Shown: one piece after another, positions 1-64,000 of the stretch
Layout: each line of letters begins with the position of its first letter
How positions within the stretch are numbered: position 1 is the first letter of the stretch
Made by a program: the position numbers and the translations under genes
From: Ulota crispa
Taxonomy: Eukaryota; Streptophyta; Bryopsida; Orthotrichales; Orthotrichaceae
Direction of reading: 5' to 3'
Assembly: GCA_963920765.1 (NCBI GenBank)
Contig: OY987247.1
Span: forward strand, 620,001-684,000
Length of the DNA stretch: 64,000 bases
The notes under the pieces: model-generated
What the model was told of the DNA's origin: nothing
The model's input: only the letters and a program-made list of their open reading frames with translations
The model's database searches: none

Positions 1-915
1 TAGTGTGCTTGAATTGTGACCCTCTCTTGTAAACTATTTCTATAATTAGTTCAAGACTAGATATGAAGTGGTCATATGTTAGACCTTTTTAGTTAGTAAG
101 TAGATAGAAAAAAAGGTGTATATATTCTATTGTAAGAGCCAATCATACTCCTTGATTTCATCTTATTTCTTTACAAGTTAAGGTAGCAGCACCATAAGTG
201 TCAAACTAGAGATTCTAGAATAGGAAAATGAATTGATGGACTTTGAAACTAATATTGTCAAGTTAGGAAGAGGAAATCAAAAATATTGGCATCAATTTTG
301 TCCCAATTGCAAGCATTTGTGCACAAAGGTTTTTCAAAGTCCAAAATCATTAAAATTGTACAGTTGTGTGTAAAAGATGCTAAAAACAATGCTTATTGGT
401 TCTTAAATAGTGAGATGGGGCTCTCAAAATTATCATGTTAGTCACCCAAAACCACCACTTTGTTATCCATAATCATCACTCCATCCCCCACAACCATTGC
501 TTTGTCACCCATAACCATTATCAAACAGTGACAGTGTGTCGAATGATGGCCATGGGGACGCCCACGCATATGGGTGCGACTAACATACAAGTGAAGGGAT
601 TTTGGAAGACATACAAGTCACAAATAGATGCCTACTACATAAAGCTTTGAAAATTCATTAACAATTCAATAGCGCTTCAAAAAATATGAACAAAATTGTG
701 TTACATTTCACATCTACTCCTCTTTGTCTGAAAATTAGACTGAAAAAATCCTCTTGTCTTGGAAAGCGCATGAAAAGGCAAACCAACCCTTACAGTGTTG
801 CTATTTGAGAGTAACCATATAGATATTAATATTTGGCCACGTAGGCATCTGCTCCATCCTTTAAATTATTAATATTACATACTCTTTTGAAGCTGAGCTG
901 CTGAGGTCAGTGAGG
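1..915. other. intergenic DNA left of the composite insertion
   Basis: AT-rich sequence with no recognisable gene. The only open frame of any length (435-650) is rich in His and Asn because it crosses a locally repetitive stretch of CCATAACCAT-like words, so I do not regard it as coding. The last ten bases before the block to the right, GTCAGTGAGG (906-915), recur at 13818-13827. Confidence 0.5.
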
Positions 916-2153
916 CCGGACGTTAGACAAGGCTTATGACCTCCTGCCGAGCCGAGGTGGTCCCGTCTGTCAGGCCCTGCCCCGGCCCCGCTCTCGGCCA
1001 AGCGTGCCCAATTGCCCATCCGTTTTTTTGTTTTTCAGTTTTCAGCCCCCGCTCGGGCACACAACAAGCTTCACCCTGACGGAGAGCGACAAGAGAGAGC
1101 GCGCCTTCCATGTTGATTGCTGTGGAAATCATCTAGGGTTTTGGATGAGCACACTAAGTAAGTTAAAATAGTCCTTGTCTTTGCGTGAGAGATTTTGGAG
1201 CTAAGCTATGGTGTCCTCAATTTGACGAAGCTCTCCTCATCCCTCTCTTGTTTGGTAGTTTGCTCTTTGTGGTTTCTATACAAAGCAAGCTCTCGAAGTA
1301 ACTTGGCGTGCAGTTGTAAATTAGGAAGGAAGAATTTGTGGCTATGGCGTACCTTGCTTGAGAGGCAATTCTTTTGCGTGGTGGTTTTCTTTCTCAGCAA
1401 GTGAGCTCTTCTTGGAGACCTCTATGTGATCTTGCCACTTCCAATCACCAAAAACCTCTTAGTAGAAGACTTTACAGCAAAACCTAATTTTGGCGTCACT
1501 GATTCTCATTTAGGGTTGCCAATTCTTGCAGAGTTCTAAAGTTTGTCAAGTTTGAAGTGCTAACTTAAGATTTTTGCTCTTCCAACAAACGGTCAACAAG
1601 TAGGCAAAAAGTCGGCCAAAATTGCCTATGAAAAGTGAAAACAAAGAATTTGACAAACCCTCGTGGAACTCCTTCTCAGCTTGCTTGCAAGGGTGCATGT
1701 TGTGAGTTCCTAGTTTCTGCTTAATTTGGGGATGATGAAAGTTAGTTTTGCTCAACGTCTCAGCATACTCATGGGATAATATTACCCCAGCTTTGCTATA
1801 TGTACTTCTACTGAGCAACATTTGTTCTGGTGTAGCATTGTCTTTGTTTCAATCTCTTGTTAGGTTAAATATGTGCTTGATATCCGTCATTCTTATCAAG
1901 TCCTTCTTGATTAGGTTGCTTTCATGAACTTCACTCAAACTTGTCTATTCCCATTTTATAATTGCATACTTCCCATCTCTCATGTTGTATTTAAATCAAT
2001 TGAATAATTTCCTCTTGTAAGTTGTGAACATATCAATAAGCCTCTATGTTTGGATCTCAATGTTTATTGTATCTCTTATAGAGACCCGGATAGAAAGTCA
2101 CTGCGCTCTTTTGTCCATTGCACTCTCTCGTGCTTTTCTACTCTTATGCTTTT

Positions 2154-3480
2154 CTACAGCTCACCCAACTTGTCAAACACTTCAATCTCACTTGAATCGC
2201 TTCCTCCACCATTGTTGTCTTCAGATTCCCAACCCATCTCTCGCCCTTGCTCGTAAACTACACAGTAATCATGACAACATTGAATGGACTTCTTCCAAAT
2301 AGAGAAGAGTTGCTCTAGAGTAATTCTGCTAAAAAGCTCTAAGAGCCTATTGCGAAGCAAAAGTTTAGTTTCATTGATGTTTGGATTAGAAGCAACCAGA
2401 TTCTTCACCATGCCCCAAACCTTTTTGATTGGTTGCAATTTGCAATGGTACGATGGCGTCTTGCAAATCCAATGGCCATAATGCTCGGCAATTCGATACG
2501 ATGCAAATACTAGAACGACATTTGCTTCCCTAATGCAAAGCAAGAGTTCTGCTCTTGAAAGGACCTTGCCCCCATTGTGTTGTGGAAGCTCAACGTTGTT
2601 GCTGTTAAACCATTTGTGGACTTTGGCAACTTTTGAGGATGAATTTGGAACAAGATTTTCTCTCCGCATGTGGTACCTTGCGCCGTCCATGTGAATCTGG
2701 CATGGACCGTAACCTGCATGAAGTGTTTGGCAAAGGCTCTCAAAAAGCTTCTCAAAGAGCAAAGCATTGAAATTCCCATGATAATTGTGGTAGTCAGGTG
2801 CAATCTTGGCATCTTTCACACACTGCGGAATAGTGGCCCACAATTCAGAATCTCATGCTTTGCTGCCATGTTGAGCTTTCCTCTGCACAGGCCAGATGAG
2901 AATGCTATTTTTTACAATACAAGCATCAAGCCTGTTGTCAACCCTAAACACAACAAAGGCACCAAAGATCAACATCATAGGTTTTTGTCCACGCTTGTTG
3001 ACAACGCCACCTTTTGGAATCCAAGTTTGAAGAGTGTGGTGATCAAGATGGCAATACGATTCATCTAAGAATACTTCAAGAATCCTTGGAAGACCATTAT
3101 TGTTGAGGTTGCTCAAACGACACTCAATGTACAAGTTCCTATAATCAATAAATCTTTTGGGAGTCATGAAGAATGTTTTGCCTCTGCCCTTTGCCGTAAT
3201 GAAAACCTAGCATCTTCAGGCGGCGTCAAAGAGATCGCACATGAATAGTTATCCCGTACCTCTCAGCAAGTTCTTTCATAAGCAATGTGGCATGAATAGG
3301 AGCTCCCTCTTTGTTTCCTTTGAGGATGATTTCTCTAACTGCAATGGTGGATTCTGAGCCAATTCCACCCTTTGGTTGACCAATCTTCCTAGTTTTGACA
3401 AGCTCCTCTCTAGTATTGCTTAACCAAATTGCCTCTTGAGCAACAATAGTTCCAACACCTGTAACTATGGCTAGACGCGG
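2154..3480 (-). pseudogene. IS630/Tc1/mariner-type DDE transposase, dead copy in left arm
   Basis: This is the mirror copy of the plus-strand pseudogene at 9482-10808, with the same lesions. The two longest open pieces are 2154-2843 (229 codons) and 2853-3167 (104 codons), separated by one in-frame stop. The first carries the second catalytic Asp within HMDGARYH and the C-terminal motif LQPIKKVWG; the second carries the first Asp within FLDES. The helix-turn-helix part lies upstream at about 3190-3480 in another frame. Neither copy can make a full transposase. Confidence 0.85.
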
Positions 3481-4317
3481 CGCTCACATCTTCTTCGCAA
3501 CCCTGGTGAGCTCCAGACCCATTCAAATGGCAATGAACCCGTACAAGAATTGAGTACTCATTTCAAGACACAGGAGATGGGGAGAGTGTACAAACTGATG
3601 CAAACATCACATTCTCTCAAAAATTCACACAGCTCTCTCTACAATAGTGAAGCGCCTTATCCCAAAGTATGAGCGATGTTGGACAACTCTGGAGGAGTGT
3701 GGAGAACTACAAGTGGAGTGATGTTCTGTGGAGGACTGCGACTTTGTGTCCAAGTCTCTATTTAGTCAATGTGCAAGTCAATTTCTAGTAGAGTATGCTG
3801 GCGTTTTAATGTTTTTGTTTGTGCTTTTTTGTGGATATGGCAGGTATTGTGTTTGGCGCAATTGCTATGGTTCTGCAAAACTTGTGCAAATGCAATATGG
3901 ATTTTCTTTGATTCATTCATTCTAGTATCAACTTCAAAACATCCTCCTTTACAATCCATAGGGGTAGGAGTTAAACTAGTTGTATTGATGATTTCAAAGT
4001 GAAATTTGTTGAAATAGAATAGTATGGAGATGCTTTATGTATTGATTCTTTGAGATCTTTTTTTTAATTTGATTTAGAAGCTTGTGTTTTATTAATTTAA
4101 TTTACAAGTACGTTTTTTTAAAGATGCTTTTGAACTAAAAAGTAACCTACATATTTTTTCACATACTTTTGTTTTTGTAATCCTTTTTATAATCCTTGTA
4201 GTAACTCTAAACTGCACTGCGGCAGACGTTAAACCCATTGCGGGAAGTGGGCCTCGCTTGACGTGGCACGCGGGGCAAGTCATGGGCCTAGCCGCGACCC
4301 CGTCGCCTGGCTCACTG

Positions 4318-4436
4318 CGTCTTGCATCTTGCATCATGCCTCTTGCACAATACATTGTGTTTTGCATTTCTGCATCTTGCATCTTGCGTCTTGCGCAATA
4401 CACTGTGTTCTGCACTTCTGTGTCTTGCGCAATATA
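4318..4436 (+). repeat. short tandem repeat based on CTTGCAT
   Basis: Words such as CTTGCATCTTGCATC and CTTGCGCAATACA recur, with a roughly 55-bp unit present about twice. The mirror copy in the right arm is at about 8526-8644. It produces Cys/Leu/His-rich open frames on both strands that are artefacts of the repeat. Confidence 0.7.
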
Positions 4437-4822
4437 TTAAGCCCATTCTATTCAAAAACCAACTTGTAAGGAAGAGTGAGAGGTTTGTCTCATATTCTCT
4501 ACTTGAGAGAGAAGAAAGACATAACATCTTATCTTTTTTAAGTGAAACATCTAGGGAAAAATATCAAAAATGTTCTTTAATTCTTCAAAAATATCAAATA
4601 TAACCCTCAAAGATTTTAAATGTAAAAATTACCCATATCTTTGTGTAGGAATATCAAAAACACCCATGGCTTTTTGCAAGAGCATCAATTATGTCCCGGT
4701 TATCTTTTAAAATAACATTAACATCTTCAGTTTTCTCAAAGAACATCAAAAATGCCACTCCATTATTTTGAATTATCAATATACCTTTGGCTTACTTGAA
4801 ATATCAAACTTATAAAGGTCCA

Positions 4823-6189
4823 GTGTGCCTCTTGTTGCAAAAGATTTTAAATATTAGGACAAAAACAAAAATCATAAAATTAGACAATAGTTGAAGGCAA
4901 GCTCTTTAAATTTCATAAAGGGTTTTGCATGTAAGAATTTTATGGTGAAAGCCATTGCATTGACTACATAGAATTTTCAATTCTAGTTTTATACACTAGT
5001 TGAAAACCTTGTTAGAATCTACATTTTCATGTAATGTAGTTTTTCTTGAGTTCCTTGTTTCCAATGCAAGATTGTTTGTTTCCAACTCAAATTTTGCATC
5101 AGAAACAAGGAACTCAATAGAAACTTCATTACATGAAAACATTGGAATTAATGCGGTTTTCTACTAGTGATATCTCACAACAATAATCTAGTAAATTGGC
5201 AAAAATGAAGGGTATTTGTGATGTTATCAAAGATAATCCATAGTAAAGTCTAATCTATATTCTTATAAAGAACCAAAGTGGCCGTTCACCCCTATAGCAA
5301 CAAACAATTGAGAACTCAAGTAGGGCCATACAAAGTCAAAAATTATTGGATGTTTTTATAATTGTTAGACAAGGTGAAAATATATTTTTGTAAGTGTAAA
5401 AGTAAATTTTCCCTAATCAGATATTTGATTCAAAAGTTATGTTGCCCGAGAGAATTAGGGCAACTTGGGCAATTGGGGTATCTTTGAAGACTCTTATGTT
5501 GAAATTCTCATCAACTTTTTAGTTTTGGCATGCATGTAATTATTACAAAATGATATAAAATGTCAAAAGAAAAAGAAAAAGAACTCTCAAATCTAATTCT
5601 AAGAGGACTCAAATTTTGTTAACTACGTCTTGGCAATTTCAAGAAAACATATTATCTTATAGCTTCAAGCCATGTTACCTTACAATCTGTAAATGAAAAT
5701 TTGTAAAAACCTTTTTAGCATATTCCCAATGTTTGTCTCTAACCTTTTACCATTCGGATTTCAAATAAAAAACTTCCTCATTGTACAAAAAATCATGAAA
5801 AAAAGGCTAGTGCATTGCCAAATCATTTAACCTCTTACATTGGAAGATGATTTAGAATAAAATGAATTCTATATTTCCATGACTAAACCTAACAACAGAT
5901 AATCATAAATCATCAAATTCCTTTTTTTTTGTGTAAAGTAATATTTTTACTCTTGAATAGCTTGAAGTTTACTAACCCTCTTTTGCAGGAACCAAAAAAA
6001 AGGTTTTCTCACTTGAAATGTTATAATCTTAGAATCCATCTGGTCAAATGGGCTGGACTATTGCACAAATTGATTAATTTTTTTGATCCACTTTTATATA
6101 ATTGAAACTAAAAAAAAGTATCTATGATTAACTTCGGGCAATGCACTAAAGGTTGACAGATTCTGAGCTATTTAATATAAAAACAACAT
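4823..6189. other. loop (spacer) of the palindrome, first assembled copy
   Basis: Unpaired sequence between the arms, about 1.37 kb, without a convincing gene. It contains a CACTA-like miniature element (4994-5169). From about 5280 to 6165 it resembles, in reverse orientation, the TTAA-CCC element at 59290-60240. Shared landmarks are the pair of TTGCCC / GGGCAA words around 5440-5480, CCCTAATC at about 5413, and the stretch ending in TTTAGTGCATTGCC on the minus strand near 6137-6150. The loop therefore seems to hold an eroded relative of that element without its terminal TTAA motifs. Confidence 0.6.
4994..5169. mobile_element. CACTA-like miniature element in the palindrome loop
   Basis: Starts CACTAGTTGAAAACC and ends with GGTTTTCTACTAGTG, a 15-bp inverted repeat with one mismatch. 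It is flanked on both sides by ATA, a 3-bp target duplication typical of CACTA/EnSpm transposons. Inside, a second inverted pair (about 5026-5063 with 5105-5144) lets nearly the whole element fold into a hairpin. The same element appears again at 6942-7117 because the region is duplicated across the gap. Confidence 0.7.
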
Positions 6190-6425
6190 TGGACCTTTAT
6201 AAGTTTGATATTTCCAAGTAAGCCAAAGGTATATTGATAATTCAAAATAATGGAGTGGCATTTTTGATGTTCTTTGAGAAAACTGAAGATGTTAATGTTA
6301 TTTTAAAAGATAACCGGGACATAATTGATGCTCTTGCAAAAAGCCATGGGTGTTTTTGATATTCCTACACAAAGATATGGGTAATTTTTACATTTAAAAT
6401 CTTTGAGGGTTATATTTGATATTTT

Positions 6426-6625
6426 NNNNNNNNNNNNNNNNNNNNNNNNNNNNNNNNNNNNNNNNNNNNNNNNNNNNNNNNNNNNNNNNNNNNNNNNNNN
6501 NNNNNNNNNNNNNNNNNNNNNNNNNNNNNNNNNNNNNNNNNNNNNNNNNNNNNNNNNNNNNNNNNNNNNNNNNNNNNNNNNNNNNNNNNNNNNNNNNNNN
6601 NNNNNNNNNNNNNNNNNNNNNNNNN
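6426..6625. other. assembly gap (200 N)
   Basis: Exactly 200 unknown bases, a common placeholder length for gaps of unknown size. The sequence before the gap (4678-6425) and the sequence after it (6626-8373) are direct copies of each other. Confidence 0.98.
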
Positions 6626-8373
6626 AAGAGCATCAATTATGTCCCGGTTATCTTTTAAAATAACATTAACATCTTCAGTTTTCTCAAAGAACATCAAAAA
6701 TGCCACTCCATTATTTTGAATTATCAATATACCTTTGGCTTACTTGAAATATCAAACTTATAAAGGTCCAGTGTGCCTCTTGTTGCAAAAGATTTTAAAT
6801 ATTAGGACAAAAACAAAAATCATAAAATTAGACAATAGTTGAAGGCAAGCTCTTTAAATTTCATAAAGGGTTTTGCATGTAAGAATTTTATGGTGAAAGC
6901 CATTGCATTGACTACATAGAATTTTCAATTCTAGTTTTATACACTAGTTGAAAACCTTGTTAGAATCTACATTTTCATGTAATGTAGTTTTTCTTGAGTT
7001 CCTTGTTTCCAATGCAAGATTGTTTGTTTCCAACTCAAATTTTGCATCAGAAACAAGGAACTCAATAGAAACTTCATTACATGAAAACATTGGAATTAAT
7101 GCGGTTTTCTACTAGTGATATCTCACAACAATAATCTAGTAAATTGGCAAAAATGAAGGGTATTTGTGATGTTATCAAAGATAATCCATAGTAAAGTCTA
7201 ATCTATATTCTTATAAAGAACCAAAGTGGCCGTTCACCCCTATAGCAACAAACAATTGAGAACTCAAGTAGGGCCATACAAAGTCAAAAATTATTGGATG
7301 TTTTTATAATTGTTAGACAAGGTGAAAATATATTTTTGTAAGTGTAAAAGTAAATTTTCCCTAATCAGATATTTGATTCAAAAGTTATGTTGCCCGAGAG
7401 AATTAGGGCAACTTGGGCAATTGGGGTATCTTTGAAGACTCTTATGTTGAAATTCTCATCAACTTTTTAGTTTTGGCATGCATGTAATTATTACAAAATG
7501 ATATAAAATGTCAAAAGAAAAAGAAAAAGAACTCTCAAATCTAATTCTAAGAGGACTCAAATTTTGTTAACTACGTCTTGGCAATTTCAAGAAAACATAT
7601 TATCTTATAGCTTCAAGCCATGTTACCTTACAATCTGTAAATGAAAATTTGTAAAAACCTTTTTAGCATATTCCCAATGTTTGTCTCTAACCTTTTACCA
7701 TTCGGATTTCAAATAAAAAACTTCCTCATTGTACAAAAAATCATGAAAAAAAGGCTAGTGCATTGCCAAATCATTTAACCTCTTACATTGGAAGATGATT
7801 TAGAATAAAATGAATTCTATATTTCCATGACTAAACCTAACAACAGATAATCATAAATCATCAAATTCCTTTTTTTTTTTGTGTAAAGTAATATTTTTAC
7901 TCTTGAATAGCTTGAAGTTTACTAACCCTCTTTTGCAGGAACCAAAAAAAAGGTTTTCTCACTTGAAATGTTATAATCTTAGAATCCATCTGGTCAAATG
8001 GGCTGGACTATTGCACAAATTGATTAATTTTTTTGATCCACTTTTATATAATTGAAACTAAAAAAAAGTATCTATGATTAACTTCGGGCAATGCACTAAA
8101 GGTTGACAGATTCTGAGCTATTTAATATAAAAACAACATTGGACCTTTATAAGTTTGATATTTCAAGTAAGCCAAAGGTATATTGATAATTCAAAATAAT
8201 GGAGTGGCATTTTTGATGTTCTTTGAGAAAACTGAAGATGTTAATGTTATTTTAAAAGATAACCGGGACATAATTGATGCTCTTGCAAAAAGCCATGGGT
8301 GTTTTTGATATTCCTACACAAAGATATGGGTAATTTTTACATTTAAAATCTTTGAGGGTTATATTTGATATTT
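6626..8373 (+). repeat. 1.75-kb direct duplicate, copy right of the gap
   Basis: Second copy of 4678-6425, with an offset of 1948 to 1950 bases. It starts with left-arm sequence (6626-6770), repeats the loop (6771-8139) and continues into the right arm. If the duplication is an assembly artefact, the true locus is one palindrome of about 9.15 kb with a single loop. Confidence 0.93.
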
Positions 8374-11300
8374 TTGAAGAATTAAAGAACATTTTTGATA
8401 TTTTTCCCTAGATGTTTCACTTAAAAAAGATAAGATGTTATGTCTTTCTTCTCTCTCAAGTAGAGAATATGAGACAAACCTCTCACTCTTCCTTACAAGT
8501 TGGTTTTTGAATAGAATGGGCTTAATATATTGCGCAAGACACAGAAGTGCAGAACACAGTGTATTGCGCAAGACGCAAGATGCAAGATGCAGAAATGCAA
8601 AACACAATGTATTGTGCAAGAGGCATGATGCAAGATGCAAGACGCAGTGAGCCAGGCGACGGGGTCGCGGCTAGGCCCATGACTTGCCCCGCGTGCCACG
8701 TCAAGCGAGGCCCACTTCCCGCAATGGGTTTAACGTCTGCCGCAGTGCAGTTTAGAGTTACTACAAGGATTATAAAAAGGATTACAAAAACAAAAGTATG
8801 TGAAAAAATATGTAGGTTACTTTTTAGTTCAAAAGCATCTTTAAAAAAACGTACTTGTAAATTAAATTAATAAAACACAAGCTTCTAAATCAAATTAAAA
8901 AAAAGATCTCAAAGAATCAATACATAAAGCATCTCCATACTATTCTATTTCAACAAATTTCACTTTGAAATCATCAATACAACTAGTTTAACTCCTACCC
9001 CTATGGATTGTAAAGGAGGATGTTTTGAAGTTGATACTAGAATGAATGAATCAAAGAAAATCCATATTGCATTTGCACAAGTTTTGCAGAACCATAGCAA
9101 TTGCGCCAAACACAATACCTGCCATATCCACAAAAAAGCACAAACAAAAACATTAAAACGCCAGCATACTCTACTAGAAATTGACTTGCACATTGACTAA
9201 ATAGAGACTTGGACACAAAGTCGCAGTCCTCCACAGAACATCACTCCACTTGTAGTTCTCCACACTCCTCCAGAGTTGTCCAACATCGCTCATACTTTGG
9301 GATAAGGCGCTTCACTATTGTAGAGAGAGCTGTGTGAATTTTTGAGAGAATGTGATGTTTGCATCAGTTTGTACACTCTCCCCATCTCCTGTGTCTTGAA
9401 ATGAGTACTCAATTCTTGTACGGGTTCATTGCCATTTGAATGGGTCTGGAGCTCACCAGGGTTGCGAAGAAGATGTGAGCGCCGCGTCTAGCCATAGTTA
9501 CAGGTGTTGGAACTATTGTTGCTCAAGAGGCAATTTGGTTAAGCAATACTAGAGAGGAGCTTGTCAAAACTAGGAAGATTGGTCAACCAAAGGGTGGAAT
9601 TGGCTCAGAATCCACCATTGCAGTTAGAGAAATCATCCTCAAAGGAAACAAAGAGGGAGCTCCTATTCATGCCACATTGCTTATGAAAGAACTTGCTGAG
9701 AGGTACGGGATAACTATTCATGTGCGATCTCTTTGACGCCGCCTGAAGATGCTAGGTTTTCATTACGGCAAAGGGCAGAGGCAAAACATTCTTCATGACT
9801 CCCAAAAGATTTATTGATTATAGGAACTTGTACATTGAGTGTCGTTTGAGCAACCTCAACAATAATGGTCTTCCAAGGATTCTTGAAGTATTCTTAGATG
9901 AATCGTATTGCCATCTTGATCACCACACTCTTCAAACTTGGATTCCAAAAGGTGGCGTTGTCAACAAGCGTGGACAAAAACCTATGATGTTGATCTTTGG
10001 TGCCTTTGTTGTGTTTAGGGTTGACAACAGGCTTGATGCTTGTATTGTAAAAAATAGCATTCTCATCTGGCCTGTGCAGAGGAAAGCTCAACATGGCAGC
10101 AAAGCATGAGATTCTGAATTGTGGGCCACTATTCCGCAGTGTGTGAAAGATGCCAAGATTGCACCTGACTACCACAATTATCATGGGAATTTCAATGCTT
10201 TGCTCTTTGAGAAGCTTTTTGAGAGCCTTTGCCAAACACTTCATGCAGGTTACGGTCCATGCCAGATTCACATGGACGGCGCAAGGTACCACATGCGGAG
10301 AGAAAATCTTGTTCCAAATTCATCCTCAAAAGTTGCCAAAGTCCACAAATGGTTTAACAGCAACAACGTTGAGCTTCCACAACACAATGGGGGCAAGGTC
10401 CTTTCAAGAGCAGAACTCTTGCTTTGCATTAGGGAAGCAAATGTCGTTCTAGTATTTGCATCGTATCGAATTGCCGAGCATTATGGCCATTGGATTTGCA
10501 AGACGCCATCGTACCATTGCAAATTGCAACCAATCAAAAAGGTTTGGGGCATGGTGAAGAATCTGGTTGCTTCTAATCCAAACATCAATGAAACTAAACT
10601 TTTGCTTCGCAATAGGCTCTTAGAGCTTTTTAGCAGAATTACTCTAGAGCAACTCTTCTCTATTTGGAAGAAGTCCATTCAATGTTGTCATGATTACTGT
10701 GTAGTTTACGAGCAAGGGCGAGAGATGGGTTGGGAATCTGAAGACAACAATGGTGGAGGAAGCGATTCAAGTGAGATTGAAGTGTTTGACAAGTTGGGTG
10801 AGCTGTAGAAAAGCATAAGAGTAGAAAAGCACGAGAGAGTGCAATGGACAAAAGAGCGCAGTGACTTTCTATCCGGGTCTCTATAAGAGATACAATAAAC
10901 ATTGAGATCCAAACATAGAGGCTTATTGATATGTTCACAACTTACAAGAGGAAATTATTCAATTGATTTAAATACAACATGAGAGATGGGAAGTATGCAA
11001 TTATAAAATGGGAATAGACAAGTTTGAGTGAAGTTCATGAAAGCAACCTAATCAAGAAGGACTTGATAAGAATGACGGATATCAAGCACATATTTAACCT
11101 AACAAGAGATTGAAACAAAGACAATGCTACACCAGAACAAATGTTGCTCAGTAGAAGTACATATAGCAAAGCTGGGGTAATATTATCCCATGAGTATGCT
11201 GAGACGTTGAGCAAAACTAACTTTCATCATCCCCAAATTAAGCAGAAACTAGGAACTCACAACATGCACCCTTGCAAGCAAGCTGAGAAGGAGTTCCACG

Positions 11301-12031
11301 AGGGTTTGTCAAATTCTTTGTTTTCACTTTTCATAGGCAATTTTGGCCGACTTTTTGCCTACTTGTTGACCGTTTGTTGGAAGAGCAAAAATCTTAAGTT
11401 AGCACTTCAAACTTGACAAACTTTAGAACTCTGCAAGAATTGGCAACCCTAAATGAGAATCAGTGACGCCAAAATTAGGTTTTGCTGTAAAGTCTTCTAC
11501 TAAGAGGTTTTTGGTGATTGGAAGTGGCAAGATCACATAGAGGTCTCCAAGAAGAGCTCACTTGCTGAGAAAGAAAACCACCACGCAAAAGAATTGCCTC
11601 TCAAGCAAGGTACGCCATAGCCACAAATTCTTCCTTCCTAATTTACAACTGCACGCCAAGTTACTTCGAGAGCTTGCTTTGTATAGAAACCACAAAGAGC
11701 AAACTACCAAACAAGAGAGGGATGAGGAGAGCTTCGTCAAATTGAGGACACCATAGCTTAGCTCCAAAATCTCTCACGCAAAGACAAGGACTATTTTAAC
11801 TTACTTAGTGTGCTCATCCAAAACCCTAGATGATTTCCACAGCAATCAACATGGAAGGCGCGCTCTCTCTTGTCGCTCTCCGTCAGGGTGAAGCTTGTTG
11901 TGTGCCCGAGCGGGGGCTGAAAACTGAAAAACAAAAAAACGGATGGGCAATTGGGCACGCTGGGCCGAGAGCGGGGCCGGGGCAGGGCCTGACAGACGGG
12001 ACCACCTCGGCTCGGCAGGAGGTCATAAGCC
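8140..12031 (-). repeat. right arm of the 3.9-kb inverted repeat
   Basis: Mirror image of 931-4822 with constant coordinate sum 12962. It carries the plus-strand transposase pseudogene copy (9482-10808). Immediately outside its outer end starts the TTAA-CCC element at 12036. The near identity of the arms means either very recent duplication, ongoing gene conversion, or an assembly that used the same reads twice. Confidence 0.93.
9482..10808 (+). pseudogene. IS630/Tc1/mariner-type DDE transposase, dead copy in right arm
   Basis: Family members bind terminal repeats through an N-terminal helix-turn-helix and cut DNA with a DDE/D RNase-H-fold domain. Reading frame 9482 onward gives a helix-turn-helix-like segment ending in RRLKMLGFHYGKGQRQ. 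It is broken by TGA at 9734-9736 and needs a frame change near 9795. The next frame carries FLDES (first Asp at 9897-9899), then TGA at 10107-10109, then in the same frame HMDGARYH (second Asp at 10275-10277) and YHCKLQPIKKVWG. In active relatives that last motif reads LNPIE-x-VW, and the position of its catalytic Glu is Lys (AAA, 10536-10538). The gene is therefore disabled by two stops, one frameshift and loss of a catalytic residue. The upstream frame also lacks a usable Met: TGA at 9476-9478. Confidence 0.87.
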
Positions 12032-12035
12032 CTGT

Positions 12036-13809
12036 TGAACCCTTAAACGACCCAGCGTGCCGCTGTGGCCAATACAGGAGGTAAATTGTGTATTCCGAGA
12101 GGTTCTGCTGCGCAAATTTGGCTAGTGTTTCCAGGATTGTGTACCAGCATTGTCTCTGATAATCTGGGATAGTCGACGATTTCAGGAGATCACTATGCAG
12201 AAATTGGCAAGAGCTTATACAGTCGAGAGGCTACGACGTATGTATCTTCATTCGAGACTTGTGAACCCGAAGAATAATCGGGTATAGAATTGCAACGTGT
12301 CTGCACGAGTCCCACACTGGCACATGTTCCAAATTTTTGGTGGGAAGGTCAATTTTTCGTTGACTGAGCAGTCTCATTTTTGACAGATTTTAGAGCGTGA
12401 AGCCGTAGCCGAGAGTTGTGTTGGATTATATCTGTTCACATCCTCCTCACAAGTCACAACTCGAGAGATGGAGCCACGCTTAGTGCAACTCCTGCCTGTT
12501 GCTCCCTTAGCGGCATTGTACTACAAAAACAATACTCTTTTTGTTAGATATTTCCCTTTTCTGCTGCATCAATATGATCTTATTTACTTTGTGTTCGTGG
12601 TGACGGCCTCTTGAGCAAAGAGTAGAGATTCAGATGCACGACTAGTAACGTACTCTTGTTGGTTATAGTACGTTGTAATAGAGGAACTATGAGGTTCATA
12701 CGCTTTGAGCAAAAATGTGTTACTTAGTGGTCATGGCTTTGTTGTAACTTACTGTGTCTGCTATTGTGATCGAAGCCTTAGTGATAAGGTTTATATGGAT
12801 GTGGAGATGTCAATGCAACTTCCTGAAGAATTTGCTAACATCGACAAAGTCATGGATCAAGCCTTGCCTAGTGCCTCCAACGGAACCTTCACAATTCATT
12901 GTGGACATGGATACCTGAACATTATGGGGAAGATGTCACCACCGTCACAACAGAATTTGCACTCACAGCGGAATGGGTTGCAATCCCATCACAACTCTTA
13001 CATAAAACACTTGCAGTTCTAGTTGATGAATCATGGATCCCCAGTGAGTCACGTCTTCACAAAATCTGAGGCAAAATCTTGGGATGCTCCCGGTTTATCT
13101 CAGAAAGAGGATTTGGCATAGTATTGTTGTAGCCATGCACTCTAAGTTTGTTAGCAAGGTTTTACTGCGGTTGAAATTGTGATTGCAATAATTGGAATTG
13201 GTCTTGCAAACAACTGTATCTGAGGAAAAGCTCTATGAAGTTTTTTCACTAATACTCAAGCAATTATCCCGGGGCAATTATAGTTGTTTCAGCTCAGAAA
13301 TCGTAAAACGGTGACTTCAAGCTAATGCTGCTGACGGCTCCGCTCAGCTCTAGCGAATCACAGCCAGAAGAGAGCGAGACTTGCAGGTCCAATTGTTTGC
13401 GAAGCTAAAACGCTCAACTTGTTTACCCCCATCTCTCTACTAGATCTGCTTAGCTTCCAACTTTTGCGCCAGCCTCGTCATCTCCCGCGCTCAACCCGCC
13501 ATGCCGGAGACGTGCTTTGCAATAGGCGGCAGCCACCGTGACCCTGAAAATACTGCGTACTCGGCTCTCTTCCGGGTCACCTGCCTTGCCCGTATGCAAT
13601 CCAATGCATCCGCTACTTTAGAATTCCTTCAGTCGATCTTTTTGCAGACACATGCAACCAGGTCGCAAGAACACAACTAAATCATTGCTACGGTTCGATT
13701 AAAGTTATTCACCTACCTTCTCCCGCTTTCCCGCTTAATCACAATATAGTGTTGCAGAAGTACTCTACGGCAGGGCTCATACGGAGCCCTGTGGTCGTTT
13801 AAGGGTTAA
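12036..13809. mobile_element. TTAA-CCC (piggyBac-like end) element, 1.77 kb
   Basis: The 13-bp end CCCTTAAACGACC (12040-12052) is perfectly repeated in inverse at 13793-13805. The right end is followed by TTAA; the left is preceded by TGAA, one base off. CCC ends next to TTAA are typical of piggyBac transposons, which duplicate TTAA. A GC-rich hairpin, AGGGCTC/GAGCCCT, lies just inside the right end (13772-13790). The interior is more GC-rich than most of the window and has one 105-codon open frame (12705-13022), but no recognised transposase. Confidence 0.6.
12705..13022 (+). CDS. unrecognised 105-codon open frame inside the 1.77-kb element
   Basis: I do not recognise this protein. Composition is ordinary (not low complexity). 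The stretch VMDQALPSASNGTF to GHGYLNIMGK reads like globular protein. After about residue 85 the neighbouring +2 frame also reads plausibly (VLVDESWIPSESR), so a frameshift near 12930 in an eroded gene is possible. No start context or splice sites support it strongly. It may be a decayed element-borne gene or chance. Confidence 0.25.
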   Translation: MSKNVLLSGHGFVVTYCVCYCDRSLSDKVYMDVEMSMQLPEEFANIDKVMDQALPSASNGTFTIHCGHGYLNIMGKMSPPSQQNLHSQRNGLQSHHNSYIKHLQF

Positions 13810-13827
13810 CGTCCGACGTCAGTGAGG

Positions 13828-14737
13828 TACTGAGGTGTGAGGGACATCCCTCGTGCTCATAGATAAGATTCTCAAATAAAACATTTGAATAAAATTCGAG
13901 GTCCTCAACAGTTGTAAAGGGACTTCAGTTCGACGGGTCAAGACCTGAATCGAGTTTCCAACCTTGAACTCCGTTTCGCCATGGCCATGCCGCCATGCCC
14001 GTGGACAAAGCCGGCGTCGACTCTTTAAACTTTTTTTTCCTTCGGAGATAGCATTTTTGTGTAGAGAAAGTTAGGTTTTGCTGTAGACTTCTCTGGAGGA
14101 ATTTATCGACACTTCATATGCGTCTTTTCAGCGATTTTGGTATTCTAAAAGTTGATTTCAGTCGTTTTTAGTGTCGAATTTGGCGGAATTAAATCGCAAT
14201 AATTACTTGTCTATGGCTTCTATGTTTGTACGAAATTCGAAGCATCTGTAGTCTTGAGATTGTAGTGGAAAGGCGAGCTGCTTTTATCTCGACATTTGCA
14301 AGACTTAAAATACATCTGTAATTATGTTTCATTGATATGCTCGTCGTTGGAAATTGGCGATGTCAGTTACGAGTTTTATAGACTGTAGAATTGTTTGGAA
14401 CCTAAGTGATTATGTGAGAGTGTTGCAGAATTGACGTGGAAATATTTTTTCTCTTTCTGCTGAGATGGAGGTTTGTGTTGTTTGATATTTTTGAAGAGGC
14501 TATGGAGTTCTTAGGGAATTGAAATCTGAGTTTTTTGGATGGATTCTTCAATTTGTGGAGCTAGAGACTTTTGAGGTTGTTGAATTGACGTTGTCTCGCG
14601 ACGGCAATGGTTAGTTCTTATGTAGAAGGAAAACAAGATCGTCGAGTGTAGATATTTAAGCTGCTTGCGACGTGAGACGCCAATAGAATAGAACGTCACA
14701 GCCTTAGAAGAAGAGCTCGAAGATATATTCTGGAAAT
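13828..14737 (+). promoter_or_regulatory. upstream region and probable 5' leader of the acetyltransferase gene
   Basis: About 900 bases between the composite insertion and the start codon at 14738. No clear TATA box was fixed. The final 280 bases contain four short upstream open frames with in-frame stops: 14465-14485, 14502-14522, 14539-14574 and 14607-14651. If transcription starts upstream of about 14460 they would sit in the leader. The start codon context GAAATATGGCC (G at +4) is favourable. Confidence 0.4.
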
Positions 14738-17700
14738 ATGGCCTTGCTGAAGCTAAAATGTACAGGTCTAGCTTGTCTGGCACAGCAACGCTGGAGCATT
14801 CCTTCACATCAAACTTTTGTTGTAGAAACGCCTTTATATAAGCATATTTCGATGAGCCATACTTCTTTGAAGATGGAGAGGTGTGGAATGAACTTAAGCA
14901 GAATGAGAAGTTCACAATTGAGAACTCTCACTGTACGGTGCGTGGGAGATTCTGCTTTTGAGGACAGCCAGAGTGACCAAGAGGGATGGCGTCAACAGCC
15001 TCGAAGGAACAATGACTCCACGTATGTTGTTCGAACCTTTGTAGGCTCAATTGGTAACGGACATTAGTTTCAAGTTATTGAATTACAATGAAATCCTGCT
15101 GCGATTAGCTATCACTAGTGTTAGGTAGGAATGCACCTCCTCTTGTAAAATGTTGAGAGATTATTGGAAGTATAACGGACGTTACGTGGATTTTTTTAGC
15201 CATGAAGGTAAAGCCGCCGGGAATTTAAAAAGAGAATATCGAGCAAGAAGGGGAGATGCTTGAAATATGAGATGTGAGTTGATATTTTCTCCGGGTCTTG
15301 GATATGGTATGTCTAAGTTTTCAATATTGTATTATTGCAGATGTGGAGAGGGCGAACTTCCCAAAGGTGACGGCCATCATAACTTCAAAGGTCCGGCTAA
15401 TGAGCACAGTAAAGCTGTGGAGCAGGCTAAGGATGAGAGTCGGTTTAGTTGCGAAGGCTGGAATGATGACTTAACCAAAAACTCCAGTGGTGATCCGGCA
15501 AACCCTACTAGGTCAAGTACATCTCCCGCAAAGAACGCAAAAGGTGAAAAGAGCACTGTTTTTGATTTGGAGAGCGCTCAATGGAAGAATGTGTTTCCTT
15601 CGTACTTGCAAAGTAGAGAAGATGAGTCAGATGGTGAAAATGATGAACTTGTGCAGGTACTGATGCTTGACTCGTAACTTGCTTTCATCTCCGGATTGTG
15701 TTCCTCTTTTTTTTTTTTTGCAAACAGCAATGATTTGCCAGTTGATTTGGTCAGAGCATCATGCTGCTGGGCTGGTGGTTTGAAATACACTGGATTTCGT
15801 GAGGTTCTAGCTACTGAAGAATTTGCTACTACCGGTAGTTGATTCAGACAGTGAATGCATTTCTCGTTTTACTCTGTTTTCGAGATAATATGCCGTAATC
15901 CTGTTTGTTTTATTCCTCTTATTAACCAGGTATCATCAGTAAATTCGAATGGTCAGGCAAGAGGGAGAATGAATGGTGTAGCTGCTGCAAAAGCAGCCGC
16001 AGCAGCTACCGCATCAGCAAATGCTCTTGAATCACATGTGAATGCCTTGAATTTATCGTCTACTCCAGTGGTAGCAACTCCACCTTGCTCTTCGGCTAGA
16101 TCGCCAGCAGAAGGAAAAAACCTAAATGATCTGATCTCTTATGATCCCATTTGGGCAGCTGTACGGGCGGAGGCTCGACTGGAGGTACGAGCATTTCGAC
16201 CAAATCAATGGTCCAAGTTGGACCTTGGCTGCTAAGAATTATAAGAAACATGGAAGAGATTTTTTGTGGTCACCTAAATCTGTAGAGGTGAAATATGCGC
16301 TATATGTTGTTTTCACAGAAAACAGTAACTGAAATCATGGAAGATATGGCAGGCAGAGCGTGAGCCATTGTTGAGTAGTTTTCTCTACGCCAGCGTCTTG
16401 GCTCATCCATGCTTCGAGCGGTCTCTGGGTTTTGTTTTGGCCAATCGTCTAACAAGTGCAACGCTCCTGGCTACACAACTCATGGATGTATTTGACGGCG
16501 TTTTCATGGCTGACCCATTCATACAACAAGCAATTCGATTGGATGTCCAGGTGAGTAGTTGCCTCATTTTGAGATTGCTCTGTTACGTTAAACGAACATT
16601 GAGGTTGGAGTGCTGAGTGAACATATTTTGGAAGTTTATATTTGGGTTTGGACGTAGCTCATATTGCATACTCTTTGACTACAGCAGTAACTTCTGTGTG
16701 TCGAGCAAACCGTTGATATCTTTTGAAGGTCACTGTCAGCTCTTCGTGCAGCTAATGAGTTGACCTCGTTTCCAATTTATACATAAACAGATTTCCGTAG
16801 CTCAATGCAGAGCATTATAGGTTACCCAGGGTTTCCTCATGACGAAGCGGACTCGTACTTGTTTGAGCCAACTTGTAACACTCGCAAGATGGAGCCCTGT
16901 TTGCTTGATATACATGCGTTTCTCAAAACGAAAACATTGTAAATTGCAGTTGCGACTGTACCCTGTCAAGTAAATAAGGTTGATGACGCTGTCTTGACGC
17001 TGAACGTTGAAATTGTTGCAGGCTGTAAAAGATAGAGATCCTTCGTGTCGTTTCTATAGCTCTGCACTGTTGTACCTGAAGGTGAGAAGAATTCTAATGG
17101 TTTGGGGCATTCGTCCTCGTTGCCTTGATTTGACACGCATAGTGCGATATTCAGCAGTTTACCGCAGCTTTACACGTATCATTTTGAACTTGATTCCAAT
17201 TTCTACCTTGATTCTTATAGGGATACCATGCACTTCAAGCATACAGAGTGGCACATTGGTTGTGGAATAAAGGGTCAACTGTGCTTGCTCTTGCACTACA
17301 AGCTCGTATGAGTGAGGTGCATTTCAACTCTATTGCCGTTGTTGCTTTTCCTCATCTAGATGTACGAACAAAGTAATTTGGTGCTAGAGCTACCAGCAAA
17401 ATTCAAGTTTCTTATGTGATGTGCATGGTCATTTTGTTGTGAGCCAAGTGCCACAATCTGCAATTGGAACGAAAGTGTTTGAACGTCACTTAGATACTTG
17501 TGGTACCACTGAATACTGCAATCTTCATATCAGAGAGTGTTAAATGGAATTATTCTCTAGAGACATGTTCACGCGCTTCCCTTTTCCTTTTTCCTTTTTT
17601 CCTTTTTCTCCTCACACGTGTGCTACGGTTTTGTCAGGTCTTTGCGATGGATATTCATCCAGGTCGGTTTTGCTTCTTCTTTTGTTCTTGGCTTACCTTT

Positions 17701-19078
17701 CTGGTTAGCTAATAGCAAATTCTTCTCTTGAGAATAGTGTATGTTGAATGTAGCTTAATTACATTTGAAATTTTAGATATAATGAAAGCGGTTGCAATCC
17801 ACTCTAGCCATATTAAATTTGATCACATCTCTAACTTGGTTTTAATAGAAAGCGCAGAAATAACTCAGGCTCATCTACTTGTTGTTTGGAGTATTGGAAT
17901 ATTTGTATTGGACGCGTGGATAGATCCAGGCGTCCCCTCAATATATCTAGTTTTTGTTTTTTCATCACCCTAATCATGAAAAGCACTGACCTTGTGATGT
18001 TTTGGCAGCCGCACGTATTGGGAAAGCTGTGCTGCTAGATCATGGTACAGGGGTTGTAATCGGAGAGACAGCTATTATTGGTGATCGTGTCTCAATACTG
18101 CAGGTAATGGAAGAGGCCTGCATTTGTCGTTGGGTGTGAGTTGAGAGTGTCATTTTTTATTTTTCCTATTGCACCTATCTGCTTAATTCTCGACCCTACT
18201 ACTGGATCAGATCTGGAATACCACATGTGTCCTGAACACCCCCATTAATGAATAAAGCTATGTGCTTCATTACCTTTCTGCCCGAATTAGACTTAATGGT
18301 AGCGTTTGCTAATGCGTGTATGAGAGTCTATTGCTAATTGGATGCGTACAATCTAAAGTGGTGGACTGGAATTTGTTAGAGCCCACTGTTGTACGTGATT
18401 TTAGTTGCATGAATACACGAACTAGCAACTTGTTTATAGCTTTTCGAATTATGTTTTCCAGGGCGTTACACTTGGAGGAACAGGTAAAGATGCAGGAGAT
18501 CGGCATCCTAAGATACAGGAGGGAGTTCTTATTGGTGCTGGAGCAACAATACTTGGCAACATCATAGTTGGTCGTGGAGCAATGGTTGCAGCAGGATCTC
18601 TTGTTTTGAAAGACGTCCCAGCTCATAGGTTGATCCTTACACATTTCCAGCATTTATATATTTTCTAATCTAGTGAAATTTTCCTTTCCTATTTTGTTTC
18701 TTTGATGAGAAATGGCTGCCAATGGTGAATTGCTTAATGATCATGTTCCAATGCCTGGTGAATTGCAGTATGGTGGCTGGAACTCCTGCAAAAGTTGTTG
18801 GTTTCTTGGAGGAATCAACACCTTCTGAGACGATGAAACATGGTATCATCAATTCCCTTGTGTAGTTTCATCATTGATGTACTAGAAAGTGATCTTCTTA
18901 TCCACAACTAATCAATTAGTAGCTTCTCATGCAGCGTTTTTCACTAATTGCTATGTTATTTCTTTTTATGACTCACGGATCATTTTGCACAGATGCTGCT
19001 CAAGATTTTTGTGAGGGGCTTGAAGAGGCAGTGCGTCGACAAACAGGGGAGAACGTGTGGGGAGGTGCTGAAATTTAA
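14738..19078 (+). CDS. SAT: serine O-acetyltransferase, plant SERAT3-like, 11 exons
   Basis: Transfers acetyl from acetyl-CoA to L-serine, giving O-acetylserine, the committed step of cysteine synthesis. Exons: 14738-15021, 15341-15656, 15930-16184, 16353-16550, 17022-17081, 17221-17316, 17638-17662, 18009-18103, 18462-18628, 18769-18842, 18993-19078. All introns are GT-AG and phases agree, giving 551 residues. Residues 1 to about 75 are Ser/Arg-rich and poor in acids, like an organellar transit peptide. Residues 75-265 are an acidic and Ala/Ser-rich linker, unusually long for the family. The SAT N-terminal domain starts at DPIW (about 271) and includes FVLANRL and LLATQLMD. The left-handed beta-helix begins near IHPAARIG (410-417). 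The catalytic His is in GDRHP (His458), matching His158 of CysE. The protein ends in Ile, the residue with which SATs dock into O-acetylserine thiol-lyase. Many introns fit the SERAT3 group; the other plant groups are largely intronless. Compartment is inferred. Confidence 0.95.
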
Positions 19079-19478
19079 GAAATTGACTTCCTCTCGTGAG
19101 CTCCAATCACTGAAAGGGACGAACTATGTTGAGAACAGGAACTCGTTTTTACTGTAAGATTCCAAAGCATGGCCAGGCTTCTTCACATTAGCGCATCAAC
19201 CAATGTAATGTTTGTGTAGCAGTCGCATGAAAGCCCTGGAGACTGGATGTTTGCTTAACAGTAATGAGTAATCTTTTTCAGAGGTTAAAGATCGAAGTTT
19301 GTCTGTTATTCCCGAATTCATGTGACTGGGTTATTTAGGCAATCACCATCCGTGTCATTTCTTAATAAGAGCTACGCTAGAGTTCGCCGTCTGATAGTTG
19401 GTTGGTATGGGAGCATTTAATCCCCTACCTAGTTGTACATAGCCTTTGTGAGGTCTTCTAACCATTATCATATGAGAG

Positions 19479-19484
19479 AATAAA
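19479..19484 (+). promoter_or_regulatory. possible poly(A) signal of the acetyltransferase gene
   Basis: AATAAA lies 400 bases after the stop codon, in sequence with several TGT-rich and T-rich stretches. Plant poly(A) signals are loose, so this is only a candidate. Confidence 0.25.
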
Positions 19485-20045
19485 TAATAGTGCTGGTGCC
19501 TCTTGTTTGGTATTAGTATATCAGCACAGTAGTTTAGTTCTCTGGCAGGACAGTGGAGCATGAAAGCTATTGAACAGCTTTTATGTTATGTATGCAGATT
19601 TGCCAATTATTCCATCATTGTGTTCATTCCGCGTGAACCAAGATAAGAATGATACCTGTCTTTAGCATCTTAAAATACAAATTGCATTGCATTATCTGCA
19701 AGATGAACACAATTGGCCATGATTTTAGAAGAGAAATGAGATCAAAATTTTCTTATTGGTGGGATGGATTGGGAGTATGCCCATGCCTCCTTAATTTGAC
19801 ATCCTCTGTTCCCTTACAAAGCCCTGGCAGTATGATTCCTCTCATTTTGTACTCTTGATATTACAATTAATTAGAATGGTTTTAACCTTGTTTTCGGTGT
19901 AAAAAAGGATGAATCTAATGAAATGCTGTGAACAGATGTTTGCAAGCGGGGCTAACAAATATCCTCAAAAGACATGAATGGTTATGTTTTCATGACCACC
20001 ACTTCCATGCTTCTTCAAAGTTGGCGTTTATGTAGCTTTATCACT

Positions 20046-20285
20046 GCAAATAGGCCCCTAAAGGTCCCTTATTACATAAAGAATAACTAGAAACCTACCC
20101 AACAAAAGTAGGGATAAGGATAACATAGAATAGGGCCCTAAAGGCCCTAGAATCATACAAAGAACAATTAGCAACCACCCCAATACAAGTAGAGAGCAGA
20201 ATGGTATAAAATGGGGCCATAAAGGCCCCATATTCATACAAAAAACAAGTAGCTAACATCCCAACAAAATCAGGGTTTTTTGTAC
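20046..20285 (+). repeat. tandem repeat, about 83 bp x 3
   Basis: Three diverged units each start with a GGCCCTAAAGGCCC-like palindromic core (about 20047, 20133 and 20214). Each continues with an ATACAAARAACAA block, an AGTAG/CAACC block and an AGAATRGTATAAAATGG-like end. No open frame of interest. Confidence 0.65.
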
Positions 20286-21295
20286 AATAAGAAACCCACG
20301 TATTTTTAACATCTACTCATGGATGTCCATGTCTTTTGAGATGTTTTTCCCCAAAAAACCTGTACCCAAGAACTGTAAAATTTTGGATGTCATCTTTGAT
20401 CAACGTGTAATAAATGTGTGGAAGTTCAGAAAAAATATGAACGTGTTTGTCTCAAAGCAGATTTTTAATTAAACATCTATCCAAATGTCAAAATAAACAT
20501 GAGTTCGACTTTGACAAGGTTTGGAGGGTTTCACTTTGGGTAACTTTCTAGAAGTTACTGTGCAATTTCAAGTGAAAATGTTACCCACGGTAAAAATTAG
20601 AGGCTGCAAAAACATAGAAGCTTGGAATGACATTCACTCGGATATCAAACTTGGGGAGAGGTCAGTGTGTAAAAAAAGATGAGGATAGGTGCAAACACCA
20701 AGTATTTTGAGGGATACTATTTTTTATTTATTTATTTTAAAATATGTTCTCATTATATAATTTTCTACTTCTTCTTTGGGTTATTAGAGAAAGGGCTTGC
20801 ATGACTTATATTCTAAATTGATACGAATAAATGATATGGTCATTTAGATTTAAAAAAATTCTACTATAGCTTTTATCTTACATTAAATCTCTTTCAAACT
20901 TTTTTTCCCCACTAATGACTACTTACAACTAGATCTTAATAGAAAAGTGTGGTCAATACTACTATTGTATCTTCAATAAAATTTGTCAATGACACTCATT
21001 TACTAGGAAATTATAAAATTATTGAACATTTTGAATATGCCCCTCACAAAATAACATCACTTAATATTTTTGGCCAAAAAAAAGAATAAAAAGAAAGATA
21101 TCTTAGGTCTAATTGTTTTCTAATTGGACTTATTTTTCTATACCCTATAGTAGTTTGAAGACATGTCATGACATTTTTGTACCCTATAGTATAAAAAAAC
21201 AAATTATAATTTTTATCTCAAATATTTTTTAGGCACCCTATCATTTGTATGCACGCAATTTTCTACTGCTATTGCTCACTACCCTACTTGAGACT

Positions 21296-21654
21296 ATAGT
21301 GGTGCTTGGATAAGGTCAACACTTTAGGCTAGAAAAAAAAAGTTAATCGTAGCCAAACATTGATTACAAACAAGCATTCCATTCACTCTAGGGTGCATTA
21401 CTTCCCTTGATTTTGTTTGGTACATGTGGTTGCAAGGTTGGGGTGCTTTACCACCCTATGCTTTTGTTCACTATCAAATGCCTTTATAGTTGATGTGTTA
21501 AAATGGGCATTGAAAAAAAACAAACAATGGTAATATGCAAGAGCTTGACCTTAACCAAGCTCACAACACAGATTTTGGGCAAAAGAAGAGTGAAATCATG
21601 CTCCTATCAAATTGTTTTTGTTACAAAGGTTGACACTAACCAAGCACCATTGTA
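21296..21654. mobile_element. TIR miniature element, 360 bp
   Basis: The left end TAGTGGTGCTTGGATAAGG is matched in inverse by the right end, which reads on the minus strand as CAATGGTGCTTGGTTAGTG. After a further GTCAAC word the match fades. The interior is non-coding. The superfamily is not assigned because the target duplication is unclear. Confidence 0.55.
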
Positions 21655-21890
21655 TATACATACTATGAATTCTTGAAATTTGATTGATACAAAAAACTCA
21701 ACAAAATAACTCAAAAAGGAAGTGCTGTCTTCTTTACAGATTCATACAACTATACAGAAACCTAAAACGAACACTTGTAACTAGATAGATAATAACTTTG
21801 ACCATGTAGTTACACAAAAAAGAAAAGCCCACATTGCCTTTGCTCCATTGCTACTTATTGTTACGCCCATAGCAAGCAGTAATAAGGAAC

Positions 21891-22256
21891 TTAACCCCGA
21901 ACCGTCCAAGAGGACAAAAATTGTCCTTTCAATGCCAAAAACACATCGCGAGGGTGGAAAAAGATTTTTTTTCAATTTTTTTTTCTTGAAAGTGGTCAAA
22001 GAGATGTGCCACATCACTGAATGCCAAAAATAGCTACTTTCAATGCCTCCATATTTTTTAAAACATCAATTTGTAAAGAGATGTACAAGCTCCGTGCTGC
22101 CTTTTTGTGAGGGCAGGATACAGTATTGACTTTTCCTTCTTTTGAGGAGAATATGATCTCTCTTGGAGAGATGTCACAAGCTGTTCACTGCCCATGAACA
22201 ATGCACTCTCTCCTTGGTTTGAGCCATGGGTTCAGGGTCAGTCCTTTAAGGGTTAA
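21891..22256. mobile_element. TTAA-CCC miniature element, 358 bp
   Basis: TTAA at 21891-21894 precedes CCCCGAACCGTCC. The right end reads AGTCCTTTAAGGG followed by TTAA at 22253-22256. Terminal similarity is limited to CCC plus scattered bases. The first 60 bases resemble the element start at 58922, sharing a GAGGACAAA-AATTGTCC-like block, which supports a real family. Confidence 0.5.
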
Positions 22257-23224
22257 AGAGGAATTGATAATGTTTTGCAAAATGATTGCGTTCATAACAT
22301 TCAGTAGTGCTACCAGGCGTTGCCCTCCCTTGAGATGAAATGGTGTGGAATATTCCACACCCATCTTTAGCTATGGGACACTTGGTTGAATTTGTTAGAG
22401 AGTCTATGAAAGAGAGGCTTAGTTTAGTGATGTGGGGGCCAACCATGTCAGAAGAATTAAAATTAAAAAAAAAAGTTTGTGTCAAGATGAAGTTTGTGGA
22501 TGATGATACTTGAAGAGAGGGAAAGGCAGCCTCTCTTCAGACTACTGAATGTTATGTTGTTGCAAATGTATAGAGAGCACTTTACACTTTGCACCACGGC
22601 CCAACTTTGCAAGTCCAAATGAGATCCTGGCTTTCTTGGGTTTTAAAGTACAAAACAAAATATTGAAGGAAATTTTTAAAATTTGGAGATATATGGCCTT
22701 GAAGTTGGATTGTTGTGTTTGCTTGACCCAATTTTGTCAACGTTATGTCTCAACTTTTAGACATTGAAATCTCCAAAAAGTGTTACTATGTAGGTACTTT
22801 TAAGTGAACCCAAAGAAGGGAATCCTAAGGCAGGAGCACCCAATTGCAACACCAGCTGTTCTTGGATATCTAAAATTAAACCTAAAGTAGACAGATTTGC
22901 ACCCAAACAAGATATGAATGCACTCAAATCATACACGCAAGTTGACATAAGGGAATTGAAATTGCGTAGGTGGCAGTTTTTGATTGGGTGTGCATGCTCT
23001 TTTTGTTGTCATGACATGGTCTTGTTGTTGTCGTTTCTTTAGGGGTCTAGTGTCTACAATAGGTGATTCTACGGAGTTACCTTCAACAATTCATAATTTA
23101 TTCATACAATCTCAAAAAATTCTAAAAACAATTTTGCTTGAATATGTACCCATTTCCTAACATGCACATGCCATTGCATACTCAAAAGACCCTCTAGATT
23201 ACCACATCTAAGGTAAGTGTCACA

Positions 23225-23470
23225 TTTGGGTGCTTCTACCTTAAATTGTGAGCAAGGATTCATAAGTTGTGAGCCTAGATTTTTGTTAAAATATTAGATT
23301 TCACTTATAAATGTGTACATATGGCCTTATAATTGTGCATTATAAATGTTCATCTCCTAATAAAACTTGCTTTTTTTACTTATTCCATTGATTTTGAACT
23401 CAAAATTGGTTCCCACTCACAAAATCTTGACTCATTGCTCATGGGCTCATTGTTTTACGCTCACAAAACA
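23225..23470 (+). mobile_element. GTGAGC-ended miniature element, copy 1
   Basis: About 245 bp, matching 50498-50735 in the opposite orientation. Shared blocks include TTTCACTTATAAATGTGTAC, ATTATAAAYRTTCATCTC, CCCACTCACAAAATCTTG and repeated GTGAGC/GCTCAY words near both ends. No coding content. A MITE is the simplest reading. Confidence 0.7.
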
Positions 23471-24288
23471 ACGTTGTCCAACCCAAACGTAGAACTTGGG
23501 ACATAGTATGAACTGCCAAATCCCAAATTTGACCTTTCCACCGATTAGGTTTTTGAGGTTTTGATAGAACTTGGTACATAATACGGAAAGGATTGTTCCT
23601 AAGATAACTTAGGGTAAACTTATACAATTAGGTTCTTTTTATTTGTTGTTTCATATTTGTGACTATTCCAAGAAGTGATTGTGAATGGGATATCTTATAT
23701 TACATGCTTATTGACTACAAATAATTTATAGGGTGTAGGTTTTGCATTTTGATAAAGAAAAAAAAAATGGTAATGCAAGGCCATTGCATTTGGGAAAATT
23801 TTGAACTAGTTTTCTAAATAGGAAACTTGAGACAGTAGTGGAGCTTATTTTCTTTTTTAACTCATTATTATTTGGCAAACATTGAAATAGTAATTCAAAG
23901 AATTGCACATTATCAAGATCTAAACAAACAAATAGCACAAGATGATTAATTTTGTCTACAAAATCAACATCTTAATTGTCAAACTTAACGATGTGAAATA
24001 ATTTTTTATGTTAGTGATATAAGATTTCAGGAGTTTACCAACGAATCTTTCACCATGTGTTTCTAAAAAAATATTTTGCCACAAACACATTTAAGTATTT
24101 TGTAAGGACGTCAACGTTTATTTCAAAGTCCATAAAAAATTAAATGATATTTTTTAGCCCGAGCCTAACTCTACTTGTGGTGTTTACTTTTTTCCTCTTG
24201 AAACCAAATTTTGTAATGTTTTGATATACGGCTGTTTCAAAAAAATTACACAACTTACAATGTAACATCTACAACGGTTTTATTTTAA

Positions 24289-24521
24289 CCCCTAAAGGAC
24301 CACTCTTACGTATTACATAGTATATACGTTGCCATATAATTGGCATTTGCTACCAGTAAAAAGTTTTAATTTGGGATCTTGACTAGCTCACTAGAACCAC
24401 ATTGATCTATATTCTAACTTCTTTGTTGATCTCAAATGTAGTAAAGATGTGGATGCATTCCAAATACAAGAAAATACCAAATATTGTATTGGTTGCAAAG
24501 GGCTCCTTGATCCTTTCAGGG
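24289..24521 (+). mobile_element. TTAA-CCC miniature element, copy 1 of a 230-bp subfamily
   Basis: Flanked by TTAA on both sides (24285-24288 and 24522-24525). Ends are CCCCTAAAGGACCACTC and, on the minus strand, CCCTGAAAGGATCAAGG. The interior, including ATCTTGACTAGCTCACTAG and TTCTAACTTCTTTGTTGAT, is shared with 34488-34712, proving a dispersed family. Confidence 0.83.
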
Positions 24522-24587
24522 TTAATCTATGGTGGAACCTAATGGATTTGAGTATTTTGGACTAGTCAATAACTTTTGCATAAAAGT

Positions 24588-24652
24588 GTTTTTTGATATT
24601 GCACAAAAGTGTTTTTTGATATTGCACAAAAGTGTTTTTTGATATGGGAACC
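24588..24652 (+). repeat. 23-bp tandem repeat, three copies
   Basis: The unit AAAAGTGTTTTTTGATATTG plus CAC is repeated nearly exactly. It creates a spurious Lys/Cys-rich open frame on the minus strand. Confidence 0.85.
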
Positions 24653-24766
24653 AATAGATGTTTTGGGAATCAGAATAGCAAGATGAAAATCTCTTGTTGA
24701 ATGCAAAGTCCCATTGCACAATAAGCGTGTACACATAAAACTTGTAGTGTTTGGATGAATTTCCCT

Positions 24767-24869
24767 TTATTGAAATAGCCATGTACTCAATAATGATAAA
24801 ATACAATGTGATTGATTTTATTGAAATAGCCATGTACTCAATGATGATAAAATACAATGTGATTGATTT
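24767..24869 (+). repeat. 51-bp tandem duplication
   Basis: Two adjacent copies of a unit starting TATTGAAATAGCCATGTACT, differing at one base (AATAATG against AATGATG). The spurious minus-strand open frame there repeats the same peptide. Confidence 0.88.
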
Positions 24870-25542
24870 CACTCCTTGAGGTCTAAGTGGTGTTGGATAT
24901 TGGTAGGGAAATAATATTTTGGTGACATCACTAAAACCAACAATTTTATTTAACAATAACCCAATTATATATCCTTTAATACTTGTCGAATTAAACCACC
25001 TCCAACGGGTCTAAAGTCGAGCCCCCTTGCTCTTGCCCACCACACAAGGTCTATTTAATAAAACAATGTGATAACAACGGTGCTCAATACTGGAATGCTC
25101 ATATCTACCAGTCTTCTTCTTGCTAATTGATGACTCACTGGCAAACGACCACAAAAATGGTAGATTTAGATCATTTATGAACCATATACACACATTTGTT
25201 AAGGCAACACAAATATACAACTTCACTCAATTTTGGACTTGAATGAAGATCCAGATAACTTGTTTTGTTACTAAAAACAAAAAAACAATTTAGCACTCCT
25301 TGTTAATATTTATTCTTTTCAATAAATATGAATTAGAGTTATTTCTGTTCCAAAATTTAGCCAAAGATTGAACCATAACTTATAGCAAAGCTCATCCTTC
25401 AAAATGTCAACCTTACACACTATTTCTTAACTTTAGGGCCCTCACAATCAAGCTCATCTAGGTTAAGCCCTTTTACTTCATGATTAATTATTGGTTTAGA
25501 GAAAAATAAATAAACAATAGTATTGACAAAGCGAAGCAAAGA

Positions 25543-27355
25543 TTACGCACATGGTGTGTTTGCAGCACTATGGTTTCCACTTTTCACTAATGGAGCTAGC
25601 GGTCCACATCCAATCTACAAAATACAAAAAGAAACAACAACAATAACATTCTTATACAAGACTTAGTCATCTTCATAAAGCATACACATAAAAGCATTCA
25701 TTCCTACTCATTATTTCAAAATAAAACAGTAGTTTAACCCCTTAAGAATGTTGTTGTTTTGTATACGTTCTCTTGTGTTTTATATAGATAAGGCACTTGG
25801 GTAGAACATGAATTTCATTGCAGCTGTAAATTTCAAGCCAAGTCACAGATATACTACTAGTCAACTAGGATTTTTTGGAAAATTCCTGCATTTGTCATTA
25901 AATAATTTTTTCAAGTACTAAATGATCCTTGTATGAATACAACCTACATTGTTTATACAACAACATCCTCAAAGGGTTAAGGTAACACTACAAAAAATGT
26001 GTATAAACAACTGATTCAACAAATGTTCACATTGACTATTAAATGACTCAATGATAATTATTGTGAATATAAATGATCAATGGGGAATAATCATTTAAGA
26101 CGTGTTTTTCTTGTAGTGTAATAAGAAAAGAGCTTAAAAAGCATGTAAGGGACTTTTAAACTACTTACAATGAGACCGGGAGGGACAAGAAGAGTTTTAA
26201 TGCCATGAATGGCTTGAGATTGTTTGGTGCCAATATCAGGATTATTAATAGAAGAGTAGCCATTGATTTTGCTTCCACCCATGGTCACATTTAATCTTTT
26301 GCCATTAAATGCGGTGATGCTCATGTAATCTGCATTTTGGGCCAAATTCTTGAGTTGTTGGTAGGACAAAGTTTTTCCGGGAATTATATGGTATTGAAGC
26401 ACACTTATTGCCATAGCTTTGCTAACCATTGCCGAGTCCGAGAACAAACATGGGTATTTCTGTTTCCAGCAATTACAATACATGAAGTATTAAGGCGATT
26501 ACTTAATAAACAAAATCAATTCAACTAAACTCATGAATAATCCACATAAATCGGTGACCTACATTACAACACATTACAGCAACAGTAATAGAAAACTTAA
26601 ATTTATGGCATATTTAACTGCTTATGGACTATCCAAAGTCCATAAGCAATTACCTAAAAATTACCTCTAGTTGCAGAATTGCTATACATTTAATTGAACA
26701 TGAGTTGTTGGTGTAATTATGATTTATGCAAAACATTAGGATATTTTTTGATGTTTGACCAAAAAATTATGGATTTTCTAATGTTTTGCATATAGTTTCT
26801 ATTTTATTAATTATCCAAATCATTATTTAAGATCTCTACAAGTTCTTTATTTTGTTAAGTATTGCATGAAATATTTGGAGATACACGCATGCAAAATACG
26901 GGAAAATCTCTTCGTGGTTAGGGAAGTAGAAAACTCATAATTACATGAATAGTCTATAAGTATTTACATAAGCCATATTTATTACTATTTAATACAGCAT
27001 TTTGAAGAGAAACTTGATAAAGACGGTTTTTATTGGTTAAAAGTTACCATAGTAAGTTATATTTAGATGAGAAGATTAAGAAGCTGTAGTGTAAGCAATA
27101 AACCTTCACGGCTGAATTTTGTGGAGCAAAGAATGTAAATGTTGAGGACGGCCCTTGTGGAGTTGGCCATGATTGATTTAGAAGAGCTTGCAATACATTT
27201 CCACTTCCTTGATATTGCTTTGGTAGAATTGGAGGAGTGCCCGCCTTCCCTTCGACAGTTTTGGTCTCCATAAACAATACAACAAGTACCATGCTTTTCA
27301 CAAAAAATACAAAATCCCTAAGCATAGTTGCCATATTGCAAAGTTGAGCTCTCAA
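25543..27355 (-). CDS. fasciclin (FAS1) domain protein, three exons
   Basis: FAS1 domains mediate cell adhesion and are common in plant cell-wall/apoplast proteins. Exons on the minus strand: 27104-27355, 26169-26459, 25543-25614; introns are GT-AG and all junctions are phase 0, giving 204 residues. An N-terminal hydrophobic stretch (about residues 15-28) suggests secretion or membrane anchoring; Met8 or Met11 are alternative starts. The FAS1 signatures are visible: FTFFAPQNSAV at the end of exon 1 (H1 region), LQYHIIPGK in exon 2 (central YH motif) and AIHGIKTLLVPP (H2 region). There is only one domain, no arabinogalactan-type Pro/Ala-rich tail and no hydrophobic GPI signal at the C-terminus. 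Intron 2 carries two miniature transposons. Confidence 0.85.
25734..25980. mobile_element. TTAA-CCC miniature element in an intron of the fasciclin gene
   Basis: TTAA at 25734-25737 and 25977-25980. Ends CCCCTTAAGAATGTTGTTGT and, on the minus strand, CCCTTTGAGGATGTTGTTGT form an inverted repeat of nearly 30 bp. Interior 239 bp, non-coding, wholly within intron 2. Confidence 0.8.
25986..26118. mobile_element. CACTA miniature element in the same intron
   Basis: Starts CACTACAAAAAATGTG and ends so that the minus strand reads CACTACAAGAAAAACACG. It is flanked by TAA on both sides (25983-25985 and 26119-26121), the 3-bp duplication expected of CACTA/EnSpm elements. Only 133 bp long, so non-autonomous. 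It begins five bases after the TTAA-CCC element ends. Confidence 0.88.
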
Positions 27356-28404
27356 ATCAAAGTTAAGCCCTAATTAATGTCCTTGTGTAGGGCCTTGCAT
27401 TTGAAGTAACCACCAAATTTCAAGTTTTCAACATTTTAAATGTATGGAAAAGCACAAACATGTAGGTATTCCATATATGTTACTTGCAAATGTGAAAAAA
27501 TAAAAAATATTAGGTGTTTCTAAATACACTACTCAAGAGAAATTGTTATAACACAAGTGAAGGAATATATATAAATTAAAAGAACCATCCAACTTTAAAA
27601 AACAAAAAAAATAGTTAAGAGGAGAGGAACCACCAAACTACCTTAACAACCTTGTAATCCATTTTTTTTCTAACTCATTCATACGTTGCTTTTGTGCATT
27701 TGTATTTATTTTTCCTCACTTCATAGATTTGTGCATGTGGAACTTAATTGTCAATCCTCTATTATGTTGGTGAAATTAATATTTTGCATAAATTTGTGTG
27801 GGAGCTTGTTTTAAAGTATTCAATCATCGATCATTGATGTTGAGAATTCAAAAAAAAATTGTAAAATTGTTTGACAAAAAAAACCTTTGAAAGACATAAT
27901 TTGTTTTCAGTAGTCTTTGATATTTTCATATTGTAATCTCAAATAGCAATTAGATTTCAATGAGTGAATTGATGAACTCAAAAACTACAAAAGAAAATAT
28001 ATCTACAAGATAATCTTCAACTATTGATGGGTTTCAAACTACAATGTACGTATTTAGGCGGTTAAGGTAGTTATAACAATTAACTAAAGTAGTAAAGCTT
28101 ACAAAAATAGTTTAAAGATCTTGGAATATATTAGAGTACAGAAAGAACATAACATAAACTTCATTGTGTTGACCAACATTTTTTATGATACCAATTTTTA
28201 TGCAATAGTTGATGTTATTATTTATTCAAATATTGTGATTCTTTGTTGTAGTCACAAACCATGGATCCAAAGGAATTTAAGCAAATATTCAACGTAACGG
28301 ATTCAATTAATTTATATATTTGAGATTTCTGACACCAATATAAATCTTTACACTCTAGACCAAATTTGAAATGTTTAAAATTGAAGAGGGTTTTTATTGA
28401 TGAA
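27356..28404. other. AT-rich region upstream of the fasciclin gene
   Basis: No gene seen. A TATATATAAAT-like stretch near 27566-27577 could, on the minus strand, act as a TATA box about 210 bases before the fasciclin start codon. This is a guess from position only. Confidence 0.3.
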
Positions 28405-28616
28405 ATAGTGCATGACACTTGTAATCAACAATTTTTGAAATTTGAGCAGCCAATCTATCCCTTTGTCAAAAAAACGCTATCAAAATCCAAGACCAATATA
28501 ATGAAGCTTAGGTTTTGTTTCTCTTGCTAGTGACTATTGAGCTAATGGATACAAGTGTTGTGTTTTAGTATTTCTTGTTGTGAAAATAGTTGTTGATTAT
28601 AAGTGTCATGCACTAT
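28405..28616. mobile_element. TIR miniature element, 212 bp
   Basis: The start ATAGTGCATGACACTTGTAA is repeated in inverse at the end with one mismatch over 27 bp, continuing through TCAACAA. Non-coding interior. The superfamily is unassigned. Confidence 0.75.
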
Positions 28617-28639
28617 GGCTGATTAATTCTAACAAATAA

Positions 28640-29032
28640 TTGTGTAAATTAAAGAGGATTGAGGCTAGGTTTATGGAATTCTCCCACCAGAAAACGAGTG
28701 CTATTAATTGGCTACCAAAAGAATCAGAAGTGATAGAAGAAAGTAAAATCAAATACACTTGTGATCCATTGACACACAAAGTGTTATCCAATGTCAAAAA
28801 AGGAACTCTCCTTTGGGAATGGGTTCAAAAAAGACTTCGAGAAGGGCGGATGTATTTGTTGCAACCCCAAGACAAAATAAAATGTGGGCAGTGGAAACCA
28901 TACAAAGGAGTAAGGGATCCCACAAGAAAAATAGATCACAATTTTTTTCGACATGTGAATGTTAAAGACAAGGAATCTTTGCGAGAAATTATTCGAGATT
29001 CTACACGTGGATATGCTGAGCTTTACCAATGA
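28640..29032 (+). CDS. unrecognised 130-codon open frame
   Basis: I do not recognise this protein. Composition is ordinary and charged, with aromatic clusters (LLWEWVQKRLREG, QWKPYKGVRD, NFFRHVNVKDKESL), and it stands out from the low-complexity frames around it. An AG at 28653-28654 (TTAAAG) could be a splice acceptor, so this may be the last exon of a longer gene or a fragment carried by a transposon. It begins just after a 212-bp TIR element. Confidence 0.35.
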   Translation: MCKLKRIEARFMEFSHQKTSAINWLPKESEVIEESKIKYTCDPLTHKVLSNVKKGTLLWEWVQKRLREGRMYLLQPQDKIKCGQWKPYKGVRDPTRKIDHNFFRHVNVKDKESLREIIRDSTRGYAELYQ

Positions 29033-30614
29033 ATAGGCAGCTTCATGAAATGAACAAGAGCAATTTTATAGAAAGGTTCTAAATTTAAATTAAGTTAATT
29101 TTTAAGGAGTCAATAGATCCAACATTTAACTAAAAATACAAACATGGTCAAGGTCAAGTTGGGTCTCAATCTAACTTCAAAAGAATCTACATATATTTCA
29201 CAATTAAGTTGTAACATCGATTTTAGTATTCACAACACATTCATTACTACTACGGGAGAGCATTTTGAAAATTAGGTACATGCTATTCATCTATTACATA
29301 TTTTAAGGTAATTTTGTTGTCAAAATTGTAAAATTTATCTAAAATTTGCACTAAAGATTTTTGGCAAAGAGTATGGCATTTACAATCAGGTGTAATTTAT
29401 AATTATTTTCATTTAAGAAAAAAGGACAAGGATCTATTGCAGGTCAAACCTAAACATAAAAATATAAAAAGAAAAACAAAAATAAATGAAATAATCACAA
29501 ATTGAAAGAGTATCAACAATGAACAAAGAAATGAAAATTTGTCTTGAAAGTTTAAATGACAAGATTGCCCAAGTGCTTCATTTGCTTATCATGTATTGTT
29601 GTACAAATTATAAGAAAACTACTCAAAATGGGTTATAGAAAATCACTCAAAAATTTACCTAAAGAATGATTCTTCAAGCCATAACCAAGCCAGCTTTTTA
29701 TACAAATATATACTTACCATCTAAAAGCCCATATGCAGTGATGCTACTAATGGAAAAACATGCATAAATATTGTATTAAATATTAAGCAAAATACGACGT
29801 TATACAAACAATTTTGACATGTCTAAAAAAAATGAAGATTTTTGATGAATCCAAGTGAACATGATTCAGTTTCAAACTTTCTCATTTTGGCTTTGAAGGC
29901 ATAAGCATGCACCTATATGCTAGCACAAACTAAACACAAACACAAAGATAAAATTATACAATTTTTTTGCAAAGCAGTTCTCTAATTCAAACTTCACAGC
30001 ATTGTGTGATACTTTTAGATTTCTAAAGTTTTCTTCAAAAAATTATATTTGAATTACGTTTTTTTCTGATTTTCATTTTTGACAAACTTGTTTTGAAATG
30101 TTCTAGTATACTTTTATTAATACTTAATTTGTTAAAATGTAATACATTAGATAGCACAATGATTTAGTTTTCCAAGATCTTTGAAGTAATTTGCATTTGT
30201 GTCGAGTTCTTATGATAGGTTACAAATACTAAAAAAAAATGTTCAATTATATATAGGCTAACTTATGTATGATATTTGTAATTTGATCATAAAATTACAC
30301 CCAAAGGTATTCTGACTGAGCAAAACGAAATCATTGATTGATAAGTTATCATTTTTTTATACACCTAATTGCGCTTTTCTAGGCAATTTCATAATAATTA
30401 GACGTGTTTTTTTTGTCAAGTCTAAAAAATAAAACCATCGTTGAGTACATAAATTATAATGATACACTTCTTTTAAAATAATTTGAAATTTTCACATCAT
30501 ACACATTATGCCAAATTAATAAGGTCAAAACATAAAGTTAAAAATTTCATGTAACTTAAGATGTCAAATGAAGCTTTGAATTCATATCTGACTCTACGGT
30601 CTAAGAGTATGTAG

Positions 30615-31260
30615 TTAACCCCTAGATGCCCAAGCAACTAGATTTGGGTAGCAACAAAACTTTGAAGATGAATAAAACTTTATCAAATCATTATTTTCAA
30701 TATAAATTTTTTCAATATAAGTTGGTTTTGAAGTCTATTTTCAACCTCAAAAGTCTGATTTTGAAAATGGAAATTGATGATTTTTCTACTCAAGAATTTG
30801 TACAAGGGTATCCATTGTAATCTTGAGTTTTTTAGTATTGGAAGATCTTGAAAATGAGCCTCAAATACACTAGAGCTTGGAGAAAAAATTACATTAGAAA
30901 TTCATTTAAAAAATATAAAGGAGTAGATTTTGAAAGCCATAAATTGATTAATATTAAACATGTAATGACCTTAAACCTCATATTTTTTTGGTAACCAACT
31001 TTTTAGATTTGGCATGTGAAATGAGGATTAGAAAACTATAATTTACTTTTGCAATTTTAACACCCTCATGTTCAAACATTACAATCTTTCAAACTATAAG
31101 TGATATTCTTGTGTTTTCTTTTCCCATGTAATCTCTAACATGTTTAGTTTAAATTTGTTACAATTGAAAAAACTTGATGAAATTTTTGAAAGATTGGATG
31201 ATTGTTTGGTTTTATGAAAATTCCAAGAAGCTCAAATAGGACTTGGGCATTTAGGGTTAA
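30615..31260. mobile_element. TTAA-CCC element, 638 bp
   Basis: TTAA at 30615-30618 and 31257-31260. Ends CCCCTAGATGCCCAAGC and, on the minus strand, CCCTAAATGCCCAAGTCC agree at about 14 of 16 positions. The same terminal subfamily (CTAAATGCCCA) appears at 60796. No recognisable coding sequence. Confidence 0.75.
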
Positions 31261-32577
31261 GAAAGTAAATGATAATTGTAGTAATCTATTTTTTAATGGG
31301 CACCATCCAAATTTTTTTTATAGGAAAAGTCAATTTTTTTTGCAAGGTTTGTTTTAAAATCAAATCAAAACAAAGTTTTGAAATTGAGCAATTAGAGGTT
31401 AGAATGCTTTTGATTTTGAAACTCAATTGCCAATTTGTACAAGTTGTTATCTTTTTTAAAATATAACCACTTCATAAATAATTTCCCATAACCACTCTAT
31501 CATTTCTTTTATCAAGGCTGAGCTTTTGAATGTATGAGGAATTAAACTAATTTAGATTATTCATGCAATTCTAGACTATATAGGTTTCTAGACACTTCAA
31601 AGATATCCCAATGTTTTGCTTATTATTCTAGTCATATAAATTTAACTAGTATGGATTACATAGGCAAATCAAACATATATCAAGGTCATGGTGATTGAGA
31701 GATTATGATATCATACATTACCTCTTGAGTTGAACTTTCTGAACATTAAATGGAATTACTATCCTGGAATCTTCTAATGCTTGTTGTATTAACCAAGACT
31801 ATCAAAAAACTTCTAACACTTTATTCTTTACATCATGGTTCTTACTTTTGGACTTTGGAAACTTTCAAATTTTGAATTGCCCAAAATTAGGTGAATATAC
31901 CATGTTTGTACTTAATTTTGTTATTTGTGTCTTAAATTCTTTTAAAACTATTTCTTTTTAAATTATAAAAAAAACTCACAATTGTATTGCATTTACAATG
32001 AACTCTTAATTTCTTGTACTAAAACAAAGAACTATTCACATGCTCATATGTATGATCCTAAATTGCTTAATACGTTACCTTAAATTGCTTTTTATTTTTT
32101 ATTTTATCTATTTGCCCATGGATTTATTTGACATTGTTGGTCTATTTTGTGTTGCATTTTGGAATATTTTGTGTAAATGGCAAACAATTTGGAAAGCTCA
32201 AAAACTTCTTCTTTTTTTAAGCATTCTTTTTATTTTTTGTTTTATACCTTATCAAGTTTTTAGTTCTAACTTTTAAGTGTAACCAACAAACAACATTATA
32301 AATTTATATGGTTATCAAAAGTGAAAATTCAAAACAATAGAACAAGGAGCCTAATGAAGTAAGTTCATGTTGGATATAGATCATATGTGTCAAGACTTGA
32401 AACTTAATTTCAAACAAAAGTTTGTACTAAAAAGTTCATTATAATAACATTCAGCAAATCCAATTAAATCACATATTTATTTAGTGTTCATGTGTGTAGC
32501 CTTCACAAGTAAGTTGTATGCTTTTTCTTACTTTTTCTTTAAAAAATTTAATGATTTTATCATATACTATCCATATT

Positions 32578-32822
32578 AACACCATATTTGTTAAATTGTG
32601 AAAATGGATACATTTTGGGACTCTTGAATTTTGCAGTTTTGAGAGTATTTAGGTGATTTAGGGAGAATTTTATGATGATTTCTTCAAGATCTTATATGAA
32701 TGATGTAGGATCTTGAAGGAGTTATCATGAAACTTACTTTGAATTGCCAAAATACTCTCACAAATGCAAATTTCCAAAGTTCCAAAAAATATCATTTTTC
32801 CCAATTTATTCAATATGGTGTT
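32578..32822. mobile_element. AACACCATATT-ended miniature element, copy 1
   Basis: Begins AACACCATATTTGTTAAATT and ends in CCAATTTATTCAATATGGTG plus TT, an imperfect inverted repeat. The inner arms also pair (GAGAGTATTTAGG against CAAAATACTCTC). Related copies are at 43679-43936 and 49816-49926. Confidence 0.7.
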
Positions 32823-34483
32823 TATTGTATTTTTTCTAGTGTATTCTTTTTATCTTTTATGTCTTAATCTTCTAATAGCAATCAAGAAGGAAACACTTTC
32901 TTACCTTGATACTTGCTTTGGTATTGTTACATTGTATTTTTGTTATTTGTGCACACCTCTTTCCTTGAGAACAAGTTTCTTCTCTTTTCCTTTCTAGCCT
33001 CTTGTCATGGTTATTATTGGAATGGTCTATTTCTTTCAGTGCCATATTTCCAATTATTGTAGATCCACATTGGCGTGTTGCATACACCTCTAGCAAAATG
33101 GAAACTTAAAAATAACATTTTGATTGGATCTATTTCATCCTTGAAGTGATTTATTTGTTGATGTTTTTTATATTTTTGTATAAATTTTATCATATTGATG
33201 TTCTTAGAAAATTTTGTATATTTTTTCAAAATAAAATATAGGATTTTAGAGGTTTCTACTTACATGGAGCTTGCAAGAAGTGAATTTAGTGTAAACCAAT
33301 GGATTATGAACTCCAAGCTCCATACTTTAGATAGAGTAGGGGATAAAAAGATCCGTTCTTCACTCAAATCCCTCCTATACAATTATTATATCAAATCTAA
33401 AATTAATAATTTCATATCTTGAAAGATTTAATAATAGAATCAAAATATATTGGTGATAGATTGATGGTGACCTTGTAGGGATGTTAAGAGCATTTAAACC
33501 ATGATTTGATACTTTTTTCAAATGTTTTTCACTAACACTTCTTCTATTTTTATTCATGTCAAAATTTAGTGCATTGTGTCCCTCTTTCTATTTACAAGAG
33601 GCTTGCTTGAGTTGAGGCAATTCCAAGCTCCAAAAGGTGGTTAAAAACTAAAAGAATTGTTGATGACAAATTAGAAGTTGATGACTATAACATATTTGAT
33701 AGTGCAAAATTACACTTGGCATGGGTTAAAGGTGTGGATTTGGAATAGTCTACTCTTAAAATTTTAATGCATATTGTCCTCCTTTCTAGGATTTTGAAGT
33801 ACATGTCATTGGTTTGAGATTTGGTGAAGGATTGATTGCATGGGAAGGGTATTCATGAGTGAGGAACAAATCTTTTAGTCCACTACTCTATATATCTACA
33901 AACTTTATGTAAATAATGATGGAAGGTCTTGATGTGAAGTAAGATGCACTTGACATGAAAAGGAATGCAAAATTTTGCATGTACAAAGAGGAAATTTATC
34001 ACTGTAAGTTTAAATTGACCTTTACAAATTCAATAAAGGTTTTTTTGTTTTCTTGGAAAATTTTATGTGGATTTGAAAAGGGTATTGTAGATCCAATTTA
34101 AGCTAGTGAACCCTATATCAAGGTCAACCTCTAATATGACTTTAAACACATCTTCAATACAACTTGAAGGCAAAGTAAAATATCATGTTTATAGCACGTT
34201 GGTCCTCCTAAGGAAGATGTCTTTTGAAGACTTTTATTAAGTATATATACACCAAGAATTTAAGAATGTTTTCCATACATATATGTGAGAGCTAAGTGGT
34301 TTTCATGTTTATGTCATTCTAAAGTTTCTAACCAGCAAAGAAATTACCACAAATATATTCTATTTTATAAATTAATAAAAAACGTATATTTTGTTTTAAC
34401 TCAAAAAATTAACTAAGAAAATGGTGGATATGCTTACTTCTTTGTGGGAATTTCCTGTTTTGTTGAAAAAATCAATATAAGGC

Positions 34484-34716
34484 TTAACCCTTAAAGGACT
34501 GCTCTACATATTAAGTAGTAAATACCTTGCCGTATAACTAACATTTGCTACCAATAAAAGTTTTAATTTGAGATCTTGACTAGCTCACTAGAACCGCATT
34601 GATCTATATTCTAACTTCTTTGTTGATTTCAAATGTAGTAAAGGTGTGAATTTCAAATACAAAAAAATACTAAATATTATTGGCCGCAAAGGGCTCCTCA
34701 GTCCTTTAAAACTTAA
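34484..34716 (+). mobile_element. TTAA-CCC miniature element, copy 2 of the 230-bp subfamily
   Basis: TTAA at 34484-34487 and 34713-34716; start CCCTTAAAGGACTGCTC. The interior aligns along its length with 24289-24521 (same orientation), including ATCTTGACTAGCTCACTAG and AAAGGGCTCCT near the right end. The right terminus has decayed to AAACTTAA. Confidence 0.83.
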
Positions 34717-37418
34717 CAAAGATGATTATAGAACATGAGTTGTGGATTTTGATTTTGTTAACTAGGCTTTGCACTATCATCAAATCATCATGAGCGGTTC
34801 TTTTGATCGTTTAGAATGTATGTGTATATTCATTTGCAAATACAATTCATGTACATACTTATGTCAATTCACAAGTACATCTCCAGATTTTTGATTATGT
34901 GGTTTCAAATTGAATTCAATCCCATCATTTACACCTCTGTATAATTGTTTCGTTATAATTCTATCAACATACTTATTATTGAATCTAGTGGGTAAATGTT
35001 AAACTAAATGAACTAAGGTAGGAACATCCATAAGCATTAGTGTTCCCATAAGTGTCATCTCTAAAATTTTGGAAAATATGTGGAAGTAAATAGATGTAAT
35101 TACAAGGATGTATAACATGTGAACATAAAACTTTAATGTTGGTTATGGGTGCAATGGTAATTTTTTCTTTAAAAATTCACAACATAATCTCATAATATCC
35201 AAAGAATATATTTGAAAGTGCAAACTCATAATTTTTTTATTTCTAATAAGATCCTTTGCTAAATGTTTTTTTACTAGTCATCACGTTCAAAACCCTTAAA
35301 CTAACACTTATGAGTATTCTTGCATCAAGGGAAGTACACAATCCCTTCATAGTCCATGCTGCCCTTTGCATTCACAATTGAGTCCTTTATACTTTATTTT
35401 ATAACACTATGCATTATCTGAGGATAATTCTTTGGGCCCAAATTTGTGACTCTAGAAGCAAGGAGTTCATTTTGTTTTCTGGCTGATCCAAAAACGGTGT
35501 ACAACCTAAAATGCATGGAGATAAGGAAAACATGAATAGAATTATCCATGTGTGCATGTTCATCCAAAAATTCAGTTTTCATCATTTTTATTGTTAAAAT
35601 CAAGTCGAATTTTGACCCAAAAAAAATTGCCCAAAAAAAAAATAACACCAAGCTCATCAAGACCGCTTGGTGTTGAAGGCATTGACAAAATAATTCCAAA
35701 ATGATCAAAAGTATTGTGCAATTTTTGAAACATTTAGACTTTTGTAGTATGGGACTAGGTGCATGACTAAAACTTTTAGTACAAAAATTAGGAACTTTGT
35801 GTTGATTCCCTATTTTTGCACTTGAACAAGTACACTTTGTGTTGAAGTTTTTTTTTTTTTTTTCCAAAATAAGTAACATTTATTTGGGTAAAATAGACAA
35901 ATTTTAACACAAAGTACACTTGGCCAATTGCAAATATAGATACACTAGTACATGCACATGTTTTGCACAAATTGGACATGTATGGGTAATGCAACATTCA
36001 ACTTTATAGAATCAAATCAATTGGTCTAGAATCTAACTCTAATGTAATGTATTTTACAGAAACTCAATATCTCACAACTCGTTCAAAATCTAACCTTAAT
36101 GCATAGTTTTTTTGGTCCTTTTTTGAAACCAAAAATAGTAATTGATGTGACCACAATGCTACTCTTTAATACTTTGATGAGGACGCTTGGCATTTTTTTG
36201 GTTTTCTAATACATGGTTGAAGACTTGAAGGGCGTTTGGTGTTTTATATTTGGGGCATTTTTATTGTTTCAACTTCCACCAAAAAGCTTTAGAAGAATTT
36301 GAAAAAGGACATGGTTGGAGGCACCTGGTGTTCTTTATCTAGGGCATCCTTTATCGCTTCAACTTACACCAAAAATTTCTAAAAAGTTCTAGAAAAGGGC
36401 ACAAAGTTGAAATCCTCCCACTTAGTAATATAGATGTGTGTTAAACTTGTCATGAAAATAACAAACTGCATCACTCCTAAGATTGGCAAGCTATTTTGCA
36501 AAATATCATGTCATTATTCACAAAAGGTCAAAATTCCCTCTCAGTGCAAGAATATCTCAGGGGTCACACCCCTTTACTATTGGATACTACTTGCAATAAT
36601 GGGGTAATTAAACAAGAGGTATTTAGATTCTTTAAGGTAATTTTTCCTCCCTTTCTTTAGATAAAAGGCTACTTTAGTGTATTTTAGGGTACCCTATGCT
36701 TATTTCTAAATGGTTATATGACCTAATTTTTTAGACCCTATTTTTTTTACAAACACAAAAGTATCATAAAAAAAAATTATACGTATACAATGGGTTTTCA
36801 GAAGACTTTGGCCCTTACAAGCATCAAATTACAAAAAAACACCTTTGAATGAGAAAACGCAGCAAAGAACATGAAGCTAAAGCAAACAACCAATCAGTCC
36901 CCCACCACACACAATCTTATTCACACAACCAATTATAGTCCCTCACCACATAGAAGCTCTTACTGTCAAGAATTGCAAAAAGAACTAAGTGGTAACGTCA
37001 ACATCTACCACCATTTTTGGCAGGAGAAGATAAGAAATCCAACCCTAAATGCCCCAAGGCCCCCAATAAAGAAAACAGATCCAACATTGAACGCAACCCC
37101 ACTAAGCTCACACTCCCACGCTTGCAAGTATAGAGCTGTGAGTAAAATTATGTAAAGATGATGAGAAGCTTCAATTGCACAACACCCTTGCTGTCACTTT
37201 TAGCGCACTCAGCTAATTTAAAGAGAAAAATTGCAGACAACAAGAAAGCAATCTCAAATCTGAGAATCCTAAGTGCCACCAAGAGCAATAGTAAGCTTAT
37301 CATAACAGCTTGTAAAGAAGCCAGCGTGTAAAGAATCCAGTGTGCTCTCCAACACAAATCCTACTTTTGAGATTCCACAACAATGCCGGCCTTTGCTAGT
37401 ACGCCCAATCCTTTTTTA

Positions 37419-37825
37419 AGGGACCGACTAGGTGGACACCCCCAATTGCTACGCAAACACCCCCCATAGCCAAATCTATTAAATTTGAGATCATTATTAT
37501 GTTGAAATATGAAATAAAATCAAAGCAATACTTTAGCTTACATTTGCATTTACAGGTGTTGCAAACATACAACAAATTTGTCTCATTTATGAGACGGTCA
37601 GGAGTCAAATCATTTGCTCCCTTTATTTACTAGTTTGACTCCTAACCATGTCACAAATGAGGTAAAAATATTGTATGTTTGCAGTGCTTGTAAATGCAAG
37701 TGTACACTAAAGTATTGCTTTGATTTTGTTTCATATTTCAACATAATAATAATCTCAAATTTAATAGATTTGACTATGGGGGGTGTCCGCATAGCAATTG
37801 GAGGGTGTCCACCTAGTTGGTCCCT
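37419..37825. mobile_element. foldback element, 407-bp near-perfect palindrome
   Basis: The left half from AAGGGACCGACTAGGTGGAC pairs with the right half ending GTCCACCTAGTTGGTCCCTT. Arms are about 190 bp each and stay similar to the centre near 37622, where TTTGACTCCT and AGGAGTCAAA words meet. The arms share the phrase around CAAAGCAATACTTTAG / CTAAAGTATTGCTTTG. Non-coding; mirrored open frames are artefacts. Confidence 0.88.
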
Positions 37826-38417
37826 TTTTAATTATCCTACAACATATTGCTAAACCCCTAAATCATTACAACCCAAAACCTGGACAGAAAAAACCATTTT
37901 TCATCCATACTGCTCATGAACTCTAAACCCTACATTCATCCTACTAAACTCTTTTAGGATAATCCTATAATTCCCACCCTTTTTTTACAGTATTCTAAAA
38001 TTGAGAATTATACACCACCCTCTTTTATATATAATGAAACAAGACGTATTTTTCCAATGCTATGGTAAATCTAAAAAATATATAATTCATCTCCAATGAA
38101 TAAAATTGACCCTATTTTTTATCTCATGTAGTTTACTAAAAATTGGAGAGTGATCCCCGAGAAGAATATAAGACAACTCAAAAATATAGGAACTGAAAAG
38201 CTATTTAAAAAATCAAAATTTTGAATATGACACTTCCTCAAGTGTCTTGAAATGAGCATTTTCAATTTTCTCGTTGCTACCTTGGAACACATCTCTACAA
38301 TCATATATTTACATGAAGGCTCTACTTTCACTTACCTACTCTATAGCTTTTTTTTAAAAGTGCTTTTCTACATTGTTTACACAAAAGGAACATTTCCCCT
38401 CCAGAAAAATGTTATGC

Positions 38418-39367
38418 TTAACCTCTAAGGGCCCAAACAACATTTTTGACAACAAGGCAATTTTGGGCAAGCTAGTACTTATAGAATAATAATTAATCTT
38501 CACAAAAAACTAGAAGATGTGTATCCAAGGAGTAGCTTCCCAATGCAACAATTTTCAAATCATTTTGATTTGGAGAAAAAATAGTTATGGTGGAATATTT
38601 TCTTATGTTTGCTTGAGTGGCAATACATGCAAAAAATTTTATATTGCAACTCAAATTTTGGGATCTTGCCTAAAGGTTGAGGGGCAAAGATATTTCCTTG
38701 TTAGATCTTACTTGATCTCATTCCATGAAGGAGCCATGAAGGCAATTGTTTTTTCTTACTGCCCTTTACTTCACTTTTGTTAGAAGTGGCCCTATATTGA
38801 TCAAGTTTGTCAAAGCCATAGTGTTTGACCAATTTCATTTTTGTTCCCTTCCTCTAAAGCTAACAAAAAATCAAACATTGGTTGTTCACATTTGAAGAAT
38901 TTATTGTAAGTGGAAGTAAAACAATGGTTGAAAAAACGGCTTTGTATGAGAATTTTCTTGAAGCTAGTTTTGTATTCTTTTTTTACCATGTATTCCCCAA
39001 TTTAAAATATTATGGAACTTTTTAAACATATGTCTAGCTTTATTATAAAAGTAAATCTGAAAAGCCACAATCAAAATATTGATATTTATTTGTGCTAATA
39101 CCTCCCCAAATTAGAGTTGCCTAGAATTTGATTGCCCCAAAAAAGAACCATTTTTCCCTTCAAACCTTATAATCTCACAATTTATGTGGTAAATGGCTTT
39201 CCTCTTTTTACCACATCATAATAAAGTAGTCTTCTATTAGATCCTATGGTAAATTGTACCAAGATTTCATTTTCATTTTCAGTTTTTTTTTTTTTTCCCC
39301 TTTGCTGTCAAACGACTCATTTTGAGTGTTTTTTGGTGAAACATAGTCGAAGGCGTTTAGGGGTTAA
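38418..39367. mobile_element. TTAA-CCC element, 942 bp, diverged ends
   Basis: TTAA at 38418-38421 and 39364-39367. Left end CCTCTAAGGGCCCAAAC; right end on the minus strand CCCCTAAACGCCTTCGAC. Terminal agreement is only partial, so the pairing is less sure than for the others. An open frame at 38517-38783 has no recognised domain. Confidence 0.5.
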
Positions 39368-40917
39368 CCAATGATCAAAATAAGAATAAAACCTCCAAAT
39401 GTCTCACACCTTTCTGTTTATAAAGCTTCTAATAGTCTAGCGTTGTAATTCAGTACACCTGCAATATTTTAGAAGCATTTGTTTGGACCTGGTGTTCATT
39501 TGGATTCATTTGTTTTTTTTCGGCTAGTATTGGAATTAGTGCCTCGTACCCTGAGCTGCTTTGCAAATTTTATTTTTATAAATGCCACGTGGAATACAAC
39601 GTATCATATGAGTTTACCAAACTCCACTCTAATACTTAAAGGATTTACAAATAGATAACATCCCTACACAAGATGGTTCTCTTATAATATCACCATTTCT
39701 AAAAATTGCTACATGCAAGGCTTATTTTGGGGGCCATTCCCTTGTAATATTTGATATCACATGAAACAAAATAATTGGGATTTGCCTTTATGCACCTTGA
39801 CTGGTTGCCTAGTCTGTCTAAAAGTACAATAGTTGGGGACTATGTAAGTTATTTTGATTAGTGCAACACTCTTTTACACTAATCTAGATAATTTATGTTT
39901 ACTTATTGTGAAGATGTGGCATGCAGCCCGTCTCTGTTCTCCGAGTAGGGTTTCCGCCACAACCATTTGCCCCTTTCAAATAACAACTTGATTAACGCAA
40001 CCTCTGTAAAGAGACATTCGCTACACACTCTCTAGTTGATACATGTGCTAATAAAATCTCATAATTTTGGCCAATTCAATTACACCATCTAAGACAATAT
40101 TTAAACATGTAGCTCAAAGTGTACTAAATCAACCAAAATTACTCTAAACTCACTTAATACTGCATTTGGCATTTCCTCTTATTTCTTAGATTAACGCAAG
40201 TTAACGTTATTAGTGCCGGGCACAGTAATTGAAATAACTTGTGTCGTAGCACAGTAGTTTTGATTTTTACTTCAGTATCTTCTTGTTGTCTACAGAAGCT
40301 TTTTTTAAAAAAAATTTACAAGCAGTACCCCAACACAAACTTGAAACATCCTTCTACATAGCTGCTGATAACAATCCCAAAATGAGCAATTTCATTGCAC
40401 AGGAGTATTTGCAGGAGCATGCAGTTCTTTAACTCAGCTTTAATGATCTCAAAGGAATGTAAGATCAAGTACAAATCCTCTTTTGTTAAATAAGCACATT
40501 TCAATTCTTCATGTTTCTTTTGAGAGATAGACAGATGAAGGAATTGTGCTACTCTGCCAATCAAGTGTTTAAACCTCAGGGATTTCCTTTGTGCATGTTT
40601 GTGTCTAAACCATGGCAGTTAAAAACATAAAATATAATGGAAGGCTTCTGTTTTTATCAAAACATGTAGGTAATTGTCTCCTCCGGAACTCGGATTAGTT
40701 GCCAAATCTCAAGAGCAAAAACCGTGGACGGGAATCTTATTGCTTATGTTGACATTCTTGTACTTGTTTTAGCGTTCAAATCATCTGCACTCCATCTGAT
40801 TTGTCTGGTAAGAAATCTAATGCAATTTATGAACCTGGTAAATACTCTGTTAAAACTTTAAAGGATTTCCCAGGAAATGAGAGCATGTGCATATGTTTCG
40901 GGAAACAAACTGATCCG

Positions 40918-43008
40918 CTATCTTGCGCTTTGTAGAATTTGATTAGAGTTTTCTGTCTTCAGCACATGCAAAAGAGCCTGCGAGCTCTCCAAAATCTGCA
41001 CAGATAAGATATAAAGGCTGATCATAAAATGATTCAAATGAGAAACTTTGATCTTTGATCATCAATTCATGTATTTGAGCGACAGCCCTAGTATAACATA
41101 GAGTTCCTCTTACGACTTTAGGAGATAACTACTGTATAGTGGTAATGACAAATTCCTTGTGTAGCCAGTATTTGCACGTTCGTCTAAATTTCGGGCCGTA
41201 GAACTTCACTCATTCTCTTTATGTAATCGTTTTTATTCTTTTGATGAAAACTGGCAAAAAAAAAAATTCAGATGTAATTTTATTGAAGGTTTTTTATTCT
41301 TTTTTCTTTTTTCTTTCTGACATACGTTATATAAACCTCAAATTAAAGACGAAAAAACTTGAATAAGTCCAAAAGAATAGTAATTTGGAGACCAGTAAGT
41401 CGGAGAAAACCAGTTTTTCTGAACAAGAGCCCATCACATGTATATATGACGTGTAGACCTTGGATAAGCATGACAGAAAGAAACTACACTAAATAGTGCA
41501 TTTAGGTTGCCCCACACGAATTTCTTAACATCTTACACTACATAAATACTTATTGATATTACAATAAATTTTCATCAAATAAATACTGTAGTAAACAACT
41601 TCTAATGGAAATAAGTACTTGGCAACAACAACAATGAAAAAAAACAAACTAGCAACGTCAAGGCCGTAAACCATGTGAAATCCTAGCATTTAGAGAGTTG
41701 CATGTGTTTCCAAATGGCCACGCAATGAGTCATGAGGTAACTTTTTAGGGTAAAGCAACCCTATTGATAAGGCAACCTAAATGCACTATTTCGTGTAGTT
41801 GAAATAGTTCTCAGAAATTATAACTGGCAGTTTAGTTTGGAATTCATGTTCATACCTTGGAATAAGCCGATTCAACATCCTGTATGGTCTTGTCATATTC
41901 ACCCACATACGCATACTTTTCGGACAAGGAGGCGTCAATGACGGCCAAGCGCTGGGAGAGGGCAGCCAATTCTCTCTTGATGTTGCCCTTCTCTTCCTCC
42001 TCCAGCTGCATCACCTTCTTGATCTTCTCTTTCTTTTCGCGAAGCTCCTCAATGCCTAGGTCAACTTGTGACAACGCAGTCACAATTTCAGAGCAAGACC
42101 AGCAGCCACACATATTGTCCAACATGATATCATGTATCTACCAATATCTATCTGATATCACTCTCAAACTTTATATTTCGCCCCCTCCAGCCTCTGACAA
42201 TTCAGACTAGGATGGGCACCCTCTCTGGCTCTGTTATGCCTGGCCTTTAACTGCAAACCAACAAACCAAAAAATACACCACCCATTAAGCCACTGTAGCC
42301 CCTACATCCGTGAACCACAAACTCAAAAACGCTAATGGCAGATTGCAGTAACCCCAAAAGCATATATTCATTTAAAAAAAATGTAGGACGTGATGCTTTC
42401 TACTGATCGACATCCTACTTTTATTTCTTTTTAGAGGCTTCCTAACCGACTCATTTCAACTTTTAAGATACAGAAGCATCCACTTCAAGTACTTAGGGAT
42501 TAAAGATCTGTGTTGCTTTTCAGGTCTAAATGCTCGACCCGTAACAGGGATAGATGCTTGAAAGGGGTTGAGGATACAAAATCAAGAGGGCTCCGTTAGC
42601 ACTCTAAATATGGCCTCGCCAACCACTATTTGAAAATACTTGTGCGAAATCATTCTCTCCACTCCACGGATATACTCAGCGTTTTCTAATGACTCTCTGT
42701 AAATGCCAATAGTAATTGACCATTTTCATATTCTCCTCAAAATCTGTCATGTTGTGCATACATTTGATAGGACGACTCTTACACTTCAAGCCGTGAACCT
42801 GTACGAAAGTGCTGAATGAAAGCTTATTGTCCTCCAAAGTAGAGTGTACTTGGAGAGAGTTGAGAGCAAAAGACAATGAGACAAAGAGAAGATTCGAAGG
42901 TCTGACATTCGTTACAAGAGCCTGTACGGTGGCCAGTGTGAGGCACAGAGCCTGTGCATGCAGTCACTTACGATGAATGAGCTCCGTGTTGAAGACCTTC
43001 ATTGCCAT
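40918..43008 (-). CDS. SSNA1: SSNA1/DIP13 microtubule-associated coiled-coil protein
   Basis: SSNA1 (DIP13 in Chlamydomonas) is a small coiled-coil protein of basal bodies, centrioles and axonemes. Exons on the minus strand: 42972-43008, 41856-42055, 40918-40995; GT-AG introns with matching phases, giving 104 residues (family usually 105-120). The family core is clear: NTELIH joined to RIEELREKKEKI, then LEEEEKGNIKREL, LSQRLAVIDASLSEK, EYDKTIQDVESAYSK and ILESSQALLHVLK. Almost the whole chain is heptad-like and charged. The frame is open further upstream to a Met at 43206, which would add 66 residues not typical of the family; I prefer Met at 43008 on length. The first intron is 916 bases; the second contains a 315-bp TIR element. 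The LC8 gene lies 2.8 kb upstream on the same strand. Confidence 0.88.
41484..41798. mobile_element. TIR element, 315 bp, in intron 2 of the SSNA1 gene
   Basis: Starts CTACACTAAATAGTGCATTT and ends with the inverse, 27 of 28 terminal bases matching (through AGGTTGCC). Non-coding interior. A target duplication is not clear, so the superfamily is open. Confidence 0.82.
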
Positions 43009-43678
43009 GGATGTTGGTGGGCCCTCGTCCCCGGAGCCACACTCTTTCGGCTGCTTCAGCTCAGCTCCAAACTGCTTTTGCCGATCACATTTCTTCTCTT
43101 CGTCTCTTTGAAACACACCTAAAGCGAGATCCTTGGCATCAGTGCGCATGGCATGCAGCTCGGTAATGTCAATAAAACCAGACGCTCCGATGAAGGCGAT
43201 CTTCACTCATATTAAAGTTTCGACCAGTAGAGTCAATTTCAGCATTAAAAAAAACACTTTGTTGATTCACAGCTTGTGCCACCGAGGTATTTTGATGGCA
43301 TAGTACACCTGCCATTGGTCATGCAAAATGAAAATTGTAAGAGTCTTGGGACCATAATTATGGTGACTATGGAATTAGTCTCCTTCATACTTATATGTGG
43401 ACAACGACGTGAGGGGCAGATGCTGTCATTTCACTCTTCAATTTTCACGGGCTACACAGGTGATGAACTTCATGAACCCTCCTAACTGATTAGGTTGCCC
43501 AATATCATATCAATTTTACTCGGTTGCACCAGTCACATGCTGAAAAGGACTTCCCCTGCGTATGTATTTAACAAAGAGATCAACCGATATTTTTGCATTT
43601 GAAGCGAACGCGATTGATTGCACTCAACAGTGATTTGCCTCAGCATATTAGTGTGTTAATTAGTTGTTTCAAAGGATT

Positions 43679-43936
43679 AACGTGGTATTTATTAAATTGG
43701 GAAAAAGCATGGTCCCAAAATGTAATTCAGGAATACTAAATTTTGCATTTGTGAGAATATTTGGTATTTGAAGTGAGTTTTTTTTTATAACTCTTGGAAC
43801 ATATTTCATCATTGATGTAAGGTCTTGAAAAAATCATCATAATATTCACTCTAAATTACCTAAAAACCCTTAACATGAAAAATTCAAAAGTCCCACTAAT
43901 ATGTAAGCTTTTTCCCAATTTAATGAATAACACGTT
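43679..43936. mobile_element. AACACCATATT-ended miniature element, copy 2
   Basis: Begins AACGTGGTATTTATTAAATT and ends CCCAATTTAATGAATAACAC plus GTT. Inner arms pair through TTGAATTTTTCATG / AAATTTTGCATTTGTG-like and TCTTGAA blocks also seen in the copy at 32578. Confidence 0.72.
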
Positions 43937-44372
43937 TTCATACTCCTAAAACAAAACAAAAACAAAACAAAAAATCAGAGTGCAAAATCCGTCAGACATG
44001 TTTGAGTTTATCTTAAATGCAGACCAATCGTGTTTTCCCACAAGACCTTGGAAATACTCACATGCTTCGGAATGCTGGCCTTCACGAAGTTGCAATCTCC
44101 ATGGAGCTTCGTCACACACACTGACCGTGCGCCATAGCACTGCGTGACAAAACCATCTCAGGGGTCACTTTTCAGCCTGCTCAATGAACTTCACGAAGGT
44201 AACTGAGGACACTGCCAGGAAAAATCATGGGCCAAGGCAGCGTGGTAACTAGCTGGCAGACTAGGGCTAACGACTTAGTTAGGAACGGTTACCCACCACG
44301 CAGTCGAGATTGTCAAGCTGCGAAGACGTTCGTTCAATATTTTAAAATTTCACCAGTTGATTCTCCAATTAA

Positions 44373-44680
44373 TCAAGGGAAAATTTCATGGGTACCCCTG
44401 AAGTTTGCAATACTTTCACAGATACCCCTGCTTTTTCAGAAATATCACAAATACCATTGGATCAAAATTTTCAGGTGTTTGTTTTGTTGTGCATGCCCTT
44501 CTTTCTTTGTGCACACGCATAACAAGAAAGAAGTGTGCACACAAAACAGGAGAAAGAAGTGACAGGCATAACAAAACAAATGCCTAAATTTTTTGGTCCA
44601 AGGGTATTATTTCTGTAAAAGCAGATGTATCTATGAAAATATTGCAAACTTCAGGGGTATCCATGAAATTTTCCCAATTA
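44373..44680. mobile_element. foldback miniature element, copy 1
   Basis: Starts GGAAAATTTCATGGGTACCC and ends with the inverse (GGGGTATCCATGAAATTTTC). Inner arms also pair around a central TGTGCACACGC / GTGTGCACAC core, so most of its 308 bases can fold. The second copy is at 52921-53240. Confidence 0.88.
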
Positions 44681-45851
44681 TCAAATAGTGTCAAACGTTA
44701 TGCAGATTGTAATGTTCTATAACATCGACAATTCTTGTCAATAATCTGTGGCTCTCCTTGCCAAATTACCATGTAATCTGAATCGGCAGCCCAACATGCG
44801 ATTTTAAAACAGAAATCTGAGTGGAAGGTGCCAGCTCCGTGCTATAAAGTTTTCGTCCGCGCTTGTCACCCTCGAAGAAAATTTTAAAAACCGATATCTG
44901 TCAGTAACTCTTACAGCGGTACGCAACAGCGTTGGGTTTGAAATAAAAAAGAAAACCAGTCCCTCAGCTCTCTCAAATCTCAGCAAAGTCACATGTTCTT
45001 CCATACAACGCATTTGAATAGAGAGATCAACCCGCAGCTGCCGACAATGCAAGTGAAATGTTAAACTCAATGCAGTTGCTAAAACGCGGAATAATCGCAC
45101 TTGCACGCAATTTATGATTGGGCAGAGATTGGCAGACTTTCTAGGGAAACAATTAAGAATTAAAATAGTCCTCGATGTTGAAAATCAAGACAAGGAAAGC
45201 GTAGTTTATTTTGAAAGAATTCTGATACAAGCTATAGCATAGTCACACGGGGGGCTGAGATTTTCTTACGTTCAGTACCTAATACGGCAGTAGCAAGTCG
45301 CAGTACATGTTGGTTTTCTGTAGTTGTGCAGAATCAAAAGCCACGGCAGCCAAAACCAGCCTTGTCGAATTTGCTAACACTACCACGCGAGCAGATGTAG
45401 AGGATTTCCATGTCCCAAAAGCACAGAACCCAGAACTAGTGTCTAGGACGAAGGGCAATAGATCCCGTGACATATGCAGGTTGCATACAATAAACCAGAG
45501 TATGTGTGACAGCAACAGTGTCAAAAGCATCTAATGAAAGCGTACCACATCATAAGTTGTAGATGAAAGTTGCTGCAACTTTCTGACTAAACAAGTTCAT
45601 CGCGCTAATCCATACCCCGAGCCCATGGTTTGCAGATGACACATTTCCCTGAATTAGTCATGCACTAGTGCCATCGCTTAAGGCTCTAGTTCTGAAAGGA
45701 ATGGAGTGAGAGAGAGAAGATTGGAGGTCCCAGTCATTGTCAGATGTTACATCGTTCCTATAAAACCTCCAATTATAATTAGTTCTTGCCTCGTGGATCC
45801 AGGTTTTTCCAATCAAAACCCTACTTCCATGGTGTCCCTTGTTGCATATTA

Positions 45852-46909
<1,058 letters not shown>

Positions 46910-48230
46910 TGTTGAGATCGATCTACTACTTTCTCAGGTTATGATTCCGCCTACAGCTCCTCAACAACAAAACATTTCAAAGTCAAAATTCTACATGGAA
47001 GTAAGTCCCTACATACGAAGATCAACAATTCTCAATATCGTCAACAAAAACCAATAGTTATTGCAGCAAACATTTCATACAGTGCGCCTCCACCTGTTAC
47101 GCCATGCATGTTTGACACAAATCAAGGAGCAATTTACAACTGAAACTGCAGCGGTAGAAAACATAGAACAACTAATTAACATTAACATAATGAAAGAGAA
47201 CAAGACTATCATATGACCAAGTAGAAAAATGCGTCGGACTTTGCCAGTCGTTACGGAACCATCGGATTTTAAGACTAATTTGCAATGAACAATGACACGT
47301 CTATCGTAATCATACGGAGCCAAACCAGAAATATTCAAAACAGGCAAGACGCGACATATACGAAAACGCTGTAGGTTAATCCTTAGCGCCATGGCCAAAG
47401 AATTCTCATACGTCAAAGAAGCAAAAGCATGGTCAACAAACCAGAACGTTGCTTATAATCAGATATAATTTCGTGTGCTAATTTTGAAGCGGTGATTTCA
47501 GAAGACGGTTAAAAAATCACATCAACCAAACCCTAAGCGCTACATACGGCGGACAAAAATCGAAGTGACCTGGCATTTCAGCAGCAGCATCTCAGCAGCC
47601 AAGCATAGTTCTCCCTCTCACATTTTCTTCGATAAGGATAACCAAAACTAATAAAATAATCAGCGAAGAAACAGCACCAAACAAGATGCTGTTTGTGTAC
47701 AAAACGCAGGTCTACCATTCTATGACAAAAACCGTACACGCGGCTGTCAAACTTCTCACTCCAACAACTCACAAGGCTAGCACTGAAAAAGCAAAATTCA
47801 ACACACTAATTGCTCCTAAACCGTTAAACAGCCAACACATAATGTCTACAAGATCCAAAAGCTTCAGCACCATCGCATTCGCCGCAGATCACACCATACA
47901 TCACAGCAATACAAAATACAAGACTAGCTTCCGATGTCAACAACCACCAGAAAATCAAACGCAACAATCGAACTCCACACCTTCGCAGAAAATTTCAAAA
48001 AACGATCGTGTACAAAATGCGGGTCCACAATTCTGTGATGAAATCGAACACGCAACTTACAGAGAAGGCTGATCAAACTTCGCACATCAATACCCGCTTA
48101 AAAACGCAAATTCAACACTAAGAATGTTCTAAAACCGCTAAACAGCCACACAAATTATCTCTAAATGATCCAACACCATCGCAATCACAGCAATTAAAAT
48201 TTACATGATCGGTGTCCAACGTTAACAACT
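46910..48230 (-). other. upstream or 5' leader region of the LC8 gene
   Basis: No coding gene recognised. An AG near 46934 (CCTGAG on the minus strand) could be an acceptor of a 5' leader intron reaching back to the GC-rich segment near 48.5 kb; this is inference. Confidence 0.3.
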
Positions 48231-48299
48231 AGAAATGTCTAATGTATGTAATAAAAGAACTCCACATCATTGCAGAAAAGTTCGGGATGATCAACAACG

Positions 48300-48860
48300 C
48301 CGGAGAAAAATTGCAAACCGCAAAGGGAGGAGAGAGTCTGACAGCAATGGCAGAACGTGAGAGAGATTCCAAACATGATGTACCGAGTGCCAAATTAAGC
48401 AACGAAAGACGGGATGCAGGGAACGAGAAACACGTACAGAGAATGCCAAAGAGGCCTGCGAGATTGGGAAGAGAGATCGTGGGAGCGCGTAGTTGGTTGG
48501 TTGCGAGCGAGTGAGCGAGCGAGCGGGCGCGGCGAGAGAAGAGAAGACTGGCAAGCAAAATGGTGATGAAGCAGTGTGAGAGAGACGGGCAACAGAGACG
48601 ACATCCAGGGAAGAGGCGCGCGGGGCTCGACCGTCCGACGGACGGAGTGTCTCCGTCGTGATTTTTCTCGACTGAGCCATGTTGTCGTCCTCTCGTTGCC
48701 GGGCTGAAAGTGCGGTTCCAGGGACTTGTGACCTCTCTTGTCGCCTCGCGTCGTCGTTCTTCGTCGATCTTGGTCAATCGTCGTCAAAGTTTGCCGTTCG
48801 TCGTCGTCGTCGCTCGGGACTGAAGGATTGCTATGCAGTCTGATTAGGCGTCAGACTGGC
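48300..48860 (-). promoter_or_regulatory. GC/CpG-rich segment, possible promoter and first leader exon of LC8
   Basis: The segment is far more GC-rich than its surroundings, with many CG dinucleotides, runs of GAGCGAGC (48510-48530) and a GTCGTC microsatellite near 48800. On the minus strand it reads CT-rich, as plant initiators and leaders often do. Overlapping open frames up to 182 codons on the minus strand arise from lack of AT-rich stops. Confidence 0.35.
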
Positions 48861-49815
48861 TGTATGATGACGCCTGCACAAGTCAAGGAGAACCCAGCGG
48901 TCGGACGTGTTTGTTCATCATCACACTAAATTATCTCGTACAATCATCCCTCACATTGGAAAGCGCCTTTGAAAAATTACATAGAACTTGTTAAACTCGA
49001 GAAGCAAATAAATAAACAATAAATAGAAAACGGAGTGTTTCTTGCAAAATGGAAAATCCTTTGAAATTGGCGTCAACTAATAAGTGATGTGTCCAATTAG
49101 TGAATGCGAGAATTAAAATAGCGTGGCTTTTGAAATTTGTAAAAGCCATACTATTTTTTAAACATTAGTGCTAATATTCTAAAATTTATCATATTTTACA
49201 CTTTTTCACCCAAAAGAAACAAAGAAACAAATTATAGGTGACACTAATTTATGGAACCCTTACTAATGGAAAAAATCATTGTAGTGAAAATGTTGAATTC
49301 TAAGGAGGGGAGTAGGAAGTATGATAATCTATGTTCTTCATCAAATTCCACATGCTCTTGTGCTTATGAGGAAAGTACTACTAAAGGCTTGTTAATAAAA
49401 TTGAACTCCTCTTACTATTTTGATCCCTTAAAGGGTGTGTGTGTTCATGATGTGAATTGATTAACAAAGGGGCACTTGCTAGAATTGGGACATGGATAAT
49501 GATTGAAGTTTTCTGGAATGTAATCATAAATCATGGACTCATCTATGATCATCAGCCACCTTGAAATTTTCAACATCAATTTTCTTGTGGTTTGAGAGAT
49601 TATAAACTTGCAAGTTTTGACATATATATTTTTTAGATATGTCAAATATGAGCACCTCAAATCAAAATGGGATAAGGTACACTTGGAATCAATTGTAGGG
49701 CTTGTGCTTCTTGCATTCTTAGTGTTAAAAAATTGAGCTTATTACCCCCAAAAATTCAAAGTTGTTGCTCTCTTCATTGTCATACCTTTCTATGCAATCA
49801 TGCCCAAATGCATAA

Positions 49816-49926
49816 AACACCATATTTATTACATTGGGAATTTTGTAACATTTTGGGTTTAAGGTTACCAACTTAAACCGGGTACAACTTGCAAATTTGG
49901 TTTTCCCAATTTAATGAATATGATGT
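49816..49926. mobile_element. AACACCATATT-ended miniature element, copy 3 (short)
   Basis: AACACCATATTTATTACATT at the start and CCAATTTAATGAATATGATG plus TT at the end. Only 111 bases, lacking the inner part of copies 1 and 2. Confidence 0.6.
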
Positions 49927-50379
49927 TATAAACCATATTAACAATGTTTCTACAAAAGAGATTTCTGAAAACTATTTTAATTTTAAAACCAACCGCTCAA
50001 AAAAAATGTCCAAACTTTCAATAAAAGTACACTCTAATTTTTTTTAGTAAGATGAAATATAGTGAGTTATTTGTTTAAGTTGTTACACAGTAACTTGTAA
50101 ACCACAAATATCACAACTAGCAACATTTTTGATAGATTTATAATCAAAAACACATCCTTCTAAATTGATTGTGTATTGAATTCAGGTGAATTTTACATTG
50201 AGTTTGTTGCTATAAGTTTAAAATGTGATCTTGTTTCTAAAACTTTTTATTTATTGAGTAAGACATGTAGGCACTATTTGTATTTACAATAAATATTAGA
50301 AATTGATACTACACAAATGATGATCAATAAAATTAAGAAACTTAAGAAATTCTAATCAGGTGAGAAAGATTATCTTCTA

Positions 50380-50400
50380 TTAACCCCTAAAGGCCCAAGC
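50380..50400 (+). repeat. unpaired TTAA-CCC element end
   Basis: TTAA-CCCCTAAAGGCCC at the expected left-end orientation. I could not find its partner end; nested insertion or deletion is likely. A similar orphan is at 51154 (TTAA-CCCCTAAGCGCTC). Confidence 0.45.
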
Positions 50401-50497
50401 CATTTTTTTTGTGAAAGTCACTAAAAATTGCCACTTTGGGGAATGAGTAGAAAAGTAGGAAATAAAGTTTGTTTTGCAAATCCAACTAGAGGTAAGC

Positions 50498-50735
50498 TAT
50501 TTTGTGAGCATAAAACGGTGAGCCTATGAGCGGTGAGCCAAGATTTTGTGAGTGGGAATCAATTTTGAGCTCAAAATTAATAATTTTTTTTAAAAAACAA
50601 CAATTTTTCAAGAGATGAATGTTTATAATGTGCAATTGTAAGGTCTTATGTACACATTTATAAGTGAAATTTAATATTTTGACAAAATAATTTTGCTCGT
50701 GGCTCACGGCTCATGAATTCCTACTCACACTTTAG
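50498..50735 (-). mobile_element. GTGAGC-ended miniature element, copy 2
   Basis: Reverse-orientation copy of 23225-23470, sharing the internal blocks listed there, with repeated GTGAGC words at one end and GCTCAYGGCTCA words at the other. Confidence 0.7.
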
Positions 50736-52920
50736 CATCCCCATTTTTTTCATGTAGCAGACCAAGTTAGGTACGTGTGGGAGAATTTTCAAATCAATTG
50801 GAACTATACAACACATGGGAAAAAATAGTAAATAAAAAGAAGTAGAGAATGAGTCAAATCAATACATTGTTAGGAATTTAATTGTGGAAGCAAAACATGC
50901 AAATCCCAACGGTCATAACGTTGTAATAAACAATTTAATTCCTTGGGTTTAGATATTTTTCCAAAATATTGAAAATTGTGGAAAATAAAGGACTTCAAAG
51001 TTTATTTTAGTGTAGAGGATCCGTAATTGCCTACAAACTAAAACATCTCATAACTTTCATCTCATTGATTGAAAGTGATTAATTCAAAGCTTCCCACTTA
51101 TAAAAAAATCTATAGAACCAATTTTAGATTTTTATTTTAAAAAAATACAACTTTTAACCCCTAAGCGCTCAAGCGACCATTTTCTAGTCGCTGCTCGTTT
51201 TTTGCAGGCTGCCCAAGAAAAAAAAAATTGTAATAGAAAATCAAGTCTACTTTTCAACTTAACTTGAATCATGTCAATCCAAGTTAAACTCCTCCAAGGA
51301 GAATTTTTCAAAACCAAACACTTCAATATTTGCTAGTGTTGTAGAATTTACTATTTCGGGAAATTAATGATGTTCCTTCCTTTCAAAAGATAGCATTTTT
51401 TAAGTTTAGGATAGAATGTCTATTTTTAACCAATCAAACCAAATTTTGAAATCTATGAGTAAAATTTGTAATTTTGGTGAATATTAAATGGTAAATGCTT
51501 CTAAATTCATTAAATAAGAGTACAAAGCTCTTTTTGGATATTTGACCATGTGGATAATTGCTAAACATCATGATTCTTATTTTCTCTTTTGAAACAAACT
51601 TCATTAAAGTTACAAGAGTTTTTTTTAAATGCATTTATGTTTTGCCCTTACCCCCTCGGGCATTGGATTAAACAAGTTTTGAGGCTGCTCAGATTGCCCT
51701 CCCTCCCCGAGTTGCAAAAATTCTTGCATAACTTCTTTGTCAAATGTCAAAATGAAGAAAAAATTAGATGCCCGCATAGGTCTTGGAATTCCTCACCTTT
51801 AGTAAAAGTTTCAAAAAATCATACAAAACAGTTTAGCTATAGGTACATGCCCAAAATCCATTTATCCCCGAATATTGTTGTTATGAGTCATCCTAGTGCA
51901 ACATATTAACTCTTGTGAACTTAGAAAGTTTAACCCCTGAGCGCCCAGCTCATGATCCTTGTTTTGTTGGGTCGGTTGACCTTGTGTCACTAAAAACCAT
52001 GTGGCATGTGTGAAAATGGGATCCACGGGCATGGACCCTTGAAAGGGGTGCTTTACTTGAGGTTGGTTACTTTTTGAGAATTTGGGGAAGTTTGACCGTG
52101 GGGTTTACATTATTAAAACGGTAAAAGGGTGTTGAAAATTTGCTTCTAAGGCCAATTTTTTGACATGTAATACGGTTTTGGGTCTAATTGAGTCATTTCT
52201 AGTGGGAATTAGGCTCTGAAATTTTTAGCCGTGGTTCTGGGAGGGGTATGGGTGTACCCTCCAATTTTCAAATTTTTTGACCCACATCTACACTCCTAAA
52301 ATGGCTAAGGGAAACATATAAGTGAAAAACAAACCCATCGGGTTTAGACTAAACCCACATACCTCCCTTGGCCACAAAGTGTTCCAAAAGCCACTTTTCA
52401 AAATTACCCACCCATCCCCACAAACAAACCGCCATCATAACCTAGCAAAACCACCAACGACGTTAGTGTGCAAGGCTCGAGCAGCAAGCTTGTGAGCCTT
52501 GAGCGTGAATACCATGGGCTTGTAAGCCTTGAACTTTAAAACTTTCAAAAATCGTAAATTAACTTCATATTTCTTAAAAAAATTAGTAAAATTCAAACAA
52601 AATTTTATATTTATAGAAATTTTGAAGACCTATGACCATGGACAAGTTTCTATACCTACAACCGTGGAAATGTGAAATATTTTATTAAAAGTCAATTTGG
52701 TGATAATATTGTATAAAGAATAATTTCAAAGTTACAAAGTGAGTTATGAGCTTCATGTACAACCATTCAAAAGATGGATCACTGAATAATTGAAATATAA
52801 GAAAATGAGATAATATAATTTACAAACACATGTAAAAAAGAAGGCCTTCCTCTTTAGGCTCATTCTAAGCTAAACTAGAAGCATCCTTATTACTGTGGTA
52901 AAATACAAAATGTGACTATT

Positions 52921-53240
52921 TAGATAAGGGATAATTTCATTGATACCCCTAAAGTTTGCAATACTTTCATAGATACCCCTGCTTTTCTAGAAATACCACA
53001 AATACCCTTGGATCAAAAACATTAGGCATTTTTTTTTGTTGTGCATGCCACTTCCCTCCTTCCTTTGTAAGCATGCATAACAAGGAAAAAGTAGTCTGCG
53101 CACAAAGGAAGAAGGGAAGTGGCATGCATAACAAATCAAACACCTAAATTTTTTGTTCCAAGGGTATTTGTGATGTTTATGTAAAAGAAGGGGTATCTAT
53201 GAAAATATTGCAAACTTCAAGGGTATTTATGAATTTTTCC
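52921..53240. mobile_element. foldback miniature element, copy 2
   Basis: Matches 44373-44680 throughout: TTTGCAATACTTTCATAGAT near the start, GTTGTGCATGCC and GGCATGCATAAC in the central arms, and ATGAAAATATTGCAAACTTC near the end. The arms pair with each other. Confidence 0.9.
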
Positions 53241-54189
53241 TTTTAGATAATTATTGACATACAATATTTGTACAAAAGCAATGTCACTCCAACACTTGTT
53301 CTAATTTTTCATATGAAATCTACAGTGAGGAAGAAGAGGGTTTTGAATATCAATATATAGAAAATTTCAACTCGTACCAAAGGGGAGAAAGCTTTTACAA
53401 AAAATTGTTCATTGAATTATGCCACACTAAAAGAGAGTACATGTAAAATTACATTCCTTCTTGGTAGACTAGGAGACTTTGTGAAATGTACATAAAGCAT
53501 GTCAATACTTGAACCACTTGATGGCCAATTGGGTTTCAAAATAGACATTAAAATCAAACTGAGAAGGAGAATATACACTCTAAAACTATAATATAGATTC
53601 TAGAACTTCATATCTTGTTCCATAAACTTGATAATTGGAACCGATTGTATCTGTTCATTAGTTTTAGAGATCCTATCTTCTTCTACATAACCTAAAGACT
53701 CAACAAAACAAAATCACACATGAAGAGGGTAGTTAGAAACTTTTGTTTTTTCAACAAGAAGAGATTGAGGAAGATAAAATTGAATGTTGAAGCTAAATTT
53801 AGCTTAAAATCTCTCCCAAAAACTCACCTTATAATATTCAAATTTGTGCCTTCCACAAAGTTTCAAACTTCTTGAAATATTTTGGACACCAAAATTTAGT
53901 GCATTGGGCATTCAAGGCTAAACACTAAACAAGAGAATGAAGTTCAACCTATCCAAAAAAAGAAAAAGCTTGCCAATGTGAACATAGTCAAGTGAAATGC
54001 AATCATTTCTAGTATATCCTCAAAACAACTGTAATAATGATTGACTTGTGAGTTATTCATATTCACCACTAGCAATACACTTAACTTGTTAAAACACTGA
54101 AAAAATTATGTTAGAAAATGACCATGACTTTTTTGCATGCAAGGGTTGAATAGCTAGAACTTGGCTATGTTCAAATTTAGTGATTACTA

Positions 54190-56700
54190 AATAGTGAAAT
54201 GGAGGTGCCTCAGCAAACCACCAAGAACCTAAACGTCCCTGACTAAGCTCCTAGAGATATGTTTGGCCACCTTCAAATTTCTTTAATGTGTGATTGACCA
54301 CCTCCAAAATTGCTAAAATGAATGCCTTTTGTGATGTACTTCATTTGCTACTTAAGTTGCAAAAATGGCCAGGTGCACCTCTAGAAGCTTAGTTGTCTAA
54401 ATCTAAGCACCTAGGGGTGTGCCAACCATCTCCAAAGTGCACAAAAAAATGCCCTTTATCTTCATTAATTGTTGTGGTTGAAAAAATTGGGGCGATTAGA
54501 CACACCCCAAGATCTCATTCTTGGAATAATGACCTCTTGAGGTATGCCCAGCCCTCTCCAAAGTGCACAAATAACCTCCATTTATCATTATTTTTTTGAT
54601 GGTGGAAAACTTGGGGGTGGCTTGGCACAGCCCTAGGAGCTAATTAGTAGTCCAAGAATGAGCTCCTAAGGGTGTCCCCAACCATCTCCAAAATGCACAA
54701 ATATATATCTTATATTATTTATTGGTTTATGGTTGCAAAATTGGAGGCGGTTGGGCATTCCCCTAGGAGCACCTTTGTCCCAAAATGTGCGCCTATGGGT
54801 GTGCATGACCACCCCCTAGGGGTGTACTCAACCACAACCATTTTGCAAAAATTCATGAAAAAACATAATAGAATTCATGAAATTTTGGAAAACAGTTGCA
54901 ATTGGGCACACCCTTGGGAGCACATTTGTGGCCAAAGGTGCTCCTAGGGGTGTGCCTAACTGCAACCATTTTGCAAAAAATTCATGACTTTTATTGTGTT
55001 TTGTCACAATTTCTGCAAAATGGTTGCAGTTGGGCACACCCCTAGGAGCACCTTTGTCCATGAATGTGCTTACAAGGGTGTGCCCAATTGCAACCATTTT
55101 GCAAAAATTAATAAATTATATTGTATTTTTTCATGAATTTTTGCAAAATGGTGGCAATTGGGCACACTCATGGGAGCACATTCTTCCAAGAAGGTGCTCC
55201 TAGGGGTGTGCCCAACTGCAACCATTTTGCAAAAATTCATGAAAAAAATTAATATAATTCATGACTTTTTGGAAAATGGTTGCAATTGGGCACACCCTTG
55301 GGAGCACATTCATGGACAAAGGTGCTCCTAGGGGTGTGCCTAACAACAACCATTTTGCAGAAATTGTGACAGAACATAATAAAAGTCATGAATTTTTTGC
55401 AAAATGGTTGTAGTTAGGCACACCCATAGGAGCACACTCTTCCAAGCTGGTGCTCCTAGGGGTGTGCCCAACTACAACCAATTTGTAAAAATTCATGAAA
55501 AATTATAATGAAATTCAAGAATTTTTGCAAAATGGATGCAATTGGGCACACCCTTGGGAGCACATTCGGGGACGAAGGTGCTCCTAGGGGTGTGCCTCAC
55601 TGCAACCATTTTGGACAAATTCATAAAAAAATAAAAAGAACTCATGAATTCTTGCAAATTGGTTGCATTTGGGCACACCCCTAGAAGCACCTTCTTGGAA
55701 GAATGTGCTCCCATGGGTGTGCCCAACTGCCACCATTTTGCAAAACTTCATGAAAAAATACAATATAATTCACGATATTTTGCAGAATGGTTGCAATTGG
55801 ACACACCCATGGGAGCACATGAAAAAATACATTGTAATTCATGAATTTTTGCAAAATGGTTGCAATTGGGCACACCCTTGGAAGCACATTTGTGAACAAA
55901 GGTGCTCCTACGAGTGTACTTAACTGCAACCATTTTGCAAAAATTCATGAAAATAATTAAATTCATGAACTTTTGCAAAATGTACGCAGCTGGGCACACC
56001 CCTGGGAGCACCTTTGTGGACAATGGTGCTCCTAGGGGTGTACCTAACTGCAACCATTTTGCAAAAATTCATGAAAAAATATAAAAAGTCTTGAACTTTT
56101 GCAACATGTTTGCAATTGGGCACACCCATGGGATCACATTTGTGGACAAAGGTGCTCCTAGGGGTGTGCCTAGCTGCAAACATTTTGCAGAAGTTCAAGA
56201 CTTTTTATATTTTTTCATGAATTTTTGCAAAATGGTTGCAGTTAGGTACACCCCTAGGAACACCTTTGTCCACGAATGTGCTCCCATGGGTGTGCCCAAC
56301 TGCAACCATTTTGCAAAAATTCATGAATTATATTATATTTTCTCATGAATTTGTGCAAATTAGGGGCGGTTGGGCACGCCCACAAGACCTCAATCTTCCA
56401 AGAATGAGCTCTTGGAGGTGTGCCCAACCGCCCCTTAAGTGCACAAATATATGTCCTCTATTTTTTATTTTTTTATGGTTGAAAACTTGGGAGTGGCTAG
56501 GCACATTTCCAAGAGCTTAGTTGTCCTCAAATAAGCTCCTGGGGGTATGCCTAACCATCCTCAAATTTCACAAATGAATGCTTTATATCATCTTCTTTTC
56601 TGAAATTTGATGGTTGAAAATTGGGGGTCACTAGGCGCACCTTCGGGAGCCTAGGTATCAATGCATGAGCTCTGTGGATTGCATCCAGCCACCCTCTAGG
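54190..56700. repeat. satellite of hairpin units, period about 127 bp
   Basis: The core, about 54830-56350, has twelve units. Each has a left half (GGTTGCAATTGGGCACACCC then GGGAGCAC) and an inverted right half (GTGCTCCTAGGGGTGTGCC then AACTGCAACC), so each can form a stem of about 30 bp. Units are joined by AT-rich linkers containing TTCATGAATTTTTGCAAAA, themselves partly palindromic. Left halves start near 54898, 55022, 55149, 55277, 55404, 55533, 55660, 55789 (right half missing), 55858, 55984, 56110 and 56236. More diverged units flank the core on both sides with a similar period. It is non-coding; reading through units gives repetitive open frames on both strands. Confidence 0.92.
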
Positions 56701-57080
56701 CTTGATTTTATAATATTTGATTTCATTGGTAGATGGTTGATTTAGACCACTAGAAGCACTCTGCAACGTCTATAGTTTTTGTCACTTTTTAGAAACACAA
56801 ATGTCTTTGTTTTATCACACTTTTCCTCACGTAATTCAATCTTTTTTTAAGTAGAGTCCTTCAAGGATTAAAAAGAAAGTGTACTTTGGACTGTTGTCAT
56901 GTTTTTAATAGCAATAGAGCATAGAGCCATATTGTCTTGCTACTTCTAAACAATTATAATGTCATGTACTTGCTCAAATGTATGTGATTTAGGATACGGT
57001 GTTAGGCTAGATTACAATCCCTTGTTGTTTTGTTTTATGATAATTAGTATTACATGATCTGAAGTGTTTGTCGTATTTTA

Positions 57081-57241
57081 GATATATGATTCTTTTACTT
57101 CATCATTGAACTCTTTTGTTTTGGATTCACAACTACCTATTGAAGCTACTGCAAATAGTTTTGTAGGTGTGTCATTTACTAAGAAGCATTTGCAAGACTA
57201 TGGCACAATTGTTGTTGTTTATTCGTATTTTGCTGATTCTA
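57081..57241 (+). CDS. possible internal exon of an unknown gene
   Basis: Between a TTTTAG acceptor and an AAG-GTTAGT donor-like site the frame is open and of ordinary composition (SQLPIEATANSF, SFTKKHLQDYG). Another open piece follows at about 57815-58020 (LELEENEDVFVVVL, EEPSSIVTIEDPNDIHVL) and ends near a GTAAGT. I do not recognise either; they may belong to one decayed, transposon-borne gene. Confidence 0.25.
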
Positions 57242-58229
57242 AGGTTAGTATAACAAGGCTTTGCAAAGCTTATTGTATGTTGATAATGAAAGAGTAGATG
57301 AGCACAAGTTGACTACATTTGACTTTATCTTTTGATACCTCTTGCAACATGAGTCTTTTAGATTTTTCCTTCTTAGATTTGTTGTTTTTATTTTGTTTTT
57401 TTGTGTATATTAATTTGTTAGTTGCATGGCTGGTTTTTTGGACACAAAAACTTGGATTTATCCTCTTGGTGAAGGATCTGAACGGGGTACAAAAATGCAA
57501 TTTCTCTTTCAAAAACAAAGAGACAATGGAGAAAGTAGACTTAGACATTGCATGAGATTACAATTTCATGAACTTCACATGGATAAACAATTTAGCCATG
57601 CATGACATTAGACCATGGCTCGAAGGACCATGGGTGAAAGATCTAAGGTTCATTCAGCTTCTCATTGAAGCCATATTGCTTGAAAGTGATGTTATTTTGG
57701 ATTGCACAACCTCAATCTAGTAGGATCACTAGTTGTATTGTTATATTTTTTATATCTTGCTTTTTGTTTTCAACTTATTATTGCTTAATGGTTTCTATTT
57801 TTTTTACAAGTGCAGCGGTTATAGCTTGTTGTAGTATAGACCATCATATTTTGGAATTAGAGGAAAATGAAGATGTTTTTGTTGTAGTATTAAGATCCAT
57901 GATGCAGACCTTGTCAACCATAGTAGATAAGGAGGAACCATCTTCAATAGTGACTATAGAAGATCCAAATGATATCCATGTATTATCTCAAACATTTGCA
58001 CAAAATTCTAATGTGATAAGTAAGTCTTCATCTTTCATCATTCTATTAAAATTTAGTGTATTACCTTATGTTTGAATTGACTTTAATATATTGAATGTAT
58101 TTAAATAGTAATTGTGGATTGATGACAATGACAAATTCTCTAACTAACACTATTAAGGACTTTTGAATTAGCCTAGATAAGAATTTTTCACTATGTTTGT
58201 ATGCACAACAAATGGCCTCAGTGTTTGAA

Positions 58230-58336
58230 GCTTATGATTCTTTAAACCTAAATGTTGATGTAATACTTATACTTTGAACAGAAGCTTATGATTCTTTAAA
58301 CCTAGATGTTGTTATAATAATTATACTTTGAACAGC
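58230..58336 (+). repeat. 53-bp tandem duplication
   Basis: Two adjacent copies of GCTTATGATTCTTTAAACCT followed by a short AT-rich tail and ATACTTTGAACAG, with a few differences. Confidence 0.82.
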
Positions 58337-58917
58337 CATCTTTGAATTCATTGGTGGAATGACTTTTGACATAGAATAGTTTTTAGACATACCTAGTACT
58401 GATGACTCATCCAATAAGTCCACTAAGACTTAGACATGTGAGACTATAATTCATAAAGTGGTCCGTGTGTGATTTTTTTATTATCTATACATTTTTGTGT
58501 TTTATGGCTACATATTTCTTTTGCATTTGTTAGTTTAATTAATTATTATATGCTTTATATAAGTCTACAACAAATTTGAAAAATTTGATTAAGATGTTCA
58601 ATTTGTTTCATACATTCCACAAGTTCCCTTACAATATGACCTACTTATTATTTCAAATTTGTACAAAAGTTCCACGGTCATAGGTATTTTACTCCAAAAT
58701 TTACTTAAAAGGTTTCCTGCTCATAGGCTCACAAGTTCACATGCTCATGCTCACAAGCTTGCCTACTAGCAACCTTGGCAAACCACTCCATCCCCTAACA
58801 CCAGGCACAGCTGGTACAAGTGGTACTCTCTTAAACATGGTACAACTAAATCCAGCTGAATAAAGAGCTATTGAAAATTGTGAGGGGCAATATTACCGCC
58901 CCTAGAGAGCTCAAGGG

Positions 58918-59289
58918 TTAACCCTCAAATGCCGAGAAGGACAAAGAATGTCCTCTTGCTATGAAAAAACGATCTATATGAAAGAAAAAAACCATTTTTC
59001 ATTTGATTTTTTTGCAAAAGTGATCATAAACACATGGTCCATCATGGTAGGCAAAAAACTACCTCATTAGATGCACTCATATTTTTAAATAACCCAAGTT
59101 GTGAGAAGATTCAAAAACATGATGTTAGGTCCCAAGTTGCCCTTCTTGCAATTTTCATGAAAGCACCATGCACTATTGACTTTTGCAACTTTTATTAACA
59201 ATATTACTAGTAGATATAGTCAGAATCACTATAGAAAACACTATAGAAGTTACAATGGGGCAAGCCACAATTATGTGCCTGGCGCTTGA
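58918..59289 (+). mobile_element. TTAA-CCC element start, right end unclear
   Basis: TTAA 58918-58921 is shared by the right end of the preceding element (GGG at 58915-58917) and this left end (CCCTCAAATGCCGAG). Its first 60 bases resemble those of the element at 21895. The right side seems to be interrupted by the element at 59290. Confidence 0.5.
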
Positions 59290-60244
59290 CCCCTAAAGGA
59301 CCAAGGGTGTTTTTTGAGAAAAGTCTCAGAAACTGCCAACTTTTAGTGCATTGCCTAGAATTGAAATTAAAAACCTTTTTTCTCAATTTCAACCGTATAA
59401 AAGTGTGCAAAGCAAATAAAATAATATGTACAAAAAAATTCAGCCCATTTGACCATGTGGATTGTAAGACTATAATGTTTGAAGTGAGAAAAACTACTAT
59501 TTTTATTCTTGCAAAACAAGGTCAGCAAACTTTGACCCTTCCTAGAGTAAATTTTTTATTTTACACAAATTTGAGCTTTTTGACCATTCATAAGTATATG
59601 ATGTTAGGTTCACTCTCAAAAAAAATTCAGATGTAAAAATACAATCTAGCTTATGCAAAATCATCCTCCAATGCAAAGAGGTTAAGCAAATTGGCAATAC
59701 ATTAGTCATTCTTTCATGATTTCTTGTGCAATGAGAAAGTTTTTTATTTGAAATTTGAATGGTGAAAATTAGAGATAAACTTTTGGAACATATGAAAAAA
59801 AATTCAAGATCTTTGGACTTATAGATTGAAAGTTAACATGGCTTGAAGTTAGAGGATTTTTTTTTTCTTGAAATTGCCGGAACATAGTTGACAAAGTTTG
59901 ACTCCCTTCAAAATGTGATGTGAGAGCTCAATTTACTTTTTTTTTTGACAATTATACACCATGTTTTTTTAGTAACATACTTGCCAAATTTCAAAAATTG
60001 ATGAAAGTCTTAGCATAAGATTCTCCAAAGATGCCCAAATTGCCCAAGCTGCCCAATTTCTTTTGGGTAACATAACTCTTGAACTAGGCATCCGATTAGG
60101 GAAAAAACTACATTTCCTACTAGGGAATACTTATTTGCACCTTGTGTAACAGTTTTGAGAAAATCAAATAAAATTTGACTCCATATGACCCTACCCAAGT
60201 TCTCAAGTGGCTATTAAACAGCCACTTGGTCTTGTAGGGGTTAA
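59286..60244. mobile_element. TTAA-CCC element, 951 bp
   Basis: Ends CCCCTAAAGGACCAAG (59290) and, on the minus strand, CCCCTACAAGACCAAG (60240); flanked by TTGA (59286-59289) and TTAA (60241-60244). Internal sequence is related, in reverse, to the loop of the big palindrome (5280-6165). No recognised coding sequence; open frames at 59286-59636 and 60010-60198 lack known motifs. Confidence 0.75.
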
Positions 60245-62475
60245 GGATTAAATGGAAAAATACATACTTTGTGGTTTAATATTGTAGCATTTTCTTGCAG
60301 TTTAGAATTTTAGCCTTGGTCCTTTAATCATTCATCCTTTAGTGAATGAAAAAGGCTGGAAAATTGTTTACATTTTGAGAGAATGTCAAGTTTTTACAAA
60401 GATTATGGATTTGTTAAACTCCAAGAATGAAATCAATAATAGGTTTTTAGCATCTTTGTGTTTTTATTCAAAAATATTAACTAGTTGTTGAAGTTTACAA
60501 AGTTGTTAAGAGCAAAAGTATATGTAAAGTACATCCACAATCATATTTTGGCCAAATTGTAAGTTGTTAGTAAAGGGATAATTTTTTGGTTGTCAAGGAA
60601 AATGTATAATCTCTCAAAATTTTGGTTAAAACCATCCTAAAATTGACTACTTTGTTATACAAGATAAGTTCAATTTGAGCAAAGATGTGGAAATTGTAGT
60701 CACAAGATATGTTTGTAAAAATTTGAAAATAGATAAATCATCTAAAATTAACAAGATTTAGACTTATACTTTGCAAAATAAAAAACCTTGATTAACCCCT
60801 AAATGCCCATGGTGCTAAATTCCGGTGTTAAAAACACCACATTTTGGTGTTGTGGGCATTTAGGGGTTAGTTCTTTTGCTATTGAATGAAGAAGTTGGTA
60901 GCAATCATTACAAACTTCTAGAAAACTACTTTAATTGGTCATGCTCCAATAAGTTTACAATAATAAACAAATAACTTCAAAAGTTGAAAACCAAGAAAAT
61001 AAGATTTTTGAAAACTTTAGTTTGGAAAATATGATATTGACACTTAATGTGTTATTATTATTACTATTATTTTTGTTATTATTATAAATATTATTATTAT
61101 TGGTGTTTAGTCAACCTTCTATGTGATTGATTTAACCAAATTTTAATATCTATTAATATCTATAAAAGAACAAATCATTTTATTATATTTCTGTTTCATC
61201 AAGTTTTTTGCATTTTTCTATTTCTTATTAAAATTAATTGAAAATGAAGTTTCAAATAGTGATTTTCTGCAGTGTTAATTTTAAAGATTTTTTTTTGGTT
61301 TTTCAAAAACTATCAAATTAATTTGAACAATTTTTACTGTAATATTTAGCCAAAAATAATCCACATAAAATTGGACCTCAACTGTTTAAGTTTCACAGAT
61401 TCTCAAAAATGAACAAAAAAAACTAAACTAAACTAAATTTGTAATATTTAGCATTTGCAATTGTAATTGTTAAAGACTTTTCCAAAATCCTTTAAATTAG
61501 TATCAGAAAAAAAAAAAAAATCTATTCTTGAACAGATTTCAAGCAAAATCAAGATATTTAAACTAGGAGTTTGAATGAGAAGATATTGTTTTGGTCTAAT
61601 TTAGTTTTTTTATAAGTTATACTAATCTTTTGAGGTGATAAAGTTTGAGATTTGTCAAAATTTATAAACAAATAATTTTTATCTATTGTTTGGATATAAA
61701 ATAAAAGCTTGTTTTTGCATGAATTTTAGTATCAACTAAGCAACTCATATATGGTAAGTAGGACTATTTGAGGTTAAATCTTCTTAGTAGATGACTTTGC
61801 GCCCTTTAATGATTTATTGTATCTAGTTAAAAGCAAAAATAAAACAATTTAAAAACAAATATATAAAGATGGAAAAGTAGTTTGTGTTCTATTTAACTAT
61901 TTACTTATTTACCTATTTGATTATAATCCAAGGCACCAAAATTAGAGGTTTTTGTTTATGTGAATTTCCTTTTATAGAACGAGGTTTATTTGTAGCAAAT
62001 AAAGAAATACATAAAAATTAACAAAAATTGTTTAATGATAATAAAATTTATTATTTACTTGATGGAATGTCCAATACCAAAATAATTTGGTCCATGCTAC
62101 TTGTATTAAAAAATCTTTGCAATATATTATTTCAAAAAATCTTTGTTTGTTAGGTATCAATTGTGTTTTGCAAGGGATTTTCAAAGTTAGGTCAACACAC
62201 CCTTGTAACATGAAAGTTTTATCAAGAAATTCCTACTACTTACCAAGTGATAAAATAGCTTGATATCTTACACTCAAGAACCTAATCATATTGTTTCACT
62301 TACCCTCACTTATTGTAGCTAAGGATATAAGAACTTGAATTGCAAGCTCGTTGTCTAATGACATTAAGTTCTAGTTCCACAACAAAATTTGTTTTATCAA
62401 ACAAAAGTTGTGCCAAACCATGCACATCTTTATTGAAAAGATTATTAAAATTTTGAATCTCTTGATGAACCATAT
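60245..62475. other. AT-rich DNA without genes
   Basis: Strongly AT-rich, including an ATT-trinucleotide-rich stretch near 61045-61100. Apart from the 71-bp element nothing is recognised. Confidence 0.55.
60792..60870. mobile_element. minimal TTAA-CCC element, 71 bp
   Basis: CCCCTAAATGCCCA starts at 60796 and recurs in inverse at the end (14 bp perfect), with TTAA on the left and TTAG on the right. Inside are GGTGTT / AACACC words, so the whole element is a hairpin. Confidence 0.75.
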
Positions 62476-63389
62476 TTAACCCTTTAACGACCACACCCAT
62501 TTTCATAGGATCCACTGAAACAAGGGCTGTAAGCTTAGATTTGGAATTGACTCTAATATGGACCCATTTTCAAGAATCCAACCATACAAATGGGAAGTAC
62601 ACCTTGTTTATTGTAGAGCACCAAAATTTTAGCTAGATCTACCGTTGGAGGTGAAATATTATAATGATTGAGTGAGCCGTACGCGGAAAATCTCTTGTGT
62701 TTCATTCTTGTTTAGTTTTGAATGTTAACCTTTCATGCAAGTTTTGATTAAGAAGAGCCTTACATTTCTAGAAAGCAGGGTTTCCCACCTTTCCAACAAG
62801 ACTAGTTTCACACAAAATAGACAAAAACAGCAATCACAAGGTGTAGCTAAGTGCACAAAAAGGGTAAAAAAACCCACTTTCTTTGCTACCCTAAAATGGT
62901 TCTACAATAAATTTGATAATTATTCTAGAAAATCCAATTGGTGAAAACATTCAAGAATAGGCCTTAAATGTAGGATGACAAATTTTAAAGCCAAAATGAC
63001 AACAACATTTCAATAGATTTTCAAATACTAAAATTATACTACTATCGTATATGAAAACAATACAAGCGTATTTCTTAAGCAATTTGAAATTTTTTAGAAA
63101 TGTGCAATTGAAATTTGACATTCTTCTTGCATACTTGATGTATTTTGTTGTTGCTTGGATCCATCTTTGACAAAAAATGGATAACTATTTTGAAGCCATG
63201 CCGTATAAACACCATTATTTGTCAACTAACATACCCAATTGCATTGTTGTTTTTTTAGATGAATGCAAAATTCTTGTGATCACATGCATACTTCAAGACC
63301 AAATTCCAAATTATTAAGCGATTTCAACCTATAGGCCAAAAACCACTCCCAGTGACCAAAATATGGTTGCGTGGTCCTTAAGGGGTTAA
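62476..63389. mobile_element. TTAA-CCC element, 906 bp
   Basis: TTAA at 62476-62479 and 63386-63389. Ends CCCTTTAACGACCAC and, on the minus strand, CCCCTTAAGGACCAC. The GACC word matches the ends of the 1.77-kb element at 12040. The short open frame 62735-62944 has no recognised motif. Confidence 0.75.
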
Positions 63390-63529
63390 GAACTATCTTT
63401 AGAAAATCTAGAAACATATTGTATTAATCAAAATGAACATTATCATTTAAAATTGCATCAATTTGCATTGCTAAATCTTCATTACACATAATTAACCTTC
63501 TCTCTTGTGATATAGACATAAATATATTG

Positions 63530-63566
63530 ATACTCCCTCTGTTTCTAAAAGAAACCCGTATTTGAG
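63530..63566 (+). repeat. Stowaway-like MITE left end
   Basis: TA-CTCCCTCTGTTTCTAAAAG resembles the Stowaway terminal consensus (CTCCCTCCGT) of Tc1/mariner-type MITEs with TA targets. The matching right end is not seen before 64000, so it is either truncated or a solo end. Confidence 0.5.
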
Positions 63567-64000
63567 AATTTGTGAGGAATTAAGGAATATTAACAACAAA
63601 TTGTAATTGGAAGTTATTGGATATTATGCTTAAACCATTTCAAACCTAATTTTAGTTTTTTCTAGAATTAAGGTTTTTTAAAAGGAGAGAAAATTAGTAC
63701 CATAGTTTTGAAATTTCAAATGTTTTGTTATTGCCATAAATGGTTAGAAAATGGTTGATATGAAGTGTGTCAATGCAATTGTAAGTAAAAAACAAGTTAG
63801 CCTAATTGCCCAAGTAGTCCCATCTATAAAAAAACCAAATCTTTATGTTGATATTAATGATGATTCTAACTTAATGATAAGCAAAATTTGCAAACAAAAA
63901 TCATTAAATCAATTTTGTAATGCTAACATTAGCAATCAATGAGCATAAAAAGCCCAAAAAGTATCACCTAACAAGCCAAGTAGTTAATTTTATTTTAGGG

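What the first reader, a model, noticed from the sequence alone, without database searches (positions are those of the whole stretch)
21891..63389. A large family of TTAA-CCC elements with piggyBac-like termini in a plant
At least ten elements in this window (12036, 21891, 24285, 25734, 30615, 34484, 38418, 59286, 60792, 62476) share TTAA or near-TTAA flanks and CCC(C/T)T ends, with subterminal words that differ: AAAGGACC, AAATGCCCA, AACGACC, AAGAATGTTG. TTAA duplication and CCC ends are hallmarks of piggyBac, a superfamily little described in land plants. The sub-types suggest several transposases with different binding sites, or rapid divergence of subterminal sites.
Basis: partly seen in the sequence, partly recalled or inferred. 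Interest (0 to 1): 0.75.

Follow-up and report, generated by a model that had tools for sequence, protein, structure and literature searches.

The report
piggyBac transposon families in a moss
This plant genome (probably a moss) is crowded with piggyBac-type jumping DNA, a kind studied mainly in animals: thousands of short passenger elements, several families of the enzyme that moves them, and a mirror-image recognition site at the same place as in the moth original.

Summary
In detail: ten elements with both ends were delimited at the ten listed places. The commonest end word tested (TTAACCCCTAAAGGNCC) occurs 10,998 times in the 275-Mb genome, its reversed control never. The genome has at least 120 piggyBac-transposase matches. 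Of 13 copies read with wide flanks, 7 lie between TTAA-CCC ends, 4 show one end, 2 none. One 5.7-kb transposase copy has two related empty sites with a single TTAA. Transposase groups differ in tip words, though two distant groups have nearly the same one. New here: in the seven transposase-upstream ends, 29 of 35 positions form a palindrome centred on base 25, where the moth enzyme's C-terminal domain binds; downstream ends show 16 of 50, near background. Letters differ between families; place and symmetry do not. Mechanism: cut-and-paste at TTAA by several piggyBac transposases that also carry deleted passengers, down to 79 bp; the chemistry is inferred. The host is a green plant, moss-like, unnamed. 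In the papers seen, piggyBac in land plants is only a minor table entry or a list mention. Known kind; notable host, abundance and end layout.

The parts
12036..13809 (.). 1.77-kb non-autonomous element, tips CCCTTAAACGACC both sides, TGAA/TTAA; palindrome at bp 25 in its right end (5 of 5 pairs)
   Evidence: the other inverted-repeat arm continues across the site for about 16 bases with CTAA in place
21891..22256 (.). 366-bp MITE, TTAA both sides; palindrome at bp 25 in its left end (5 of 5)
24285..24525 (.). 241-bp MITE, TTAA both sides; same family as 34484
25734..25980 (.). 247-bp MITE with AAGAATGTTG / GAGGATGTTG tips, TTAA both sides; rare (7 exact end words in the genome)
30615..31260 (.). 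646-bp MITE of the ATGCCCA type; its left end matches the transposase-upstream end of L044 at 27 of 30 bases
34484..34716 (.). 233-bp MITE, second copy of the 24285 family (95% over 96 bases inside); right tip decayed, TTAA kept
38418..39367 (.). 950-bp MITE, TTAA both sides, left tip CCT
50380..50413 (+). left end only; 26 of 30 bases like the end beside transposase copy L041 (type D)
51154..51190 (+). left end only; palindrome at bp 25 (4 of 5)
51930..51963 (+). left end only
58885..58954 (.). two ends sharing one TTAA (right end to 58921, left end from 58918); palindrome at bp 25 in the left end from 58918 (5 of 5)
59286..60244 (.). 959-bp copy of the high-copy MITE955 family, 85% identical to L002:1501-2455; palindrome at bp 25 in its right end (4 of 5)
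60792..60870 (.). 79-bp mini-element, little more than the two ends; palindrome at bp 25 in its right end (5 of 5)
62476..63389 (.). 914-bp MITE, left tip of the ACGACC type, TTAA both sides; palindrome at bp 25 in its right end (4 of 5)

Best explanation
These are piggyBac-superfamily cut-and-paste DNA transposons. Several old, coexisting families in this plant genome each encode a DDD transposase that recognises its own tips (mostly CCC[C/T]T plus a family word at about bp 6-13, and on the upstream end a palindrome at bp 18-32). The transposase cuts the element out and inserts it into TTAA, duplicating TTAA. The elements in the window are non-autonomous passengers (79 bp to 1.8 kb) moved in trans. 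SHOWN HERE: ends, TTAA, empty sites, transposase genes inside such ends, catalytic residues, past selection on transposase frames, family tips, the asymmetric palindrome. [quoted passage not shown]
For: (1) PF13843 gives 120 matches here and 0 in 14 control genomes; L039's frame matches solved chains 9c0f (piggyBat, 1.7e-16) and 6x67 (3e-13; T. ni piggyBac by recall). (2) Of 13 copies with wide flanks 7 have both ends, 4 one, 2 none. L048 and L053, on different contigs, align at 90.5% over 5,029 bases that start and stop at the TTAA ends. (3) Catalytic columns: D in 27, 22 (7 of the other 8 are N) and 26 of 30; neighbouring Asp 25 of 30. (4) Two empty sites of the L039 element have one TTAA. 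(5) TTAA precedes 4,746 of 5,668 CCCCTAAAGGNCCAAG words. (6) Differences by codon position A 59/40/126, C 75/44/180, D 77/76/153. (7) Palindrome at bp 25 in 7 upstream ends: 29 of 35 pairs, other centres mean 9.4, max 17; 0 of 20,000 shuffles; 10 downstream ends 16 of 50.
Against: No transposase match in the window. MITE955 has no transposase-bearing copy with both its ends: L043 shares its terminal 77 and 106 bases but gave no piggyBac match; L041, with a transposase, shares one end (77% over 60 bases). Two of 13 copies show no such ends. In L046, L055 and L056 the ends were paired by tip word; the automatic inverted-repeat test did not find them. Cysteine-rich tails were seen by eye but five gave no Pfam match above cut-off. 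Empty sites: of 17 joined flanks, 1 clean TTAA, 1 CCAA, 1 short CTAA; the search scored only 40 of 4,031 candidates. 110 of 120 transposase rows contain stops; present activity is not shown.
Confidence: 0.95

Rival explanations
1. The high-copy MITEs belong to another TTAA-specific superfamily (for example Kolobok or Sola3, named from recall) and only look like piggyBac, while the piggyBac copies are a separate matter.
For: MITE955 has no both-ended transposase-bearing parent; TTAA targeting is not unique to piggyBac (recall).
Against: Transposase-bearing piggyBac copies share CCC tips, family words and the bp-25 palindrome with MITEs; the 30615 MITE matches the type A parent end at 27 of 30; no other transposase domain was found in the frames scanned, which is not an exhaustive scan.
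Confidence: 0.04
2. The piggyBac copies are contamination from an animal or another organism in the assembly.
For: piggyBac is mainly reported from animals, fungi and protists in the papers seen.
Against: Matches lie on C1 to C11; contig C1 carries end words, transposases and chlorophyll a/b-binding genes alike; the L039 element sits in a repeat whose empty copies are on other contigs.
Confidence: 0.01
3. The bp-25 palindrome is a by-product of hairpin-prone sequence or of how ends were chosen, not a binding site.
For: It was first noticed by eye in window ends and L048; the L046 end was placed at 1195 rather than 1187 after its palindrome had been listed; in the looser set of 69 clusters bp 25 is not the highest mean (0.308, other centres up to 0.337); single downstream ends reach 3 of 5 pairs, as does the upstream end of L044.
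Against: Exact centre 25.0 with different letters per family; 29 of 35 against at most 17 at any other centre, 0 of 20,000 shuffles; leaving L046 out it is still 24 of 30; it coincides with bp 17-33 bound by the CRD dimer in the published structure (PMC7351741 passages).
Confidence: 0.1

Closest known systems
Trichoplusia ni piggyBac (PDB 6x67, 6x68; organism by recall)
   Same: TTAA target, DDD transposase (E 3e-13), asymmetric ends with a palindromic repeat at bp 17-33 of one end (PMC7351741 passages)
   Different: Here 5.0-5.7-kb elements, against 2.1-3.5 kb for intact beetle elements (PMC12732532 passages); large MITE load; plant host
piggyBat (PDB 9c0f)
   Same: Best-scoring solved transposase (E 1.7e-16)
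   Different: Host; the plant copies fall into several deeply split groups
PiggyBac entries in plant repeat annotation (Ceratopteris fern: 1,230 elements, 122,417 bp; PMC6890710)
   Same: Same superfamily label in a land plant
   Different: A line of a repeat table in the passages seen; here ends, parents, empty sites and over 10,000 end words
Plant MITEs such as Tourist and Stowaway
   Same: Short passengers without a transposase in high copy
   Different: TTAA target and piggyBac-type ends instead of TAA/TTA (Tourist) or TA (Stowaway), as listed in PMC10004981 (passage)

Membership tests
piggyBac superfamily | TTAA target-site duplication | tested here: met
   Single TTAA in 2 empty sites of a transposase-bearing element; TTAA precedes 4,746 of 5,668 end words. 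Against: 7 empty sites of a MITE read CCAA and a short one CTAA.
piggyBac superfamily | Short inverted ends beginning CCC | tested here: met
   7 of 13 transposase copies with both ends, 4 with one, 2 with none; inverted-repeat test positive for L039, L044, L048, L053, ends of L046, L055, L056 paired by tip word
piggyBac superfamily | DDE_Tnp_1_7 (PF13843) transposase inside the element | tested here: met
   120 matches; inside both-ended elements L039, L044, L046, L048, L053, L055, L056
piggyBac superfamily | Three catalytic aspartates | tested here: met
   D in 27, 22 and 26 of 30 aligned copies; matching to D268/D346/D447 is by motif context
piggyBac superfamily | C-terminal cysteine-rich domain | tested here: inconclusive
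   CxxC...CxxC...C...C...H seen by eye in tails of L039, L045, L048, L053, L054, L056; five tails gave no Pfam match above cut-off
piggyBac superfamily | Asymmetric ends with a palindromic internal repeat at bp 17-33 of one end (as in T. ni piggyBac) | tested here: met
   29 of 35 pairs at centre 25.0 in 7 upstream ends; 16 of 50 in 10 downstream ends, mean of all centres 13.0
piggyBac superfamily | Seamless (footprint-free) excision | not testable with these tools
   Needs excision products
Kolobok / Sola3 (other TTAA families, named from recall) | Their own transposase inside the same ends | tested here: inconclusive
   The Pfam matches among the frames scanned between such ends were DDE_Tnp_1_7 only; no model of these families was used and not all frames were scanned

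The most novel reading that the evidence does not exclude
A plant genome has held several long-separated piggyBac families that evolved side by side. In each, the tip word and a palindrome at a fixed place (bp 25, upstream end only) have changed letters while keeping position and symmetry. This would be a natural series of transposase-end recognition codes, preserved since before plants and animals parted or brought in by transfer, and exploited by passengers as small as 79 bp.
Probability: 0.5. Interest if true: 0.75.

Novelty: new member of a known kind. Interest (0 to 1): 0.55.

Why it matters
[quoted passage not shown] A moss-like plant with several transposase families and over 10,000 exact end words would widen its natural range, offer plant-adapted transposases and very small ends, and give a natural experiment on how these transposases read their ends: the layout of the CRD site is kept although its letters are not.

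Tried and rejected
Looking for TTAA-CCC ends within 1.5 kb of 30 transposase matches found almost none: the elements are about 5 kb and the loci were too short; wider loci solved it. The loose end pattern (14 of 17) is weak against the reversed control. L043:2379-7469 was considered as the parent of MITE955; it shares both termini, but no piggyBac match and no Pfam match in the one of its 8 open frames of 75 aa or more that was sent. A palindrome near bp 53 in downstream ends, expected from recall of the moth right end, is not clear: centre 52.5 ranks sixth. L039's 430-aa second frame was not found in the other loci apart from L012, which is the same place. Some paper hits were the word 'piggybacking'. 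Bouallegue et al. 2017 (name by recall) and the Hypnales genome paper are not held. No structure prediction was made.
Full report
WHAT WAS CHECKED. The window is G000:C6:620001-684000 of an unnamed 274.8-Mb assembly in 157 contigs. Seven of ten have exact TTAA on both sides; three differ by one base on one side. With a strict 17-position end pattern (at least 16 matches, CCC required) the window has 16 ends, the reversed window 1, and 40 Markov copies a mean of 0.025 and at most 1. With a loose cut (14) the reversed window gives 23 against 26, so only the strict pattern is evidence.

HOW COMMON. Exact end words in the genome, both strands, with reversed-pattern controls of 0 in every case: TTAACCCCTAAAGGNCC 10,998; TTAACCCCTAAATGCCCA 3,235; TTAACCCTTWAACGACCA 449; TTAACCCYTCATYGCC 400; TTAACCCCTTAAGAATGTTG 7. 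Of 5,668 places with CCCCTAAAGGNCCAAG, 4,746 are preceded by TTAA; in the window TTAA occurs 470 times in 64,000 bases. Some places pair at fixed spacings: a family of about 955 bp (window 59286-60244; L002 1501-2455); ATGCCCA pairs about 640-650 bp apart, and some exactly 79 bp (C1:241512-241590, 531562-531640 and 3362792-3362870 in the 100 places listed; C1:23161415-23161493 and C2:20950426-20950504, B type, in those listed). Only the first 100 places of each pattern are listed, so no share is given.

THE TRANSPOSASE. PF13843 (DDE_Tnp_1_7) has 120 matches in the genome (a lower bound; 116 of 528 candidates scored) and none in 14 control genomes; 10 of the 120 rows have no stop inside. None was found in the window. 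L039's frame matches piggyBat (1.7e-16) and 6x67 (3e-13) among solved chains. In 30 aligned copies the three catalytic columns are D in 27, 22 and 26; 12 of the 15 exceptions are N, as C-to-T decay would give. Cysteine-histidine tails are visible by eye in several copies, but Pfam did not recognise the five sent.

TRANSPOSASE AND ENDS BELONG TOGETHER. Thirteen copies were read with wide flanks, chosen for few stops or as relatives of each other. Both ends were found in 7 (L039, L044, L046, L048, L053, L055, L056), one in 4 (L040, L041, L054, L057), none in 2 (L045, L047). L039 has TTAACCCCTAAATGCCTAA at 1767 and, inverted and identical over 19 bases, at 7512, around the transposase. Its relative L044 aligns with it through the transposase (78% over 1,811 bases) and at both ends. 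L048 and L053, on different contigs, align at 90.5% over 5,029 bases, from TTAA end to TTAA end and one base further. In L046, L055 and L056 the ends were paired by tip word; the automatic inverted-repeat test did not pick them.

EMPTY SITES. Flanks of 17 elements were joined with one tetranucleotide and searched; the search scored 40 of 4,031 candidates. For the transposase-bearing L039 element, both empty copies have a single TTAA. For the MITE in L002, seven empty copies are uninterrupted but read CCAA where the filled site has TTAA; a target copy that had changed to TTAA before insertion would explain it. For window 12036-13809 the opposite arm of the inverted repeat continues across the site with CTAA, and 13 of the next 16 bases agree. 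The other 14 gave no usable empty site in the listed rows.

FAMILIES AND TIP WORDS. The transposase tree of 33 copies separates groups with these tips: A CCCCTAAATGCCYAAG; B CCCCTCATYGCC and CCCTTCATTGCC; C CCCCAAAASGWCC (left), CCCATAACGACC and CCCCAGAACATCC (right); D CCCCTAAAGGAC (one end); E CCCTTTARSGACC (right) and CCCATTAAGGATC (left, L046); F CCCTTCACCGCC (one end of one copy, L014). The window MITE at 30615 matches the upstream end of L044 at 27 of 30 bases, 50380 matches L041 at 26 of 30, and 59286 matches L044's downstream end at 24 of 30; the other 21 window ends compared match none of these at more than 23. The A, C and D pairs differ mostly at third codon positions (59/40/126, 75/44/180, 77/76/153), so those transposases were under selection while the families split. 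The B pair (42/37/36, transitions 102 to 13) looks like free decay since it was copied.

THE PALINDROME. I noticed inverted repeats near bp 15-35 in window ends and in L048 (note) and then tested for them. Over 50 end clusters the best of all centres was bp 25.0, narrowly (0.363; next 0.353 at 88.0; mean 0.274, sd 0.028). With a looser set of 69 clusters bp 25 has mean 0.308, above shuffles (10 of 2,000 reach it) but below the best other centre (0.337); 6 of 69 reach 6 of 8 pairs there, which 0 of 2,000 shuffles and no other centre from 32 to 110 (at most 4) do. Splitting ends by the direction of the transposase made it plain. In the 7 upstream ends (families A, B, C, E) 29 of 35 positions pair at centre 25.0 (arms bp 18-22 and 28-32; 3 to 5 of 5 in each end). 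Other centres average 9.4 with a maximum of 17, and 0 of 20,000 shuffles reach it; with one end per family it is 17 of 20, again 0 of 20,000. The 10 downstream ends show 16 of 50 against a mean of 13.0, with single ends up to 3 of 5. Two cautions: part of these ends prompted the idea, and L046's tip was placed at 1195 rather than 1187 after its palindrome had been listed; without L046 it is 24 of 30. In the window, 7 of 25 ends have at least 4 of 5 pairs there, against 197 of 9,115 arbitrary places; 5 of the 10 paired elements have it in one end, none in both. The published piggyBac structure has a CRD dimer on a palindromic repeat at bp 17-33 of one end only, catalytic-domain contacts at bp 2-6 and DDBD contacts at bp 9-14 (passages of PMC7351741). 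The elements here keep that layout with other letters.

HOST. Chlorophyll a/b-binding genes are many (56 matches). For one such protein the best single-domain solved chains are 8htu and 7xqp (456 bits each); the next single-domain chain scores 432, while two long 9vfj chains score 519 and 442 as wholes. 7XQP is from the moss Physcomitrium patens (PMC13066549 passage); that 8htu is too is recall. The host is a green plant and most likely a moss, from this one gene; it is unnamed.

LITERATURE. No listed title is a study of native piggyBac elements in mosses; one listed Physcomitrella paper uses the word (PMC5505980, listing only). [quoted passage not shown] PMC6890710 (passages) lists 1,230 PiggyBac elements, 122,417 bp, in the fern Ceratopteris. 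PMC10794571 and PMC10004981 (passages) name PiggyBac among plant or angiosperm superfamilies. Subscription papers, Repbase and preprints outside PMC were not searched.

VERDICT. The elements are piggyBac superfamily: new families and a notable host and abundance, but a known kind. Mechanism in brief: transposase dimers bring two ends together by tip word and upstream palindrome, cut the element out at TTAA and insert it at another TTAA; passengers that keep little more than the ends, down to 79 bp, are carried along. The chemistry is inferred from the moth enzyme and was not tested here.

Noticed in passing
window 922-12040: Inverted repeat with 3,905-base arms, 100% complementary, 3.3 kb between them; a 229-aa frame present in both arms has a weak DDE_3 match (E 0.0029, below cut-off; one arm scanned), and the middle holds 1.95-kb direct repeats and two 72% relatives of MITE955. 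A recent palindromic duplication or an assembly artefact.
   Followed up: partly
window 54366-56600: Array of about 128-base units, at least 11 copies, with inverted copies inside.
   Followed up: no
window 26091-26483: Fasciclin-domain frame (6e-07), minus strand, beside the 25734 MITE.
   Followed up: no
window 58918-58921; L043 2379-2382; L039 8926-8929; L046 6847-6850; L056 6122-6125: Pairs of elements abut and share one TTAA (or a one-base variant), as if elements insert into the TTAA flank of others.
   Followed up: no
L039 5802-7091 (minus): 430-aa glutamine/glutamate-rich frame in a transposase-bearing element, not found in the related loci; possibly captured host sequence.
   Followed up: partly
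L040 2429-3490, L046 2019-2651: Short protein similarity (47% over 64 aa) upstream of the transposase in group E copies, perhaps a conserved 5' exon.
   Followed up: partly
L047 (C1:1177500-1186000), L045: piggyBac-domain genes with no stop in the matched pieces and no recognised ends; candidates for domesticated genes or for elements whose ends were missed.
   Followed up: no
G000:C4:21391382-21771811: Cluster of chlorophyll a/b-binding protein genes with the same or nearly the same score.
   Followed up: no
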